Below are positions 1-64,000 of a DNA stretch of 64,000 nt, piece after piece (the stretch's first letter is position 1; every line of letters starts with the position of its first letter). The stretch is from contig NZ_JAAQPI010000026.1 of the NCBI RefSeq assembly GCF_011683955.1, forward strand, positions 1-64,000, in the 5' to 3' direction. The stretch is from Pseudomaricurvus alkylphenolicus (GTDB lineage: Bacteria > Pseudomonadota > Gammaproteobacteria > Pseudomonadales > Cellvibrionaceae). The position numbers and the translations under genes were made by a program. Below the pieces are notes generated by a model. The model was not told where the DNA came from. It saw only the letters and a program-made list of their open reading frames with translations, and ran no database searches.

Positions 1-142
1 CGATATTTTTACCTTTCGACAACCTGCTTAATGCGTTCATCAGCTGTATTGTCGGTTTGTATTTGCCAATGGCAGCAAACGCACTTAACGGTCTAAAATA
101 CGCACGCAGGTCTTCGTGCAGCATCTGCTTGGTTACTTTCAT
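1..142 (-). CDS. N-terminal end of a probable alpha/beta hydrolase (cut by window edge)
   Basis: An open frame starts at an ATG at 142 and runs off the left edge. About 47 residues are visible, beginning MKVTKQMLHEDLRAYF. A GGGAG ribosome site lies about 8 bases upstream. This kind of opening (MKVT-x-QM-x-H-x-ELR) is seen at the start of hormone-sensitive-lipase-like alpha/beta hydrolases, and a hydrolase of that family lies just upstream on the same strand. No catalytic motif is inside the window, so the family call is an inference. Confidence 0.45.
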   Translation of the reverse strand, partial: MKVTKQMLHEDLRAYFRPLSAFAAIGKYKPTIQLMNALSRLSKGKNI

Positions 143-207
143 CTAAAATCTCCCAAAATTTTTCATCAGAGCACGCAAAGCGTTCTTTCAATACCTAAGC
201 TTGACTG

Positions 208-1161
208 TCACTCAAGGCCAAATGCCTGCTTGAGCACATCGAAATAGATAGTGTGGGCACGACGGGAAACACGAGCACCAGGCACCTTAAACTCAAAGGC
301 GTGAGTGCCGCCCGGGAACACATGCAGCTCGGCGGCCACTCCGGCTTCTAGCAGGCGGCGGGCATAGTCTATATTTTCATCCAGAAACAGATCCAGACTG
401 CCAATGCCGATATAAGCAGGCGGTAGGTTGGAGAGGTCCTCAACCCTTGATGGAACCGCATAGCCGGGTAGATTTTCAGGCTTCTGGTCTCCCAGGTAGG
501 CGTCCCAGCCCTTGCGGTTTGAATCTCTATCCCAGGCTATACCGGTTAATTCAAAGTGTGTTGAAGGCTGATCATTGCGGTCATCCAGCATCGGGCAGAA
601 CAGCAACTGGAACATCAACTCCAGCTCACCACGGTCTCGTACCATCAGTGCCAGAGCCGCCGCAAGTCCCGCCCCAGCGCTTACCCCACCCACTGCGATA
701 CGCTTGGGATCAATATTCAACTGTTCAGTGTTTACCGTCATCCATTGCAGCGCGGCATAACAGTCGTTGAGCGGCGCGGGAAAAGGATGCTCCGGGGCAA
801 GCCGGTATTCAACCGCAACAATGGTACAGCCAACACCATCGGCCATCATCTGCATCAGTGGCACTTCCAAGTCGATAGTGCCCAGTACATAACCACCGCC
901 GTGTATCCACAACATGGCCGGCGCCGGGTTACTGATATTGGTGGGCTGATAGACCCTGACGCGAACCTCCGGGTCCTGCTCCAACCCGGGGATGTTGTGA
1001 TCTTTGAAGGGGACATGCGCTAGCAGAGGACTATCCGCCAGGCGGGCCTCGAGATATTTATTAAAGAGGACACGGCTGGTGGGCAGGTCTGCCCAGAGAT
1101 CAAAGTCCATCACTGCTTCCGGTTCAACCAGTAGTTCTGGATCTATCAAATGTTTAACCAT
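208..1161 (-). CDS. Alpha/beta hydrolase, hormone-sensitive lipase (HSL) type
   Basis: A 317-residue cytoplasmic esterase-type hydrolase; no signal peptide is seen. The HSL-family oxyanion motif HGGG is at 87-90, followed by YRLAPEHPFPAP at 119-130. The nucleophile elbow GVSAG puts the catalytic serine at 161. Asp257 (in GSLD) and His287 (in GGTHAF) complete the triad. The length is normal for the family. It would cleave carboxylic esters or open small lactones; the substrate is not deducible. It lies upstream of the partial hydrolase at the window edge, on the same strand and 65 bases away, so the two may be co-transcribed. Confidence 0.85.
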   Translation of the reverse strand: MVKHLIDPELLVEPEAVMDFDLWADLPTSRVLFNKYLEARLADSPLLAHVPFKDHNIPGLEQDPEVRVRVYQPTNISNPAPAMLWIHGGGYVLGTIDLEVPLMQMMADGVGCTIVAVEYRLAPEHPFPAPLNDCYAALQWMTVNTEQLNIDPKRIAVGGVSAGAGLAAALALMVRDRGELELMFQLLFCPMLDDRNDQPSTHFELTGIAWDRDSNRKGWDAYLGDQKPENLPGYAVPSRVEDLSNLPPAYIGIGSLDLFLDENIDYARRLLEAGVAAELHVFPGGTHAFEFKVPGARVSRRAHTIYFDVLKQAFGLE

Positions 1162-1438
1162 GCCACGTAGCCTCTCTATAGTCTGTAATAGATGTCACAT
1201 TAGACTTGTAATTAGTCAGAAAATAGTCGAATACTACTGAAAATCAGCAAAATACTACTGCCATGGATTTGGGGTGCCTCAAATATCGACAGTACGATTC
1301 AACGTTACATTTCGCATTTCGTTTTTGAGCAAACACCTCCCATAAACAAAAATACAGCGTGACCTTCTTTTGGGGAGAAGGCCGCTCTGAATTTAAAGTC
1401 ATGCCACTAAGTTTCTCCACTTAATAGCATGGCTGGTT

Positions 1439-1665
1439 TTAACTTTTCAAGCGAGCCGCTTTTGCCGCCTCAATCAGTCCAGGGTCCATACCTTCCAGGG
1501 CAGGTCCAAGATTGTTTGAGGCCACGACATTACCACTCACCTCCAGCTTGCCGCCAAAGTACAGTTGCTGAGCATCGGCCTGGCCGATGTGCTCCGCAAC
1601 ACCCAGGGACTCGAACCCCAAGGAGGGAACACCGACATCCATCGCTTGCAGTAACATAGGGCATA
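1439..1665 (-). pseudogene. SCP2 C-terminal fragment, duplicated from the SDR/MaoC/SCP2 gene at 57 kb
   Basis: The frame ending at 1439 encodes the last ~48 residues of a sterol-carrier-protein-2 domain (GQADAQQLYFGG to ARLKS). Bases 1438-1586 match 57391-57539 at 146 of 149 positions by eye. Upstream of the match the sequence is unrelated. A good ribosome site (AAGAGG) precedes an ATG at 1665 that opens MPYVTASDGCRCS in a different frame, so a foreign 5' end is joined out of frame to the SCP2 tail. An in-frame start at 1657 would give a 72-residue protein without the rest of the fold. This is a recombination scar and unlikely to be functional. Confidence 0.8.
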
Positions 1666-1735
1666 TTTTATTACCTCTTAATCTGTTTTATGGGGCTGCT
1701 GCCATCAAATAGTTTTGTCATAAAAGAACTCAGTT

Positions 1736-3424
1736 TCAAACGGCTTCGGCTTCGCTTTTTTCTCTGCATAAAAACTCAACGCGCTTACCAGCCAGGCTGT
1801 TTTCGACTCTATCGCGATAGCCTTGTTCGATCTGCTTGCGCTTGATCTTCATGGTAGGCGTGAGATAGCCGCTGTCGATGGTCCACTCAGGCACCACAAA
1901 AATCTTGCTCACCCTCTCATAGGGGGGCAGCTCACTGTTCACCTGGTCGAGCAGCGCTTCCAGCGAAGCCTCCAGGTCCGGCTGATCAGCCGCCGCGCCC
2001 GTCTCCGACAGGGTCGTTAACAGCACCGGTTGATCCAGCCCGTGGCCCATCACACAAAACTGCGCCAGCAAGTGGCTGCGGGCAAACAAATTCTCCAACG
2101 GGGCCGGTTTGATAAATTTGCCCTTGGTGGTTTTGAACACCTCGCTGATACGGCCGGTCAGCCACAGGTTGCCCTCTTCATCGAATTTGCCGGCGTCACC
2201 GGTGCGGTACCAGCCGTCTTCCATCACTTCGGCGGTTTTCTCGGGCTCCAGATAATATCCCTTCATGATGCCCGGTGTTTTGAACTGCACTTCGCCAGCC
2301 TCTGAGATTCTGACCTGTACCGACTCATCGCTGGGCACACCCACCGAACCGAGCAGCGGCGTATCGTTGTGATGCCAGCTGCAGCCGTGAGCAAAGGTCT
2401 CGGTCATGGCATAACCTTCTCGCAGGATGACTCCCAACTGCAGGTACCAGTCCATCACGTCCTGCGGACAGGGGGCGGAGCCGGTCAACACGACTCGCGC
2501 CTCGGCCAAGCCCAATTGCTGCACAATGGCCGCCTTCTGCTCAGCGGTTAAATGGGCTTGTGCCGCAGGCGGAATTTTCGCGTCTATGGCCTCTTTGAAT
2601 TTGATCCACAGGCGGGGCACGGCAAAGAAGAAGGTGGGTTGAACGGAACGCAACTCATCGGCGAAGGTTTCCAGGCCTTCCGAGAAGGAAACGGGCGTAT
2701 TGCTGTATAAACTCAGCATCTCCACCGTAATGCGCTCTGCCGCATGGGACATAGGCAAAAAGGAAAACAATCGGTTTTCACCCTGCTCCACTTCCATCCC
2801 CGGTAACATCTTTGGAATCACCAAACCCGGGGTTTGGTGCATATGCATTACCCCCTTCGGAAGACCGGTGGTGCCTGAGGTGTACATAATGGAGAACACA
2901 TCGTCGGGTACCGGCACAGGGGAATCGGCGTAGGGCTGATGGTCAGCACAAATCGCCTCCACACTGGTATCGGCCGCGAAGACGCAGCCCAACATGGCCA
3001 CGGTTTCCATGCCCTCGACCAGAGCATCCGCCACCCTGGCCGATTGGTCGAAGGCGCCACAAAATACCAATCTCGTTTCCGAGTGCTTGAAAATATAGCG
3101 GGCGGACTCGGTATCCTGACCCGGGTAGATGGGTACGGAAATATGCCCGGCCAGCATGATCGCCAAATCACAGATGGGCCAGTCTTTACTGTTGGAAGAC
3201 CAGATACCAATACGACTTCCCGGCGGATAATCTTTACCAATAAGATAGGTGGCAATGCGCCGCACCTGATCGGCAACCTCAGCCCAGGTGTATTCCGTCC
3301 ACTGCAGATTGTTGGGTTGGCGCAGGTAGACCTGGTCGGGGGTTTCTTTTTCCCACCGATAGAACATTTCCAGCGGTGACTTTCCTAAGAAGGACTCTGT
3401 GGACAAGGGCGGCACTGACGACAT
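1736..3424 (-). CDS. AMP-forming long-chain acyl-CoA ligase family protein
   Basis: A 562-residue adenylate-forming enzyme that would activate a carboxylic acid to its CoA thioester using ATP. The phosphate-binding loop YTSGTTGLPKG is at 181-191, followed by the REGYAMTET adenine-site motif, WYRTGD and the C-terminal hinge/lid segment ending GKFIKPAPLEN. It shares the N-terminal pattern P-L-E-x-F-Y-x-W-E-K with the three other ligases in this window (21.9, 40.8 and 49.2 kb), so they form one paralogous family. The lid region is typical of fatty-acid-type ligases rather than acetyl-CoA synthetase. It sits downstream of ligase and transporter remnants on the same strand. The substrate is unknown. 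Confidence 0.85.
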   Translation of the reverse strand: MSSVPPLSTESFLGKSPLEMFYRWEKETPDQVYLRQPNNLQWTEYTWAEVADQVRRIATYLIGKDYPPGSRIGIWSSNSKDWPICDLAIMLAGHISVPIYPGQDTESARYIFKHSETRLVFCGAFDQSARVADALVEGMETVAMLGCVFAADTSVEAICADHQPYADSPVPVPDDVFSIMYTSGTTGLPKGVMHMHQTPGLVIPKMLPGMEVEQGENRLFSFLPMSHAAERITVEMLSLYSNTPVSFSEGLETFADELRSVQPTFFFAVPRLWIKFKEAIDAKIPPAAQAHLTAEQKAAIVQQLGLAEARVVLTGSAPCPQDVMDWYLQLGVILREGYAMTETFAHGCSWHHNDTPLLGSVGVPSDESVQVRISEAGEVQFKTPGIMKGYYLEPEKTAEVMEDGWYRTGDAGKFDEEGNLWLTGRISEVFKTTKGKFIKPAPLENLFARSHLLAQFCVMGHGLDQPVLLTTLSETGAAADQPDLEASLEALLDQVNSELPPYERVSKIFVVPEWTIDSGYLTPTMKIKRKQIEQGYRDRVENSLAGKRVEFLCREKSEAEAV

Positions 3425-3553
3425 TCTGGTACTCCTGATTTCTTGTTTAAGATCTGTTTAGACTTATTATTGCTTCTTAAATTTATTGCAAACAAAGCAC
3501 ATCACTGTACCACCTCATTACCCGCTAACCGACACAACCGGGAAGGCATGCTT

Positions 3554-3895
3554 TTAGGATGCGGGCCTGACCAGGCGCGTAGTGCCGTATTCCGCTTCCC
3601 CTGCTTCCGGCGCCTGCTGGCGATCCAGGTCAACAGGCAAGTGGCGAGCGCCCAGATAGAAGTGCAGCCCCGCCCAACCCGTACTGATACTACAGAAGAT
3701 CAACAGGCTATAACGCAGGGATTCGCTGCCCAGGCTTGCGGACAGCAAGTCACTGACCATACCCACCAGCAGCGGCCCCAGCCCCAGACCGATGATATTG
3801 ATAATAAAAAACAGGATCGCCGAGGCCATCGCCCGCATCCGGTTTGCCACCAGGCGATGAGTGATGGCAATCACCGGTGCCAGATAGGTCCGCAT
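3554..3895 (-). pseudogene. C-terminal remnant of an MFS transporter
   Basis: About 115 residues resemble the last two to three membrane helices of a major facilitator permease. MRAMASAILFFIINIIGLGLG is the typical conserved loop and helix, followed by a second hydrophobic stretch and a soluble tail. The first nine or so helices are missing. The frame begins inside the head of an acyl-CoA ligase, with the junction near 3895-3905. A deletion has therefore fused two genes out of frame. No function is expected. Confidence 0.75.
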
Positions 3896-4052
3896 AACTA
3901 AACCGCTGTTCTTCGCCCTCAAAGGGGCACCAGATTATACAATCTTTATCGGGAACCTTATTTGCCCACTGCTGCAACATCCACGGAATATCCATCCCTT
4001 TCATCGCGGCCCATGCGCAGCTTTCAATTTGTTCGTTTAAGTTCGTTGTCAT
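3896..4052 (-). pseudogene. N-terminal remnant of an acyl-CoA ligase
   Basis: An ATG at 4052 opens a frame encoding MTTNLNEQIESCAWAAMKGM, then WMLQQWANKVPDKDCIIW and EEQRFSYADL. This is the normal first ~55 residues of an AMP-forming ligase, covering the substrate-entry region before the ATP site. Ligase homology then stops and the frame runs on through MFS sequence in the wrong phase. It starts 6 bases after the stop of the upstream hydrolase, so an original hydrolase-ligase-transporter operon has been collapsed by internal deletion. Confidence 0.7.
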
Positions 4053-4058
4053 GCGATT

Positions 4059-4955
4059 TCAACCCCCGGATGTATCGGCTAGAAAGCGAAGAATGCGCTT
4101 ATTAAGTTGCTCCGGCTGGTCCATCGGTTGTTGGTGGCCTGCTCCAGCAAGAAGTTCCACTTGTACATCGGGAATCAGTTTCTGCGCTCTTTGCAAAGCA
4201 GCCTGCGGATTATAGATGACCTCTTTGTCGCCAATGACAACAAGCGTTGGCTGTCTTATGGCCTTGAGCTCTTCGTCGCCGAACACAGGCGGCATGTAGA
4301 CCGGACTGCTCCCAAACTTCCAGGCTTGCCGCAATTGCTCAAGATAGGCGTTATTGCTGTGATCAATACCACCGGATAGATATTTAATAAAATTTGTTAC
4401 CAAGGGCCGGAACCCGAGAAGAAGACTAAACGCTGCGCGTAGATGAAACCAAAGCGTTATCCTGCGCAATACATAACCAGGTGCCAAACAAATAATCTGA
4501 CCGATACGTTGAGGGTAAAAACATGAAAAATTCATATTCATGAATCCTCCATATGACAGACCGATCATTGGCGGGTTCTGCAATTCAAGAACATCAAGAA
4601 CATCCAGCAACCAATCGGCTAATTCCTGCCGGTTCTGGGGTTCGCGCGTGTAAGTGCTCTTGCCCGCATCACCAGGGCGATCAGGGCAATACGTCCTATA
4701 GCCCGCCTTGGCCAAATCACCAACCATGGTATACCAACTCGTTGACGAGGGCGCATAACCATGTAACAAAATTACGGGCTTCCCGTCTTCAGGCCCACTG
4801 ATAATTACATGGGTGTTACCAAATCGGGTAGTGATCTCCTTAGTTTCATAGGGCACTGGCCATAATTCGTCCATGGTACGATCATAGGCCGCCAGGTATT
4901 CCGATCTCTGCTGTTCATTTTTAAATAGCGAAGATTCGCCGTTTGCTTCCAACAT
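4059..4955 (-). CDS. Alpha/beta hydrolase
   Basis: A 298-residue alpha/beta-fold hydrolase. The HG oxyanion turn is in LLHGY (63-67), the nucleophile elbow GLSYGG gives Ser134, the acid is probably Asp243 in VIGDKE, and the base is His274 in GAGHQQ. It lacks the HGGG motif of the first hydrolase and resembles the broad alpha/beta hydrolase family 6 group. The downstream ligase and transporter genes of its operon are broken, so the gene may now be an orphan. The reaction is unknown. Confidence 0.8.
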   Translation of the reverse strand: MLEANGESSLFKNEQQRSEYLAAYDRTMDELWPVPYETKEITTRFGNTHVIISGPEDGKPVILLHGYAPSSTSWYTMVGDLAKAGYRTYCPDRPGDAGKSTYTREPQNRQELADWLLDVLDVLELQNPPMIGLSYGGFMNMNFSCFYPQRIGQIICLAPGYVLRRITLWFHLRAAFSLLLGFRPLVTNFIKYLSGGIDHSNNAYLEQLRQAWKFGSSPVYMPPVFGDEELKAIRQPTLVVIGDKEVIYNPQAALQRAQKLIPDVQVELLAGAGHQQPMDQPEQLNKRILRFLADTSGG

Positions 4956-5105
4956 CTAGTTGTAACCCTTTCAATAATTTCCCCTTACATGACGCATCAA
5001 GCCGAGTGCCAATGTAGAAACAGCCACACAAAGCTTGAAAGGCGTAAAAAAGGGCACTGCTACTTAACCATAAATGCAGGCCCCAAAGAGGAGAGGTGAG
5101 TTCGA

Positions 5106-7295
5106 TCAAAAATTGTAGTTAAGCTCAACGCCATAGGTCGCAGGGCGCATACGCACCGCATCAAAACCGTTGGCATCAAACACAGCTAACTGAGAAATTT
5201 CCGGGTTGGTATCGGTAATATTGGCCCCGGTCAAAAACACAGACCAGTTAACCCCCTCAACACCAATACGGGCATTAACTACGGTAAAGTCATCCGAGGT
5301 ATAGGATAGTCCTGGCGCATAATCGGTACGTTCGTCGGTAAACGTAGCGCCTATGTAAGCAAATCCGCTTAATTCACCAACCGGCCAAACGTATGTGGCA
5401 GAAGCATTCCAGGTCAGCTCAGGCGCCCCCATCATTGATGCGCCATCACTGATTCCCGCATCGACAACATCGCCATCGTACTCAATATCATTCCAGTTGC
5501 CCGATGCCGACAGCGTCAATCCGTCATGTTGATAAGTAGCACCAAATTCAAATCCAGCCCCCTTGGCACTGTTGGCATTAACACCCCAGCCCTCGATAGA
5601 ACCACCGACAAATCCGGAAACAAGGGTAATAATATCGTCCCATTCGAGATAGTAAGCTGCCGTCTCGAGTTGCAGATTCCCGTCTAGCAGTGTCCACTTT
5701 GCACCAATTTCGTAGCTTAGTACTTCATCCGGCTCAACAGCCTCGGGGATATTTACCCCATCTGCAATACCTGCATCGACAATGTGTTTTGCCGTTAAGC
5801 GACCTGAACGAAAACCTGTAGCAACATTGGCGTAATAGAGCGAGTCTTCGGTAGGAGTCCAAGCCAGGTTCACTCGACCCGTCCACTTATCAAAGTTACC
5901 CTTTGCACCATCACTTTGCTTAATATCATCTTCAAAGTAACGAGCACCCAAGGTTAACTCCCATTGATCGTTGAGCTGGTGAACAGACTCACCGAAAAGC
6001 GCCCAGGATTCTGACTCAAGTGTAGTTATTGGGAGTGCCGTTACTTCAGCTAAACCAAGCCCAAAGCCTTCAAGAATGGGCCAGTTTGCAGGGTTTTCTG
6101 CGGTAAAAACTAGGACGTTTCGCTTCTGGTTTTCCATCTCCAAATAGACGGCCCCCAACGTCCAGTTCCAAGGACCATCATTGTTAGAAGACAGCTTAAA
6201 CTCTTGAGCAAATGTATCCAGCTTGGGAGAATCACCGAACAATGAAAAACTGGGTGGTGTCTTAAAAACATAACCATCCCAGTTACTGCCCTCCAAATAA
6301 CTTGTAGTGCTGAGGAAAGAATAATCATCGGTTACATATTCAACCTTAAGGCCATAGAGGTCATTGCTGGTCTCTGCAACCAGAAAATCTTTACCTGCAG
6401 GCTGGGAAAGCTCTGTTGTACCAAGCCCGAATAAGGTATCCATATTACTTAATGAGTAGCTGGCCTCATAATTATCATCAGCCCAATCCTGGTAACCTTC
6501 GCGCTCGGAACTCCAGTAGGATGCCACAACAGACAGCTCATCTGTAGGCGTCCACAGTAGCTTCACGCGGTAAGAGGTATTCTCCATTTCATTGTAATTA
6601 TCTTCACCACTCTCAACCAGATCGATATAACCACCATCGTTGACTTGAGCTGCAACGACCCTCATGGCCAGCTTATCGTCAATCAAAGGGATATTAATCG
6701 CGCCCTGAATTTTATGACTGTCATCGGCCCCCTTGGTCGACGAGTACCCTGCTGAAACCTTACCTGAAAATTCATTCATGACAGGATCCTGGGTAATAAC
6801 TCGTACCACGCCCCCCTGCGAACCTGCTCCAAACAGAGTCCCCTGTGGGCCTCGCAACACTTCGACACGATTTAAATCATAGGGGTTTAGATCTGGCGTA
6901 ATATTACCGTCAATCTCTGTATAGGGGAGATCATCCAAGTAGTAACCGACCACCGAGGCCCCAACAATGGCGGAAACACCTCGAATCTGAACCGACGGCC
7001 CTGCATTCGATGCTTTCAATACAGAAACACCAGGACTGGCTGACAAAGCGTCCATAATGGAGGTATAGCCTCTGGACTCCAGCTCCACGCCTGATATAGC
7101 GTCAACACTCAATGCGGTATCCATGATTGAGGTACCTTCAGCTCGACGAGTGGCGGTAATTATTATCTCTTCCAGCTCAAACGCTTGTTCCTGTTCCGCA
7201 GCCTGTGCCACACCCATTGCCAGTGGCAACAGCACAAAAGGCGCACAACGTCGCATACCCGCCATTATTTTTGACTTTTGTAGTGTTTCTATCAT
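5106..7295 (-). CDS. TonB-dependent outer-membrane receptor
   Basis: About 729 residues. The start is placed at the ATG at 7295, with GGAGAG 4 bases upstream; a GTG four codons earlier is less likely. A signal peptide (hydrophobic stretch ending AQAA) precedes the TonB box FELEEIIITATRR, the plug domain (VEVLRGPQGTLFGAGSQGG) and a 22-strand-type barrel ending in aromatic NYNF. It would import a scarce ligand across the outer membrane using TonB energy. The ligand may be iron-related or a lipophilic carbon source. An AraC regulator directly upstream on the same strand suggests ligand-responsive control. It is only distantly related to the three near-identical receptors at 33-55 kb. Confidence 0.88.
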   Translation of the reverse strand: MIETLQKSKIMAGMRRCAPFVLLPLAMGVAQAAEQEQAFELEEIIITATRRAEGTSIMDTALSVDAISGVELESRGYTSIMDALSASPGVSVLKASNAGPSVQIRGVSAIVGASVVGYYLDDLPYTEIDGNITPDLNPYDLNRVEVLRGPQGTLFGAGSQGGVVRVITQDPVMNEFSGKVSAGYSSTKGADDSHKIQGAINIPLIDDKLAMRVVAAQVNDGGYIDLVESGEDNYNEMENTSYRVKLLWTPTDELSVVASYWSSEREGYQDWADDNYEASYSLSNMDTLFGLGTTELSQPAGKDFLVAETSNDLYGLKVEYVTDDYSFLSTTSYLEGSNWDGYVFKTPPSFSLFGDSPKLDTFAQEFKLSSNNDGPWNWTLGAVYLEMENQKRNVLVFTAENPANWPILEGFGLGLAEVTALPITTLESESWALFGESVHQLNDQWELTLGARYFEDDIKQSDGAKGNFDKWTGRVNLAWTPTEDSLYYANVATGFRSGRLTAKHIVDAGIADGVNIPEAVEPDEVLSYEIGAKWTLLDGNLQLETAAYYLEWDDIITLVSGFVGGSIEGWGVNANSAKGAGFEFGATYQHDGLTLSASGNWNDIEYDGDVVDAGISDGASMMGAPELTWNASATYVWPVGELSGFAYIGATFTDERTDYAPGLSYTSDDFTVVNARIGVEGVNWSVFLTGANITDTNPEISQLAVFDANGFDAVRMRPATYGVELNYNF

Positions 7296-7510
7296 CTGTC
7301 TCTCCACTTAACTAGCTTATATTTTTAAACGATGCAGGAGAAAATATGACAGAATCTGCGTTCAAACACAGTCTGCCGGGGTGATCAAATGTCTGATATT
7401 GACACTTTTTCTATAGAATAGGCTTTTCGGTAGAAGAAAAGAGCGGCTAAACTCACAAATAGAATAATAGGGAGTATTGATATTTCTGAATGATATTTAG
7501 TAACTTACAG

Positions 7511-8611
7511 CTACTTCTGCCGCCTGACTTGGGAAGGGCTACAGCCAAAACGGCGTTGAAAGGCAATTGAAAAGTTGCGCGGATGCCCGTAGCCGCAGTA
7601 CTCCGCTATTTCCTGTACGGGCAATTGTGTTTCCTTAAGCAGTTGATATCCCTTCCTCAATCGCACTTCCAACGCATGTACCGCAACAGTCTCACCAAAG
7701 ACTTTTTTAAAACCCTCAGTCAGTTTTCGGCGATTGAGGCCAACCATCGCACTTAACTCTGCAATAGAGGGCATAGTGCCGGTAGTCTCTTCCAAAATAG
7801 CGCGTGCCTGGGACAGCTTTTTGATCTCAGTAAAGGGCAGGCCGCCGCTCGCTGAAAGATCGTTAATGAGGGTTGTTTCTTCCCCCAACAAACAGAAAAG
7901 TTCACCGATCTTCAGCCTCAGCATGGTGGTGTGCGCCACCCCTGAACTGGGTAAATTAACCAGTGCACAGGCCAACTGTGTGAACAGCAACGAATTAGGT
8001 AATTCGTAAACACGCTCTTCGGTGCTGTTGGCGGTTCTGAGTTTTTGAAACAATGAGGGCGGCATGATACCCAACCGATGCCATAGCTCCCGCTCACCCT
8101 CTTCCATGATATTGATAGTGGTAAAGCAAACCTGCTGACCTTCCTGCCACTGCTGCTCGAACTCCCCCGGGTCGGGCTTGTAGTAGACCAATCCCACAGA
8201 TTCACCGCTGTGAAACACTTGCTGGCCAAAGCGGTAGCTGACATCACCTGTGTGAAAAAGATGCACCGAAATATGATCGTGTGTGGGAACGAATTTACGG
8301 GCCAGCTGCCGGAGTGCTTCCGGGTCCTTGGGTGTACAGGTCCAGGTGGCTACCGCAATTCCCGGAAAGGGACGAAAGATTTCAATCCCTCCCTCCCACA
8401 GTTCCGGGCTCAAGGAAAGCTGCAGCGCCGTGCCATCAGCTATAAGGGAAGGCGTTGCTTCAAACGCGCCTGACTCTTCAAGTGGGGCAGACGGATGCTC
8501 AGCGCGCACCAGCAATTCCAGTGAATCCTTATCGCTGAAACTCTCTACATCACCAGCTATAGCGGGTCGCAGATCGGGTTTATTACTATCAGGAGCCATG
8601 GCAAGGTACAT
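7511..8611 (-). CDS. AraC-family regulator of PchR-like architecture
   Basis: 366 residues. The C-terminal ~100 residues form the two helix-turn-helix AraC DNA-binding domain, ending VQEIAEYCGYGHPRNFSIAFQ then RRFGCSPSQVR. The long N-terminal half has no Arabinose_bd signature and contains a LRLKIGELFCLL segment before the HTH, as in PchR-type siderophore regulators. The TonB receptor gene lies 215 bases downstream on the same strand, the usual arrangement for a receptor and its co-inducer-dependent activator. A Fur-like sequence lies just upstream. Starts at 8611 and 8599 are both possible; neither has a strong ribosome site. Confidence 0.8.
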   Translation of the reverse strand: MYLAMAPDSNKPDLRPAIAGDVESFSDKDSLELLVRAEHPSAPLEESGAFEATPSLIADGTALQLSLSPELWEGGIEIFRPFPGIAVATWTCTPKDPEALRQLARKFVPTHDHISVHLFHTGDVSYRFGQQVFHSGESVGLVYYKPDPGEFEQQWQEGQQVCFTTINIMEEGERELWHRLGIMPPSLFQKLRTANSTEERVYELPNSLLFTQLACALVNLPSSGVAHTTMLRLKIGELFCLLGEETTLINDLSASGGLPFTEIKKLSQARAILEETTGTMPSIAELSAMVGLNRRKLTEGFKKVFGETVAVHALEVRLRKGYQLLKETQLPVQEIAEYCGYGHPRNFSIAFQRRFGCSPSQVRRQK

Positions 8612-8618
8612 TCAATAA

Positions 8619-8637
8619 CAATCGATGATTATCAATG
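8619..8637 (-). promoter_or_regulatory. Possible Fur box
   Basis: On the minus strand the sequence reads ATTGATAATCATCGATTG, which matches the core GATAATCAT of the 19-bp Fur consensus, with roughly 12 of 19 positions overall. It sits within 30 bases of the AraC gene start, where a repressor would block transcription. Iron control of a PchR-like regulator and its receptor is plausible but untested. Confidence 0.35.
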
Positions 8638-8687
8638 ACAGACTATAACAGAGGGTACCATTAGGTTATACGCTACAAGTATACCGC

Positions 8688-9164
8688 CTACAACGGCAAG
8701 GCCGTGCGATTGGCGGGTGATTTCAGTACAAAACTGGAGTTCACGCCTGTTACGCCTTTAATGCGGGTGATCTCCTCCAGCAGCAGCCGCTGAAACTCAT
8801 CCATATCCTCTACAATGATCTTGAGCATATAGTCGGCATCCTGTCCTGTGATCAAGTGGCACTCCAACACCTCCGGCAGTTTAAGTACATGGGATTCAAA
8901 CAGATCAAAACGGTCCGGCGTGTGCCGGTCCATACTAATATGAATAAACGCCATCAATTTCAGCCCCAGGTATCGGGCATTCAGCATTGCCCGATAGCCC
9001 TCGATCAGCCCGATTTCCTCCAGTCTTTTTACCCGGCGCAAACAGGGCGATGGCGACAACCCTATGCGATCAGCGAGTTCCTGGTTGCTCAAGCGCGCGT
9101 CGGCCTGTAAAGCCGCCAGTATTTGACGATCATAACGATCCAATTTCTGAGGTACCTCTGCCAT
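8688..9164 (-). CDS. Lrp/AsnC-family transcriptional regulator
   Basis: 158 residues from the ATG at 9164, which has AAGGGG about 9 bases upstream; a TTG two codons earlier is possible. The N-terminal helix-turn-helix has LSNQELADRIGLSPSPCLRR then VKRLEEIGLIEGY (about residues 26-57). The C-terminal part is the RAM/AsnC ligand-binding domain (MAFIHISMDRH, ECHLITGQDADYMLKI). It belongs to the feast/famine group that senses amino acids. It is transcribed divergently from leuA, so leucine-biosynthesis control is a reasonable guess; an inverted repeat suited to dimer binding lies between them. Confidence 0.88.
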   Translation of the reverse strand: MAEVPQKLDRYDRQILAALQADARLSNQELADRIGLSPSPCLRRVKRLEEIGLIEGYRAMLNARYLGLKLMAFIHISMDRHTPDRFDLFESHVLKLPEVLECHLITGQDADYMLKIIVEDMDEFQRLLLEEITRIKGVTGVNSSFVLKSPANRTALPL

Positions 9165-9169
9165 AACCA

Positions 9170-9236
9170 ATGCCCCTTAAACCACTGCTCTTAAACCCAT
9201 GGCCTTTAAACCCATGCCCCTTAAGAACTCCTAGCC
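9170..9236. repeat. Short imperfect tandem repeat (~15 bp, 4 copies)
   Basis: TTAAAC-type cores recur at 9177, 9191, 9206 and 9221 within units like CCATGCCCCTTAAA. The tract lies immediately upstream of the Lrp-type gene and overlaps its ribosome site. It may be slippage-prone. Confidence 0.6.
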
Positions 9237-9643
9237 TATGCCCGGCCTTTAAGGCAGGTCTTTCTCAAAAAGCCACTCAAAAAATCACTCAAAAAGCTAG
9301 AATACCATAATTTCTGGCAGATTATTGCGCAAATATATAACCATACGCAATATTCAAGAAATATTGAGGCAAGTATTTACCATATTCGCAATCATTGACC
9401 CCCTCTATTGCCCTACACTGTACAAACACTGGAGTTACCGCTCCGCCCTGTCGCCATAAGGCCTGTAGCACCCCACAGCCCCATTGCGCGAGCCGATTCC
9501 TACCAGGAATCTTAACAACGGACCCAGTCCGGCGAGCCGGGCTCCTCCTACTACCCACAGGCGGCGCCCCAGAACGCTCTCAATTAATCCCAGACCCAAA
9601 AGCGCTGTAACAATAAAACACCCCGACAACAGGCAACCCGACC
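9237..9643 (+). other. leuA upstream region with possible leucine leader
   Basis: The leuA-proximal part of the intergenic region. It holds a perfect inverted repeat at 9348-9366 and an open frame ending TAA at 9608-9610 that contains four consecutive leucine codons (CTCCTCCTACTA, 9541-9552). That recalls the leuL attenuator peptide. However, no ATG lies in that frame (only a TTG at 9395), and no U-tract terminator was found before the leuA ATG. No other gene is seen. Confidence 0.4.
9348..9366. promoter_or_regulatory. Inverted repeat, candidate operator between lrp-type gene and leuA
   Basis: CAATATT - CAAGA - AATATTG is a perfect 7-bp inverted repeat with a 5-bp centre in AT-rich DNA. Its size and position fit a site for the divergently encoded Lrp/AsnC-type dimer, but no binding consensus is known for this protein. 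Confidence 0.4.
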
Positions 9644-11344
9644 ATGAGCTTTGACCACCGCAAATACCAGCCCGCTATTCGCCCCGTTTTGGAAGACAGA
9701 CAGTGGCCTTCCAAAACCCTGGATACTGCCCCCGACTGGTGTTCCGTGGACCTAAGGGACGGCAATCAAGCCCTGGTCGAACCCATGACAGTGGAGCAGA
9801 AACTGCGCATGTGGGACCTGCTGGTGAAAGTCGGTTTTAAAGAAATTGAGGTGGGATTTCCCTCGGCGTCACAGCCGGATTACGACTTTGTCCGCGCCCT
9901 GATCGACGGCAATCGCATTCCAGACGACGTTACCATTCAGGTACTGGTACAGGCGCGGGAAGAACTGATCGCCCGCAGCTTTGAAGCCCTGGCGGGTGCC
10001 AAACGGGCTATTGTGCATGTGTACAACTCCACCAACCCGACCCAGCGACAAAAGGTATTCGGCCTCGACAAACAAGGTATCAAGGACATCGCCGTGCAGG
10101 GTGCAGCCTGGGTGCGCGACTATGCCGCCAAGAATCCCCAGACCCAATGGTCATTCCAATACTCTCCCGAGAGCTTCAGCTTGACGGAAACCGATTACGC
10201 CGTGGAGGTCTGTGATGCGGTGATTGCCCAATGGCGAGACACCGGTTGCCCGCTCATTATCAACCTACCCGCGACCGTGGAGTGTGCCAGCCCCAACGTT
10301 TATGCCGATCAGGTGGAGTACTTCTGCAAACACAGCCGCTATCGCGACGATTACCGAGTTTCCCTACACACCCACAATGATCGCGGCTGTGGTGTGGCGG
10401 CGGCGGAGCTGGGCGTACTGGCCGGTGCCGACCGCATTGAAGGCACCCTGTTAGGCAATGGTGAGCGCACCGGCAATATGGATGTGGTCACCATGGCCAT
10501 GAACCTTTACAGCCAGGGCGTAGACCCTCGCCTCGACCTGTCACCCATGGACGAAATTATCGCCGTCGTGGAGCAGTGTACCAATATCCCGCTGCACCCC
10601 CGCCACCCCTATGCTGGCGACCTGGTATTTACCGCTTTCTCCGGCAGTCACCAGGATGCCATCAAGAAGTGCCTGGCGGTACAGGAAAAAGATGCCCGCT
10701 GGGACGTGGCCTACCTGCCTATCGACCCTTGCGATTTGGGCCGCAGCTATGAGGCCGTCATCCGCATCAACAGCCAGTCCGGCAAAGGCGGCGTCGCCTG
10801 GGTACTGGAGAACGATTACTGCCTGCAGTTACCGCGCTGGTTACAGATTGACGCCAGCCGTAAAGTGCAGGCCCATGCGGAAGCTACTGCCGGCGAACTG
10901 AATCCACAGCAAATTTGGAGCGTCTTCGAGCAGGCCTACCTGACACCGAGCAATGACAACGCACTGCGAAACTTCACCCTGCAACAGAATAACGATCAGC
11001 AGCACAGTGTTGACACACTGACACTGCATTTCGATCTCCAAAGCCAGGATATCTGTTTGCAAGGCTCTGGCGACGGTGCAATCAGCGCCCTGACCAATGC
11101 CTGGCAGGAACGCTTTGGCAGCCATGTAGAAATCCTCGACTACAGCGAGCACGCACTGAACACGGGCACCGATTCAATGGCGATGACCTATGTATTGGTC
11201 TCCATCGACAGTCAGCGTTATATAGGTGTGGCTCGTCATAAGGATATTGTGGCGGCGTCGCTGCAGGCAGTGATTAATGCGGCGGTGCAGTCTGTGAACG
11301 TTACAGAAATCAGCGCATCCGCACAGTTATCGGCAGCAGTGTAA
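9644..11344 (+). CDS. leuA: 2-isopropylmalate synthase
   Basis: 566 residues, the long proteobacterial/actinobacterial form. It condenses acetyl-CoA with 2-oxoisovalerate, the first committed step of leucine synthesis, in the cytoplasm. The catalytic loop DLRDGNQAL is at 36-44 and the metal-binding HTHNDRG motif is present; the N-terminal TIM barrel is followed by a linker and the C-terminal LeuA allosteric domain that binds leucine (from about residue 430). Start ATG at 9644; no strong ribosome site. It stands alone, without leuBCD, between regulatory and catabolic genes. A hairpin follows the stop. Confidence 0.95.
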   Translation: MSFDHRKYQPAIRPVLEDRQWPSKTLDTAPDWCSVDLRDGNQALVEPMTVEQKLRMWDLLVKVGFKEIEVGFPSASQPDYDFVRALIDGNRIPDDVTIQVLVQAREELIARSFEALAGAKRAIVHVYNSTNPTQRQKVFGLDKQGIKDIAVQGAAWVRDYAAKNPQTQWSFQYSPESFSLTETDYAVEVCDAVIAQWRDTGCPLIINLPATVECASPNVYADQVEYFCKHSRYRDDYRVSLHTHNDRGCGVAAAELGVLAGADRIEGTLLGNGERTGNMDVVTMAMNLYSQGVDPRLDLSPMDEIIAVVEQCTNIPLHPRHPYAGDLVFTAFSGSHQDAIKKCLAVQEKDARWDVAYLPIDPCDLGRSYEAVIRINSQSGKGGVAWVLENDYCLQLPRWLQIDASRKVQAHAEATAGELNPQQIWSVFEQAYLTPSNDNALRNFTLQQNNDQQHSVDTLTLHFDLQSQDICLQGSGDGAISALTNAWQERFGSHVEILDYSEHALNTGTDSMAMTYVLVSIDSQRYIGVARHKDIVAASLQAVINAAVQSVNVTEISASAQLSAAV

Positions 11345-11401
11345 GTGGCTGACAAACAGTTTTAGACGAAAGCTCAGAACACAAAAGATATACCAGCAGA
11401 T

Positions 11402-11439
11402 CCAGACGCATGCCCGACAATAGCCGGGTATGCATCTGG
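11402..11439 (+). terminator. Hairpin downstream of leuA
   Basis: CCAGACGCATGCCCG and CGGGTATGCATCTGG pair over 15 positions with two mismatches, around a 6-8 base loop, 57 bases after the leuA stop. The following bases (ATTATTACTACTTC) are T-rich but not a clean U tract, so termination is likely but not certain. Confidence 0.5.
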
Positions 11440-11460
11440 ATTATTACTACTTCAAACTAT

Positions 11461-11515
11461 CCCCACTTTCTAATACCGCTTTTCTAACCCCGCTTTCTAA
11501 CCCCACTTTCTAACT
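11461..11515. repeat. Short tandem repeat (13-14 bp, 4 copies)
   Basis: CTTT(T)CTAAC cores start at 11466, 11479, 11493 and 11506 in units like CCCCACTTTCTAA. The last unit contains the stop codon of the minus-strand crotonase gene (11510-11512). Confidence 0.65.
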
Positions 11516-12268
11516 CCACTTAGGCTCGCGTTTTTCAAAAAACGCCGTGAAGGCTTCAATATTCTCCGGACCTCCCACAAGTCTATCCATAGCCTCCCTC
11601 TCAGCACGGTAAGCGGTTTCTATGCCTTGACGCTGAGATAGCTTTAAACAGCGCTTTATTTCTCTTAGCGTATTGGGCGCCTGTTTTGCTATCGCCGAAG
11701 CCTTTTCCAGGGTTTTAGCCAGCAGCTCATCGTCATTGAACTTCTTCGCCGCAATGCCCGCCTCAACCACCTGATTAGCGTTGAGAAACTCGGCGCTAAA
11801 TAATAGATCAGCAGCCCGTTGCGCTCCCACATTCGCCGGTAACAAGTAGGTACTGCCGCACTCCGCGGCAATGCCCAAGCTGGCGAATGGCAGTTTAAAG
11901 CGCAGGCTTTCCCCAACGTAGACGATATCGGCATGGAATAACATGGTAGCGCCACCTCCGACGGATATACCTTTGGGGCACATCAGCAGGGGTTTATCAA
12001 ACTCAAGCAATGCCTTTTCAAGATAATTGAAGGGTCTAAGGCCTGCGTCATCTTTGCCGGTAGTGTCGGATAGATCTTGCCCGGCGGAGAAATCCTTGCC
12101 AGCCCCCGTCAGTATGACAACCTTGACCGCATCATTGGTGCGAGCCGCATTTAGGGCTTCTGCCAATGCGACCCAGGCCACACTATTGAAGGCGTTTTTC
12201 TTTTCGGGGTTATTGAAGGTGATTACGAGTACACCCTCATTGATTTCTTCTAGCAGCGGTTCTTTCAT
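11510..12268 (-). CDS. Crotonase-fold protein, probable enoyl-CoA isomerase type
   Basis: 252 residues of the enoyl-CoA hydratase/isomerase superfamily, with the CoA oxyanion segment GAGKDFSAGQDLS (55-67) and GGG at 104-106. The two glutamates of classical enoyl-CoA hydratase (GGGxE and xPE) are replaced by Thr and Phe. Glu136, in LGIAAECGST, aligns with the single catalytic glutamate of ECI-type delta3-delta2-enoyl-CoA isomerases. A double-bond isomerase is therefore more likely than a hydratase. It is the last gene of the GST-carboxylase-AtuA operon, separated from the previous gene by an inverted-repeat element. Confidence 0.75.
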   Translation of the reverse strand: MKEPLLEEINEGVLVITFNNPEKKNAFNSVAWVALAEALNAARTNDAVKVVILTGAGKDFSAGQDLSDTTGKDDAGLRPFNYLEKALLEFDKPLLMCPKGISVGGGATMLFHADIVYVGESLRFKLPFASLGIAAECGSTYLLPANVGAQRAADLLFSAEFLNANQVVEAGIAAKKFNDDELLAKTLEKASAIAKQAPNTLREIKRCLKLSQRQGIETAYRAEREAMDRLVGGPENIEAFTAFFEKREPKWS

Positions 12269-12293
12269 TTATAGGCTCCACGCTTACGAAAGT

Positions 12294-12364
12294 GGGGTCA
12301 GATGAGACTTTTGGCGCGAGTTATCTAATAGAAAGGCCAGATGACAAAAGTCTCATCTGACCCC
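12294..12364. repeat. Inverted-repeat element (20-bp perfect arms)
   Basis: The arm at 12294-12313 begins GGGGTCAGATGAGAC and its exact complement is at 12345-12364, enclosing 31 bases. A short T run follows on the plus side. GGGGTCAG-type palindromes are typical of REP-like elements mobilised by REP-associated transposases. The element fills the space between two crotonase genes and may also stabilise or terminate transcripts. Confidence 0.75.
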
Positions 12365-12374
12365 AGTTTTTAAA

Positions 12375-13181
12375 CTAATCCCACTTGGGGTCGCGTTTTT
12401 CCAAAAACGCCGTAATGCCTTCTTTGGCATCCGCACTTTGTAAACAAGCGTTCAATTGATCGCGTAAAAACGGCAGGGCATTGTCAAATTCCATGGAGTC
12501 CTGTTGAACGTAGGCGGCCAGACCCAGTTGCATAGTTCCGGGGGCCAGGCTGGCCAGTTCCGCCGCCAGGCTGGCGACGTGATCCTGTAAGGATTCAGCC
12601 GCTACTGCTTCATTAATCAAACCCCACTTTTCAGCTTGCTCGGTTGAAATGGCATTGCCGCGCATGACAAAATCCAATGCGGCGCGTTGCGGCATAACTC
12701 GGAACAAACCGCCCATCACCATAAACGGCCAGATACCGCGTTTGATTTCAGGTGCGGAAAACTTCACACCCTCGGCGGCAATGGCGTGAGTGGCATTGCA
12801 GAGGAACAACAAGGCACCGGCAAACAGGTTACCCTGCACGCAGACAATAGAGGGTTTGTTGAGGTGGCGAAAGCGCAGGGCCAGATCGTCCTGACCACCG
12901 CGGACCGGTACGGTTGAGGTGGTTTCCTGGGTCTTGCCGCTCATCTGTGATAAGTCACCACCGGCACAGAACACATCGCCCTTGGCTGCCAACACGACTA
13001 CACGAATATCACGTTCCTGTTTGGCGTAATCCAGGGCGTAGACAATCTCAGCTGCCATCGCGGCGTTGATGGCATTTTTACGCTCGGGGCGGTTTAAGGT
13101 GATGGTCAGTATATGGTCTTTGATTTCCAACTCAACTGCTTCAAAGACCAGACCTTCCAGGGATAATTTTTCTTCAGTCAT
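12375..13181 (-). CDS. Enoyl-CoA hydratase family protein
   Basis: 268 residues. The crotonase signature includes LNRPERKNAIN (29-39), the oxyanion motif AKGDVFCAGGDLSQ (66-79) and SAPEIKRG (142-149). Glu145 corresponds to the second catalytic Glu of hydratases; the first (GGGxE) is replaced within LFAGALLFLCN. Its place beside AtuA and a biotin-dependent carboxylase suggests it hydrates a branched glutaconyl-CoA-type product, as AtuE or LiuC do in the terpene and leucine pathways. Which of these it does cannot be told from sequence. The stop codon is followed by the inverted-repeat element at 12.3 kb. Confidence 0.75.
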   Translation of the reverse strand: MTEEKLSLEGLVFEAVELEIKDHILTITLNRPERKNAINAAMAAEIVYALDYAKQERDIRVVVLAAKGDVFCAGGDLSQMSGKTQETTSTVPVRGGQDDLALRFRHLNKPSIVCVQGNLFAGALLFLCNATHAIAAEGVKFSAPEIKRGIWPFMVMGGLFRVMPQRAALDFVMRGNAISTEQAEKWGLINEAVAAESLQDHVASLAAELASLAPGTMQLGLAAYVQQDSMEFDNALPFLRDQLNACLQSADAKEGITAFLEKRDPKWD

Positions 13182-13219
13182 TTTGCTTCCCTCTTTAAGG
13201 GTTCATTCTTAACTCATAT

Positions 13220-13245
13220 GTTGGATTACGCTTCGCTAATCCAAC
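13220..13245. repeat. REP-like palindrome
   Basis: GTTGGATTA and TAATCCAAC flank CGCTTCGC, directly against the atuA stop codon at 13246-13248. It is the common GTTGGATTA-type repetitive extragenic palindrome and may protect the upstream mRNA. Confidence 0.75.
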
Positions 13246-15012
13246 CTACGCCAGATTTTCAGCCAACAGCGCAGGCACTTCAATCGTTTTGGCGCGCAGG
13301 TATTCACCCATGGATTTTGCCTGAGGATCTGTGCGAACCGATGAGGCAACCCCCTCCCCCAGAATACCTTTGATAAAGAAATTCAGGGAATGGATATTGG
13401 CCAGGTCGTAGCGAATCACTTCCAGGTCGGCCGCTTCAGGCATCAAGGCTTTTAATCGATCTACGGTTAAAAACTCATGCAAAAAGCCATAGGCAGCTTC
13501 ACTGGTGGCCCAGACTCCGATATTGGCACAACCGCCCTTATCCCCGGAGCGGGTACCAAATAAACGGCCAAAGGGAATGCTGACAGTCTCACCGCTTGGC
13601 GCCACAGGCACTTCAGCTGGCACGACTTGATGGTTAACCGGCTCCAGATCGAGCTGGCTGGTGGGTGTGACTTCGGTGACTTTACCGTCGAGATGAACAT
13701 ACTCAGTGATATATTGACTATCAACCAGCGTCGGCCAGTAGACCAGGAAAGAAGCACCGTGACCGATAGGATTCATAGGACCAAAACCCGGGATGTTGGC
13801 CAGGGCAATTTCTGTGAACTTGGCGCTAAACAAACGGCCCACCAAATCCTTATTGGCGGACTTGACAATAATGCGCAGACGCGCGAACGCTTCTTCGTTG
13901 AGCCGAGGGTTTTCTTTATCGCTGCGGATTAACTCAATGGAGACTTCGTCAAACTGGTCTTTGCCACCGATGTTGGTAAAAAAGGCGTCGGTTAATACCT
14001 TGGCTTTGGCTTCAATATCCAGGCCGGTTATCATGACCTCAAAGCCATTGCGGAAGCCGCCGTGAGTGTTGATACACACCTTGTGACTGGGCGGGGGACA
14101 GGAGCCTTTACAGCCACTGACGTACACCCGATCGTCGCCCACCTGTTCAATGCTCAAGGTATCAAAGTGACCAATTACATCGGGGTTTTTGTAGGCCGGA
14201 TCGCTGATTTCATACAACAGTTGCGCTTTTACCGTGCCCACAGAAACCAAACCCGCTGTGCCCGGGTGTTTAGTGACGGTAAAGTTACCGTTGGCTTCGA
14301 TCTCGGCAATCGGGTAGCCCGGGCTATCGAAGCTAGGCACTTCCTGAAAAAAGGCATAGTTACCACCGGTGGCTTGCTGGCCACACTCGATCACATGGCC
14401 CGCAGCCAAGGCTCCGGCCAGGGCATCGTAATCGGTACGCTGCCAATTAAACTTCCAGGCAGCTGGGCCAATGACCACCGCAGCATCGGTGACCCGTGGG
14501 CAAATCACAATGTCGGCACCTTGATCCAAGGCCTCTTTGATACCCCAGGCACCCAGATAGGCGTTAGCGGTCAGCAGATGTTTGTTGTTGTCGGCCAGGT
14601 TGGCACCAGTGTCCATATTAACGAAAGCTTCGCCCTCGGCTTGAAGCTCTTCCATGCGCGGTGCAAGATCATCACCATCGATATAGGCGACCTTAACATC
14701 AAGGTTAAGTTCTTTGGCGATTTCTTTAACCGCCTCGGCCATGGCCGAGGGATTTAAACCCCCGGCGTTGCTGACGATTTTGATATTCTTTTCGATACAG
14801 GGCTTCAGGACTTGTTTGACCTGTTTTAAAAATGTGCCCACATATCCCGTATTCCGTTGCACTTTCTGACCGTGCAAAATAGCCATGGTCAGTTCGGCCA
14901 GGTAGTCGCCGGTCAGCACATCAATAGGACCACCTTCGACCATCTCGAGCGCCGCAGACAGTTTGTCGCCGTAGAAACCGCTGCAGTTTGCAATTTTGAT
15001 TATATCAGTCAT
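13246..15012 (-). CDS. atuA: AtuA family protein (DUF1446)
   Basis: 588 residues from the ATG at 15012; the AAGGAG ribosome site lies inside the last codons of the upstream gene, whose stop is 4 bases away, so translation is probably coupled. The N-terminal part (KIANCSGFYGDK, VSNAGGLNP, ICPRVTDAA) is the DUF1446 domain. The C-terminal ~100 residues (VPFGRLFGTRSGDKG) form the AtuA-like ferredoxin-fold domain. In Pseudomonas the gene opens the acyclic terpene utilisation cluster, but its biochemical role is not established. Here it sits directly after the carboxylase genes. Confidence 0.85.
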   Translation of the reverse strand: MTDIIKIANCSGFYGDKLSAALEMVEGGPIDVLTGDYLAELTMAILHGQKVQRNTGYVGTFLKQVKQVLKPCIEKNIKIVSNAGGLNPSAMAEAVKEIAKELNLDVKVAYIDGDDLAPRMEELQAEGEAFVNMDTGANLADNNKHLLTANAYLGAWGIKEALDQGADIVICPRVTDAAVVIGPAAWKFNWQRTDYDALAGALAAGHVIECGQQATGGNYAFFQEVPSFDSPGYPIAEIEANGNFTVTKHPGTAGLVSVGTVKAQLLYEISDPAYKNPDVIGHFDTLSIEQVGDDRVYVSGCKGSCPPPSHKVCINTHGGFRNGFEVMITGLDIEAKAKVLTDAFFTNIGGKDQFDEVSIELIRSDKENPRLNEEAFARLRIIVKSANKDLVGRLFSAKFTEIALANIPGFGPMNPIGHGASFLVYWPTLVDSQYITEYVHLDGKVTEVTPTSQLDLEPVNHQVVPAEVPVAPSGETVSIPFGRLFGTRSGDKGGCANIGVWATSEAAYGFLHEFLTVDRLKALMPEAADLEVIRYDLANIHSLNFFIKGILGEGVASSVRTDPQAKSMGEYLRAKTIEVPALLAENLA

Positions 15013-15016
15013 CGTC

Positions 15017-16999
15017 TTATTCTCCTTCAACAGTGGCCAGCAACTGCTTGGATTTAACTTGTTGTCCGGCTTCGCAACTGATAGCAGTGACGGTACCGCT
15101 GATACCCGCTTTCAAGGGGTGCTCCATCTTCATGGCTTCCAGTACCACCAGGGTTTGACCGGCCTCGACAGTATCACCTTCTTTTACCAGCACTTCGGCA
15201 ATGGCGCCATCCATTGAGGCTTTGACCTGGCCACTGCCTGCGCCACCCGCTGCGGCAGCAGGCTGGTGGGTGACGTCTTCAAGGATAAAGTGGCCAGTAC
15301 CGTCATCCAGGTACAGGGTATTGTTATCGAAGGCAAAGTTCAGAGTTTCGCGTACACCGTTTTCGATAAAGACACAGGTGTTTTCATCTTGGGAAACGAA
15401 CTCCAATGTTGTGCTTTCTTCATCTGCGCCGTCTTTAACAACGCTGATTTCAAACTGATGCTCGATTTCGGTCAGATTAACGCTAGTGGCTTTGCCATCG
15501 AACTCCAGCTTGTATGCGTAACTTTGTGGAGTAGAGCGGCTCCAGTGGAATTTAACATCCTGGCCGGCTTCAATTGAGCGCTGGAAGAAGAGTAAAGCGG
15601 CTTTAGCAAGGGTGGTAGCGGATGGCTCTTTTTGATCCATGCTAACGTCGGCGCTGAAGTGTTGCTCAATAAATGCAGTGGTCGCTTCACCGGCACCAAA
15701 CACTTCGTGGCGCAGTACGTTTTGCAGGAACAGTTTGTTGTTGTTCATGCCCAGCAGTTGAGTGTCCTGAACCGCAGAGGCTAGGCGACGAATCGCTTCG
15801 GCACGGTTATCACCGTAGGCAATGACTTTGGCAATCATCGGATCATAGAAAGGGCTGACTTCCTGACCGTTTTGGATACCGTGGTCCATACGGATACCCG
15901 CACGCTCACTTGGGTAATCCCATAAGCGAACTTGACCGGTTTGCGGCATAAAATTGTTACGTGGGTCTTCAGCATAAAGGCGCACTTCTACGGCATGGCC
16001 TTTTAATTCAACTTGCTCCTGAGTCAGCGGCAGTTCTTCGCCCGCGGCGACTTTTAATTGCCAGGCCACCAGGTCCAGCCCGGTAATCAGCTCGGTAACC
16101 GGGTGCTCTACCTGCAGACGGGTATTCATTTCCAGGAAGTAGAAGTTCTTGTCCGCATCCACCAGAAATTCAACGGTACCGGCACCGCGATAACTGCAGG
16201 CTTTGGCAGCGTTAACAGCGGCTTCACCCATACGTTGGCGCAGTTCGGGATCTACAAAGGGAGACGGTGCCTCTTCGACGACTTTCTGGTGACGACGTTG
16301 AATAGAACAGTCGCGTTCACCCAGGTACACCGCATTGCCGTGTTCGTCGGCAAATACCTGTATCTCAATATGGCGAGGTTCGATCACCGCGCGCTCCAGA
16401 ATCAGCTCGCCGCTGCCAAAGGCGGTTTCTGCTTCTGAACGTGCAGTGCGGATTTGTTCCGCCAGTTCGCTTTCTTCAAACACCAGGCGCATGCCGCGGC
16501 CACCACCACCGGCGGAGGCTTTAACCATCAGCGGGAAGCCGATGCCCCTGGCTTTGGCCAGCAGGGTTTCATCGGACTGGTCGGCATCCTGATAACCGGG
16601 AATGCAAGGTACGCCGGCATCGATCATAGCGATTTTAGACAGACGCTTGCTGCCCATTAGGTTAATGGCTTCACTACGAGGGCCAATAAAGGTAATACCC
16701 TCCGCTTCACAGGCTTCTGAAAAAGCCGCGTTTTCTGACAGGAAACCGTAACCCGGGTGAATGGCATCGGCGCCGGTTTGCTTGGCGGCGGCCAGTATTT
16801 TATCGGCGACCAGGTAAGACTCACCCACAGCCGCAGGACCAATACACACCGCCTGATCGGCTTCCTGTACGTGCAGTGCGCCGGCATCGGCTTCACTGTA
16901 AACGGCAACAGTGCGATAACCCAGGTCGCGGGCGGTACGCATCACGCGAACGGCAATTTCGCCACGGTTGGCAACTAATACTTTGGTAATTTTGCTCAT
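15017..16999 (-). CDS. Biotin-dependent acyl-CoA carboxylase alpha subunit (AtuF/LiuD-like)
   Basis: 660 residues. It carboxylates its own biotin using ATP and bicarbonate, then passes CO2 to the beta subunit. The biotin carboxylase ATP-grasp region has KASAGGGGRGMR at 160-171; a BT-type domain follows, then a C-terminal biotinyl domain, with Lys624 in EAMKMEH as the biotin attachment site. Length matches both geranyl-CoA carboxylase (AtuF) and methylcrotonyl-CoA carboxylase (LiuD) alpha subunits. AtuA next door favours geranyl-CoA or a similar branched enoyl-CoA. The beta subunit gene is 35 bases upstream. Confidence 0.85.
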   Translation of the reverse strand: MSKITKVLVANRGEIAVRVMRTARDLGYRTVAVYSEADAGALHVQEADQAVCIGPAAVGESYLVADKILAAAKQTGADAIHPGYGFLSENAAFSEACEAEGITFIGPRSEAINLMGSKRLSKIAMIDAGVPCIPGYQDADQSDETLLAKARGIGFPLMVKASAGGGGRGMRLVFEESELAEQIRTARSEAETAFGSGELILERAVIEPRHIEIQVFADEHGNAVYLGERDCSIQRRHQKVVEEAPSPFVDPELRQRMGEAAVNAAKACSYRGAGTVEFLVDADKNFYFLEMNTRLQVEHPVTELITGLDLVAWQLKVAAGEELPLTQEQVELKGHAVEVRLYAEDPRNNFMPQTGQVRLWDYPSERAGIRMDHGIQNGQEVSPFYDPMIAKVIAYGDNRAEAIRRLASAVQDTQLLGMNNNKLFLQNVLRHEVFGAGEATTAFIEQHFSADVSMDQKEPSATTLAKAALLFFQRSIEAGQDVKFHWSRSTPQSYAYKLEFDGKATSVNLTEIEHQFEISVVKDGADEESTTLEFVSQDENTCVFIENGVRETLNFAFDNNTLYLDDGTGHFILEDVTHQPAAAAGGAGSGQVKASMDGAIAEVLVKEGDTVEAGQTLVVLEAMKMEHPLKAGISGTVTAISCEAGQQVKSKQLLATVEGE

Positions 17000-17034
17000 G
17001 ATTTTAAATTCCTGATTTTGCCGTAAGAGGTGTC

Positions 17035-18657
17035 TTATAAACGTCCAATACCAAAAGTATTGCTGTTGAGCTCACGCTCATCGCCTTCGCGACAAACACT
17101 TAAGGCAAACGCCACCACCGCTCGGGTATCGGCGGGATCAATCATGCCGTCATCCCAAACCCGCGCCGTATTGGCCAGGGCATTGGATTTGGCTTCCATA
17201 GTCTCAGTCGTGTCTTTTTCCAGAGCGTCGACCGAAGCACGCATCTGCTCAGTAATCTCACCGGCTCGAGCCATTTTGGCTTCTGCTACCTGACGCAAAA
17301 CACTACCGGCTTGCGCCGGACCCATCACTGACACCACACTGCGAGGCCAGGCGAACAGGAAGCGCGGATCCATACCGCGGCCGGCCATGGCGTAGTTACC
17401 GGCACCGTAAGAGCCGCTCACAATGATGGTGATCTTCGGCACAGTACAGTTGGTCACGGCCTGAATAAATTTGGCGCCGTGTTTGATGATGCCTGCCTGC
17501 TCTGGTTCAGTACCGACCAGGAAGCCGGTAGTGTTGGTTAAGAACACCAGCGGAGTGCCAGACTGCTCACACAACTGAATAAACTGTGCCGCCTTGGCAG
17601 CACCTTTCGCGGTAATCGGGCTGTTGTTACCGATCACACCACAGTGCTGACCTTCAATTTCCATATGGCCACACAGGGTGCCGTTATCGAAATCAGCTTT
17701 GAATTCCAAAAAGTCGGAACCGTCGGCGATACGGGCGATCACCTCGCGCATATCAAACGGGGTTTTTGCATCTTCTGGCACAATGCCACGCAATTCTTCT
17801 GCCGCGTACAGAGGTTCCTGATAGGACACTTCGGCGTGCAGAGGCTGATTTTTATTCCAGCCTAACTTTTTGGTCACATCGCGGGCGATACGAATACCAT
17901 CGGCATCGTTCTCGGCCAGGTAATCGTTGGTACCGGCCACTTCGCTGTGCATCTCGGCGCCGCCCAATTCTTCATCGGTGGCGATTTCACCGGTGGCGGC
18001 CTTCAATAAAGGAGGTCCCGCCAAGTACATGGTGGATTGTTTTCGCACCAGAATCAGGTAGTCCGACAATGTAGGCTGATAAGCACCACCTGCGGTAGCA
18101 CTGCCATGAACAACCGTGATTTGTGGAATGCCCGCTGCCGATAAACGACATTGCTTGGCGAACATAGAGCCGGATTCACCAAAGGTATCACCGGCTAATT
18201 TCAGGTTACCACCGCCACTTTGGGAAAGGTTTACCATGGGCAATTTGTTTTTTATGGCGATGTCCAGCATACGTCCGCGTTTTTTACCGCCCATTGGGCC
18301 GATGCTGCCGCCTTTGGTCAGGTAATCGTCAACCGCCACCACACAGCGAACACCACCGATATAACCGATACCGGCAATGTAGCTACCACCGGCACCGGAA
18401 CCGTCGGTATCTTCGTCTTGCATATAACCGGCTAAGGTCGACAGCTCGAGAAACGGCGCGCCAGCATCCAGCAACAAGCTCAAGCGTTCGCGGGGTGGGA
18501 TAAAGCCTTTTTTTATGTAACGTTCGGCCTTGGCCTCTGCCGCTTCAATCACGCGACGCTCAATACCGCGAAATTCGTCTACCGCTGCCGTCATCACTTT
18601 TAAATTGTTTTTGAACGCATCGGACTGGGTATCCAGTTGAGATTCGATAACCGCCAT
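17035..18657 (-). CDS. Acyl-CoA carboxylase beta (carboxyltransferase) subunit (AtuC/LiuB-like)
   Basis: 540 residues, carrying the crotonase-like N and C carboxyltransferase domains. GGAYQPTLSDY lies in the N-domain, and GSYGAGNYAMAGRGMDPRF then WPRSVVSVMGPAQA in the C-domain, as in methylcrotonyl- and geranyl-CoA carboxylases. It transfers CO2 from biotin to the gamma carbon of a branched enoyl-CoA. Published work attributes geranyl- versus methylcrotonyl-CoA selectivity to bulk in the acyl pocket of this subunit, so alignment could decide the substrate. It is the second gene of the operon, after the GST gene. Confidence 0.85.
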   Translation of the reverse strand: MAVIESQLDTQSDAFKNNLKVMTAAVDEFRGIERRVIEAAEAKAERYIKKGFIPPRERLSLLLDAGAPFLELSTLAGYMQDEDTDGSGAGGSYIAGIGYIGGVRCVVAVDDYLTKGGSIGPMGGKKRGRMLDIAIKNKLPMVNLSQSGGGNLKLAGDTFGESGSMFAKQCRLSAAGIPQITVVHGSATAGGAYQPTLSDYLILVRKQSTMYLAGPPLLKAATGEIATDEELGGAEMHSEVAGTNDYLAENDADGIRIARDVTKKLGWNKNQPLHAEVSYQEPLYAAEELRGIVPEDAKTPFDMREVIARIADGSDFLEFKADFDNGTLCGHMEIEGQHCGVIGNNSPITAKGAAKAAQFIQLCEQSGTPLVFLTNTTGFLVGTEPEQAGIIKHGAKFIQAVTNCTVPKITIIVSGSYGAGNYAMAGRGMDPRFLFAWPRSVVSVMGPAQAGSVLRQVAEAKMARAGEITEQMRASVDALEKDTTETMEAKSNALANTARVWDDGMIDPADTRAVVAFALSVCREGDERELNSNTFGIGRL

Positions 18658-18695
18658 AATTTAAATTCCTGTTGCTAGTTTCTTAATTCGCTTAC

Positions 18696-19337
18696 TTATT
18701 TGGTTATTTGAGTGAACTCTTCACCAATCTTGGCCACTTTTTGGAAAGCCGGGCGCTCTTTCATGCGATTCAGGTAATCGCGTACCTGGGGTTTATAACG
18801 CTCATCAATTTTCAGGGTTTCCCCCAGAAACAGCGCATAAGCAATGGCGATATCGGCAACGGTAAAACGATTGTCGACCAGATACTCGCGGCCATCTTCC
18901 AGGTGCTTGTTCAGCTTGCGCAAACGGGCGTGAAACCATTTCATATAGTCTGTTGCCGCCTCTTGCAGGCCACGCTCAGGCGGTTCTTGCAGGGTGTAGC
19001 GGATATAAACCGTCTGCGGAAAAGTCAGGGTGGCGTCACTGTGGAACAGCCAATTGAGATAGTCGCCGTACTCCGGATGGTCGGGCTTCAGGCCAAACTC
19101 GTGTTTGCCGTAGCGCTCCACCAGATACAATGGAATACCGCATGACTCGGTCATACGGGTGTCGCCATCGATCATATAGGGAATGGTGCCCAACTCATTA
19201 ACTTCGAGAAACTCAGGCTGCAAAAAACGCGGTGGAAAAGGCATGGAAATGACTTCATAGTCCAAACCCATCTCTTCCAATGCCCATAGGGCCCGCATAG
19301 AGCGCGCCTGGTGGGTATGCCAAACTTTAATCGCCAT
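18696..19337 (-). CDS. Glutathione S-transferase family protein
   Basis: 213 residues with a thioredoxin-fold N-terminus (MAIKVWHTHQARSMRALWAL; Ser13 is the likely glutathione-activating residue), NELGTIPYMIDGDTRMTES as the gamma-glutamyl-binding segment, and an all-helical C-terminal domain (YLVDNRFTVADIAIAYAL). It is the first gene of the carboxylase-AtuA operon, with a divergent AraC gene 260 bases away. Its role could be isomerisation or detoxification of an electrophilic intermediate; this is inferred from context only. Confidence 0.85.
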   Translation of the reverse strand: MAIKVWHTHQARSMRALWALEEMGLDYEVISMPFPPRFLQPEFLEVNELGTIPYMIDGDTRMTESCGIPLYLVERYGKHEFGLKPDHPEYGDYLNWLFHSDATLTFPQTVYIRYTLQEPPERGLQEAATDYMKWFHARLRKLNKHLEDGREYLVDNRFTVADIAIAYALFLGETLKIDERYKPQVRDYLNRMKERPAFQKVAKIGEEFTQITK

Positions 19338-19449
19338 AGAACATTACACTCCGTCTATTTTCTTAAGCGCCCTATTCTCGGACGTTCGGGTCACACAAGG
19401 CTTGTGTTGCCTATTTCAGCTCGCGCCGATGATCATTATCCAATTCTAT

Positions 19450-19511
19450 GGAAATGACGCCCCAAGACTTTGGAAAATGCGTAAAAACCATGGAAAACGC
19501 GCAAATATCTC
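19450..19511 (+). promoter_or_regulatory. Three direct repeats, probable AraC operator
   Basis: GGAAATGACGC (19450), GGAAAATGCG (19472) and GGAAAACGCG (19492) recur at 20-22-bp steps, the helical spacing used by AraC-type activators. They lie between the divergent GST operon and the AraC gene at 19597. The tail CGCAAATATCTC (19500-19511) is repeated exactly at 56241-56252, upstream of the paralogous AraC gene. Confidence 0.55.
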
Positions 19512-19585
19512 TGTAGCATTATGAGTATTCCGTAAAGTGCCCCCAACAAGGGCCTTACGAGAAACCATCAACAAAAAAGGCTAAA

Positions 19586-19600
19586 ATGAAAAAATTATGA
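19586..19600 (+). other. Four-codon mini-ORF overlapping the AraC start
   Basis: ATG AAA AAA TTA TGA, preceded by AAGG, ends inside the start codon of the AraC gene (ATGA overlap at 19597-19600). It could couple translation of the regulator to a leader. The regulator has no clear ribosome site of its own. Confidence 0.35.
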
Positions 19601-20595
19601 GTGTTGTCTACGCAAGCTCATTAGAGCCATTGGCCAAAGTATCCGATGCATTAGGGGTGCCATTTGAAGCACTGGCCCATAAGGTGGGCATTGATATCGG
19701 GCTGCTCAATACCCCCGATGCAACCCTCCCAGCCGAAAAGTACATTCGCCTGCATGAAGAAATTTTACAGCAAACGGGCAATGCCGAAATGGGCCTGTTG
19801 ATAGGCCGGGTCAGCTATCTGGAAAGCTTCCATATCTATATGTCGCTGGCTTCTGCCAGCAACACCTTTCGGGACTGGATTAATCTGATACCAGGCATGT
19901 CACCCGCCTGGGGTGATCTCATGAAAACCTCAATCAGGCGCAAGGGCGATTACTTTATTTTAGAAATGCGATTTGAAGGGCTATCCAACTCGAAGCGTTG
20001 TTTGATCACTGATAGTTTCTTGGCATCCTCAATGATGGTGATGGACGGGTTTTGCGTATTGCCGGTCAGGCCGGTACGGGTGGATTTCACCTACGCCCAG
20101 CCCAGCGACACCACAGCGCTGCAAGAAGCTTTCCGGGCACCTCTGCATTTTGATCAGCCGACCAGCGGGGTGCATTACCACAAAAGTGTTTTGGACCTAC
20201 CACAGTTGCATGTATCCACTTCAGTTTATGACAATGTAAAAGAAGAGTTGGAAGAGTTCTTAAGCTTTACATCCTGGGCCGGAGATTCTTTTACGACTAA
20301 CTTGTACACCATAATTCGCCGCCAACTGCCCACGGGTAAGTGTACGGTTAAAAGTGTGGCCGCAGCGTTGAATATGTCGAGCCGCACCCTGCAGTTGCGC
20401 TTAAAGGAGCGCGATACGCAATTCCGCTATTTTGTACAACAGGTTAGGTCTACACTGGCGGTCAGATACCTGCAGGACAAGAACTTCAGCATTATCAATA
20501 TCGCGTTATTACTGGGTTATGGTGATCCCACGTCTTTTTCAGCGGCGTTTAAATCCTGGCACGGCTGTTCGCCCCGGGAGTACCGTAACAGATAA
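19597..20595 (+). CDS. AraC-family regulator (Arabinose_bd type)
   Basis: 332 residues. An N-terminal ligand-binding domain of the Arabinose_bd/OruR type (FEALAHKVGID, YESFHIYMSLASA-like) is followed by a C-terminal AraC HTH domain (VKSVAAALNMSSRTLQLRLK; NIALLLGYGDPTSFSAAFKSW). It is a close paralogue of the regulator at 56325. Divergent from the GST-carboxylase-AtuA operon, with three operator-like repeats between them, it is the likely activator of that operon. Confidence 0.85.
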   Translation: MSVVYASSLEPLAKVSDALGVPFEALAHKVGIDIGLLNTPDATLPAEKYIRLHEEILQQTGNAEMGLLIGRVSYLESFHIYMSLASASNTFRDWINLIPGMSPAWGDLMKTSIRRKGDYFILEMRFEGLSNSKRCLITDSFLASSMMVMDGFCVLPVRPVRVDFTYAQPSDTTALQEAFRAPLHFDQPTSGVHYHKSVLDLPQLHVSTSVYDNVKEELEEFLSFTSWAGDSFTTNLYTIIRRQLPTGKCTVKSVAAALNMSSRTLQLRLKERDTQFRYFVQQVRSTLAVRYLQDKNFSIINIALLLGYGDPTSFSAAFKSWHGCSPREYRNR

Positions 20596-20821
20596 TTAGA
20601 GGTCACTTGGCTCTGTCAAAACTCAGTCACTTTCTATGCGAGATCCGGTCTACAGCGCCTTGCTATAATGAATAACGCCATAATTTCTGATACTCTCGAA
20701 ATTTGAGCGGATTGATCCTGCGTCGCTCTGATCGACTCCCGTTTTTCACCCGAAAGTGCTGCCGTAACTCTTCAAAAATCGTAAAGAAACAAACGCTAAT
20801 TCAGCGGCCCTTAGGGTGACG

Positions 20822-21697
20822 CTATTTCCGAAGCCGCATCAAGCCTTCCTGGGCCGTGGACGCAACCAACACCCCATCCCGACTGTAAATACTGCCCCGA
20901 TTGAAACCTCGAGCGTGGGCAGACCTGGGGCTATCCATATGGTAGTAAAGCCACTCATCCACTCGACATTGGGTGTGGAACCACATGGCGTGATCCAGGC
21001 TCGCCCCCTGAAACCCTTTGACCATAAAATTAACCGGGTGGGCCCGCAATGCGGTTCCCATAAACCCCAGGTCAGAGATATAGGTCAACAGTGTCAGGTG
21101 GTCTATCAACTGATCATCCAGTCGCGGCACCATTTTGAACCAGAAACCCTGTTCCATTTCCCCGGCCTGGGGATCATGGGGATTACGTGGATTCACTGCT
21201 CGAATGTCTATCACATCGACTGGAATTTGAAACGGAATTGGCCGCTCAGGGTGTTCATTCAGATAGCGCTCAAAACGGTCCACATCCCGTTCGAGCTCCT
21301 CCGGCAGGGGAATACCCTCTGGCATATCGAACTGGTGTTCTAGCCCCTCTTCAAGCTTCTGAAAAGAAACGGCACAGTTAAAAATGGCTTTGCCATTCTG
21401 TTTGGCCACTACCCGGCGGGTTGTAAAACTACCGCCGTCGCGGATAGGGTCTACGTCAAAAATAATGGGCCGGGTTACGTCGCCCCTGCGCAGAAAAAAG
21501 CCGTGGAGCGAGTGAGGCAGGCGATCCGCTTCCACCGTACAGGCCGCGGCATAGAGGGATTGTGCCATGACCTGCCCGCCGTACACTTGCGGCAACTTCA
21601 ATGGCAGAGAATTACCTCGAAAAAGCAAGTCATCCAGTTGTTCAACCCGTAAACTGGCCATCAGTTCATCCAGGTCAAACATATAGTTTTGCTTCAT
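20822..21697 (-). CDS. tesB: Acyl-CoA thioesterase II
   Basis: 291 residues, a double-hotdog thioesterase that hydrolyses acyl-CoA to free acid and CoA. FRGNSLPLKLPQVYGGQVMAQ near the N-terminus, SLHGFFLRRGD, DHAMWFH and the C-terminal TAQEGLMR are characteristic; the Asp, Thr/Ser and Gln of the TesB active site fall in the last three segments. The gene stands alone near an acyl-CoA ligase on the same strand. The 226 bases separating it from the upstream-facing AraC gene contain no recognisable feature. Confidence 0.9.
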   Translation of the reverse strand: MKQNYMFDLDELMASLRVEQLDDLLFRGNSLPLKLPQVYGGQVMAQSLYAAACTVEADRLPHSLHGFFLRRGDVTRPIIFDVDPIRDGGSFTTRRVVAKQNGKAIFNCAVSFQKLEEGLEHQFDMPEGIPLPEELERDVDRFERYLNEHPERPIPFQIPVDVIDIRAVNPRNPHDPQAGEMEQGFWFKMVPRLDDQLIDHLTLLTYISDLGFMGTALRAHPVNFMVKGFQGASLDHAMWFHTQCRVDEWLYYHMDSPRSAHARGFNRGSIYSRDGVLVASTAQEGLMRLRK

Positions 21698-21858
21698 AAT
21701 ACTTCTCGATTACAGCGGAAAGCCAGCTTGCACCACAACCACGCCAGGGGCAATGACAGTTTATTACAGCAAAAATAAACAATAACTGTCAAAAAACCCT
21801 CTAAAGCTGGCGGCAGATCGATATTTAATCATTGGAAAATAAAAGCAGGCCGCCTGCC

Positions 21859-23514
21859 TTATTCCCAGACTATCGGGCTATCAGTGCCTGCCACACACAA
21901 CTCAAGGGTGGAGCGCAATTTTTCTTCAACCTCATCGCGCTTGATCTTGAGTGTATGCGTCAACATCTCATTCTCAATACTCCAGTCTTCCTGACAAATA
22001 ACGATGTGACTGATACGTTCGTGAACTTCCAGTTCAGCATTGACGTTATTAAGCGTGGCTTGCAGCTCCTCGGCCAACTCGGCCTTGTCCCGCGCTATCG
22101 CCGGCTCATTGAGGACAACCAGTAGAATGGTTTGCGGTAATCCGCGACCCACCAGGCACAGCTGCTCCAGGCAGTTAAGAGTGCCAAATCGCTGCTCAAT
22201 GGGGGCTGGGGCAACATACTTGCCTTTCGCGGTTTTAAAGATATCCTTGACGCGACCGGTAATAAAGACAAAACCGTCTTCATCCACACGCACCTTATCG
22301 CCGGTGTGTATCCAGCCATCGATAATAGTCTCAGCGGTTTTTTCCGGGTCTTTATAATAACCCAGCATATTACCCTGTGAACGCAAACACAGCTCACCTT
22401 CCTCGGTAATTTTCATTTCCGCTTCATCACTAATCATCTTACCGATACTACCGAACCGGTAAGCATCGGGGGTGTTAGCCGTTCCCGCCAGGGTTTCGCT
22501 CTGGCCAAAACCTTCATACAGCGGCATGCCCAGTGTCATCCAGGCTTCAATATCTGTCGCCGGGATGGGAGCAGAACCGGAGAATGCATAAGTCACGCGC
22601 TCAAGCCCCATGGAAGCCAGAATTTTCTTGCCCGCTTCCCGTGCCGCTTCCGGGTTTTTCAGCAACTGTTTCCAGGCTTCTTCTCCCATTTGATTCACAA
22701 TACCCGCCTTCAGGTTATGCCAAATACGCGGCACGGCTAAGAAAAAGGTCGGCCTTGCTCGCAACAGATCGCGAACAAAGGTTTCGCGCGACTCATTAAA
22801 GTAAACATGACCACCGCAGTAGAGTGAATGCAACTCAACCACCCCGCGCTCGGCGATATGCGCCAGGGGCAAATAGGAAAAGAACACCGACTGCTCATTA
22901 GTCTTCGTCATCTCTGGCATGTGCGCGACGGAATAGGGCAAGGTTTCGAATGAATGCATGACCCCCTTGGGTTTTCCTGTGGTGCCGGAGGTATAGGAAA
23001 TGGACCAGAGATCATCCGCTGCGCGAACCGGAGAGCCGGCAACAGGCGAATAGGTGTTTATCAGCTCAGTCCAATTCTTATGACCGCCGCTATCCGTCAG
23101 GGAAATCAGCTGCACGCTGTTGCCCACGGTTTGCATCAGCGTATCCAGGTTCATGGCACAACTGTCATCGGCAAACAGCACCGTCATATCGCTGTGCTCC
23201 ATGATGTAGAGCAGCTTGTCCTCCGGCATGGAGGCATAGATGGGGACACTGACACCACCTGCCATCATAATCGCGATATCGGTCATGACCCAGCGTGCGG
23301 TGTTGGCGCCATAGAGCCCCACTTTATCGCCGTGTTTAAGGCCCAGTTCCTGTAATGCTGCGGCCATGCGGCGGGCCTGGTCGCCAACCTGAGCCCAGGT
23401 GTAATCCCTCCACTGATCATTCCCTTCAGGCTGGCTGAGCCAAACCGCATCGGGGCGTTGCTTCTCCCACTGATAAAAACGTTCCAAGGGTGGCAAAAAA
23501 GGCTGCTCGGTCAT
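21859..23514 (-). CDS. AMP-forming long-chain acyl-CoA ligase family protein
   Basis: 551 residues from the ATG at 23514, chosen because GGAG lies 6 bases upstream and because paralogues start at the same point (M-x-x-Q-x-F-x-x-P-L). The ATP loop YTSGTTGKPKGV, YEGFGQSE, WIHTGDKVRVDEDGFVFITG and KTAKGKYVAPAPIE are all present. It is closer to the pair at 40.8 and 49.2 kb than to the ligase at 1.7 kb. A divergent AraC gene starts 140 bases away and may control it. Confidence 0.87.
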   Translation of the reverse strand: MTEQPFLPPLERFYQWEKQRPDAVWLSQPEGNDQWRDYTWAQVGDQARRMAAALQELGLKHGDKVGLYGANTARWVMTDIAIMMAGGVSVPIYASMPEDKLLYIMEHSDMTVLFADDSCAMNLDTLMQTVGNSVQLISLTDSGGHKNWTELINTYSPVAGSPVRAADDLWSISYTSGTTGKPKGVMHSFETLPYSVAHMPEMTKTNEQSVFFSYLPLAHIAERGVVELHSLYCGGHVYFNESRETFVRDLLRARPTFFLAVPRIWHNLKAGIVNQMGEEAWKQLLKNPEAAREAGKKILASMGLERVTYAFSGSAPIPATDIEAWMTLGMPLYEGFGQSETLAGTANTPDAYRFGSIGKMISDEAEMKITEEGELCLRSQGNMLGYYKDPEKTAETIIDGWIHTGDKVRVDEDGFVFITGRVKDIFKTAKGKYVAPAPIEQRFGTLNCLEQLCLVGRGLPQTILLVVLNEPAIARDKAELAEELQATLNNVNAELEVHERISHIVICQEDWSIENEMLTHTLKIKRDEVEEKLRSTLELCVAGTDSPIVWE

Positions 23515-23655
23515 GTCTCTCTCCATATTTTTCATCAATAGCGATCTCTACACTGCTGGTAGTTCAATATAAGTCTAAATAGGTTACACAATATGAGTTT
23601 GACATGACTGGACAATAGGGACATGATATTCGTGTCCCTTTCAAAGGCCGCCACT

Positions 23656-24681
23656 ATGCCGGATTCACATCTCGTTAGCACTGCCCCCATCCGACATATC
23701 GCCCGTCTTGTTGAGCAACTAGGCGGGGATATTGACCCGCTGTGCCAACTGGTCGGGCTCGAGCGCAATGTCATTGAGGATATGCAGGTCCGGATACCCT
23801 ATCCCGCCCTGGTTAAATTAATGGAAGCTGCCGCCCAACAATGCCAGCGTCCCGACTTCAGCTTGCTACTGGCGAACATGCAGCATCCATACAATATGGG
23901 TCCACTGGGCCTATTGGCAAATAGTGGGGAAAACCTCAATGAAACCCTGGATTATCTGACCCGCTATTATCACTTACACAATCAGTCGGTAAAACTTCTA
24001 CTGCAGCGAGGGGAAACCTATTCCCAGCTTATTCGAGAAGACTTGTGGCTCGAGAAATTACCCACCTTTCAATACTGCACGCTGACCTTTGCCCACTACT
24101 ACCTTAATATGCGCTATGCGCTAGGTGAAGACTATAAACCAGCGTTTGTGACCTTTACCTATTCAGCCCCGGTCAATCGCGGCGACTACGAAGACTATTT
24201 TCAATGCCCGGTAGAGTTCGAACAGCCTATTAACGCCTTTGGCTTTCACAGTTACACGCTGGATATCAAATTAACCAGAGCCTCTACCCAGGAAAAAAAG
24301 TATTTGCACGATTTGGTCCACCGATTGGCGAAGTCCACTGAATTAACTGTCGTGCAAAATGTAAAACTCCTGACCCGACACCTATTGCATAGCGACAATT
24401 GCTCCCAGGAGTATATTGCGCAACTGTTGCAGATTCATCCAAAAAAATTGCAACGTGCCCTGAAGGATTCAGGCACTACGTTCCGGGAAATTCGCGCCGA
24501 CTCGCGCCTTGCACTGGCTGAGCATTTTTTAAAGGATTCCGATATTCCGTTAACGGTCATCTCAGAAATGCTTGATTTTAGTGAGCTTAGCGCCTTATCT
24601 CGCGCCTTTAAAAGCAAACATCAGTTAACGCCCAGAGAATGGCGAGAAAGGCACAAACCCGCATTTATAGACGGGCTCTAA
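23656..24681 (+). CDS. AraC-family regulator (Arabinose_bd type)
   Basis: 341 residues from the ATG at 23656 (AAAGG 8 bases upstream); an earlier ATG at 23623 lacks a ribosome site at normal spacing. The N-terminal sensor domain (PIRHIARLVEQLGGDIDPLC, MGPLGLLANSGENLNETLDY) precedes the AraC HTH region (EYIAQLLQIHPKKLQRALK; VISEMLDFSELSALSRAFKSK). It is divergent from the acyl-CoA ligase gene, its probable target. Its 3' end overlaps the convergent VWA gene by 4 bases. Confidence 0.83.
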   Translation: MPDSHLVSTAPIRHIARLVEQLGGDIDPLCQLVGLERNVIEDMQVRIPYPALVKLMEAAAQQCQRPDFSLLLANMQHPYNMGPLGLLANSGENLNETLDYLTRYYHLHNQSVKLLLQRGETYSQLIREDLWLEKLPTFQYCTLTFAHYYLNMRYALGEDYKPAFVTFTYSAPVNRGDYEDYFQCPVEFEQPINAFGFHSYTLDIKLTRASTQEKKYLHDLVHRLAKSTELTVVQNVKLLTRHLLHSDNCSQEYIAQLLQIHPKKLQRALKDSGTTFREIRADSRLALAEHFLKDSDIPLTVISEMLDFSELSALSRAFKSKHQLTPREWRERHKPAFIDGL

Positions 24682-26078
24682 TTCAACTTCAACAACCCAC
24701 CGAGAATACGCTGTAAATCCCGCAATGACTGGCACACCTCCACCTGCGAACAATAGGGTGCGTAGCTGGCCATCACCGAATCACCGGTATTCCAGCTATT
24801 CCGGCTTTCCGGGTTTAACCACAGCACACGCTTACTGCGCCGATAAACCTGTTCCCAAACCTGTGCTTCTGCGGGGGCATTGTTGTTGCGGGCATCGCCC
24901 AGCATGATCACCGTTGTGTGGCGATCAATTTGATCAAGCGCCAAGCCCGAAAAATCCACTAGCGCGCGACCATAATCCGTGGGCTGATTGGCCCACTCAT
25001 TCATTATCTCCGCCAAGGCATCCTCCAGATCCTGCTTGGCGAAGCTCTGGGTAACCTCCCCCATGTTGCTGGCAAATACAAAGGAGCGAACCTTCGGCAA
25101 AACATCCTGTAAACAATAAAGAAACAACAGCAGAAAGCGAGCCATACGACTGACAGAGCCACTGACATCACAGATCGCCATTACTTTCGGCCGCTCTATC
25201 CGTGTTGCCCGCCAACGGGTACGAAACTGGATGCCATCAAACGCAGCGTTGGCTGCTATCGTTTTACGAACGTCCAGCATGCCGCGCTTACTTTGCTTGC
25301 GACGGCGGCCATGTTGGCTGGCGAGTTGCTTGGCCGCCTTGCGTACCAGGCGACTCATGCGCTGGTAATGATGGGTATCGATATGGCTGAGCTTGATTTG
25401 CGACAGGTTCTGGTCGAACTGACGCTGGTTTTTCTGCTCCGCGTAAAGCAGATATTGCTGCTCCACATAGTCGCCCACCTGCTCGCTCAAGCGCAGCTTC
25501 CGCTGCTCCAGCTGCTGTAGCACTTGCCTGGCAGGCAGGCTCTGTTGCGTTTCCAACTGCAGCAACTCCTGATTGAGTGCCTCGACGCCCAGTTGTTGCA
25601 TTATGCGATAACGGTAGCGCCCTTTCTGGGTAAAGAACTGGATTTGGTTAACATTCTCGGACTGCCCGGCTTCAGCAATAGCGCTGGCCATTTGACTGCC
25701 TTCACCTGCCATCAACTGCAGGGCCAGTGGCGATTGCAGCTGCTCGGCCAGGGCCTGGGCCTCCACACTGCTTTCGTCCACCGTTTCAGCTTCCCCCGCC
25801 TCGACAACTGAAACGGTGCTATCGCTATTATCAGCCTCCACAGCAGTGTCGTGACTCATAGCTGTCTGGGCGCTAAAAAAATGCTCAAAGACAATATCGT
25901 AGCTGTGCTTATGGGCTTCGCTTTTGGCCAACACAAGCCCCAGAGCAAGTTTTAACTGCGGGCGTTGTTCAAGCCCCAAAAGCTGCGCCGTACGGATTGC
26001 GTCCAGGGTTTCCGCGGTGGATATGGGAATATCCGCCTGACGCAGCGCGTGAATAAAGTCCCCCAGCAACTGGTGCAT
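24678..26078 (-). CDS. VWA domain protein, CoxE-like
   Basis: 466 residues. The C-terminal third carries a von Willebrand A domain with the metal-ion-dependent adhesion motif DVSGS at 304-308, then TDYGRAL and LGDARNN. The N-terminal part is helical and acidic around residues 80-110. Proteins of this type act with a MoxR AAA+ ATPase as a chaperone pair that activates or inserts metal into partner enzymes. The ATPase gene lies 11 bases upstream. The client is unknown; the adjacent beta-oxidation genes suggest a metabolic enzyme. Confidence 0.82.
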   Translation of the reverse strand: MHQLLGDFIHALRQADIPISTAETLDAIRTAQLLGLEQRPQLKLALGLVLAKSEAHKHSYDIVFEHFFSAQTAMSHDTAVEADNSDSTVSVVEAGEAETVDESSVEAQALAEQLQSPLALQLMAGEGSQMASAIAEAGQSENVNQIQFFTQKGRYRYRIMQQLGVEALNQELLQLETQQSLPARQVLQQLEQRKLRLSEQVGDYVEQQYLLYAEQKNQRQFDQNLSQIKLSHIDTHHYQRMSRLVRKAAKQLASQHGRRRKQSKRGMLDVRKTIAANAAFDGIQFRTRWRATRIERPKVMAICDVSGSVSRMARFLLLFLYCLQDVLPKVRSFVFASNMGEVTQSFAKQDLEDALAEIMNEWANQPTDYGRALVDFSGLALDQIDRHTTVIMLGDARNNNAPAEAQVWEQVYRRSKRVLWLNPESRNSWNTGDSVMASYAPYCSQVEVCQSLRDLQRILGGLLKLN

Positions 26079-26089
26079 CAGCTCTGCTC

Positions 26090-27061
26090 CTAGGGGCGTG
26101 AAGCGGCTTTATGGGCGGCGTTAAGCAACTTGCCAAGCTCTGGAGTCACCAGTTCGATATCTTCCTGGAACTTCAGCAACAAGTTCAGGGTTTTCTCCAC
26201 CCAACCTTTATCCAAATGCTCGATATTCAACAACAGTAGTGCCCGCGCCCAGTCAATGGTTTCACTGACCGCCGGAACCTTTTTCAGTGCCATTTCCCGC
26301 AACTGCTCCACAAAGGCCACCAATTGATTGCGCAAGTCGCTCTCGATATCGGGCACCTGGCTGCTGATAATACGTCGTTCCAAGGCAGGCTCTGGAAATG
26401 GAATATACAGGTGTAAACAGCGGCGCTTGAGGGCGTCGCCCAACTCGCGGGTATTATTACTGGTAAGGAAGACTATGGGCTTGGATACCGCCTTGACGGT
26501 TCCGATTTCCGGAATAGACACCTGGTAGTCAGACAGCAACTCGAGCAAAAAGGCCTCGAACTCCTGATCGGCTTTATCGATTTCATCCACCAACAGGATT
26601 GCGCCCTGCTCCGCCTGCAGCGCTTCCAGCAGCGGCCGGGATTCCAGAAACTCATGGGAGTAAAAAATATCGCCAAACTGGTGCAGACGAGCCACAGATT
26701 CGTCCAGGCCCTTGGCGCCCCGCAGCACATCACCCAACTGGTCTTTTAATACCTGGGTGTAAAGCAGCTGCTTGCCATATTTCCACTCATACAGGGCTTT
26801 GGCTTCGTCCAGCCCCTCGTAGCACTGCATACGAATCAGCGGCGCACTCAGGTATTCCGCAGTTTTTTTGGCCAGCTCGGTTTTGCCCACACCGGGAGGG
26901 CCCTCCACCAGTATCGGTTTTTGCAGCTGGCAGGCAAGGTAGACGGCGGTAGCGATGGCATCACTACAAATATAATTCAGGGTTTCAAAGCCCTGTTGTA
27001 CTGTCTCGGGTGAGGCAATTTTCTCGGCGTGTTGAATAATCACAGCGGTCTTCCGGGACAA
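26090..27061 (-). CDS. MoxR-family AAA+ ATPase
   Basis: 323 residues. Walker A GPPGVGKTE is at 54-62, Walker B AILLVDE at 154-160, sensor 1 is FLTSNNTREL, and a C-terminal lid completes the fold. It would use ATP hydrolysis to remodel a client protein together with the VWA protein encoded immediately downstream. It is the fifth gene in a minus-strand run that begins with a thiolase. Confidence 0.87.
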   Translation of the reverse strand: MSRKTAVIIQHAEKIASPETVQQGFETLNYICSDAIATAVYLACQLQKPILVEGPPGVGKTELAKKTAEYLSAPLIRMQCYEGLDEAKALYEWKYGKQLLYTQVLKDQLGDVLRGAKGLDESVARLHQFGDIFYSHEFLESRPLLEALQAEQGAILLVDEIDKADQEFEAFLLELLSDYQVSIPEIGTVKAVSKPIVFLTSNNTRELGDALKRRCLHLYIPFPEPALERRIISSQVPDIESDLRNQLVAFVEQLREMALKKVPAVSETIDWARALLLLNIEHLDKGWVEKTLNLLLKFQEDIELVTPELGKLLNAAHKAASRP

Positions 27062-27142
27062 TTGAATTCAAATTCTTGGGACTCAGTGTACCAGTATTCG
27101 CAGCCGAGCCACACACCTGGGCTCGGCTTAATGTCAAAACGC

Positions 27143-27916
27143 TTAGCGGGGCTGCATACGAATACCACCATCCAGGCGAACACACTCGCCATTGAGGTAT
27201 TCGTTCTCCGCCATCATTACCGACAGGTGCGCAATTTCTTCCGGGCGGCCCAGACGCTGGGGATTAACCACCATTTGACCCAGGGCTTTAACCACATTGT
27301 CAGGCGCGGAATCAAACAGTGGCGTGTGAATCAGACCGGGAACGATGGTGTTCACGCGAATACCCAGTGGTCCCAGATCGCGAGCCATAGGCAGGGTCAT
27401 ACCAACAATACCGCCTTTCGATGCACTGTAGGCTACCTGGCCGATTTGACCTTCGTAGGCTGCAACAGACGCGGTATTGATGATCACACCACGACCGCCG
27501 TGCTCGTTAAAGGGCTCGTTCTTTGCCATCTGCTCAGCGGCATAACGGGCCACATTAAAAGTACCGATCAGGTTAACGTCCAGTACTTTCTTGTAAGCAT
27601 CCAGAGGGAATACACCATCTTTGCCATAGGTTTTGTGCGCGTTGCCAATACCTGCATAGTTATTGCAAATATGGATGGCACCGAATTTTTCCACAACACC
27701 GGCAATGGCCGCTGTGACAGAACTTTCGTCGGCCACATTGACGTTAAAGAAGGCTACCTTGTCGGCACCCAGTTCATTCACCAGCGCATCGCCACGTTCG
27801 GCGTTCATATCAAAGATGGCTACTTGAGCACCTTTTTCAACATACGCTTTTACAGTTGCTTCACCCAGACCGGAAGCACCGCCGGTAACAATCGCAACCT
27901 TTCCTGAAATATCCAT
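27143..27916 (-). CDS. Short-chain dehydrogenase (3-hydroxyacyl-CoA dehydrogenase type)
   Basis: 257 residues. The NAD-binding motif TGGASGLG is at 11-18, and the catalytic set is Ser150, Tyr163 and Lys167 (YSASK). The N-terminus MDISGKVAIVTGGASGLGEA resembles HSD17B10-type enzymes that oxidise 3-hydroxyacyl-CoA. The cofactor segment reads CNNYAGIG, with an extra Tyr relative to the usual NNAG. It lies between an acyl-CoA dehydrogenase and MoxR on the same strand, consistent with a branched-chain or alicyclic beta-oxidation step. Confidence 0.85.
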   Translation of the reverse strand: MDISGKVAIVTGGASGLGEATVKAYVEKGAQVAIFDMNAERGDALVNELGADKVAFFNVNVADESSVTAAIAGVVEKFGAIHICNNYAGIGNAHKTYGKDGVFPLDAYKKVLDVNLIGTFNVARYAAEQMAKNEPFNEHGGRGVIINTASVAAYEGQIGQVAYSASKGGIVGMTLPMARDLGPLGIRVNTIVPGLIHTPLFDSAPDNVVKALGQMVVNPQRLGRPEEIAHLSVMMAENEYLNGECVRLDGGIRMQPR

Positions 27917-27954
27917 GTTTTTACCTACCTCAATTTAATGTGTAAACATCTCTG

Positions 27955-27974
27955 TGTAGGAGCCCGCTCCTACA
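27955..27974. repeat. REP-like palindrome
   Basis: TGTAGGAG-CCCG-CTCCTACA is a perfect 8-bp hairpin in the gap between the acyl-CoA dehydrogenase and SDR genes. The same TGTAGGAG core occurs in the inserted element at 46.1 kb. Confidence 0.7.
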
Positions 27975-27981
27975 TGATTCA

Positions 27982-29127
27982 TCAATCAGCCAACAATTCA
28001 CGACTGATAATTATTTTCATGACTTCATTGGTGCCGCCATAGATGCGCTGTACACGGGCATCAGCGTAGGCACGGGCTACCGGATACTCCCACATATAAC
28101 CGTAACCACCGTGTAACTGCAGGCACTCATCGATCACTTTGCACTGCAAATCGGAAGCCAGCATCTTGGCTTTGGAGGCGGTAACGGCATCCAACTTGCC
28201 CTGCACATGTAACTCCAGGCAGCGGTCGACAAATACGCGCATGGCGGTAATTTCTGCATCCATTTGCGCCAGCTTGAACTGGGTATTCTGGAAATTGGCA
28301 ATAGGCTGACCAAAGGCCTTGCGCTCTTTCACATAGTCAACCGTCTGTTGCAGAATCGACTCCATAGCGGCTGTCCCCATAGTGGCAACCATAAAGCGCT
28401 CCTGGGGCAGTTCCTGCATCAGGTAGACAAAACCCATGCCTTCTTCACCCAACAGATTCTCTTTGGGTACACGCACATCCTGGAAGAACAGCTCAGAGGT
28501 GTCCTGGGCTTTGAGGCCTATTTTTTCAAGGTTAGAGCCCTTCTCAAAACCCGGGGTGCCGGCTTCTACCAACAGCAGGCTGATGCCTTTGGCACCGGCA
28601 TTGGGGTCGGTTTTACACACCACAATCACCAAATCGGCCTGCTGCCCATTGGAGATAAAGGTTTTCGAACCATTGATGACGTACTCATCACCGTCGGCAA
28701 TCGCCGTGGTTTTTATCCCTTGCAGGTCAGAGCCGGTACCGGGTTCGCTCATCGCAATGGCGACGAGCATTTCACCGCTCAGACACTTGGGCAGGTACTT
28801 CTGCTTTTGCGCTTCGCTGGCATTTCTAACCAGGTAAGGCACGGTAATATTGTTGTGCAAAGCGAACCCTGGCCCGCCAAGCCCCAGCTTTGCCATCTCT
28901 TCATCCATAACGGTGTTATAGAGAAAATTCAGCCCCATACCACCGTATTCTTCAGGTACCGAAGGGGCCAGAAAACCCATCTCGCCGGCTTTGTACCAAA
29001 GGTTACGATCAACCTGACCATCCTTTTCCCACTGGTCATGGTAAGGAACAACGTGGGTTTCAAGAAACTTGCGCACACTCTCGCGGAACTGTTCGTGTTC
29101 CGGTTCAAAAATGGTTCTTGGGATCAT
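27982..29127 (-). CDS. Acyl-CoA dehydrogenase
   Basis: 381 residues, an FAD enzyme that introduces the alpha-beta double bond into acyl-CoA. AMSEPGTGSDLQGIKT is the FAD-binding signature, ERKAFGQPIANFQNTQF the central helix, and YGGTNEVMK gives the catalytic base as Glu368. It is strongly similar to the enzyme at 60.9 kb, including the N-terminus (EHEQFRESVRKFLE) and the ending LLAD. It lies in the thiolase/FadJ run; REP palindromes separate it from both neighbours. Confidence 0.9.
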   Translation of the reverse strand: MIPRTIFEPEHEQFRESVRKFLETHVVPYHDQWEKDGQVDRNLWYKAGEMGFLAPSVPEEYGGMGLNFLYNTVMDEEMAKLGLGGPGFALHNNITVPYLVRNASEAQKQKYLPKCLSGEMLVAIAMSEPGTGSDLQGIKTTAIADGDEYVINGSKTFISNGQQADLVIVVCKTDPNAGAKGISLLLVEAGTPGFEKGSNLEKIGLKAQDTSELFFQDVRVPKENLLGEEGMGFVYLMQELPQERFMVATMGTAAMESILQQTVDYVKERKAFGQPIANFQNTQFKLAQMDAEITAMRVFVDRCLELHVQGKLDAVTASKAKMLASDLQCKVIDECLQLHGGYGYMWEYPVARAYADARVQRIYGGTNEVMKIIISRELLAD

Positions 29128-29144
29128 AATGTTGTCTCTTTTTA

Positions 29145-29224
29145 GGGTGGATTAGCATCCGCGTAATCCACCGGTTTCTTGGCGCCTCTGAGCTGATTGG
29201 TGGATTACACTTCGTTAATCCACC
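29145..29224. repeat. Two REP-like palindromes in tandem
   Basis: GGTGGATTA ... TAATCCACC occurs at 29146-29172 and again at 29199-29224, with different loops. The pair sits between the FadJ-like gene and the acyl-CoA dehydrogenase gene and is related to the GTTGGATTA palindrome at 13.2 kb. Confidence 0.75.
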
Positions 29225-29254
29225 CTACAAAGCTCTAGTGGGTTTAATAGGGAA

Positions 29255-31405
29255 TTACTGAAACGTCTCACCCGCCGCCAGTTTCTCAGCCACAATCGCC
29301 GGCGCCTTATAACGCTCACCATACTTAGCTGCCAGTTCATCACAACGGTCGATAAAGTTCTGCAGACCGTAGGTGTTTACAAACTGGATATAGCCGCCCG
29401 TCCAGGCCGGTGCACCGATACCCATAATGGAGCCTATGTTGCCGTCGGCTACGGTGCGCAACACACCTTCCTGCAGACACTTGAGACTTTCGATCACCGA
29501 GCTAAACAACAGGCGGTCTTTGATGTCTTCATCGCTGACCTCAAGCTCAGGTTTGTAGTAAAGCTCCAGCAGTTTTGGCCAGATGGTTTTGCCGCCATCG
29601 CTGTAGTCGTAGTAACCACCGTCGCCGTGGTGACGCCCGCCGCGGTTGTACTCTTTCACCAGTGTTGTCAGCAAGGCGCTAGCTCCTGGACGGGGATCGT
29701 CGTCCGCAGAGATAAGTCCTTCTGCCAGCTGTGTTTCTCCCGCCTCTACGCTCAGGCGCAGACTCACTTCGTCATTCACCGTGATAGGCCCAACCGGCAT
29801 GCCGATGGCTTTACCCAGGTTATCAACACGTACCGGGTGCAGGCCTTCCGCCACCATCTGTGCCGCTTCCATCAACTGCTGGCCAAAGGTGCGAGAGGTA
29901 AAGAAGCCGAGGCTGTCGTTGACCACAATCGGCACTTTGCGAATCTGCTGTACATAGTCAAAGGCTTTGGCCAGGGTTTCATCGCTGGTCTTGTCGCCGC
30001 AGATAATCTCTACCAATGGCATTTTGTCCACCGGCGAGAAGAAGTGAATACCGATAAACTTCTCTGGGTTGGCACTGGCTTCGGCCAGCTGTGAAATTGG
30101 CAAGGTAGAGGTGTTGGAACCCCACACACCACCTTCGGCCAACTGACCCTCAGTGCTGCTGGTGATCTTGTTTTTCAGTGCCATGTTTTCAAACACGGCT
30201 TCGATGATCAGGTCGCAACCGGCCAGATCAGCATCCTTATCCGTGGCTTTAATTAAACCCAGCACAGCTTCTTTCTTTGCCTCATCGGCGCGGCCGCGCT
30301 TAATGGCTTTATCCATCAGGCCGGCGGTGTAGGCTTTGCCCTTCTCGGCGGCTTCCAGAGAGACATCTTTCAGCACCACTTCAATGCCCGCCATGGCAGA
30401 AACATTGGCAATACCCTGCCCCATCATACCCGCACCAATCACACCCACCTTGGTGGTCTTGCTGCGCTCGACGCCGTGCGGACGACTGGCACCGCCGTTC
30501 ACCTGGCTCATCTGGAAGAAGAAGGCGGTGATCATATTCTTGGCAACCGCAGTCGGTACCAGGCTGGCAAGCTTGCGCGACTCAATACGCAGGGCGGTGT
30601 CAAAATCAACACGCAGCGTTTCAATGGCACAATCGAGAATGGCCTCGGGTGCCGGCAAGAGTCCGCGCGTATTTTTTGTCAGCATGGCTGCTGCACCGCT
30701 GATCACCTGCGCGACTTTAGGTGAGTTAGCATTGCCGCCGGGAATCTTAAAACCTTTTTGATCCCACGGCTGCACAGCGGCGTTGGCGTTACCTTTGTTT
30801 TCCAGAATCAAGGCTTTGGCACGGGGCACCAGCTCTTCGATGCTGTTCACGGTTGCGTCCACCATGCCTTCGCTCAAGGCCTTGGCCGCCTTGATCTTTT
30901 TACCTTCCAGCAGATAAGGCAGGGCTTTTTGCAGGCCCAGTAAATTGGTGAGGCGCACCACACCGCCGCCGCCAGGCAACAGCCCCAGGCCCACTTCCGG
31001 CAAACCAATAATGACGGCTTTACTGTCCAAAGCAACACAGTAGTTACAGCTGAGGCAGAGTTCATAACCACCACCCAACGCAGCTCCATTAATGGCCGCC
31101 ACGACCGGCACCGGCAATTTTTCCAGACGGCGCATGTCTTTTTTAGACGTTTCCAGAAAGTTGTAAAACGCTTCAATCTCGTCCGCACCCGTTTTCACCA
31201 GGCCGTTGAGGTCACCACCGGCAACAAAGGTTTTCTTGGCGGAGGCGAAAACCACACCGGTCAGCCCCTCTTCGGCTTCCAGACGCTCTAGGGTAGAACG
31301 CATGGCTTCGCCGTATTCGGCGTTCATGACATTGGCTGAGCCCGCCATGTCCATGGTGACGGTTACTATGCCGTCGCTGTCTTTGTCGTACTTAAATGCA
31401 CTCAT
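29255..31405 (-). CDS. Enoyl-CoA hydratase/3-hydroxyacyl-CoA dehydrogenase fusion (FadJ/FadB-like)
   Basis: 716 residues. The N-terminal crotonase domain has both catalytic glutamates (GGGYE, Glu115; GLPE, Glu137). The NAD-binding domain has KVGVIGAGMMGQG near residue 318, followed by the C-terminal dehydrogenase domain (NDSLGFFTSR, PVGPITVNDEV). It performs the hydration and NAD-linked oxidation steps of beta-oxidation on one chain. The thiolase gene is 50 bases upstream, the normal partner. Which of FadB or FadJ it corresponds to cannot be settled by eye. Confidence 0.9.
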   Translation of the reverse strand: MSAFKYDKDSDGIVTVTMDMAGSANVMNAEYGEAMRSTLERLEAEEGLTGVVFASAKKTFVAGGDLNGLVKTGADEIEAFYNFLETSKKDMRRLEKLPVPVVAAINGAALGGGYELCLSCNYCVALDSKAVIIGLPEVGLGLLPGGGGVVRLTNLLGLQKALPYLLEGKKIKAAKALSEGMVDATVNSIEELVPRAKALILENKGNANAAVQPWDQKGFKIPGGNANSPKVAQVISGAAAMLTKNTRGLLPAPEAILDCAIETLRVDFDTALRIESRKLASLVPTAVAKNMITAFFFQMSQVNGGASRPHGVERSKTTKVGVIGAGMMGQGIANVSAMAGIEVVLKDVSLEAAEKGKAYTAGLMDKAIKRGRADEAKKEAVLGLIKATDKDADLAGCDLIIEAVFENMALKNKITSSTEGQLAEGGVWGSNTSTLPISQLAEASANPEKFIGIHFFSPVDKMPLVEIICGDKTSDETLAKAFDYVQQIRKVPIVVNDSLGFFTSRTFGQQLMEAAQMVAEGLHPVRVDNLGKAIGMPVGPITVNDEVSLRLSVEAGETQLAEGLISADDDPRPGASALLTTLVKEYNRGGRHHGDGGYYDYSDGGKTIWPKLLELYYKPELEVSDEDIKDRLLFSSVIESLKCLQEGVLRTVADGNIGSIMGIGAPAWTGGYIQFVNTYGLQNFIDRCDELAAKYGERYKAPAIVAEKLAAGETFQ

Positions 31406-31455
31406 GTTCTTGTCCTGAATTCTGTTTGCAGTTTGGTAAAGGCTTAATGCAAGCC

Positions 31456-32664
31456 TTACACGCGCTCAATAATGGTGGAGATACCCATGCCACCGCCCAC
31501 ACACAGTGACAACATGGCGCGCTTCAAGCCACGGCGCTCCAGCTCGTCCAGCATGGTGCTGACCAACATAGCACCGGTGGCGCCCAGCGGGTGACCCAAC
31601 GCAATAGCACCGCCATTAACGTTGGTGACTTCGTGGCTGATATCCAGGTCTTTCATGTAACGCATGGCAACAGAAGCGAAGGCTTCGTTGATTTCCCACA
31701 GGTCAATATCGGATGCTTTCAGGCCGGCTTTTGCCAAGGCTTTTTTGGCAGCCGGCCCCGGGCCCGCCAACATCAAGGTTGGGCAGGTCGACAGAACCGC
31801 CGTGGAGACGATACGACCGCGTGGGGTCAGGCCAAGATCTTTACCGGCTTTTTCGCTGCCGATCAGTACCGCCGAGGCACCATCGACAATGCCCGAGGAA
31901 TTACCGGGGGTATGCACGTGAGTGACTTTTTCCAGCGCGTTGTACTTACGCAAAATAACGTCATCAAAACCCATGCTGCCCATCATTTCGAAAGAGGCTT
32001 TCAGATTGCCCAGGCCTTCCATGGTGGTATGGGGTTTAATGAAATCGTCTTTTTCCAGAATCGTCAGACCGTTTAAGTCTTTAACAGGCAAGACCGACTG
32101 ATCGAAGTAACCGTTATCGCGGGCATGCGCAGCACGCTTTTGGGATTCCAGCGCATAGGCATCCACATCCTCACGGCTGTAGCCATCCAGATTGGCAATG
32201 ACATCGGCGCCAATGCCCTGGGGTACAAAACCGGTTTTCAATTGAAAAGCCGCATCGCCACTCATAACGCCACCTGCGGACCCCATAGGGACACGGGACA
32301 TAGACTCAACACCACCGGCAACGACCAACTCTTCCCAGCCAGAGGCAATTTTTTGCGCAGCCATGTTAACGGCTTCCAGACCGGAGGCGCAGAAACGATC
32401 CAACTGAACACCGGCGACTGATTCATCCCAGTCAGCATTCTGCACAATCATTTTGGTGATATCACCACCCTGATCACCAACGGGCGAACAACAGCCCATT
32501 ACCACATCATCTACGTAGGAGGTGTCCAGGTCATGGCGTGCCTGCAAGCCTTTCAACAGGCCAGCCCCCAAATCAACGGGCTTGACTTCATGTAAGGCGC
32601 CGTCTTTTTTGCCCTTACTCCGGGGAGTTCGGACAGCATCGTAGATATAAGCGTGATTAGTCAT
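31456..32664 (-). CDS. Acetyl-CoA C-acyltransferase (thiolase)
   Basis: 402 residues, cleaving 3-ketoacyl-CoA with CoA. The nucleophile is Cys92 in RFCASGLEA, His358 lies in [10 protein letters not shown], and Cys388 in SLCVGGGMG. FadA/PhaA-type thiolases have this length. It is the first gene of the run thiolase-FadJ-acyl-CoA dehydrogenase-SDR-MoxR-VWA. A 14-bp palindrome lies 42 bases upstream of its start. Confidence 0.92.
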
Positions 32665-32705
32665 AATTACCTGGTCTCTATCATCTCTGTTTAAAAAGTT
32701 ACGAA

Positions 32706-32739
32706 CCCTGTTGAGCTCGACCTACCGAGCTCAACAGGG
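32706..32739. repeat. Perfect palindrome with 14-bp arms
   Basis: CCCTGTTGAGCTCG and its exact complement flank ACCTAC. It lies upstream of the thiolase start on the minus strand and downstream of a DUF1993 scrap. It could be the terminator of the lost DUF1993 gene, a REP-like unit or an operator. No T run follows on either side. Confidence 0.65.
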
Positions 32740-32823
32740 AATAACGGCGGATCAAATCATTGCGATTTACACGGCAACACTCGACAAGGACAACCTCGCT
32801 TTGAACGCAGCTACCTGGATCAT

Positions 32824-32925
32824 TCAGTGCCCCACTCGCATTTTCCCGAGAAAATCCATTTTACCCAGCTCAACGCCGTGCAGTCGCAACACGTCGTAGG
32901 CCGTGGTGGCATGAAACATCAGGCT
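32824..32925 (-). pseudogene. C-terminal scrap of a DUF1993 protein
   Basis: The minus strand reads LMFHATTAYDVLRLHGVELG then KMDFLGKMRVGH and a stop at 32824-32826. This matches the conserved end of DUF1993 proteins (HxTTAYxILRxxGVxLGKxDFLG). Nothing upstream continues the domain, because the terminator of the adjacent receptor gene begins within 40 bases. The 371 bases between thiolase and receptor hold only this remnant, a palindrome and the terminator. Confidence 0.6.
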
Positions 32926-32963
32926 GCTTGTGGTTTTAAGAACGCTGGTAAACAAAAAAACAA

Positions 32964-32995
32964 AAAACCTGCTCCAGATGAATCGAACAGATTTT
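32964..32995 (-). terminator. Terminator-like hairpin of receptor copy 1
   Basis: AAAACCTG pairs with CAGATTTT (one mismatch) around a 16-base loop; on the transcript strand T-rich sequence follows. The same hairpin follows receptor copies 2 and 3, where it pairs perfectly. Confidence 0.5.
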
Positions 32996-33035
32996 CTGTA
33001 GGTTAATAATTTTTCTTAGATAAACTTAGCCATAT

Positions 33036-35603
33036 TTAGAACCGATAATTAGCCTGTAGCGCAAGCGTGCGCGGGGCGTCCTGAGAACCGGTGTAAGTTG
33101 TAGCGCCAGCCCCCAGCAGTCCAGTCAGCGGGGTCTCAAGTATATAGTTGTAGGTGTCTTTATCGGTGAGGTTCTTACCCAACAGGGCAAGCGTCCACTG
33201 CTCGGCCTCCAGTGCAATACGCAGGTTTACCTTGGTCGCCGCACCCTGCTTCACCATAGGGTCCATGGTCGCTTCGACAAACTGCTCACCGCTGTAATTG
33301 AGATCCAGTGTTGATCGCAGATCAATACCGTCAACGACAGGCATCACATAATCAGCACTGAAACTGGCCACCAGAGAAGGCGTGTACATATTCTCTTCCC
33401 CTTTAAGATCACAGCTAGGGGCGGGGTTGGAGGCCGGACAGGCAGCGCCTTCATATTGTTTAAACTCGAAATCCAGGTAAGCCATTGAACCCGACAGGGT
33501 CAGACCTTCTGATACGCGCCAGCGACCATCCAGCTCAACGCCCTGACTCACAGATTGACCGGCGTTGCCGACATTAAAGCCTATAACACCGTCGAAGACA
33601 CTGACTTGCATATCGTCGTACTCGCTGTAGAACAGGGCCAGGTTTAGGTGAGCGGCGCCACCGGCCAAAGACAGCTTGGCACCCAGCTCGCCACTCAAAA
33701 CAGTCTCGTCTTCATACTCGAAGATATCAACAGAGCCGCTACTGGTCATAGCGTCGAAACCACCGGCTTTAAAACCTTGGCCGAGCGTCGCATAGAACAG
33801 GGTATCGCCCGAGTAATCCCACTCCACCATCAATGTTGGCGTAAAGGAACGCTCGGTACGCGTTTCGTCCAAATCATGTTCCGTCAGGCTATTGTAATCC
33901 CCATTCAGGGCGATTTGGGCCGCCGTCAATGCCAGGAAGTCATCGCCATCAGTGGGGTCAATGGTGCCGGTTGCGCTGTTGATCAGATCCAGCACTTTCT
34001 GAGCGCTTTTTTCTTCTTCGGTGTAGCGGCCACCCAGAGTCACGCGCAGTTCTTCGCTGACATTCCAGGTTGCCTGCGCAAAGATGGCATAGGTTTCGCT
34101 TTCACCTTTATAGCGACGCTCTGCGCTATAGCCGGCTAGCGCTCCCAGAACCTCAAAGCCAAAGGGTGCCCCACCCAAGGCCGCACCGGTACAACCGAGA
34201 GCACCAGCGGCTATTGAGGCCAGCGAACCGGCGGCATCGGTGGGGTCTGTTAAACAACTAAGCGCGTCCAGAGAGGCCCCCAGCAAGCCAATGTCCGTGT
34301 CCAGCCCCCAAGCGGCGCTCAAACTATATTCAAGATCCCACTGCTGGTAGTAGACTCCCGCAATCCAGTCTACGGTTTCACCGCCGGGAGAGACAAAGCG
34401 TATCTCCTGAGAGAACTGGTCGTACTCTTCTGGGCCCCTGGCGCTCGAATACGTATCAATACCGTTTGTATCAGGGTCGAACAGACCATACTTATCATAG
34501 GCCGCATAGCCGGTCACCGAGGTCATGGTGACACCACCCAGATCCCAGTTTAGGGTAAAGGTAGCATTGTCAACGTCGTATTCGTTGTGCTCTTCGAGGT
34601 TGGTGTTACGACGACGGTCAGCCGTACCGTCTTCGCTGCCGCCGGAAGGCAGGCTGCCATCCCAAGACGCCTGATAGAGATCACTCGTGACAGGATAATT
34701 AACCGCATTAATAGCACCAGCCCCTTTTGCAGCGCCCAGTAGAGCGCCGGTCGCCGCCAGAGTATCAATCGTCTGTGAGTAGGTGCCGAGCGGGCCGGTA
34801 TAACCCGCGATCACCTCATTACCCATGCCGTTAAAAAAGTCTACGGTGCTGTTTTCCAGCTTCAAGGTGGCATCGATGTTGCGATTGATATCGAAACCCA
34901 GGGTCAGACGAATGGCCTGCTCCTCGCTACCGCCGTCGTCTTGGCCGGTCAGGTTGTTTTTGTAGAAGCCGTCACTTTCCTTATCCCGCACCACCAGGCG
35001 CGCGCGAAGGCCATCGGTCAGGGCGCCAGAAACCATAGCATTCAGGGTTTGGGCGTTGTCCTTTGGTTGGTATTCAACACCCAGGCTCGCTTCAAATTCT
35101 TCGGTAGGTTTAGCCGTGGTTGAAGACAGGGCTCCGGCGATACTGTTCTTGCCAAACAGCACGTTCTGGGGGCCGCGCAGCACTTCAATCCGCTCCAGGT
35201 CCATAAACGGCATGACCGACAAGGCGCTACGGCCCAGGGCAATGTCGTCCATATACTGAACCACTGACTGCTCAAAACCGGTGTTCGTACCGGAGCCAAT
35301 ACCGCGCACGACCAGGAGTTGACTGAAGCCAACATCAGCCATCTGAAAGTTGGGAACATAGGCGGACAGATCGCCAAGATCGGCAATACCCGCCTCCGTC
35401 ATTTTTTCGCCGGTTACCGCCGACACGGACATAGGTACATCCTGCAGTGATTGCGCTCGCTTTTGCGCGGTTATAATTACCTCTTCGAGTACAAAGTTCG
35501 TATCATCGTTCGAATCATCAGCCACAGCCGTAAAACTGACACTGGAGGTAATGGCCGCAATCGCCAAAGACAAATTATAGTTCTTTTTATAGCTTCTGTT
35601 CAT
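33036..35603 (-). CDS. TonB-dependent receptor, copy 1
   Basis: 855 residues from the ATG at 35603 (GGAGAG 9 bases upstream; the open frame extends 13 codons further without a ribosome site). A signal peptide ending FTAVA is followed by TonB box NFVLEEVIITAQKRAQS, the plug (LERIEVLRGPQNVLFGKNSI) and a long barrel ending LQANYRF. It is about 95% identical by eye to the receptor at 42.7 kb. The VPMSVSAVTGEK plug start is typical of receptors for lipophilic or carbohydrate-like carbon sources rather than siderophores. Dehydrogenase, regulator and hydrolase genes follow upstream on the same strand. Confidence 0.9.
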   Translation of the reverse strand: MNRSYKKNYNLSLAIAAITSSVSFTAVADDSNDDTNFVLEEVIITAQKRAQSLQDVPMSVSAVTGEKMTEAGIADLGDLSAYVPNFQMADVGFSQLLVVRGIGSGTNTGFEQSVVQYMDDIALGRSALSVMPFMDLERIEVLRGPQNVLFGKNSIAGALSSTTAKPTEEFEASLGVEYQPKDNAQTLNAMVSGALTDGLRARLVVRDKESDGFYKNNLTGQDDGGSEEQAIRLTLGFDINRNIDATLKLENSTVDFFNGMGNEVIAGYTGPLGTYSQTIDTLAATGALLGAAKGAGAINAVNYPVTSDLYQASWDGSLPSGGSEDGTADRRRNTNLEEHNEYDVDNATFTLNWDLGGVTMTSVTGYAAYDKYGLFDPDTNGIDTYSSARGPEEYDQFSQEIRFVSPGGETVDWIAGVYYQQWDLEYSLSAAWGLDTDIGLLGASLDALSCLTDPTDAAGSLASIAAGALGCTGAALGGAPFGFEVLGALAGYSAERRYKGESETYAIFAQATWNVSEELRVTLGGRYTEEEKSAQKVLDLINSATGTIDPTDGDDFLALTAAQIALNGDYNSLTEHDLDETRTERSFTPTLMVEWDYSGDTLFYATLGQGFKAGGFDAMTSSGSVDIFEYEDETVLSGELGAKLSLAGGAAHLNLALFYSEYDDMQVSVFDGVIGFNVGNAGQSVSQGVELDGRWRVSEGLTLSGSMAYLDFEFKQYEGAACPASNPAPSCDLKGEENMYTPSLVASFSADYVMPVVDGIDLRSTLDLNYSGEQFVEATMDPMVKQGAATKVNLRIALEAEQWTLALLGKNLTDKDTYNYILETPLTGLLGAGATTYTGSQDAPRTLALQANYRF

Positions 35604-35733
35604 TATTGAGCTCTCCGAGTAATACCAATTGTTATAGTCCACACCGGCACAATAGCCTTATAAATCTGATGTTCTAAAAAAATATCACGGCCAAAAGTAC
35701 AGCCACAATACAATGGGGCAGCATTGGCGTAAC

Positions 35734-35761
35734 ATGACACCGTGTTGACGCAAAATAACTC
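35734..35761 (+). promoter_or_regulatory. ATGACACC motif, site A
   Basis: ATGACACCGTGTTGACGC followed by AAAATAACTC, 131 bases upstream of receptor copy 1. Its surroundings (CCACAATACA, GGGGCAG) are also conserved upstream of receptor copy 2. See the finding on the seven-site motif. Confidence 0.55.
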
Positions 35762-35813
35762 ACTAATAAATCATTTCAAATGACATCTAACGGCATATTT
35801 CTATTAGCGCTCC

Positions 35814-35892
35814 ATGACTTCTTGTTGCCGCACAATAACCTGAACATCTTTATTAACTTATCTCAGAATAAGAAACGCACGGATAAACACAG
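35814..35892 (+). promoter_or_regulatory. Orphan promoter/leader: ATGAC motif site G plus 26-bp leader
   Basis: The motif at 35814-35841 matches site B at about 21 of 28 positions. Exactly 53 bases after its start, the 26 bases at 35867-35892 (AATAAGAAACGCACGG...) are identical to 51000-51025, which lie 53 bases after site F upstream of the HD-domain gene. Here no gene follows; the convergent dehydrogenase ends at 36010. This is a stranded copy of that promoter. The rest of the 35.6-36.0 kb gap shows no gene. Confidence 0.6.
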
Positions 35893-36009
35893 AGCCTCTA
35901 ATAGCACGAAGAAATATCACCCGCGATCCGTTTTCACCCCTGAACAGCGAACCGCCTTACGGCTCACCTATGAGCCCCAGGCAGTTTGGTATAGTAATTA
36001 CAATCAATA

Positions 36010-37068
36010 TTAAATGTACGCCTGTAAACTACCTTTGCGCCAAGGTTCAATAATCACTTTTGTGTGTTCGCCTCCGGACATCAACGCATCAAATGCGCCT
36101 TCTACGCTGTCGATACCCACTCGACCGGTAATTAACTTCTGCCAGGGGATTTCCTGCTTGTTTAACATCTCCAGGCATGTAACAAAGTCTTCCGGCGTGT
36201 AATAAAAACTAAACTTCAGCACCAGCTCTTTCATCGTTGCATGCATAGGCTCGATAGTAACACTCGAAGAATGGATGCCGGTAAAGACGACCGTTGATCC
36301 CGCCGGTGTACGGCGAATCAAATCCGGTATCATTTTGGGAATACCCACGCACTCATAGACCGCAGTCTTTGATTCACCGGCGATTTCAGCCAGTAACGCA
36401 AACTCATCTTGCGACTGTGGGTCAACCGTATGTGTCGCGCCAAATGTTTCGGCCAGTTGGCGTTTATCCTCTTGCGGGTCGCTGGCGATGATGGTTTTTA
36501 CCCCTCGCTGCTGTAAAGCAATGATACACGCCAGGCCAATCGGCCCACAGCCTGCCACCAGTGCAACCGTGTCAGTATCCTGATCTGCTACATTCACCGA
36601 ATGCAAGCCAACCGCTAATGGCTCGGTAAGTGCGGCGGCCTCGCTGGGCAGTTGCTCAGGTACAGGTATCATCAGGCTCTCGGTTAAAATAAAATATTCC
36701 GAGTAGGCACCATAAAGGCCAGGCCCTACACCAATGCCCACCTGCTCCTCACCGTCGAGAATAAAGGGAATGGACGTCACCCGTGTACCTACGGGCAACT
36801 GCTGAGAGGTTTCAGGTCCATAGGCCACCACCTCTGCACAGAACTCATGGCCCAAACTTACCGCAAAATCAGACACAGACGCTTCCGAGTCCATCATCCC
36901 CTCTTGCTTCATAAGGGGGACATAGTCATCGGCGTGTTTTAGCATATGAATGTCGGAGCCACAGATGCCACAAGCCAGTGACTTGACCAGCACCTGCCCC
37001 GGACCGGGTACTGGAGCAGCGACCTCCTCCAGATGCAGTTGTTTGTCTCGCATAACGATTGTTTGCAT
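36010..37068 (-). CDS. Zinc-binding medium-chain alcohol dehydrogenase
   Basis: 352 residues of the MDR superfamily, oxidising a secondary alcohol or polyol with NAD(P). Catalytic zinc ligands are Cys36 (CGICGSDIH) and GHE at 73-75; the nucleotide fold is VAGCGPIGLA near 168. The four-cysteine structural-zinc loop of horse-liver-type enzymes is absent: VTSIPFILDGEEQVGIG has no Cys. The ribosome site GAGG is 8 bases upstream. It follows the AraC gene in an apparent hydrolase-AraC-dehydrogenase operon. An eroded copy is at 45.4 kb. Confidence 0.88.
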   Translation of the reverse strand: MQTIVMRDKQLHLEEVAAPVPGPGQVLVKSLACGICGSDIHMLKHADDYVPLMKQEGMMDSEASVSDFAVSLGHEFCAEVVAYGPETSQQLPVGTRVTSIPFILDGEEQVGIGVGPGLYGAYSEYFILTESLMIPVPEQLPSEAAALTEPLAVGLHSVNVADQDTDTVALVAGCGPIGLACIIALQQRGVKTIIASDPQEDKRQLAETFGATHTVDPQSQDEFALLAEIAGESKTAVYECVGIPKMIPDLIRRTPAGSTVVFTGIHSSSVTIEPMHATMKELVLKFSFYYTPEDFVTCLEMLNKQEIPWQKLITGRVGIDSVEGAFDALMSGGEHTKVIIEPWRKGSLQAYI

Positions 37069-37122
37069 GATGATTACCTCATGGTGTTGTGTATTATTTC
37101 TTGGTGATTTTTCTTTACTTTT

Positions 37123-38133
37123 TTATTGTGCCGTTCTTATTCTCTGGCGGTACTCAGCCGGCGTACACTCCTCTTTATTCTTGAAAGCGCGACGAAAATT
37201 GGCAGCATCCTGATAACCCAATAAGACAGATATCTTCTCCACGGCAAGATCTGTCTTTTCAAGATAACGCAGCGACCAATTGTGTAATTCATTGGCCCTG
37301 ATTTCTTTAACGCTGGTACCTTCCAGACTCAAACGTCGATTTAACGTGCGCTTGGATATATGCATTTGTTCCGCAACACAGCTTATATCAGGAAACGGTG
37401 GTTCAATTGAACGCAAATAAGACACTACATGCTGAGTGTAAGTGTCATTATTCTCCTGTTGCAGCTCTTGCAACGCACTTGCCAGTTTTACCTGCGCCAT
37501 TTCCCAGAGCTCTTCAACATAAAATGGGTTGGGAGCATCGAAATCCAAATCACGAAGAACCACTTCATTCTGAGCGGCATTAAATACCACGGTATTCTGA
37601 AAGGCCTCATGATAGCGATCTGCATAACTGGGCGGGGGGTAGGCGAAACGAAATTCAGCGCCCTTAAGCGGCTGACCATCGATGAGTTCTATATAATTCT
37701 TAAATACCATAAACGGCCCTTCGATATAGTGAGGTAGCATAGTCTCATCAGACAGTTCAACGCGAGAACTCAACGTTAACCCATTCAACCCGGAGCGCAT
37801 AGAGAAGGTTACATTGTTGACAAGAAGCCGAGAATAGGACTCCAGAAGCCGCAAACCGGCACGCAACGTAGGTGCTCTATTAGCGGCCGCCCCCAGGAGC
37901 CCAGGAAGACACGCAGTAAGCCGGTGCGTATAAAGTAAAGTCCATGCCGGATCACCAATGATATTAGCTGCGTTTTTTATCACCACTTCATAATCAGAAA
38001 AGGGAACATACTTCTTGGTGTTGAGTTGCTCCAGGGTCAGATTGGTGTTATCGAACAACCTGGTTAAAGAAAACCCTTGTCGAGACATATCACGAATGAT
38101 TGACAGAACAATTGACGGATCCGTGCTGAGCAT
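37123..38133 (-). CDS. AraC-family regulator, copy 1 (Arabinose_bd type)
   Basis: 336 residues: N-terminal sensor domain (GAAANRAPTLRAGLRLLESY, PLKGAEFRFAYPPPSYADRY) and C-terminal AraC HTH (ISCVAEQMHISKRTLNRRLS; ISVLLGYQDAANFRRAFKN). GAGG lies 8 bases before the ATG. It has a same-length paralogue at 46.3 kb, about 70% identical by eye; the sensor half differs most, so the two may respond to different ligands yet bind similar DNA. It is translated 17 bases after the hydrolase stop. It is the best candidate to bind the repeated ATGACACC motif. Confidence 0.87.
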   Translation of the reverse strand: MLSTDPSIVLSIIRDMSRQGFSLTRLFDNTNLTLEQLNTKKYVPFSDYEVVIKNAANIIGDPAWTLLYTHRLTACLPGLLGAAANRAPTLRAGLRLLESYSRLLVNNVTFSMRSGLNGLTLSSRVELSDETMLPHYIEGPFMVFKNYIELIDGQPLKGAEFRFAYPPPSYADRYHEAFQNTVVFNAAQNEVVLRDLDFDAPNPFYVEELWEMAQVKLASALQELQQENNDTYTQHVVSYLRSIEPPFPDISCVAEQMHISKRTLNRRLSLEGTSVKEIRANELHNWSLRYLEKTDLAVEKISVLLGYQDAANFRRAFKNKEECTPAEYRQRIRTAQ

Positions 38134-38150
38134 CTTGGCACCTCAAGCGT

Positions 38151-39086
38151 TTAGATTGGGTTTATAGCCATGGGCTTTATCGTCTCAGGCGATTCAGTTT
38201 GATGGGATCCAAACCATTGCAGTAGCTTTTCATTAACCGCATCGGGTGCTTCCTGTTGAGGGAAATGGCCAACACCCTTAAGAACACAGAGTTCCAACCC
38301 CCGTGGGAAGTCATCTTCCACCATGCTGTCACAAAATACGCCAGAGTCAATACAGCCATCTTCTTGACCAATTATAGCCAAGGTGGGCACTGCTAGCCCA
38401 TGAGCAAGGCGTTCCATAAGCGCCTTACTGGCCTTATTCTGGATAAGGCTGTTTTGACGGTAGTAGGCCAATGCGCCTTGCAAAACACCCGGCTGGTTAA
38501 GGGCATCCTTAACCCGTTGCAAACTGGCCGCTGGCCATGACCAGCTTGGGGACCAGCTGCGCCATAACCAGTCGAGAAATTGCCCCTGCTTGCGTTTAAT
38601 CAGCCACTCGGGCAGCCAGGGCAGCAGGAAAAAGAAGGTGTACCAGGTGTTGCGTAATTGGCGGGGAGACTTGGGCATAAGCTGCACATAACGTGGCACG
38701 AAAGGTACCGACATCATCGTCAGCGATTGAAATTTTTCCGGGGCTATAGCGACACAGGCCTGTGCGATAAATGAACCCCAATCATGACCCACAAGATGTA
38801 CTTTATCGAGCCCTAACTGCGCCATCCAGGCCAGAACATCTTCGGCCATCTGTGTTATCCCAAACTCGCCATCTTCAGGCAGGCTAGTCGTTTCGTAACC
38901 CCGAATTGATGGAACAATCACGCGATAGCCGGCCGCACTTAACGCCTCTAGCTGATGAGAATAAGTCTCACGTACATCGGGAAAACCATGCAGCATTATC
39001 ACCGCAGGGCCAGCGCCTTTGGTGTCAGCCGTAAACTCCAGCGGGGAATTCAATAACTTAAGCTGTTGTACGCGTTGCTGAGGCAT
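38151..39086 (-). CDS. Alpha/beta hydrolase, epoxide hydrolase-like
   Basis: 311 residues. HGFPDVRETY (33-42) is the oxyanion region. The elbow GHDWGS at 100-105 places an aspartate (Asp102) as nucleophile, as in epoxide hydrolases and dehalogenases rather than serine esterases. The base is His in GVGHFPQQEAP, and a helical cap lies between. It opens the hydrolase-AraC-dehydrogenase operon, divergent from the ferritin-like gene. Epoxide opening would suit an oxygenase pathway; this is inference. Only the 3' tail survives in the second module at 47.4 kb. Confidence 0.83.
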   Translation of the reverse strand: MPQQRVQQLKLLNSPLEFTADTKGAGPAVIMLHGFPDVRETYSHQLEALSAAGYRVIVPSIRGYETTSLPEDGEFGITQMAEDVLAWMAQLGLDKVHLVGHDWGSFIAQACVAIAPEKFQSLTMMSVPFVPRYVQLMPKSPRQLRNTWYTFFFLLPWLPEWLIKRKQGQFLDWLWRSWSPSWSWPAASLQRVKDALNQPGVLQGALAYYRQNSLIQNKASKALMERLAHGLAVPTLAIIGQEDGCIDSGVFCDSMVEDDFPRGLELCVLKGVGHFPQQEAPDAVNEKLLQWFGSHQTESPETIKPMAINPI

Positions 39087-39180
39087 GTTGATTCCTATTT
39101 ATATTGCTCTAGGTGTCAGGTTCTGTATGAACATTCATGCTATAGCAGGGCATCCAGCATTAACAATAGGATGACGTGTA

Positions 39181-39208
39181 ATGACACCCTGTTGGCGCAA
39201 GATACCCT
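39181..39208 (+). promoter_or_regulatory. ATGACACC motif, site B
   Basis: ATGACACCCTGTTGGCGC followed by AAGATACCCT. ACCCT occurs twice, 18 bases apart. It lies in the 288-base divergent region between hydrolase and ferritin-like gene, 96 bases before site C. Confidence 0.6.
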
Positions 39209-39276
39209 GAACCTAGCGATGATTTTTCCCCACTATACAAATCGAAACAACCCCGAATGAAAGAGCCTGTAATCCG

Positions 39277-39304
39277 ATGACACCCTGTTGGCGCAAAATG
39301 CCCT
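39277..39304 (+). promoter_or_regulatory. ATGACACC motif, site C
   Basis: ATGACACCCTGTTGGCGC followed by AAAATGCCCT, 71 bases before the ferritin-like start codon. The 22 bases at 39301-39322 continuing from it are identical to those at site E. A TTTATCCA element about 57 bases after the motif start could be the -10 box. Confidence 0.65.
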
Positions 39305-39374
39305 AAATTTTGTCGATTATTTCGCGCACTATTTATCCACTGTAAAAATCATCAAATAACAGAGTGAGTAATTC

Positions 39375-40181
39375 ATGAATTCAATAACCGTGCGGAAGAT
39401 GACTTTCGACTTTCCAGACGATATGGACCTGATGGTAATCCCAGGTGATCGCATTTCATCGGCATTTCTTATAGGTGCAAGTCTATTGTTGCCCTACCTT
39501 GAACCCTACCTGATTCGCACCATGCGCAAAGCCATCCCTCTGGTTGAAGACAAAAAAGTGCAAGAGGAAATGAAACTGTTTTGTGGCCAGGAAGCGAATC
39601 ATTTCAAACAGCATGCGCAAGTCAACGACATACTGCGTCAATACTGCAAAGACCCCGAAGCACTGGCGACCTTGGAAGCAGAGATGGAAGCGGACTACAG
39701 AGGCTGGAGCAAAAATCGCTCGCTTAAGTGGAATCTCGCCTATTCAGAAGGCTTTGAAGCTTTCACCTCGGCTGTTACGTTAATGACCTTTGAAATGGGT
39801 ATGTTGGATGATGTGACTCATCCATTAGCAAAGGTAACAGAATGGCATTTCATGGAAGAACTGGAGCATCGCACAGTGGCTTTTGATGCCTACAAACACG
39901 CTGTCGGTGGTGGTTACCTGTTCAAAAACCGTGTTGCCCTGTTTGCGCAATGGCATTTGCTATCTTATGGATGGCGCATGGGAAAATTATTTCTGATGGA
40001 TGAAGCCGATATGGCGCCGGAATACCGCACAGCCGAGTTCCAGCGTCAAGTCAGAAACCGGGGACTAAAAATGCTGACCAAAGCACCCTTCGTCGTACTG
40101 AAGACGTATCTGCCCGGCTATAAACCCCACAAATTACAACTGCCTGAGCGTTTCGCCGAGCTGCAGGCCAAGTATTCTTGA
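39375..40181 (+). CDS. Ferritin-like di-iron family protein (PF10118, 'metal-dependent hydrolase')
   Basis: 268 residues with the family's usual annotation as a predicted metal-dependent hydrolase. The visible ligand pattern is that of a four-helix di-iron protein: Glu43, Glu73-x-x-His76 (QEANH), Glu128 (GFEAF) and Glu162-x-x-His165 (EELEH). This is the ligand set of ferritin-like oxygenases, so O2-dependent chemistry should be considered. No signal peptide. It is the first gene of the operon with the cupin and acyl-CoA ligase, under sites B and C. Confidence 0.78.
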   Translation: MNSITVRKMTFDFPDDMDLMVIPGDRISSAFLIGASLLLPYLEPYLIRTMRKAIPLVEDKKVQEEMKLFCGQEANHFKQHAQVNDILRQYCKDPEALATLEAEMEADYRGWSKNRSLKWNLAYSEGFEAFTSAVTLMTFEMGMLDDVTHPLAKVTEWHFMEELEHRTVAFDAYKHAVGGGYLFKNRVALFAQWHLLSYGWRMGKLFLMDEADMAPEYRTAEFQRQVRNRGLKMLTKAPFVVLKTYLPGYKPHKLQLPERFAELQAKYS

Positions 40182-40251
40182 TAGACAGTGTTTTCCGGAT
40201 AGACAGTGTTTTCCGAAAACATAACAAGCAACCCAAAACAGGACCATGACG

Positions 40252-40809
40252 ATGAATGCAAAAAATGAAGCCATAGAAATCACTAACAACAACATTATGG
40301 AAGAAGCGCTTATGGGCATCCCCAAGACTGGCGTATCAGACACCCTTCATGTCGGCCAAGATGACCTTCCCTGGGTCGACACTGGCCACGGTGTAAGCAT
40401 TCAGCTGCTTCACGTAGACCTTGCCCAGGGACTCTGGATAAACCGTTCAAGATTTTCGCCGGGCACCACCCTACCAACCCATTATCACACCGGCATCGTT
40501 TACGCCGTCACCCAAAAAGGAAAATGGTGGTACACAGAGACACCGGAACAAGTCAACTCCGAAGGCTCTTACCTGTTTGAACCGGCCATGTCGATACACA
40601 CACTCACCGTTGACCCGGATACTACCGAAGATACCGAGGTCTGGTTTGCCATCTACGGCGCCAACGTCGACCTGGATGAAGACGGTAATGTGACGTCTAT
40701 TCTCGACGCCGCCACCGCCTTAAAACTCTATCGCCAAGCCTGTGCCGCCGAGGGTAAATCCTGCGAAGGGATGATTGTTGTTGGCGAAAACCTGACTCAT
40801 CACGCTTAA
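40252..40809 (+). CDS. Cupin protein, 2,4'-dihydroxyacetophenone dioxygenase-like
   Basis: 185 residues from the ATG at 40252 (AGGA 8 bases upstream; the ATG at 40246 is too close to it). A single cupin barrel with metal ligands, numbered from 40246, His79 and His81 (PTHYHTG), Glu98 (WYTET) and His118 (SIHTL). This spacing fits the three-His site of 2,4'-dihydroxyacetophenone dioxygenase, a non-haem iron enzyme cleaving a C-C bond next to a ketone. It sits 36 bases before the acyl-CoA ligase. The exact substrate is unknown. Confidence 0.75.
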   Translation: MNAKNEAIEITNNNIMEEALMGIPKTGVSDTLHVGQDDLPWVDTGHGVSIQLLHVDLAQGLWINRSRFSPGTTLPTHYHTGIVYAVTQKGKWWYTETPEQVNSEGSYLFEPAMSIHTLTVDPDTTEDTEVWFAIYGANVDLDEDGNVTSILDAATALKLYRQACAAEGKSCEGMIVVGENLTHHA

Positions 40810-40845
40810 ACACCCAGTAGCTCCCTAAAAGGTCAAAAATTTACC

Positions 40846-42540
40846 ATGTCAGATCAATCATTTATCACACCACTGCAAGCCTTTTACCAATGGGAGCGCC
40901 TGCGCCCCAATGAGATCTTTCTCAGTCAACCATTACAAGGAGATCAGTGGCGTGATTACACCTGGGCAGACGTTGGTCAGCAAGCACGAATAATTGCCCG
41001 CGCGCTGCAGGACAGGGGATTAAAGCACGGTGACACGGTTGGCCTTTCGGGGGCAAACTCTGCCTATTGGGTGATCACCGACCTTGCCATCATGATGGCC
41101 GGGGGCGTCAGCGTACCGGTGTATCCCTCCATGCCTGCAGACAAACTGCAATACATCGTCAATCACAGCGACATGAAGATACTGTTTACCGACGCAGACG
41201 GCGCATCGAGCATCAACAACCTGGCCGCGACGGTTGGCGACACGGTAACACTTATTTCTCTTGGCGATGAAGGGACAAGGGGAGAAAACACGCCGATCAC
41301 CCCATGGGGTTCATTGCTGGAGAAGGTGGCCCCGATTGATGGATCACCACTGCGTGCCGATGACGATCTTTGGACCATATCCTACACCTCCGGCACCACC
41401 GGCATGCCTAAGGGGGTTATGCATTCTTTTTCGACCATGCCCAGATTCGCCGCCACATTCCCCCAGCTTACCCCTCAAGATAACAATGCCGTATTTTTCT
41501 CATTCCTGCCGCTCGCCCATATAGGCGAGCGCGCCGCGATCGAGATCCACGCTTTATACGTCGGCGCAAGGATTTATTTTAACAAGAATCTTGACACCTT
41601 CGCCCAAGATCTGCTGCACGCAAGGCCCACCTTCTTCTTTGCCGTACCCCGAATCTGGCACAAGCTAAAACAGGGTATTATCGCGAGCATAGGGGATGAG
41701 ACTTGGCAACAGGTTTTGCAGGACCCCAAGCTTGCCCATACCGTCGGTAAGCAAGCGTTAACCGCCTTGGGGCTGGAACGGGTGACCACCGCTTTTTCCG
41801 GTTCGGCGCCAATCGCCAAAGCCGATCTTGAGGCATGGACAACCCTGGGATTGCCACTGTATGAAGGTTATGGCCAGACCGAACACCTGTCAGGACTGAG
41901 CAATCGCCCCGGAGCGGTTAAAGTCGGCAGCATTGGTAAATTACAGCTTGTGGAGGAATTGGCCCAAGTCGCGCAATGCAAAGTGGCCGACAATGGCGAG
42001 CTGCTATTGCGAGGCCAGGCCACCATGCTGGGGTATTACAAAGATCCCGAAAAAACCGCAGAAACCATTGTCGACGGCTGGCTGCACACCGGTGATAAAG
42101 TGCGTGTTGATGAAGACGGCTTTGTATTTATTACCGGTCGCGTCAAAGAGATCTTCAAAACCGCCAAAGGCAAGTACGTTGCCCCAGCGCCTATCGAAGA
42201 CCAGTTTGGATCGCTTAACCTTCTCGAGCAGTTATGCCTGGTTGGCCGCGGCATGCCACAAACCGTCTTGCTTGTTGTGCTCACGGAAGATGCTGCAACC
42301 CTGGAGCGGGACGATGTGGACGCGCAGCTCTGGGCGGCGCTGGACAGTGTCAATGCAAGCCTTGAAGCACACGAGCGCATTAGCCATATCATTATCTGTC
42401 AAGAACCCTGGACACCAGACAACGGGTTACTGACACACACATTAAAAATGAAACGTGATGAAATTGAGGAAAAAATGCTTGCGCTCATAAAGGCATGTAC
42501 AGAAGATTCCTCAAAAACTATAGTATGGGAAGCGCCCTAG
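40846..42540 (+). CDS. AMP-forming acyl-CoA ligase, copy 1
   Basis: 564 residues. YTSGTTGMPKGVM, YEGYGQTEH, WLHTGDKVRVDEDGFVFITG and the lid segment KTAKGKYVAPAPIE are all intact. About 95% identical by eye to the ligase at 49.2 kb; differences cluster in the last ~20 residues. It is the third gene of the ferritin-like/cupin operon and probably activates the acid produced by that operon. A terminator-like hairpin belonging to the convergent receptor follows. Confidence 0.88.
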   Translation: MSDQSFITPLQAFYQWERLRPNEIFLSQPLQGDQWRDYTWADVGQQARIIARALQDRGLKHGDTVGLSGANSAYWVITDLAIMMAGGVSVPVYPSMPADKLQYIVNHSDMKILFTDADGASSINNLAATVGDTVTLISLGDEGTRGENTPITPWGSLLEKVAPIDGSPLRADDDLWTISYTSGTTGMPKGVMHSFSTMPRFAATFPQLTPQDNNAVFFSFLPLAHIGERAAIEIHALYVGARIYFNKNLDTFAQDLLHARPTFFFAVPRIWHKLKQGIIASIGDETWQQVLQDPKLAHTVGKQALTALGLERVTTAFSGSAPIAKADLEAWTTLGLPLYEGYGQTEHLSGLSNRPGAVKVGSIGKLQLVEELAQVAQCKVADNGELLLRGQATMLGYYKDPEKTAETIVDGWLHTGDKVRVDEDGFVFITGRVKEIFKTAKGKYVAPAPIEDQFGSLNLLEQLCLVGRGMPQTVLLVVLTEDAATLERDDVDAQLWAALDSVNASLEAHERISHIIICQEPWTPDNGLLTHTLKMKRDEIEEKMLALIKACTEDSSKTIVWEAP

Positions 42541-42633
42541 TCGCTTTAACGTCAATAAAATAATAATTCCCGCAAGCTACCAATTCAATTTTTAAACCCG
42601 ATACTGTTCTTTTCATCGAATACCAAATACAAG

Positions 42634-42665
42634 AAAACCTGCTCCAGATGAATGAAGCAGGTTTT
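42634..42665 (-). terminator. Terminator-like hairpin of receptor copy 2
   Basis: AAAACCTGCT and AGCAGGTTTT form a perfect 10-bp stem; on the minus strand TTTTCTTGT follows. It lies between the convergent ligase and receptor genes and could serve both. Confidence 0.6.
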
Positions 42666-42715
42666 CTGTAAGTTAAAAATTTTTCTTAAATAAACTTAGA
42701 TAAACTTAGCTAATT

Positions 42716-45271
42716 TTAGAAGCGATAATTAGCCTGCAGCGCAACCGTGCGCGGGGCGTCCTGAAAACCGGTGTAGCTCGTAGCGCCAAGCCCAAGCAGT
42801 CCAGTCAGCGGGGTCTCAGCTATATAGTTGTAGGTGTCTTTATCGGTGAGGTTCTTACCCAACAGGGCAAGCGTCCACTGCTCGGCCTCCAGTGCAATAC
42901 GCAGGTTTACCTTGGTCGCCGCACCCTGCTTCACCAGCGGGTCCATGGTCGCTTCGACAAACTGCTCACCGCTGTAATTGAGATCCAGTGTTGATCGCAG
43001 ATCAATACCGTCAACGACAGGCATCACATAATCAGCACTGACACTGGCCGCCAGAGAAGGCGTGTAGATATTCTCTTCCCCTTTCAGATCACAGCTAGAG
43101 GCGGGGTTGGAGGCCGGACAGGTAGCGCCTTCGTATTCTTTAAACTCGAAATCCAGGTAAGCCATTGAACCCGATAGGGTCAGACCTTCTGATACGCGCC
43201 AGCGACCATCCAGCTCAACGCCCTGACTCACAGATTGACCGGCGTTGCCGACATTAACGCCTACAACACCGTCGAAGACACTGACTTGCATATCGTCGTA
43301 CTCGCTGTAGAACAGGGCCAGGTTGAGGTGAGCGGCGCCACCGGCCAAAGACAGCTTGGCACCCAGCTCGCCACTCAAAACAGTCTCGTCTTCATACTCG
43401 AAAATATCGGCAGAGCCGCTATTGGTGAGAGCGTCGAAACCACCGGCTTTAAAACCTTGGCCGAGCGTCGCATAGAACAGGGTATCGCCCGAGTAGTCCC
43501 ACTCCACCATCAATGTTGGCGTAAAGGAACGCTCGGTACGCGTTTTGTCCAAATCATGTCCCGTCAGGCTATTCAAATCCCCATTCAGGGCGATTTGGCC
43601 CGCCGTCAATGCCAGGAAGTCATCGCCATCAGTGGGGTCAATGGTGCCGGTTGCGCTGTTGATCAGATCCAGCACCTTCTGAGCGCTTTTTTCTTCTTCG
43701 GTGTAGCGGCCACCCAGGGTCACGCGCAGCGCTTCGCTGACATTCCAGGTTGCCTGCGCAAAGATGGCATAGGTTTCGCTTTCACCTTTATAGCGACGCT
43801 CTGTGCTATAGCCGGCTAGCGCTCCCAGACCCTCAAAACCAAAGGGTGCCCCACCCAAGGCCGCACCGGTACAACCGAGAGCACCCGCGGCTATTTCTGC
43901 CAGCGAACCGGCGGCATCGGTGGGGTCTGTTAAACAACTAAGCGCGTCCAGGGAAGCCCCCAGCACACCTATGTCCGTGTCCAGCCCCCAAGCGGCGCTC
44001 GCACTATATTCAAGATCCCACTGCTGGTAGTAGACTCCCGCAATCCAGTCTAGGGTTTCACCGCCGGGAGAGACAAAGCGTATCTCCTGAGAGAACTGGT
44101 CGTACTCTTCTGCGGTCCTGGCGCTCGAAAACGTATCAATACCGTTTGTATCAGTGTCAAACAGAACATCCGTATCATAGGCCGCATAGCCGGTCACCGA
44201 GGTCATGGTGACACCACCCAGATCCCAGTTTAGGGTAAAGGTAGCATTGTCAACGTCGTATTCGTGGTGCTCTTCGAGGTTGGTGTTACGACGACGGTCA
44301 GCCGTACCGTCTTCAAAGCCGCCGGAAGGCAGGCTGCCATCCCAAGACGCCTGATAGAGATCACTCGTGACAGGATAATTACCCGCATTAATAGCACCAC
44401 CCGCTTTTGCAGCGCCCAGTAGAGCGCCGGTCGCCGCCAGAGTATCAATCGTCTGTGGGTAGGTACCGAGCGGGCCGGTATAACCCGCGATCACCTCATT
44501 ACCGATGCCGTTAAAAAAGTCTACGGTGCTGTTTTCCAGCTTCAAGGTGGCATCGATGTTGCTATTGATATCGAAACCCAGGGTCAGACGAATGGCCTGC
44601 TCCTCGCTACCGCCCTCGTCTTGGCCGGTCAGGTTGTTTTTGTAGAAGCCGTCACTTTCCTTATCCCGCACCACCAGGCGCGCGCGAAGGCCATCGGTCA
44701 GGGCGCCAGAAACCATAGCATTCAGGGTTTGGGCGTTGTCCTTTGGTTGGTATTCGACACCCAGGCTCGCTTCAAATTCTTCGGTAGGTTTAGCCGTGGT
44801 TGAAGACAGGGCTCCGGCGATACTGTTCTTGCCAAACAGCACGTTCTGGGGGCCGCGCAGCACTTCAACCCGCTCCAGGTCCATAAACGGCATGACCGAC
44901 AAGGCGCTACGGCCCAGGGCAATGTCGTCCATATACTGAACCACTGACTGCTCAAAACCGGCGTTCGCACCGGAGCCAATACCGCGCACTACCAGGAGTT
45001 GACCGAAGCCAAGATCAGCCATCTGAAAGTTGGGAACATAGGCGGACATATCACCAAGATCGGCAACACCCGCCTCCGTCATTTTTTCGCCGGTTACCGC
45101 CGACACGGACATAGGTACATCCTGCAGTGATTGCGCTCGCTTTTGCGCGGTTACAATAACCTCTTCCAGTACGAAGTTCGTATCATCAGCCACAGCCGTA
45201 AAACTGACACTGGATGTAATGGCCGCAATCGCCAAAGACAACTTATAGTTCTTTTTACAGCTTCTGTTCAT
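42716..45271 (-). CDS. TonB-dependent receptor, copy 2
   Basis: 851 residues from the ATG at 45271, which corresponds to the start chosen for copy 1. Signal peptide, TonB box NFVLEEVIVTAQKRAQS, plug and barrel ending LQANYRF are intact. Relative to copy 1 it lacks four residues (SNDD) just before the TonB box. Changes are scattered across the barrel (for example YGLFDPDT to TDVLFDTDT), as expected for a recent duplicate whose surface loops are drifting. It abuts the eroded dehydrogenase and the second AraC gene. Confidence 0.9.
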   Translation of the reverse strand: MNRSCKKNYKLSLAIAAITSSVSFTAVADDTNFVLEEVIVTAQKRAQSLQDVPMSVSAVTGEKMTEAGVADLGDMSAYVPNFQMADLGFGQLLVVRGIGSGANAGFEQSVVQYMDDIALGRSALSVMPFMDLERVEVLRGPQNVLFGKNSIAGALSSTTAKPTEEFEASLGVEYQPKDNAQTLNAMVSGALTDGLRARLVVRDKESDGFYKNNLTGQDEGGSEEQAIRLTLGFDINSNIDATLKLENSTVDFFNGIGNEVIAGYTGPLGTYPQTIDTLAATGALLGAAKAGGAINAGNYPVTSDLYQASWDGSLPSGGFEDGTADRRRNTNLEEHHEYDVDNATFTLNWDLGGVTMTSVTGYAAYDTDVLFDTDTNGIDTFSSARTAEEYDQFSQEIRFVSPGGETLDWIAGVYYQQWDLEYSASAAWGLDTDIGVLGASLDALSCLTDPTDAAGSLAEIAAGALGCTGAALGGAPFGFEGLGALAGYSTERRYKGESETYAIFAQATWNVSEALRVTLGGRYTEEEKSAQKVLDLINSATGTIDPTDGDDFLALTAGQIALNGDLNSLTGHDLDKTRTERSFTPTLMVEWDYSGDTLFYATLGQGFKAGGFDALTNSGSADIFEYEDETVLSGELGAKLSLAGGAAHLNLALFYSEYDDMQVSVFDGVVGVNVGNAGQSVSQGVELDGRWRVSEGLTLSGSMAYLDFEFKEYEGATCPASNPASSCDLKGEENIYTPSLAASVSADYVMPVVDGIDLRSTLDLNYSGEQFVEATMDPLVKQGAATKVNLRIALEAEQWTLALLGKNLTDKDTYNYIAETPLTGLLGLGATSYTGFQDAPRTVALQANYRF

Positions 45272-45401
45272 TATTGAGCTCTCCGAGCAATACCAATTAT
45301 AATTATCCACACCGGCGTAATCGCCTTATAAACCTGATGTTCTAGAAAATTATCACGTCCACATGTACAGCCACAATACAGTGGGGCAGTATTGGCTCGT
45401 G

Positions 45402-45429
45402 ATGACACCGTGTTGACATCGAATGACCT
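45402..45429 (+). promoter_or_regulatory. ATGACACC motif, site D
   Basis: ATGACACCGTGTTGACATC followed by GAATGACCT, 131 bases upstream of receptor copy 2, at the same place as site A relative to copy 1. Confidence 0.55.
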
Positions 45430-45436
45430 ACTAATA

Positions 45437-45515
45437 AATGCGCCTTCTACCTTGTCGATACCCTCTCGACCGTTGATCCCGCCGGTGCGTGGCGAATCAA
45501 ATCCGGTATTATTTA
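45437..45515 (-). pseudogene. Eroded remnant of the alcohol dehydrogenase gene
   Basis: 45437-45471 matches 36091-36126 and 45467-45515 matches 36288-36335 of the intact dehydrogenase gene. The two segments meet at a CGACC that is present at both positions in the intact gene, so 166 bases were lost between CGACC repeats. No other part of the gene is recognisable. It shows that the second module once had the same gene order as the first. Confidence 0.8.
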
Positions 45516-45633
45516 TAAAAAGTAAACCTGCAATTATTCAACCTGAATAATTGGTGTAGGTATTACTGGTTATTGTGAGATTTTCTGTAACCCCCCGGGG
45601 TAATACCGTGCCATCTTTTAACTTATCGATGGA

Positions 45634-45895
45634 GGTTCTGTTGCAAATCCGGTGCGTTCAGACAGAATATGCTACTCTACTGCCTGAGACTGATCAGATA
45701 TCGAACGAGCGAGGATGAAGTTTACAAGACGCCACTTTAAACAGGTGAGCGGTTGCGAATGGACGGGACCTACATCAAGGTCAAAGGAAACACCTTTATC
45801 GTGCCGTCGACAAAGAAGGCCACACAGTTAATTTTCTACTCACCGCCAAGCATGACACAAAGGCTGCAAAACGTTTTTCGACAAATGAATAAAAC
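45634..45895 (+). mobile_element. IS6-family insertion sequence remnant (left end and partial transposase)
   Basis: GGTTCTGTTGCAAA at 45634-45647 is a typical IS6-family terminal repeat. An ATG at 45715 opens MKFTRRHFKQ, the usual start of an IS6 transposase. The frame then jumps, after an internal deletion, to WRMDGTYIKVKG and, after a frame slip, AVDKEGHTVNFLLTAKHDTK and KAAKR, ending at 45892. The central DDE region and the right terminal repeat are missing. Not mobile. Confidence 0.75.
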
Positions 45896-45964
45896 GGCAA
45901 AGTAGACCACCATGAGTTAATCTTCTAATGATGTTGTGGTCTAATATCCAGGTGATTTTTCTTT

Positions 45965-46337
45965 ACTTTTTTGGGTCTTCAGAATAATTTGTGGGTTGTT
46001 TTATGGCAGCGAAGTGCTGTTTCCGGAAATAGATATGTGCGCTCTTCGAGCGCATTCGCCGTCAGAGCCGGCTCCTACAGGATTCTCCAAGCACCTGTAG
46101 GAGCGCGCTTTAAGCGCGAAGGATTTTCTCCGTACGGACTTCAATACTCAAAGATCAGTCCCGGCGCTATTTCCGGTTATGGCACTTTGCTGCTTATCCG
46201 GTCTTCCCTAATACTTGTTGCAAATACTGCTCAAATAAAAAAGCTCGATCTTCAACGCAAATTGCCCGTATATCAATAAGATAACCATCGTTACGGTTAA
46301 ACCCTACCCAAGAATTCCTCAGAGGAACCACTTTTTT
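45965..46337. mobile_element. 357-bp insertion flanked by 8-bp direct repeats (MITE or decayed IS)
   Basis: ACTTTTTT flanks the insert at 45965-45972 and 46330-46337. The uninterrupted target (one ACTTTTTT followed by ATTGTG) is preserved at 37117-37124, downstream of AraC copy 1. The ends GGGTCTTCAGAATAATT and, inverted, GGTTCCTCTGAGGAATTC are partly similar. An 8-bp target duplication and GG(G/T)TC ends are compatible with an ISL3-like non-autonomous element. Inside are a REP-like palindrome (CTCCTACAGG...CCTGTAGGAG, about 46070-46103) and no convincing gene. The second copy of the repeat extends into the 3' end of AraC copy 2. Confidence 0.65.
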
Positions 46338-47346
46338 ATTGTGACGCTCTTATTCTCTGGCGGTACTCGGCCGGCGTACAATGCTCAGTATTTCTAAAAG
46401 CGCGACGGAAATTGGCAGCATCCTGATAACCCAATAAGACAGATATCTTCTCCACGGCAAGATTTGTATTTTCAAGATAACGCAGTGACCAACTGTGTAA
46501 TTCATTGGCCCTGATCTCTTTAAAGCAGGTGCCTTCCAAACTCAAACGTCGACTTAACGTGCGCTTGGATATATGCATTTGTTCCGCGATCCAGCTTATC
46601 TCAGGAAACGGTGGCTCCATTGAGCGTAAATAAGACAGCACATGCAGAGTGTAAGTGTCATTACTCTCCTTTTGCAGCGCTTGCAACGCTTTTTCCAGTT
46701 GTACCTGCCCCGACTCCCAGAGCTTTTTGTCATAAAATGGGTGCGGAGTATCGAAATCCAAATCACGAAGAACCACTTCATTCTGAGCGGCATTAAATAC
46801 CACGGTATTCTGAAAGCTCTCATGATAGCGATCTGCATAACTAGGCGGCGCATAGGCAAAACGAAATTCAGCGCCCTTAAGCGGCTGACCGTAAAAAAAC
46901 TCTATGTAATTTTTTAGCGCCAGAAACGACGCTTCGATAAAAATGGGCAACAGAGATTCATCAGACAGTTCAAGCTGACAACTGTAAGTCAGTCCATTGA
47001 TTTGAGAGCGCACAGAGTGGGTTAGCATGGTAGTGACAATACGAGAATAGGACTCCAGAAGCCGCAGACCGGCACGCAGAGTCGGCGCGCTATAGGCGGC
47101 CGCGCCCAGAAAACCCGGAACACACGCATTAAAGCGGTTCGTGTGCATTAGAGGCCATGCCGGGTCGCCCGTGATATCAACTACGTTTTTAGTCAAAAAT
47201 TCAACCTCAGAAGCGGGAATATGTTGCTGAGTGTTGAGTTTCTCTAGAGTCAAGCTTGTATTATCGAACAGATTAGCTAATGAAAACCCTTGTCGAGACA
47301 TCTCTCGAATGATCGACCGAATATGTGACGGATTCGCGCTGAGCAT
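46336..47346 (-). CDS. AraC-family regulator, copy 2 (Arabinose_bd type)
   Basis: 336 residues, same length and layout as copy 1 at 37.1 kb. The HTH half (EQMHISKRTLSRRLSLEGT, ISVLLGYQDAANFRRAFRN) is almost unchanged, while the sensor half has diverged (for example SVRSQINGLTYSCQLELSDE). It probably recognises the same DNA motif and a related ligand. The insertion described above ends at its stop codon without breaking the frame. Its upstream sequence is the decayed tail of a hydrolase gene. Confidence 0.87.
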   Translation of the reverse strand: MLSANPSHIRSIIREMSRQGFSLANLFDNTSLTLEKLNTQQHIPASEVEFLTKNVVDITGDPAWPLMHTNRFNACVPGFLGAAAYSAPTLRAGLRLLESYSRIVTTMLTHSVRSQINGLTYSCQLELSDESLLPIFIEASFLALKNYIEFFYGQPLKGAEFRFAYAPPSYADRYHESFQNTVVFNAAQNEVVLRDLDFDTPHPFYDKKLWESGQVQLEKALQALQKESNDTYTLHVLSYLRSMEPPFPEISWIAEQMHISKRTLSRRLSLEGTCFKEIRANELHSWSLRYLENTNLAVEKISVLLGYQDAANFRRAFRNTEHCTPAEYRQRIRASQ

Positions 47347-47362
47347 GATGATTACCGCTACA

Positions 47363-47418
47363 GTTTAGATTGTGCTTATAACATGGGGCTATATCGCCCC
47401 AGGCAATTCAGTTATTTA
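47363..47418 (-). pseudogene. 3'-end remnant of the epoxide hydrolase-like gene
   Basis: GTTTAGATTGTGCTTATA, then GGGCTATATCGCC and CAGGCAATTCAGTT, align with the end of the hydrolase gene at 38150-38200 (GTTTAGATTGGGTTTATA, GGGCTTTATCG, CAGGCGATTCAGTT). The match fades after about 55 bases. The order remnant-AraC is the same as in module 1. Confidence 0.65.
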
Positions 47419-47460
47419 AGGTGCTGCAAGAAAGTCCAGCCTACATCAAAGTGTCTTCTT

Positions 47461-47488
47461 ATGACACCCTATTGGCACATGATGCCCT
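47461..47488 (+). promoter_or_regulatory. ATGACACC motif, site E
   Basis: ATGACACCCTATTGGCAC followed by ATGATGCCCT, 90 bases before the SMP-30 start codon. Bases 47485-47506 are identical to 39301-39322 after site C. A TACTTATCA element at about +69 may be the -10 box. Confidence 0.65.
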
Positions 47489-47577
47489 AAATTTTGTCGA
47501 TTATTTAGCGCAGCATTTGGCCTACTACTTATCACTGTGCACAAAGCCATCCTGTAACGCGACCAAAGGATGCAACT

Positions 47578-48501
47578 ATGCAACTTAAATATGACGTTAT
47601 TGCCGAGGGATTACGCTTTCCTGAAGGCCCTATAATTATGCAGGACGGTTCGATAGTGCTGGTGGAAATTGAACGTAAAACCCTTTCACGGGTTATGCCA
47701 GACGGCAGCATTGAAGTTATTGCAGAGCTGGGTGGTGGCCCCAATGGGGCAGCCATTGGTCCTGACGGACATGTTTACGTCTGTAATAACGGAGGGGCGC
47801 AATTCACCGAACAATTCGGACTTTTGCTGTCAGGACCTGCACCTAAAGACAATGAAACCAGTCGTATCGAAAAAGTAAATTTAACAACCGGAGAAGTTGA
47901 AGTTCTGTACGATCATTGTGACGGCCATAAACTGGTAGGGCCTAACGACATAGTGTTCGACAATCAGGGCGGGTTTTATTTTACTGATTTCGGCAAGACC
48001 TTCGCGGAGACTCGAACAAGAGCCCTGGGTAATGTCTATTACGCCAAAGCAGATGGTTCAAGCATTGTAGCTATGGAAAACGAAAGACTGTCGCCGAATG
48101 GAATTGGCCTCTCGCCTGACGGCAATAGCGTTTACTTTGCCGACACACTCACCGCCAGCCTGTTTGCCTATGATCTAAAGGCCCCAGGAGAACCGAAGCT
48201 TCTGGATTTTCCGCCCGTTGCTGCTCGCCTGGTAGCTCGCCTGCCTGGAGAAGCCCTCTTTGACAGCTTAGCCGTAACAGCCTCAGGAGCAATCTGTGTT
48301 GCCAGCCTTGTCCACGGCGGTATTACGCAAATTGCCCCCGACGGAAGCTATAAACACTATGAAACACCCGACCCACTGACAACCAATATCTGTTTCGGTG
48401 GTGAGGATATGCGCGATGCTTACTTGACTCTTTCCGGCACAGGCAAACTGATTAAATGTCGCTGGCATGAGCCAGGGTTACCGCTCGCTTATAGTGCCTG
48501 A
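47578..48501 (+). CDS. SMP-30/gluconolactonase family protein
   Basis: 307 residues, a six-bladed beta-propeller lactonase family. The metal-site segments are visible: GLRFPEGPI near 14-22, GPNDIVFDNQGGFYFTD and LSPNGIGLSPDGNSVYFADT. These enzymes hydrolyse lactones such as gluconolactone or ring-cleavage lactones. Ribosome site AAGGA is 8 bases upstream. It is the first gene of an operon with an SRPBCC protein and acyl-CoA ligase copy 2. Confidence 0.85.
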   Translation: MQLKYDVIAEGLRFPEGPIIMQDGSIVLVEIERKTLSRVMPDGSIEVIAELGGGPNGAAIGPDGHVYVCNNGGAQFTEQFGLLLSGPAPKDNETSRIEKVNLTTGEVEVLYDHCDGHKLVGPNDIVFDNQGGFYFTDFGKTFAETRTRALGNVYYAKADGSSIVAMENERLSPNGIGLSPDGNSVYFADTLTASLFAYDLKAPGEPKLLDFPPVAARLVARLPGEALFDSLAVTASGAICVASLVHGGITQIAPDGSYKHYETPDPLTTNICFGGEDMRDAYLTLSGTGKLIKCRWHEPGLPLAYSA

Positions 48502-48540
48502 AATAGATGCGAGCACTCTGTTAATAAAAGAGTAATAAAC

Positions 48541-49065
48541 ATGCATAAACTGAAAAAGGTTGACCTGGATTATCTGAATAAAGGTGCCAATTGTGTTCAT
48601 GTATCGGTGGAGATAAATCGCTCTGCCCAAGAGGTTTTCAGCGCTCTCGAACAGGCCGAAATCTGGGTTCAAGCCTACGACTCAATTAGAGAGTTTGTCT
48701 GGACCTCCCCCAAACCCTTTGGCAAAGGAACAACCCGTACCGTCAGCCTGGTGCTGCCCGCGCAACCACTGATCAAGGGTGTCGAGGAGTTTATTGTCTG
48801 GGAACAAAACAAACGAATGGTGTTTTACTATGCACAAATGAGCAAGAAGCTATTTAGTGCCTTACTGGAAGACTATCGAGTTGTCGATAAAGGCAATGCC
48901 CGGTGTGAGCTGGTTTGGGATCTTGGTTATCAAGGTGCAGGCATCTACCGGCCACTGTTTTGGCTGATGAAGGGTAAGATGAAGAAGAACAACCAGGCAG
49001 CACTCGACAACATCAAAAAAATCCTCGAAGCCAAGGCCGATCAACCTGAGGCAATAGCCGCATAG
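48541..49065 (+). CDS. SRPBCC (START-like) family protein
   Basis: 174 residues. The helix-grip fold is suggested by VHVSVEINRSAQEVFSALEQ at the start, a run of alternating strands (GKGTTRTVSLVLPAQPLIKG; WEQNKRMVFYY) and a long C-terminal helix (KKNNQAALDNIKKILEAKA). Such proteins bind or cyclise hydrophobic molecules including polyketides, lipids and sterols. It lies 39 bases after the SMP-30 gene. No catalytic residues can be assigned. Confidence 0.75.
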   Translation: MHKLKKVDLDYLNKGANCVHVSVEINRSAQEVFSALEQAEIWVQAYDSIREFVWTSPKPFGKGTTRTVSLVLPAQPLIKGVEEFIVWEQNKRMVFYYAQMSKKLFSALLEDYRVVDKGNARCELVWDLGYQGAGIYRPLFWLMKGKMKKNNQAALDNIKKILEAKADQPEAIAA

Positions 49066-49213
49066 TCACTCTACGGAAATAGCCTTGGATGCCGTCCTCT
49101 ATCAACGTTTAACTAAGCGCTGGCGTTTAAGATAGATGATTGCCACCCAAAGACTGAGCCATCTCGGTTAATAAACAGCGTCTTAGCAATTATCACCAAA
49201 CACGGACCATACC

Positions 49214-50908
49214 ATGTCAGATCAAACATTTATTACACCACTGCAAGCCTTTTACCAATGGGAGCGCCTGCGCCCCAATGAGATTTTTCTCAGTCAGCCA
49301 TTACAAGGGGATCAGTGGCGTGATTACACCTGGGCCGACGTTGGTCAGCAAGCCCGAATAATTGCCCGCGCGCTGCAGGACAGGGGATTAAAAAACGGTG
49401 ACACGGTTGGCCTTTCGGGGGCAAACTCTGCCTATTGGGTGATCACCGACCTTGCCATCATGATGGCCGGGGGCGTCAGCGTACCGGTGTATCCCTCCAT
49501 GCCTGCAGACAAACTGCAATACATCGTCAATCACAGCGACATGAAGATACTGTTTACCGACGCAGGCGGCGCATCGAGCATCAACAACCTGGCCGCGACG
49601 GTTGGCGACACGGTAACACTTATTTCTCTTGGCGATGAAGGGACATCGGAAGAAAATACGCCGATTACCCCATGGGGTTCATTGCTGGAGAAGGTGGCCC
49701 CGATTGATGGATCACCACTGCGTCCCGATGACGATCTTTGGACCATATCCTACACCTCCGGCACCACCGGCATGCCTAAGGGGGTTATGCATTCTTTTTC
49801 GACCATGCCCAGATTCGCCGCCACATTCACCCAGCTTACCCATCAAGATGACAATGCCGTATTTTTCTCATTCCTGCCGCTCGCCCATATAGCCGAGCGC
49901 GCCGCGATCGAGATGCACGCTTTGTACGTCGGCGCAAGGATTTATTTTAACAAGGATCTTGATTCTTTCGCCCAAGACCTGCTGCACGCAAGGCCCACCT
50001 TCTTCTTTGCCGTACCCCGAATCTGGCACAAGTTAAAACAGGGTATTATCGCGAGCATAGGGGATGAGACTTGGCAACAGGTTTTGCAAGACCCCAAGCT
50101 TGCCCATACCGTCGGTAAGCAAGCGTTAACCGCCTTGGGGCTGGAACGGGTGACCACCGCTTTTTCCGGTTCGGCACCGATCGCCAAAGCCGATCTTGAG
50201 GCATGGACAACCCTGGGATTGCCACTGTATGAAGGTTATGGCCAGACCGAACACCTGTCAGGACTGAGCAATCGCCCCGGAGCGGTTAAAGTCGGCAGCA
50301 TTGGTAGATTACAGCTTGTGGAGGAATTGGCCCAAGTCGCGCAATGCAAAGTGGCCGACAATGGCGAGCTGCTATTGCGAGGCCAGGGCACCATGCTGGG
50401 GTATTACAAAGATCCCGAAAAAACCGCTGAAACCATTGTCGACGGCTGGCTGCACACAGGTGATAAAGTGCGTGTTGATGAAGACGGCTTTGTATTTATT
50501 ACCGGCCGCGTCAAAGAGATCTTCAAAACCGCCAAAGGCAAGTACGTTGCCCCAGCGCCTATCGAAGACAAGTTTGGCTCGCTTAACCTTCTCGAGCAGT
50601 TATGCCTGGTTGGCCGCGGCATGCCACAAACCGTCTTGCTTGTTGTGCTCACGGAAGATGCTGCAACCCTGGAGCGGGACTATGTGGACGCGCAGCTCTG
50701 GGCGGCGCTGGACAGTGTCAATGCAAAACTTGAAGCACACGAGCGCATTAGCCATATCATTATCTGTCAAGAACCCTGGACACCAGACAACGGGTTACTG
50801 ACACACACATTAAAAATGAAACGTGATGAAATTGAGGAAAAAATGTTGTCCCTCGTGGAGGCAAGCGTAAAAGATTCCACAACAGCGATCGTGTGGGAAG
50901 CATCGTAA
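49214..50908 (+). CDS. AMP-forming acyl-CoA ligase, copy 2
   Basis: 564 residues, near-identical to the ligase at 40.8 kb. Sequence identity begins abruptly at the start codon and weakens only in the last ~60 bases; the upstream 148-base gap is unrelated to the copy 1 leader. All ligase motifs are intact (YTSGTTGMPKG, YEGYGQTEH, HTGDKVRVDEDG). Notable substitutions include FPQLTPQDNN to FTQLTHQDDN and RDDVD to RDYVD. It is the last gene of the SMP-30/SRPBCC operon. Confidence 0.88.
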   Translation: MSDQTFITPLQAFYQWERLRPNEIFLSQPLQGDQWRDYTWADVGQQARIIARALQDRGLKNGDTVGLSGANSAYWVITDLAIMMAGGVSVPVYPSMPADKLQYIVNHSDMKILFTDAGGASSINNLAATVGDTVTLISLGDEGTSEENTPITPWGSLLEKVAPIDGSPLRPDDDLWTISYTSGTTGMPKGVMHSFSTMPRFAATFTQLTHQDDNAVFFSFLPLAHIAERAAIEMHALYVGARIYFNKDLDSFAQDLLHARPTFFFAVPRIWHKLKQGIIASIGDETWQQVLQDPKLAHTVGKQALTALGLERVTTAFSGSAPIAKADLEAWTTLGLPLYEGYGQTEHLSGLSNRPGAVKVGSIGRLQLVEELAQVAQCKVADNGELLLRGQGTMLGYYKDPEKTAETIVDGWLHTGDKVRVDEDGFVFITGRVKEIFKTAKGKYVAPAPIEDKFGSLNLLEQLCLVGRGMPQTVLLVVLTEDAATLERDYVDAQLWAALDSVNAKLEAHERISHIIICQEPWTPDNGLLTHTLKMKRDEIEEKMLSLVEASVKDSTTAIVWEAS

Positions 50909-50946
50909 TCATGGGGAGATCTTCATTACCGATAAATTGGCTCAGC

Positions 50947-51025
50947 ATGACACGCTGTTGGCATTCGATACCCTTAGCATCGTTGTTCACCTATCACATA
51001 ATAAGAAACGCACGGATAAACACAG
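50947..51025 (+). promoter_or_regulatory. ATGACACG motif site F with 26-bp leader
   Basis: The motif at 50947-50974 is ATGACACGCTGTTGGCATT followed by CGATACCCT. The leader at 51000-51025 is identical to the one at 35867-35892. A TATCACATAAT stretch (50992 onward) may include the -10 box. It is 183 bases before the HD-domain gene and starts 39 bases after the ligase stop, so the third operon probably has its own promoter. Confidence 0.6.
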
Positions 51026-51129
51026 TGTCTCTTCACAGTGGCTCTTTATAACACTAAGAGCACACGAAGAAAATACGAAAAAACCGCCAGATTAAACCAT
51101 CACTAATTCGATTTAATTGGAAGAACGCC

Positions 51130-51744
51130 ATGGAAACCTCTGAAAAGAAATCACAAGCCAGCTTTACGCGAATGGATCAAGCCACCAAGGAAGATTTTGA
51201 AATTATTGCCAGAGAAGGCATCCACTTTGCTTCATTATTACCAGATAGGATTCTTGCTCACCTCAAACAGCTCGACGGTTCTGTCGATGGTTTTCCGGTT
51301 TCACGCTTTGAGCACTGTTTGCAAATGGCAACCATGTGTGAAAAAGCAGGCAAGGACGAAGAATACATAGTCTGCGCCCTATTACACGACATCGGTGATC
51401 TCCTGGGTAGTTTCAACCATGCCGACATTGCCGCCGCCATACTGAAACCGGTGGTTAGCGAAAAAAATCACTGGATCGTACAACATCACGCTATTTTTCA
51501 GGGATACTATTTCTTCCACCACCTCGGGCTTGATCGCAATATGCGGGATCAATTCAGCGATCACCCCTACTACGATGCTTGTGTGGAATTCTGCAAATTC
51601 GATCAGGCTGCATTTAACCCCGACTACCCCAGCTTGCCCCTGGCGCATTTCGAACCCATGGTAAGACGGGTATTTGCCGAACCGAAAAGCTCCATCTATC
51701 TCACAGAGAATGGAGAAATGCCGAACATCGCGGAGCAGGCGTAG
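51130..51744 (+). CDS. HD-domain protein, possibly a PhnZ-like mixed-valent di-iron oxygenase
   Basis: 204 residues. Candidate metal ligands are His62 (EHCLQ), His86-Asp87 (LLHDIGD), His97 (FNHADIA), His119/120 (VQHHAIF) and Asp158 (CKFDQAAFNP). The 24-residue gap from first His to the HD pair equals that in PhnZ. PhnZ/TmpB-type proteins use a di-iron site and O2 to cleave C-P or C-C bonds, whereas most HD proteins are phosphohydrolases; sequence alone does not decide. It is the first gene of an operon with a Rieske oxygenase. Confidence 0.75.
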   Translation: METSEKKSQASFTRMDQATKEDFEIIAREGIHFASLLPDRILAHLKQLDGSVDGFPVSRFEHCLQMATMCEKAGKDEEYIVCALLHDIGDLLGSFNHADIAAAILKPVVSEKNHWIVQHHAIFQGYYFFHHLGLDRNMRDQFSDHPYYDACVEFCKFDQAAFNPDYPSLPLAHFEPMVRRVFAEPKSSIYLTENGEMPNIAEQA

Positions 51745-51806
51745 CCACATTTTTCCATAATCGGTCAAACATCCGTTATTAAGAATATTCATTAGAGGTT
51801 TATTTC

Positions 51807-53117
51807 ATGAAAAGAGAAAAAGAACTCGAAATCATCGACACTTTGTTGGACCAAATTGAAAACGACTACAACGCTGATGCAGGCGTACAGACCCGCATGA
51901 GCACAGAAGCCTATACCTGTCCAAAAATAGCCGAGCAAGAACAGGACCTTTTCTTTAGAAACACACCACAACTCATTGGTCTTTCAGGCCGGCTGCCAGA
52001 GCCAAACAGTTTCTTTACCACCGATCATTTTGGTGTGCCCGTATTGGCAACACGTGACAAGGATGGACAGTTCCACGCCTTTTTAAACATCTGCCCCCAT
52101 AGAGCGGTACGCCTGACGGATGAAAAATCAGGCAAGCAGAGTCGCTTTTCCTGCCCCTTTCATGCCTGGAACTTTAGCAATCAGGGCGACCTGGTTGCTG
52201 TACCTCGCGAAAAGGACTTTGGCAAGGTTGATAAAAAATGCAACAGTCTGACGCCACTACCGGCAGAAGAAAGAAACGGTATGTTATGGGTACATCCGCA
52301 ACCCGATGGCGTACTGGATCTTAATGAATTTTTGGGCCCCTTGTCGGAAGAGCTTGCAGATACCGAAAGTGGTCGACTGGTGTATGTGGGTGAGAATACC
52401 ATCGAAGGTGATCTTAACTGGAAGCTGGCAAACGACACCTTTGGAGAAAGCTATCATTTCAGTGTTTTACACAAAAATACACTGGCCAACCTGTTCCATG
52501 GCAACAACTCCCACTTTGAAGAATTTGGGCAACACCATCGGTTTATATTTGCCGCCAAAACCATTCTACCCGTAACACAGCAGTCCCCAAGGAGTGAGTG
52601 GAAACTCTCTGACACGGCCATCGTCCTCTATTACCTATTTCCCAACATACAATTGCAAATATCGCCAGGCACCGGCATGACGGTATTGTCAAAGATGTAT
52701 CCGGTAGAGGGTAACCCCAATAAATCCGTTACGCATAATTGTATTTATATGACGCCTGAAGCCCTGGAAATGCTGAATGCTGCCAGACAAGAAGGACAGG
52801 CGGTTATGGACGATACAAATCTTTATTCTGCCGATATGGATGCGGTAGCTACAGGTGAGACGGCTGCATCCGTTGAGGCTGCTTTGGAGGCGTTTAAAAG
52901 CACCATCGAAGACGAAGACTACCTGATGGGCAAGATGCAGCAAAAAAATGCCCGCTCAGGCTTGGTAAAAGACCTTATCTTTGGCCGCAACGAGCATTCA
53001 CTGCAACATCATCATAAGACCTTTCGCAAAGCGCTCGGCATGCCCCCTTTAGAAGAGATCAAAGAGGACATTACCGAGAAAAGCCAAGACAAAGAAAGCA
53101 CAGGAGAAGTAGCATGA
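51807..53117 (+). CDS. Rieske-type ring-hydroxylating oxygenase, alpha subunit
   Basis: 436 residues. The [2Fe-2S] Rieske site is Cys96-x-His98 and Cys116-x2-His119 (NICPHRAV, SCPFHAWN). The catalytic domain has the mononuclear-iron pair His217 and His222 in GESYHFSVLH. It would insert oxygen into an aromatic or alicyclic substrate with electrons from a separate reductase. No ferredoxin, reductase or beta subunit gene is in the window. Ribosome site AGAGG; the stop overlaps the next start by 4 bases (ATGA). Confidence 0.9.
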   Translation: MKREKELEIIDTLLDQIENDYNADAGVQTRMSTEAYTCPKIAEQEQDLFFRNTPQLIGLSGRLPEPNSFFTTDHFGVPVLATRDKDGQFHAFLNICPHRAVRLTDEKSGKQSRFSCPFHAWNFSNQGDLVAVPREKDFGKVDKKCNSLTPLPAEERNGMLWVHPQPDGVLDLNEFLGPLSEELADTESGRLVYVGENTIEGDLNWKLANDTFGESYHFSVLHKNTLANLFHGNNSHFEEFGQHHRFIFAAKTILPVTQQSPRSEWKLSDTAIVLYYLFPNIQLQISPGTGMTVLSKMYPVEGNPNKSVTHNCIYMTPEALEMLNAARQEGQAVMDDTNLYSADMDAVATGETAASVEAALEAFKSTIEDEDYLMGKMQQKNARSGLVKDLIFGRNEHSLQHHHKTFRKALGMPPLEEIKEDITEKSQDKESTGEVA

Positions 53118-54100
53118 ACAAACTAAAAGGCCCTGTTCTGGTCACGGGTGGTACCGGTTTTATTGGCACTCACCTGATTGACAAGCTGCTGGAGTTGGAG
53201 TTAGAGGTCGTTAGCTTTTCCCTACCCAGCGAACCGGTCCCGGAACATTGGGGTGATCGCGTCAAGGTGGTACGGGGTGATATTTGCGACGCCTCGGCCG
53301 TAAATGCCGTTATGCAAGGTGTGGGCACCGTCTTTCACTTGGCGGCTGCGCTCACGGGTGGCGACTATGACAGCCACTGGCGGATAACAGTGGAGGGTTC
53401 TCGCCATGTGTTTGAAGCAGCCCTGAAAGAAGGCACAAAGGTTATTCATTGCTCCTCTATTACCGTCTATGGCGAACAGATTGCTCAAGGCGTTTGTCAC
53501 GATGGCCTACAACAAGGCCAGCAGTATCACGGCCCCTACAGCCGAGCCAAAATGGCCCAGGAAAAACTGGCTCTGGAATACCGAGATAACAAGGGGCTAC
53601 CGCTGGTGGTTATCCGGCCGGCTAACGTCTACGGCGTTGGCAGTAGCTGGGTCAATATGATGGCGGAGGTTATTGCAGCCGATATGATGTTTATTATAGG
53701 TGATGGTGAGGGTGATGGAGGTTTTGTCCACGCCAGCAATCTGTCCGATGCCTTTATTTTGGCCGCATCAAAACCGGAGGCGCTGGGAGAGATATTTACC
53801 GTTGCCGATGGATTTGGAATTACCTGGAAGCAGTACTTTAACAACCTGGCAGCCTTGCAAGGTAAGGCGCCACTGCCACATATACCGCTTGATGCAGCCC
53901 TTCATGAAGCACAACAACACGAAGACCTTGAGTCATTAGTAGCCCCTGACCCTGAAGCGGCAATTACCCTGGAAGGGCTGAGTATGGTAGGGCATTCTAA
54001 TCGCTACGACAGCTCAAAAATCAAGAAGATGCTGGGCTGGGCTCCGCAAGTGAGTTACGAGACAGCATTTGCACAGATAAAGGAAAGCCTTACAAATTAG
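53114..54100 (+). CDS. NAD-dependent epimerase/dehydratase (extended SDR, 3-beta-HSD-like)
   Basis: 328 residues. The nucleotide motif TGGTGFIG is at 11-18, and the catalytic set is Ser114/115 (HCSSITVYG), Tyr142 and Lys146 (YSRAK). The substrate domain is C-terminal. Proteins of this kind oxidise or epimerise hydroxyls on sugars, sterols or flavonoid-like rings. It overlaps the Rieske gene by ATGA and has AGGAG upstream, so tight co-translation is expected. It might oxidise the Rieske product; this is inference. Confidence 0.85.
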   Translation: MNKLKGPVLVTGGTGFIGTHLIDKLLELELEVVSFSLPSEPVPEHWGDRVKVVRGDICDASAVNAVMQGVGTVFHLAAALTGGDYDSHWRITVEGSRHVFEAALKEGTKVIHCSSITVYGEQIAQGVCHDGLQQGQQYHGPYSRAKMAQEKLALEYRDNKGLPLVVIRPANVYGVGSSWVNMMAEVIAADMMFIIGDGEGDGGFVHASNLSDAFILAASKPEALGEIFTVADGFGITWKQYFNNLAALQGKAPLPHIPLDAALHEAQQHEDLESLVAPDPEAAITLEGLSMVGHSNRYDSSKIKKMLGWAPQVSYETAFAQIKESLTN

Positions 54101-54120
54101 CCCCAGGGCGCCAATAAAGA

Positions 54121-54152
54121 AAAACCTGCTCCAGATTAATGGAACAGGTTTT
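54121..54152 (-). terminator. Terminator-like hairpin of receptor copy 3 fragment
   Basis: AAAACCTG and CAGGTTTT pair perfectly, with GGA/TCC inner pairs. It is the same element as after receptor copies 1 and 2, now between the epimerase gene and the truncated receptor. Confidence 0.55.
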
Positions 54153-54202
54153 CTGTAAGTTAAAAGTTTTTCTTAAATAAACTTAAATAAACTTAGCTAA
54201 AT

Positions 54203-54838
54203 TTAGAAGCGATAATTAGCCTGCAGCGCAACCGTGCGCGGGGCGTCCTGGTAACCGGTGTAGGTCGTAGCGCCAGCCCCCAGCAGTCCAGTCAGCGGTG
54301 TCTCAAGCATATAGTTGTAGGTGTCTTTATCGGTGAGGTTCTTACCCAACAGGGCAAGCGTCCACTGCTCGGCCTCCAGTGCAATACGCAGGTTTACCTT
54401 GGTCGCCGCACCCTGCTTCACCAGAGGATCCATGGTCGGTTCGACAAACTGCTCACCGCTGTAATTGAGGTCCAATGTTGATCGCAGATCAATACCGTCA
54501 ACGACAGGCATCACATAATCAGCACTGACACTGGCCGCCAGAGAAGGCGTGTAGGTATTCTCTTCGCCTTTCAGGTCACAGCTAGAGGCGGGGTTGGAGG
54601 CCGGACAGGCAGCGCCTTCATATTGTTTAAACTCGAAATCCAGGTAAGCCATTGAACCCGATAGGGTCAGACCTTCTGATACGCGCCAGCGACCATCCAG
54701 CTCAACGCCCTGACTCACAGATTGACCGGCGTTGCCGACATTAAAGCCTATAACACCGTCGAAGACACTGACTTGCATATCGTCGTACTCGCTGTAGAAC
54801 AGGGCCAGGTTGAGCTCAGCGGTGCCACCGGCCAAAGA
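54203..54838 (-). pseudogene. C-terminal fragment of a third TonB-dependent receptor
   Basis: The last ~211 residues of the receptor (AGGTAELNLALFYSEYDDM to LQANYRF) are preserved in frame and are near-identical to copies 1 and 2. Homology stops at 54838, next to the 16-bp inverted repeat starting at 54850. Signal peptide, TonB box, plug and most of the barrel are absent, so it cannot act as a receptor. An internal ATG at 54835 is probably not used. Confidence 0.88.
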
Positions 54839-54849
54839 AACCTTCGAAA

Positions 54850-54886
54850 GGGGACGGAGAGATTAAGATATAATCCCTCCGTCCCC
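54850..54886. repeat. REP-like inverted repeat at the receptor breakpoint
   Basis: GGGGACGGAGAGATTA and TAATCCCTCCGTCCCC are complementary except for one base, with loop AGATA. A direct repeat CCCCTTTTCTGTT follows. GGGGACGG palindromes are common REP-type elements in marine bacteria. It may also terminate the convergent transcripts. Confidence 0.7.
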
Positions 54887-54943
54887 TTTTCTGTTTCTCT
54901 CCCCTTTTCTGTTCGGGGCTAGAGCCGGGAAATTCCTGTCTTC

Positions 54944-56128
54944 TTACAGTCCGTATTCACGGGACGCAAGATCGCGCATGATTTCCTCGGAGCCACCGCC
55001 AATTGCCTGAACTCGCACTTCGCGGTAGATGCGCTCTACCCGGTTATCGCGCAGGTAACAGGCACCACCCAGTATCTGGCTGGCCTCACGGGCACAAAAC
55101 TCCATGGTCTGGCTGCACATAACTTTTAATAAACCGATATCAGCCGGTTTTGCGGTACCTTCCATTACTTCGCGGGTACTGTGAATAATCATCGCCTGAC
55201 AGGCGTTGATGCGCTGTTTCATCTCCGCGATTTTGTGCCTAATCACCTGATGATCGGCCAGGCGCTTGCCAAAGGTCTTGCGCTGCTGAGCCCAGTTCAC
55301 CGCTTCTTCCAGGCACACACGAGAGTAGGCTTCCATTTGAACGATCATGCTCATACGTTCGGCATTGAGGTTATTCAAAAAGACCTTGAAGCCCTGATTT
55401 TCTTCGCCAAGCAGGTTCTCCACCGGCACCTTGACGTTGTCGAAGTAGATGGTGGCGGTATCTGAGCACCACCAACCCTGTTTGCGCGCAAGCTGAGTGC
55501 GCGATACACCCTCAAGGTCCATGGGAATCAAGAGCGCTGATACCCCAGCGCCGCCCTCGCCACCAGTACGTACCGCCGTGGTGATCCAGCTGGAACGCAT
55601 ACCGCCGGTGATAAAGGTTTTGGAGCCGTTAACAAGGTAGTACTCCCTGCCTCCCTCTGTTACGCGCTTGGCGGTCGTTTTCAGGTTGGCCAGGTCCGAG
55701 CCCACGTCGGGCTCGGTTAAACCCAGGCAGATGACTTTATGACCGCTTACCACCGCCGGGATGATCTCTTGCTTAAGCGCCTCGCTGCCGAAGTTGGACA
55801 CCGGTGGCAGGCCGATACTGAAACCCAACAGGGCGGCTGTGAAACCACCTACCCCCGTACGCGACAACTCTTCGCCGACAATATTGTTGTACCAAAGATC
55901 GATGCCCTCGGTGATACCTCCGTATTCTTCCGGGTAACCCATACCCAGAAGGCCCATTTCAGCGGCCTTGATGCGGATTTCATCCGGGATTTGTCCGGCC
56001 TCGTCCCACTCGGCGGCAAAGGGCATGATTTCGCGTTCAACAAAGCGGCGTATCTGGCTGCGATACTCCTCGTGTTCCGGGGTTAAATAGGGATTTTTTA
56101 GTCTGGCACTATCAAAATCTAGTGACAT
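54944..56128 (-). CDS. Acyl-CoA dehydrogenase
   Basis: 394 residues. FAD-binding segment LTEPDVGSDLANLKTTA, substrate-domain GSKTFITGG, central helix RKTFGKRLADHQVIRHK, and QAIGGGSEEIMRDL, where Glu382 is the likely catalytic base (GSEE replaces the usual GTNE). It is clearly different from the pair at 28.0 and 60.9 kb and probably has another chain or ring preference. It stands alone and is divergent from the AraC gene at 56.3 kb, its likely regulator. Confidence 0.88.
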   Translation of the reverse strand: MSLDFDSARLKNPYLTPEHEEYRSQIRRFVEREIMPFAAEWDEAGQIPDEIRIKAAEMGLLGMGYPEEYGGITEGIDLWYNNIVGEELSRTGVGGFTAALLGFSIGLPPVSNFGSEALKQEIIPAVVSGHKVICLGLTEPDVGSDLANLKTTAKRVTEGGREYYLVNGSKTFITGGMRSSWITTAVRTGGEGGAGVSALLIPMDLEGVSRTQLARKQGWWCSDTATIYFDNVKVPVENLLGEENQGFKVFLNNLNAERMSMIVQMEAYSRVCLEEAVNWAQQRKTFGKRLADHQVIRHKIAEMKQRINACQAMIIHSTREVMEGTAKPADIGLLKVMCSQTMEFCAREASQILGGACYLRDNRVERIYREVRVQAIGGGSEEIMRDLASREYGL

Positions 56129-56215
56129 GGTGATGCTCCTTTGCTCTCGAAAATGTGCTTCGGGTTTGTAGTTCGTTGGTTGATTCTAGGGGATTTCAGC
56201 CCCAAGAAATTATGA

Positions 56216-56252
56216 AGTGCGCCAGAAAGTCTATATAATACGCAAATATCTC
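56216..56252 (+). promoter_or_regulatory. Direct-repeat operator candidate upstream of AraC gene
   Basis: TGCGCC (56218) and TACGCA (56239) lie 21 bases apart, and CGCAAATATCTC at 56241-56252 is identical to 19500-19511 upstream of the paralogous AraC gene. It is probably the binding site of these two related regulators, placed between AraC and the divergent acyl-CoA dehydrogenase. Confidence 0.5.
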
Positions 56253-56324
56253 GATAACATACGGGCTAATCTGTAGGGCCGACCAGCACACGCCCCGCCC
56301 AAAAACGACAGAACAGAAGTAATT

Positions 56325-57356
56325 ATGAGTATTGTCTACGCCAGTGCATTGACCGTAACGGCCAAAATGTGCAACGCACTAGGAGTGCCATTTGAGGCAC
56401 TGGCTCATAAGGTAGGTTTCGACCCCGATCTACTCAACCGCCCAGATGCAACCCTCTCGGTCGACAAATACCTTCGCCTTCACGACGAAATAATGGCCAT
56501 GGGCAAAGAAGATTTTGGCCTATTGATGGGCAGGATTTCCTATATGGAAAGTTTCCATCTTTATATGTCGGTGGCGTCAGCCAGTCACACCTTTCGGGAC
56601 TGGATCAACCTGCTACCGGCGATGAACCCGGCTCTGGGCAATCTGATAAGCTCCATTGTCAAACGCAAAGCTGATTACCTTATCTTGGAAATGGGCTTTG
56701 AGCGGCCAGCAACGCCAACACGTTGTTTGCTCACGGATAATTTCTTATCAAGTGTTGCAATGCTGATGGACGGGTTTTGCATGTTGCCTGTCAGGCCAGT
56801 ACGAGTAGATGTCACCTACTCCCAGCCAGCTGATACCAAAATGCTTAATGACGTCCTCCGCGCACCGCTGTATTTTAATCAGCCGGCCAGTGCGCTTTAT
56901 TATGACAAAAGTATTTTGGATATCCCTCCGCTGCATGTATCCACCTCAGTTTATGACAATATGAACGAAGAGCTGAATGAGTTCTTAAGTCACAATTCCT
57001 GGACGGCAGATTCATTTACAACGAATTTATATTCGATGATTCGCCATCAACTGGCCAGTGGTGAATGTACGCTAAAGAATGTGGCCGAGAAACTGAATAT
57101 GTCGAGTCGCACCCTGCAGCTGCGATTACAGGAGCGCGACACGCAGTTTCGCCATTTAGTACAACAGGTTAGATCCTCATTAGCGCTCAAATATCTTCGC
57201 GACAAGAACTTCTCTGTTATTAATATAGCGATACTGCTCGGCTATCGGGATTCCACGGCATTTTCGACCGCTTTTAAATCCTGGCATAACTGCACGCCTA
57301 GTGAGTACCGAAAGAAAATAGCTCGACAGGCCACCACCCAAAAACCCTACGGTTAA
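56325..57356 (+). CDS. AraC-family regulator (Arabinose_bd type)
   Basis: 343 residues, a close paralogue of the regulator at 19.6 kb (shared GVPFEALAHKVG, MSSRTLQLRL, FVL-type HTH helices and NIAILLGYRDSTAFSTAFKS). It has an N-terminal sensor, C-terminal double HTH and a short extra tail. It is divergent from an acyl-CoA dehydrogenase gene and convergent with the SDR/MaoC/SCP2 operon. The two paralogues may sense related acyl-CoA or terpenoid signals. Confidence 0.85.
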   Translation: MSIVYASALTVTAKMCNALGVPFEALAHKVGFDPDLLNRPDATLSVDKYLRLHDEIMAMGKEDFGLLMGRISYMESFHLYMSVASASHTFRDWINLLPAMNPALGNLISSIVKRKADYLILEMGFERPATPTRCLLTDNFLSSVAMLMDGFCMLPVRPVRVDVTYSQPADTKMLNDVLRAPLYFNQPASALYYDKSILDIPPLHVSTSVYDNMNEELNEFLSHNSWTADSFTTNLYSMIRHQLASGECTLKNVAEKLNMSSRTLQLRLQERDTQFRHLVQQVRSSLALKYLRDKNFSVINIAILLGYRDSTAFSTAFKSWHNCTPSEYRKKIARQATTQKPYG

Positions 57357-57391
57357 CATGGCGTAACGCAGGGGTACTCCTACTCTCTTGT

Positions 57392-59617
57392 TTAACTTTT
57401 CAAGCGAGCCGCTTTTGCCGCCTCAATCAGTCCAGGGTCCATACCTTCCAGGGCAGGTCCAAGATTGTTTGAGGCCGCAACATTACCACTCACCTCCAGC
57501 TTGCCGCCAAAGTACAGCTGCTGAGCATCGGCCTGGCCGGTTAGCATGCCAATCAGATTTTCCTCTGACACACCAAGCGTGACGTCGGGTTTGTCCAACA
57601 CGCCCGCTTCGACTTTACCTTCACCGGATTTCAGGTCCACATACCACTGACTGTCTGGATTACTCACATTAAATTGGAAAGTGGTATCCACCTTGCCGAC
57701 CAGTTCCGGGTTAGCGGCCACGTGTTGCGCCAGGGCGGTGAACAGGTCCTCGGCAATCAATTGGTCACCCGCCTCTGCTGTTGCCTCAGCGGGGGCTTCA
57801 ACCTCGACAGGTAACTCGTCAAACAACTCCACCGCCGCATTTTTAATCGCCACCAGATTGCGATCTTTAATATGGGTTTCGAAGATGATCTTGCCGTCTT
57901 CTTTCCACATGCGGGTTTCCAGGGTCTCACCGGGGAAGACACTTTCTGCGAAGCGCACCTTGATGCTCTTCACGAAACGCGGGTCATTGTCACAAAAAGC
58001 CTTCACTATATGGCGGCCGCAGTAACCGTAGGTGCACATGCCGTGCAGAATCGGCTTGTCGTAACCAAAGGCTTTGGCAAATTTCGGATCGGCGTGCAGT
58101 GGATTCCAATCGCCCGACAAACGGTAGAGTAAACCCTGCTCCACGGGTACTGTCTCGGTAATCACCGCATCCGGCTCACGCTCGGGGGCCACATTGATGC
58201 TGCCACTTGGACCACGCTCACCGCCAAAACCACCGGCACCACGGACGAAGGTTGCGTTTTCGTTATAGGCGACTTCAACCCCGTTTTCATCGGTGGTGGT
58301 CGTGGACGTCACTACAACGGCGTGGGGATCTTTATCGTAGACCGCTTTTACCTTATAGGTGTGAGTTAACTTGGCGCAGGGTTTTAGGGTCTGCTTTATT
58401 TCTGTGTATTGCTCGCCGTGCAATACACGATCAAAACCATAGTTAAGCCCTTCAAGCAGATCCTTGCCTTCTTTCATCTGCTGCAACATATAATTCATGC
58501 CTGGCATGGCAGCGTAGGTCGGCAGCGCTTTAAAGCCATCGCTGCTATTTTCATAAACCTGTGCCAACTCTTTTTCATCCAGAGGATCGGCTGCGGCGGC
58601 ACCCACACCCAGGGCATAGATAGCCAGGTCGCGCTCGTCGTAGCTGTTTTCACCGGAGGCTTCGGCCTTCATCGCCAAATCCAGGTCGATAAATTCGTTG
58701 CCGCCGAGGCTTGGATTCATAATGTTATTAAGTATTGCACCCACAGCCGCATTCGTATCACTGGGGTGCTCATTCTCTCCTTCAAAGCTGGTGATCTTGT
58801 TCCAGCGGTTCGCCACCATATCCGGCGTCAACTCTTTGTCAATGGGGAAGCTGTTACCTTTGTTTCTCTCCCAGCGCACTTGCGCCATATAACCGGCGCC
58901 CACCTCAAACAAGCCCTTAGTCTGATCACAATTCTCGTGACACAACCAAGCTACCAGCGGGGACACAAACTCGGGTTTCAATGCATCAATAAACTGCTCC
59001 GGCAAGATGCCCACTGTCAGGCGGGACTTGGCGATGGGGGCGATGGTGTTTACGTGGATGCCTTTGGCTCGGCCTTCTTCCGCCAATGTCTGTGCAAAAC
59101 CGTGCAACCCCAACTTGGCAGCACTGTAGTTGGCCTGACCGAAGTTACCGTAAATACCGGCGGCGGATGCGGTCATGATGACACGGCCATACTTCTGTTC
59201 AAGCATATATGGCCAGGCCGCTTTGGTGACACGCTGGGCTCCTTTCAGGTGGACTTCATACACCAGATCCCAGTCGGCGTTTTCCATTTTGGCAAAACTT
59301 TTGTCACGCAGGATACCGGCGTTATTGACCACAATATCCACACGACCCCAGGCGTCTATCGCGGTCTGTACAATTTTTTCGCCATCGGTTACCGAGTCGT
59401 AGTTGGCGACGGCTTCGCCACCCAAGGCTTTAATTTCTTCAACCACTTTATCGGCCGGTGAGGCTGCGCCAGCGCCGCTGCCATCCACAGAACCACCTAA
59501 ATCGTTTACCACAACTTTGGCACCACGGGCTGCCAGGGTTAAAGCATGTTCACGACCCAAACCGCCGCCAGCACCGGTTACGATCGCCACGCGATCATCA
59601 AAACGTAATTCACTCAT
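57392..59617 (-). CDS. Trifunctional SDR / MaoC-like hydratase / SCP2 protein (peroxisomal MFE-2-like)
   Basis: 741 residues from the ATG at 59617 (a GTG two codons earlier is weaker). Domains in order: SDR 3-hydroxyacyl-CoA dehydrogenase (TGAGGGLG; Ser153, Tyr166, Lys170 in the 743-residue frame); MaoC/hydratase-2 with the hot-dog motif RLSGDWNPLHAD then ILHGMCTYG around 515-545; and a C-terminal SCP2 lipid-binding domain (about 635-743). The same order is found in eukaryotic peroxisomal multifunctional enzyme 2, which handles branched and steroid side-chain acyl-CoAs. It is the third gene of an operon with an SCPx-like thiolase and an acyl-CoA dehydrogenase. Its last 149 bases are copied at 1.4 kb. 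Confidence 0.9.
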   Translation of the reverse strand: MSELRFDDRVAIVTGAGGGLGREHALTLAARGAKVVVNDLGGSVDGSGAGAASPADKVVEEIKALGGEAVANYDSVTDGEKIVQTAIDAWGRVDIVVNNAGILRDKSFAKMENADWDLVYEVHLKGAQRVTKAAWPYMLEQKYGRVIMTASAAGIYGNFGQANYSAAKLGLHGFAQTLAEEGRAKGIHVNTIAPIAKSRLTVGILPEQFIDALKPEFVSPLVAWLCHENCDQTKGLFEVGAGYMAQVRWERNKGNSFPIDKELTPDMVANRWNKITSFEGENEHPSDTNAAVGAILNNIMNPSLGGNEFIDLDLAMKAEASGENSYDERDLAIYALGVGAAAADPLDEKELAQVYENSSDGFKALPTYAAMPGMNYMLQQMKEGKDLLEGLNYGFDRVLHGEQYTEIKQTLKPCAKLTHTYKVKAVYDKDPHAVVVTSTTTTDENGVEVAYNENATFVRGAGGFGGERGPSGSINVAPEREPDAVITETVPVEQGLLYRLSGDWNPLHADPKFAKAFGYDKPILHGMCTYGYCGRHIVKAFCDNDPRFVKSIKVRFAESVFPGETLETRMWKEDGKIIFETHIKDRNLVAIKNAAVELFDELPVEVEAPAEATAEAGDQLIAEDLFTALAQHVAANPELVGKVDTTFQFNVSNPDSQWYVDLKSGEGKVEAGVLDKPDVTLGVSEENLIGMLTGQADAQQLYFGGKLEVSGNVAASNNLGPALEGMDPGLIEAAKAARLKS

Positions 59618-59641
59618 AATCACTGTACTCTTGATTTCCAG

Positions 59642-59661
59642 ATCCCCGCCTGCGCGGGGAT
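59642..59661. repeat. REP-like palindrome
   Basis: ATCCCCGC-CTGC-GCGGGGAT, a perfect 8-bp hairpin between the thiolase and multifunctional-enzyme genes. Confidence 0.7.
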
Positions 59662-59675
59662 GACAATTAAAATAG

Positions 59676-60851
59676 TTAAAGGGCTTTATAAAGGGTCACA
59701 ACCGCGGCACCACCCAGGCCAAGGTTGTGCTGCAGCGCAATGCGCGCACCTTCAACCTGACGCTTGTCAGCGGTACCGCGCAATTGATTCACCAGCTCAT
59801 AACACTGCAACAGACCGGTGGCGCCCAGCGGGTGGCCTTTTGACATCAAACCACCTGAGGGGTTAACCACATATTTGCCGCCGTAGGTGTTGTCACCGTT
59901 GAGGATCATTTCGGTGGCACCGCCTTCGGCACAGAGTTGTAAACCTTCGTAGGTCACCACTTCGTTAGGGGTAAAGCAGTCGTGCAGTTCGACGACATCC
60001 ACATCTTCGGGGCTGATGCCGGATTTTTCATACACGGCATTGGCCGCACGGCGTGTCATGTCGGTGCCCGCCAGGGTCATGGCATCCTGGTAACTGTCGG
60101 GGTTATCGGTGGTCATCGCCTGGGCGGCAATTTCCACGCCTTGTTTGAGACCGTGCTTTTTAGCAAAGGCCGGGCTGCACACAATAGCCGCACCGGCACC
60201 ACAGCTGGGCGGGCAGCACATAAAGCGGGTCATCCAATCCATAAACACCACTTGTGAACCACTCACGTCTTCCTCGGTCAGCGGCGTGGTAAACAGGGAG
60301 TGTGGGTTGTTAATGGCATGGTTACGGCTCTTTACCGCTACCTTGGCAAAAATATCCGGCTTGGCGTCATACTTTTCCATATAGGCATGGCCGGCGGCAC
60401 CAAAACTGGCGCCAGCGGGAAAAGAAAGATCGTAACCCCAGTTGTGCAGGCGTTTCATGACGCTATCTGCCATGGGCATTTCGCGGTCATCCCACTTGCT
60501 TCCCAGCATGCCGGGCTGCATCTCTTCAAAGCCAAACGCCAGTGCACACTCAACCGCACCACTCTCTACCGCCTGGCGGGCCAAGAATAATGCCGTAGAA
60601 CCGGTGGAGCAGTTGTTGTTGACATTGACCATGGGAATGCCGGTCATAAAGGCATCGTAGAGCGCATGTTGACCGGCGCAGGAATCGCCATACACATAAC
60701 CGGCGTAGGCCTGTTCAATCAACGCGGGATCAATGCCGGCATCGGCCACGGCAGCCTTAATCGCGGTAGAGGCCATCACACGATAGGGTTCTTGCTGGCC
60801 GGGTTTGGTTATTTTGGTCATACCAACGCCGACGACTTGTGCGTTACTCAT
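59676..60851 (-). CDS. Thiolase-family lipid-transfer protein (SCPx-like)
   Basis: 391 residues from the ATG at 60851, which has AAGGAA 8 bases upstream; the frame extends ten codons further without one. Thiolase fold with the nucleophile Cys in NNNCSTGS, HDCFTPNE and [11 protein letters not shown]. These SCPx/lipid-transfer thiolases cleave branched 3-ketoacyl-CoAs, for example from sterol side chains. The second catalytic Cys of classical thiolases is not in the usual CxGGG context (the C-terminus reads NLGLGGAAVV), as is typical of this group. Between its operon partners, it likely cleaves the product of the multifunctional enzyme. Confidence 0.87.
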   Translation of the reverse strand: MSNAQVVGVGMTKITKPGQQEPYRVMASTAIKAAVADAGIDPALIEQAYAGYVYGDSCAGQHALYDAFMTGIPMVNVNNNCSTGSTALFLARQAVESGAVECALAFGFEEMQPGMLGSKWDDREMPMADSVMKRLHNWGYDLSFPAGASFGAAGHAYMEKYDAKPDIFAKVAVKSRNHAINNPHSLFTTPLTEEDVSGSQVVFMDWMTRFMCCPPSCGAGAAIVCSPAFAKKHGLKQGVEIAAQAMTTDNPDSYQDAMTLAGTDMTRRAANAVYEKSGISPEDVDVVELHDCFTPNEVVTYEGLQLCAEGGATEMILNGDNTYGGKYVVNPSGGLMSKGHPLGATGLLQCYELVNQLRGTADKRQVEGARIALQHNLGLGGAAVVTLYKAL

Positions 60852-60896
60852 AATAAATTCCTTAAGGCTTTTTTCGAACAAAATAAAGGCGTGGTT

Positions 60897-62045
60897 TTAG
60901 TCCGCGAGCAGCGCGCGACCGATGATCAACTTCATCACCTCACTGGTGCCACCGAAAATACGTTGGATTCTGGAGTCAGCGTAGGCACGCGCCACGGGGT
61001 ATTCCCACATGTAGCCGTAACCGCCGTGTAATTGCAGGCATTCGTCAATCACCCGGCTTTGCAGTTCAGTGGTAATGAGTTTGGCCTTGGAAGCGGTTAC
61101 CGCGTCCAGCTTGCCCTCTACATGCAACTCAAGGCAGCGGTCGACAAACACTCGCTGCGCGCTAACCAAGGCATCCAGCTCGGCCAATTTAAATTGCGTG
61201 TTTTGAAATGCGGCTATGGGTTTGCCGAAAGCTTTACGCTCTTTGACATAATCAACCGTCTGCGCCAGCACCGTCTCGGCACCGGCAATCGCTGCCATGG
61301 CAATGCCAATCCGCTCTTGCGGCAGCTCCTGCATCAAATAGTAAAAACCATGCCCCTCTTGCCCCAAAAGATTTTCTTTGGGCACACGAACGTCCTGGAA
61401 AAACAGCTCGGAGGTATCCGAGGCTTTCATGCCCACTTTCTCCAGATTAGTACCACGCTCAAAGCCCGCTGAGCTGGTCTCAACCAAAATCAGGCTAATG
61501 CCCTGGGCACCCGCATCCGGGTCGGTTTTACACACCACCACCACCAGGTCCGCCTGCTGACCATTGGTGATAAACGTCTTGGCACCATTGATAACATACT
61601 CGTCGCCGTCGCGTACCGCGGTGGTTTTAACCCCCTGTAAATCAGAGCCGGTACCCGGTTCAGTCATGGCGATTGCGGTGACGATTTCACCGGAAATACA
61701 ACCGGGGATGTATTTTTGCTTAATGGCCTCTGAGCCGTTATTGAGGATATAGGGCACAACGACATCAGAGTGCAGCCCCAGACCGACGATACCCGACAAC
61801 CCGAGACGGGTCATTTCTTCACCAAAGATGGCTGAATAACGGAAATCAACCCCAACGCCGCCATATTGTTCCGGGGCACCCGTGCACAAAAAACCCTGCT
61901 CACCCGCCTTTAGCCAGAGCGCCTTATCAATCTCGCCGTCTTTTTCCCACTGCGCATGGTAAGGCACAACTTCCGCCTCAAGGAATTTACGCACGCTGTC
62001 GCGATATTGCTCGTGCTCACTGTCATAGAGTGTTCTTTCGATCAT
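60897..62045 (-). CDS. Acyl-CoA dehydrogenase
   Basis: 382 residues from the ATG at 62045 (AAGAGG 8 bases upstream). The open frame continues to 62249, but those 68 codons have no similarity to the family and contain the promoter region. AMTEPGTGSDLQGVKT, ERKAFGKPIAAFQNTQF and FGGTSEVMK (catalytic Glu) are present. It is a close paralogue of the enzyme at 28.0 kb. It is the first gene of the dehydrogenase-thiolase-multifunctional-enzyme operon and is divergent from an AraC gene. Confidence 0.9.
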   Translation of the reverse strand: MIERTLYDSEHEQYRDSVRKFLEAEVVPYHAQWEKDGEIDKALWLKAGEQGFLCTGAPEQYGGVGVDFRYSAIFGEEMTRLGLSGIVGLGLHSDVVVPYILNNGSEAIKQKYIPGCISGEIVTAIAMTEPGTGSDLQGVKTTAVRDGDEYVINGAKTFITNGQQADLVVVVCKTDPDAGAQGISLILVETSSAGFERGTNLEKVGMKASDTSELFFQDVRVPKENLLGQEGHGFYYLMQELPQERIGIAMAAIAGAETVLAQTVDYVKERKAFGKPIAAFQNTQFKLAELDALVSAQRVFVDRCLELHVEGKLDAVTASKAKLITTELQSRVIDECLQLHGGYGYMWEYPVARAYADSRIQRIFGGTSEVMKLIIGRALLAD

Positions 62046-62195
62046 TGTGAATACCTCTTGTTGAATGCCTGCCATGTGGGCGTCTGGGCTGGGTAAAAAC
62101 GGTTTTGGCGTTGTCGCTACTGTTGTTGTCACTACTGGCACCCAGTGTAAAGGCGCGAGAGGCGTGAAAACTATGATGTGAGGAGACAGTTTAAA

Positions 62196-62225
62196 TTGAC
62201 CAAAAGGGACACTAGGCCATACAAT
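62196..62225 (+). promoter_or_regulatory. Sigma-70-like promoter for the AraC gene
   Basis: TTGACC (62196-62201) and TACAAT (62220-62225) are separated by 18 bases, 88 bases upstream of the AraC start codon. Confidence 0.45.
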
Positions 62226-62313
62226 CATGCATCCCAGAACAGTATACACAGCGGCTGAAGGGGCTAGCCCAGCTATAGGCTTTTAAGTTACTGATAACAA
62301 AGGACATATAACA

Positions 62314-63333
62314 ATGGCATCAGACAGCCGGGATAAAGAAATTACAATCAATGCCAGCCTGATTGCCGATACGATGTCTGCCGCCAGGCAACGGGGTATT
62401 GACCTGGATAAGCTACTGAAACGCTGTGATATCAACCCAGCAGATCTAGAGACGCCAGGCCAGCGGTTGCCGCTGGCCAATACCGTTAAACTTCAGCGTT
62501 TAGCCGCCCAAGAGCTCAGCGACAAATTCGGGGACGTGCCGCCGACTGGTTTTTTCAGGGTCCTGATCTTAAGTGCCATGCACTTACCCACGCTTCACGA
62601 TGCCATGAACCGAGTGATTGAGTTCAACAATATTCTCAATCGCCACCTGAAACTCACGCTCTCAATTGACCAGCCATATGCTGAGATTAGCGTCACCCGA
62701 AACGCCGACAACAGCGTACTCAACGATATCGCCGTGGACATGTGGATGGGCACCATTCACCGCGTGGCCAATTGGTTTTGCAATGAATTAATTCTTCTCA
62801 ATCAAGTGGAGTTCGACTCCCCTGCGCCCGCTTACCACCAGGAGTATCGTTATATTTTCTATGGCGCGCCGATGAAATTTGATTGCGCCCAGTGCAGACT
62901 GACTTTTGACAAGCACTATCTGAATTTGCCTGTCGTGCAAACCGAAGCTACTGCCGAAGCTTACCTCCGGCAGCTACCGTTGGATTTATTACTGCCACAA
63001 GATATTCGCGGCAAAACCAGTCAAACGATTCGAAACCTGCTGAAGGAAAGCTTTAGCCAACAGGATAATGTCATTGAGCTGCAAGATATTGCCGAGAAGA
63101 TGGAGGTAACGACAAAAACTATTCGCCGGCGTCTGGCGAAAGAAGGCACCAGCTTTAATGCCATTAAATCCCAGATACGGCGGGATATAGCCATGCATGC
63201 CTTGGGCAATAAGGATTTAAGTATTGAAGCGATTGCGATTCAGACGGGCTACTCAGAACCCTCTGCGTTTATTCGGGCATTTAAAACCTGGACGGGATTT
63301 ACCCCGGCGAAGTTTCGCCAGGGGGTGCTCTAG
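62314..63333 (+). CDS. AraC-family regulator (Arabinose_bd type)
   Basis: 339 residues. The N-terminal sensor domain (ARQRGIDLDKLLKRCDINPAD; MNRVIEFNNILNRHLKLTLS) precedes the AraC HTH (LQDIAEKMEVTTKTIRRRLA; AIAIQTGYSEPSAFIRAFKTW). Ribosome site AAGGA is about 8 bases upstream. It is divergent from the acyl-CoA dehydrogenase operon and likely controls it. The stop codon is immediately followed by an IS6 transposase fragment. Confidence 0.86.
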   Translation: MASDSRDKEITINASLIADTMSAARQRGIDLDKLLKRCDINPADLETPGQRLPLANTVKLQRLAAQELSDKFGDVPPTGFFRVLILSAMHLPTLHDAMNRVIEFNNILNRHLKLTLSIDQPYAEISVTRNADNSVLNDIAVDMWMGTIHRVANWFCNELILLNQVEFDSPAPAYHQEYRYIFYGAPMKFDCAQCRLTFDKHYLNLPVVQTEATAEAYLRQLPLDLLLPQDIRGKTSQTIRNLLKESFSQQDNVIELQDIAEKMEVTTKTIRRRLAKEGTSFNAIKSQIRRDIAMHALGNKDLSIEAIAIQTGYSEPSAFIRAFKTWTGFTPAKFRQGVL

Positions 63334-63545
63334 CTTCCCGTTATTCTTCAGTGTGTTCGTTGGTACGTTGCTTACTGCTTAAGCTATCGTGACATCGAGG
63401 AGATGATGAAAGAGGGCGGTATTGACGTGGATCACAGCACCCTCAATCGCTGGGTTCTCAAGTTTTCTCCACTGCTTGAGAAAGAGTTTCAGAAAAGGAA
63501 GCGCCGTCCGGGTACCAGGGTAAGATTTGACGAAACCTATGCGAG
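63334..63545 (+). mobile_element. IS6-family transposase fragment (central part)
   Basis: Directly after the AraC stop, one frame reads PVILQCVRWYVAYCLSYRD, then IEEMMKEGGIDVDHSTLNRW, VLKFSPLLEKEF and RFDETYA. This is the IS6 transposase from its N-terminal third to the first Asp of the DDE triad. There is no start codon, terminal repeat or C-terminal part. It covers the very segment missing from the remnant at 45.6 kb. Confidence 0.8.
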
Positions 63546-63547
63546 CC

Positions 63548-63566
63548 CCCCCGGCATAGCCGGGGG
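63548..63566. terminator. GC-rich hairpin
   Basis: CCCCCGGC-ATA-GCCGGGGG is a perfect 8-bp stem followed by TTTA on the plus strand. It lies between the IS6 fragment and the convergent AhpD-like gene. It could be a REP unit or a terminator. Confidence 0.55.
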
Positions 63567-63582
63567 TTTACCTACTGATTAA

Positions 63583-64000
63583 TTATTGCAACCGATCTAG
63601 ATGATTAAGCAAACGATCATAGTTATCGTTTGAAGCCTCTTGTTGACGCAGGCTTTCCGTCTGTTCGTGGGTTATGTCAACCCCGAATCCATCAACAAAT
63701 CGATTCATATAGTTGGCCAATGCACAGATACTGATAACATCCATAACGGCTTCCTCGCTGAAGCCTTGATTGATCACCGAATCAACATCCGACTTCACTA
63801 TTCTGGACGGATCATTAGATAGTTTTTTAACGAAATGTAGAACTGCTTTCAGTCGCTCCTCGATGGCAGCGCCATCGAGATTTTCCAAGATTTGTTCAAA
63901 TGTGCTCTGATCCAGCCCATGGTTCTCGGCGATCACCTTATGGGATTCGAAGCAAAAGTGGCAGGCGTTTTGGTAGGACGTGAACGCAAAGATCAGCTCT
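63583..64000 (-). CDS. Carboxymuconolactone decarboxylase/AhpD-like protein (5' end beyond window)
   Basis: 139 codons are visible and the frame is open to the window edge. The redox motif CHFCFESH (CxxCxxxH) is that of AhpD-like peroxidase-related proteins, followed by helices (ICALANYMNRFVDGFGVDI) typical of the CMD fold. A GTG at 63936 is an internal codon, not the start. It probably acts as a thiol peroxidase partner or small decarboxylase-like enzyme. A hairpin lies downstream. Confidence 0.8.
   Translation of the reverse strand, partial: ELIFAFTSYQNACHFCFESHKVIAENHGLDQSTFEQILENLDGAAIEERLKAVLHFVKKLSNDPSRIVKSDVDSVINQGFSEEAVMDVISICALANYMNRFVDGFGVDITHEQTESLRQQEASNDNYDRLLNHLDRLQ

Follow-up and report, generated by a model that had tools for sequence, protein, structure and literature searches.

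A candidate operator of one AraC clade shared by the operons of a catabolic locus in Pseudomaricurvus alkylphenolicus

In a 64,000-nucleotide stretch of Pseudomaricurvus alkylphenolicus DNA (the window), a repeated motif lies between the operons of a catabolic locus that also encodes two paralogous AraC regulators. From its sequence and distribution, this motif is very probably the operator of the AraC clade to which the two regulators belong. Taken as a whole, the explanation that we favour with good confidence is that of a clade operator which would be bound by an AraC dimer and would mediate class II activation of three operons. The neighbouring breakdown operons and uptake genes are probably under common control. 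The features concerned are collected in Table 1.

Table 1. Coordinates of operator copies, predicted -10 elements and genes in the window.
Feature	Coordinates	Strand	Remarks
TonB-dependent receptor 1	33036..35642	-	
Operator copy 1	35724..35761	+	upstream of receptor 1, in opposite orientation; intact boxes TTGGC and ATGACACC-N4-TTGAC
Operator copy 2, weak	35804..35841	+	differs from the 16-mer at four positions; absent from the site-model lists
Zinc-binding dehydrogenase	36010..37068	-	
AraC regulator 1	37123..38133	-	PF12625 and HTH_18; between hydrolase and Zn-dehydrogenase genes
Alpha/beta hydrolase	38151..39086	-	17 bp before AraC 1
Operator copy 3	39171..39208	+	distal site of the divergent hydrolase-AraC / PF10118-cupin-ligase region
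Predicted -10 CACTAT, copy 3	39231..39236	+	
Operator copy 4	39267..39304	+	promoter-proximal site of the PF10118-cupin-ligase operon; without leading TTGGC
Predicted -10 CACTAT, copy 4	39327..39332	+	
PF10118 metal-dependent hydrolase	39375..40181	+	first gene of predicted target operon 1
ChrR-type cupin	40246..40809	+	
AMP-forming ligase 1	40846..42540	+	
TonB-dependent receptor 2	42716..45310	-	93% to receptor 1
Operator copy 5	45392..45429	+	upstream of receptor 2, in opposite orientation; duplicate of copy 1, scored box positions kept
AraC regulator 2	46336..47346	-	73% identical to regulator 1
Operator copy 6	47451..47488	+	between AraC 2 and the SMP-30/SRPBCC/ligase operon; pairs with copy 4; without leading TTGGC
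Predicted -10 CAGCAT, copy 6	47511..47516	+	
SMP-30/gluconolactonase-like	47578..48501	+	first gene of predicted target operon 2
SRPBCC-fold (Polyketide_cyc2) protein	48541..49065	+	
AMP-forming ligase 2	49214..50908	+	95% to ligase 1
Operator copy 7	50937..50974	+	upstream of the HD/Rieske/epimerase operon
Predicted -10 CATAAT, copy 7	50997..51002	+	
HD-domain protein	51130..51744	+	first gene of predicted target operon 3
Rieske oxygenase alpha subunit	51807..53117	+	
NAD-dependent epimerase / 3beta-HSD-like	53114..54100	+	

Sequence of the motif and its copies

A search of the window found the 16-mer ATGACACCSTGTTGRC exactly at 35734, 39181, 39277 and 45402, and with one mismatch at 47461 and 50947. 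When up to three mismatches were allowed, eight matches were obtained in the window for 1.78 expected, the maximum over 100 shuffles being 6. An earlier note on this DNA had counted seven copies. These six stand, but the one at 35814 is weak: with four mismatches to the 16-mer it falls outside the set just described. It scores 24.2 on a matrix built from the other six sites and has a CAGAAT hexamer 22 nt downstream; the segment 35835-35899 resembles 50968-51032 (83%). As had been claimed, the copies lie between operons, all seven being intergenic and none inside an ORF of at least 80 aa.

The motif is longer than first described, since a TTGGC box is found 11 bp upstream of TGACAC. It comprises two direct repeats, TTGGC-N6-TGACACC and TTGGC-N5-nTRCMCT, with a phase of 21 bp. 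The leading TTGGC is absent at 39277 and 47461, and the 3′ box of copy 1 is degenerate (AACTC). The direct repeat of ACCCT at 18 bp proposed earlier is visible in the best window copies, but the 3′ box reads ACACT or GCACT in 12 of the 14 sites outside the locus; the conserved phase is that of 21 bp, from TTGGC to TTGGC. The third base from the core end is C in all seven window sites and A in 12 of the 14 others, including two sites elsewhere in the genome, C45 and C2.

Rarity in the genome

The whole genome (8.88 Mb) contains five exact copies of the 16-mer, four of them in the window, and five more copies with one mismatch, two in the window and three elsewhere (C1, C13 and C55). By eye, these three are devoid of the rest of the motif, and the C55 copy is inside a coding frame. 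With up to two mismatches, 35 matches are counted genome-wide versus 18 for the reversed pattern. No exact copy of the 16-mer was found in 57 related genomes.

The genome scan with a site matrix, proposed in the earlier note, gave few clear matches, most of them in this locus. A model trained on 18 sites, 6 of them from the genome itself, returned seven clear sites, each with E at or below 1.2e-4: five lie in the window, and the other two are C45 and C2. The site at 45402 came eighth (E 0.094) and is not separated from the next match (E 0.133). With a second model, built from the 12 non-own sites only, C45, 39277, 39180, 47459 and 35724 ranked first (E 2e-9 to 0.004), copy 1 passing from E 1.2e-4 to E 0.004. 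C2 came next with a non-significant E of 0.25, similar to the chance matches below it (0.46, 0.52), and 50947 and 45402 were missed by this model. The idea that the motif is confined to this locus is valid within the window, but two more copies are present at other AraC genes (C45 and C2).

A bipartite pattern matched six times in 390 genomes of the order, five of these being either within the window or immediately before an AraC gene of the clade, versus one match for the reversed control; the G313 match falls within a coding frame. In the own genome, up to three mismatches gave 135 matches versus 118 for the reversed control, mostly background, and the reading was limited to the eight matches with no or one mismatch, two of which (C12, C70) are inside coding frames. 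A chance origin of the motif was considered and is ruled out by the window shuffles, the related genomes, the order-wide pattern search and the own-genome scan.

Link to a clade of AraC regulators

Both local regulators carry PF12625 and HTH_18 domains above the gathering cut-offs of 27.6 and 33.6 bits (83.9 and 54.3 bits in AraC 1, 81.5 and 50.4 bits in AraC 2). Their HTH halves had been described as nearly unchanged. The C-terminal HTH-bearing part is indeed the more alike, but at 83% identity (96/116) versus 67% (148/220) for the rest this wording was too strong. Nearest to the pair in the own genome are the C45 and C2 AraC genes (30-35% identity), with a site upstream. A third AraC of the window (56325-57356) is placed outside the clade in the tree, and no model match is found nearby.

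Outside the window, the operator is located just upstream of araC in 14 of 15 AraC genes of the clade, a degraded copy being present at the 15th, and in the 14 clear loci it is on the strand opposite to araC. The AraC genes so preceded include those of other genera and families. In a tree of 32 rows, the 16 operator carriers form one clade (support 92/86). After addition of four rows, the carrier label requires two changes because the degraded copy is scored as lacking. The core of the second HTH motif (NFRRAF type) is nearly identical across the clade. In the first HTH stretch, the local pair has K at position 261 versus E, D, Q or S in the 15 other members; this is one of 11 such differing columns in the stretch compared. 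Elsewhere, the AraC of this clade mostly faces a PF00487 desaturase-like gene, as in Pseudohalioglobus sediminis, where the two are divergent.

For these counts, the loci L046/L081, L047/L085 and L118/L082 were each taken as one and counted once, since the two contigs of each pair are equally long (216836, 576341 and 26204, respectively); the L118 and L082 proteins are moreover identical over 332 aa. Twenty-two of 25 relative loci were scored (10 near, 12 distant), L094, L098 and L101 being left out. Six of the 12 distant controls (L086-L089, L092, L093) match from near the N-terminus; the other six are weak controls, since the 400 bp scanned there could be coding sequence. L085 scored 8.5 on the window-only matrix, below the shuffle maximum of 10.7. 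The L085 AraC was found in the own genome only among 355 genomes of the class (E up to 1e-50), as was R1 among 369 (E up to 1e-4, stricter filters).

Promoter geometry and proposed mechanism

A -10-like hexamer (A2, T6) is positioned exactly 22 nt downstream in 17 of 18 forward sites, and in at most six of the 18 at any of 42 other offsets, the spacing having been noticed by eye and then tested on those same sites. All four forward window sites (39181, 39277, 47461 and 50947) have it at this distance. The C2 site has neither a -10 nor an adjacent gene in its direction. The receptor sites at 35734 and 45402 have no forward -10, and the receptors' own promoter was read by eye only. Sites had been announced before the operons and both receptors. 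The positions are correct, but the receptor sites are reversed and probably act differently.

In the proposed mechanism, an AraC dimer would bind two head-to-tail half-sites 21 bp apart, and in each half-site a single monomer would place its two HTH motifs on two boxes. The downstream half-site of a forward site adjoins the -35, with the -10 hexamer at a fixed distance; this is, in spacing only, the arrangement of a class II AraC promoter. Acting as a class II activator, ligand-loaded AraC would then recruit RNA polymerase, a reading suggested by the fixed -10 spacing of the forward sites, and the operons starting at 39375, 47578 and 51130 would be activated. The receptor sites, reversed and further upstream, possibly represent a class I layout. 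Where a site separates divergent genes, the araC gene itself would be under its control as well, and the alpha/beta hydrolase gene is probably co-transcribed with AraC 1. The locus ligase was found in the own genome only (1/381 genomes, E up to 1e-150), so that conservation offers no check on the targets.

Duplication history and alternative explanations

Judging from its internal repeats, the locus arose by a tandem duplication that has since decayed: 32956-35771 duplicates 42625-45439 (94.5%), 40842-42533 duplicates 49210-50901 (96.5%) and 37117-38199 duplicates 46330-47413 (81.7%). The operator copies of the window are therefore not independent, and the pairing of 35734 with 45402 and of 39277 with 47461, inside or beside the large duplications, leaves about five independent sites instead of seven. 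It could be argued from these duplications that the copies are mere passengers, devoid of a regulatory role. This view is hardly credible. In the receptor pair, the scored boxes are unchanged (18/18) and conservation is lowest in the spacer that separates them (9/21; flank 125/151). The similarity of 39277 and 47461 begins at the ATGACACC core and stops just after the -10. The passenger role is largely refuted by conservation of this operator in front of AraC genes from other genera and families.

The sites might also serve mainly for autorepression or looping at the araC genes, the target operons being driven otherwise. The position of the operator just upstream of araC, on the opposite strand, in the 14 clear outside loci would fit, as would the C2 site, which points at no adjacent gene. 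This remains quite improbable, given that 17 of 18 sites have on their far side a -10-like hexamer at constant spacing and that 3.6 kb separate 50947 from the nearest araC. Finally, the operator may well be that of the clade and the locus be run mainly by the C45 and C2 regulators, or by all four, rather than by the local pair. Both of these AraC genes carry the same operator, and the second HTH core hardly varies in the clade. We nevertheless consider such control unlikely, in view of the C that replaces, in every window site, the A of most others, C45 and C2 included, of the local residue at position 261 (with the reservation of the 11 columns) and of the interleaving of the local regulators with the sites. 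It is compatible with the favoured explanation, the difference being who binds. Regarding the dedicated shared operator of the earlier note, the clade association and the genome scan strongly support it, but with the same operator at C45 and C2 the local pair need not be the sole regulators.

Evolutionary and functional implications

It seems that an AraC usually facing a PF00487 desaturase-like gene has been captured here by a catabolic locus. More tentatively, it may be imagined that the operator-AraC pair was captured, amplified with the locus and insulated from the parental pair by an A-to-C change matched by a change in the first HTH motif (such as 261 K), a scenario that we regard as possible but doubtful. 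If true, capture and insulation would amount to a natural regulon rewiring in which one genome holds both the parental version and the derived one, and the insulating change would sit in the promoter-proximal half-site, at the third base from the core end. A precise operator is now predicted for a group of AraC regulators, and most of the clade is tied, in marine Gammaproteobacteria, to a PF00487 enzyme that is still uncharacterised. The cluster appears to have grown by duplication yet kept its regulator and operators. The operator marks likely co-regulated genes of an otherwise unmatched catabolic locus, thereby narrowing the search for its substrate.

Comparison with known AraC systems

In Pseudomonas aeruginosa, SphR has operators at sphA, sphBCD and cerN, made of two direct-repeat 15-bp half-sites beginning with TGNC, 6-8 bp apart, and its regulon is very small, with three promoters and one further predicted site (PMC3900636). 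SphR shares with the clade operator the paired direct repeats, the divergent araC-target layout and the very small regulon, whereas its targets are unrelated to those described here. By eye, the half-site TGNCCSNNRNNSNCC of SphR, as given there, agrees with TTGGC-N6-TGACACC at some positions only, and the present operator does not conform to it. The operators of CdhR/GbdR/ArgR type in Pseudomonas are direct repeats with a 21-bp period (GGTCGC and a 15-bp spacer); period and divergent layout are common to both systems, as autoregulation would be, but CdhR is described as a class I activator and belongs to the GATase-1-like subfamily, in contrast to the PF12625 proteins and the other box found here (PMC5806209).

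Among named families, AraC 2 is best matched over most of the protein by CypR (NF053784, 138.9 bits) and QhpR (NF049968, 107.5 bits), far below their cut-offs of 500 and 250. CypR or QhpR operators were not found in the literature searched, nor was a description of the present operator or AraC group in a partial literature search. At the araBAD promoter of Escherichia coli, the direct half-sites araI1 and araI2 have a 21-bp phase and the proximal one touches the -35. The operator described here shares with araBAD the direct half-sites in a 21-bp phase and the proximal position at the -35, but it differs in its boxes, in the larger number of target promoters and in the sensor domain of its regulators.

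Occurrence of the motif in the window and beyond

The earlier note had described a motif repeated between the operons of the locus, and the positions claimed for its 16-mer core are correct, with four exact copies and two carrying one mismatch (see the table). With up to three mismatches allowed, the 16-mer has 8 matches in the window against 1.78 expected and a maximum of 6 in 100 shuffles. A matrix derived from the remaining six sites gives site 35814 a score of 24.2. All seven sites are located outside ORFs of at least 80 aa.

Features of the window (sites are named by the start of the 16-mer core)
Feature	Coordinates	Strand	Detail
Sites, exact core	35734, 39181, 39277, 45402
Sites, one mismatch	47461, 50947
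Site, four mismatches	35814		counted by hand
Clear matches, 18-site model	47452, 39277, 39172, 50937, 35724
Duplicated DNA	32956-35771 with 42625-45439		94.5%
Duplicated DNA	37117-38199 with 46330-47413		81.7%
Duplicated DNA	40842-42533 with 49210-50901		96.5%
Short dehydrogenase relics	45436-45514
Broken IS240-type DDE transposase remnant	45749-45889	+	PF13610, E 8.6e-9
Third receptor copy, 3' fragment	54113-54844	-	DNA 93-95% identical to both intact receptors
Third ligase paralogue	21862-23514	-	62% to the two ligases

The genome of the organism measures 8.88 Mb (4.0-5.7 Mb in five congeners) and contains 107 AraC-like matches. The exact 16-mer occurs there 5 times, 4 of them in the window, and has no copy among 57 related genomes. 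Five further copies have one mismatch; two are in the window and the other three, on contigs C1, C13 and C55, are devoid of the remaining motif, as judged by eye. The fifth exact copy (contig C2, 150415) precedes an AraC gene, at a distance of 71 bp from the part that was matched and of 11 bp from the start of the longest ORF. The corresponding protein is the fourth-best match of the locus regulator (30% identity) among the 107; the third-best (35%), encoded on contig C45, also has a site directly upstream.

In 390 genomes of the order, the bipartite pattern TGACAC-N4-TTGGC-N7-ACMCT matched 6 times, in 3 of the genomes, and its reversed control once. Two of the 6 are in the window, one each on C2 and C45, one immediately before the AraC homologue in genome G371 and one within a coding frame in genome G313. 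The matrix scan of the genome that the earlier note had proposed came out in its favour. A sequence-only model built from 18 forward sites, 6 of them from this genome, gave seven clear matches (E ≤1.2e-4), five in the window, one on C45 and one on C2, followed by 45392 (E 0.094) and by a match within an 800-aa frame on contig C70 (E 0.133). As an independent test, a model from the 12 sites of other genomes alone ranked C45, 39277, 39180, 47459 and 35724 at the top (E 2e-9 to 0.004). C2 came next; its E of 0.25 does not set it apart from the two matches following it, and 50947 and 45402 were absent from the matches listed by this model in the genome.

Anatomy of the probable operator and promoter spacing

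Conservation across 21 sites picks out TTGGC and, 6 bases on, TGACACC, then TTGGC and a TRCMCT-like box. The leading TTGGC is missing at 39277 and 47461 and is replaced by TGAC at 39181. The phase from TTGGC to TTGGC is 21 bp; from TGACAC to its counterpart it is about 20 bp, the second half-site having one base less. Exactly 22 nt further on, 17 of the 18 forward sites have the start of a hexamer with A at position 2 and T at position 6; at 42 other offsets the highest count is 6 of 18. This spacing was spotted by eye and then tested on the same sequences. By hand count, 15 of the 17 have the form CANNNT; the hexamers predicted as -10 at the four forward window sites are CACTAT, CACTAT, CAGCAT and CATAAT. 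The sole forward site without the hexamer is that of C2, where an adjacent gene in the direction of the site is missing too. A 17-bp spacer would make the -35 start at the final base of the operator, which is a class II layout.

Sites 35734 and 45402 face away from the receptors, whose start codons are 92 bp distant, and the forward -10 is missing at both; a class I arrangement may be guessed. These duplicates are identical at 18/18 positions of the scored boxes, 9/21 of the operator spacer and 125/151 of the flanks. The spacer has diverged and the boxes have not, which may be read as selection acting on the operator.

Duplication of the locus

Given the duplicated segments and the dehydrogenase relics, the locus is best read as a tandem duplication of a receptor-dehydrogenase-AraC-hydrolase-operon-ligase unit, the second copy having lost or replaced parts. 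The operators pair by descent as 35734/45402 and 39277/47461. For the latter, 39277-39334 and 47461-47518 are 88% identical in a match running from the ATGACACC core to just past the -10, the flanks being left unaligned by BLAST. The transposase remnant belongs to the decayed second copy, where receptor 2 and AraC 2 flank it. The genome scan gave no operator match near the third ligase paralogue.

The probable operator follows a clade of AraC regulators

AraC relatives at E ≤1e-50 were found in 4 of 389 other genomes of the order, all four with a site upstream of the AraC gene (0 bipartite mismatches in one, 2 in three). In the named collection, AraC loci at 32-38% identity carry the site just upstream, on the opposite strand (10/10). 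With a matrix from six window sites only, 9 of these 10 beat all 50 shuffles; L085 stays below its shuffle maximum (8.5 vs 10.7), its site being plain by eye. The operator is absent from all 12 more distant AraC loci scored, of which only six are good controls since the match starts near the N-terminus in just these six. L092 and L093 score slightly above their own shuffles, through a motif that is related but not the same. In a 32-row tree the carriers, 16 in number, group as a single clade (support 92/86; 0/500 shuffles as low). A congener locus, L119, is an extra clade member with a degraded site (4/20 specified positions off), and two further congener rows, both without the operator, fall outside. 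With one count per locus, a clear site is present in 14 of the 15 clade members found outside the window.

Upstream of AraC in three of the more distant loci, L089, L092 and L093 (Wenzhouxiangella and a gamma MAG), one finds TGGC-N6-TGACC, then TGGTCA and TACACT or TGCACT, perhaps the variant operator of a related group. Ahead of a related AraC gene in the congener locus L120 stand tandem repeats of about 22 bp, of GAGTCATTTATTGACAC type; on the other strand they read TGTC-N6-TGAC and resemble the half-site.

A PF00487 desaturase-like gene stands divergently next to AraC on C45 and in nine loci (L058, L078, L080-L085, L091), an assignment based on four of the ten neighbours, all four matching; L077 and L079 are outside this comparison. 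Among the matches listed, the ten are mutually 45-75% identical. The AraC/PF00487 enzyme pair is conserved in L081, L085 and relatives, a nitroreductase-family gene follows AraC in L081 and L085, and the L085 and C45 enzymes score under the NCBIfam cut-offs of CrtR, DesA, DesB and CrtW. The neighbour is an alpha/beta hydrolase in G371; on C2, the neighbours are an amino-acid kinase/acetyltransferase and an IlvD/Edd-type dehydratase. No PF00487-type desaturase occurs among 20 window proteins scanned, and the locus ligase (E ≤1e-150) was found in 1 of 381 genomes, that of the organism itself.

The third base from the core end is C in 7/7 window sites; in 14 other sites it is A (12), C (1) or T (1), a contrast whose hypergeometric value of 6.9e-5 is overstated because the copies are not independent. 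Position 261, one of 11 columns separating the locus pair in the stretch compared, is K in both locus regulators and E, D, Q or S in 15 other clade members. This correlation might possibly reflect insulation of the locus from the other regulators of the clade.

Comparison with known systems

Against the CypR and QhpR families of NCBIfam, the locus regulator stays far below the cut-offs. No description of the operator was found in the literature searched; the locus is placed among the AraC-type local regulons, a known kind. SphR has three promoters and a divergent target, and the direct repeats TGNCCSNNRNNSNCC that it recognizes come as a pair separated by 6-8 bp (PMC3900636); CdhR recognizes GGTCGC with a 15-bp spacer (PMC5806209). 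In its working, the present system probably resembles those of SphR and CdhR.
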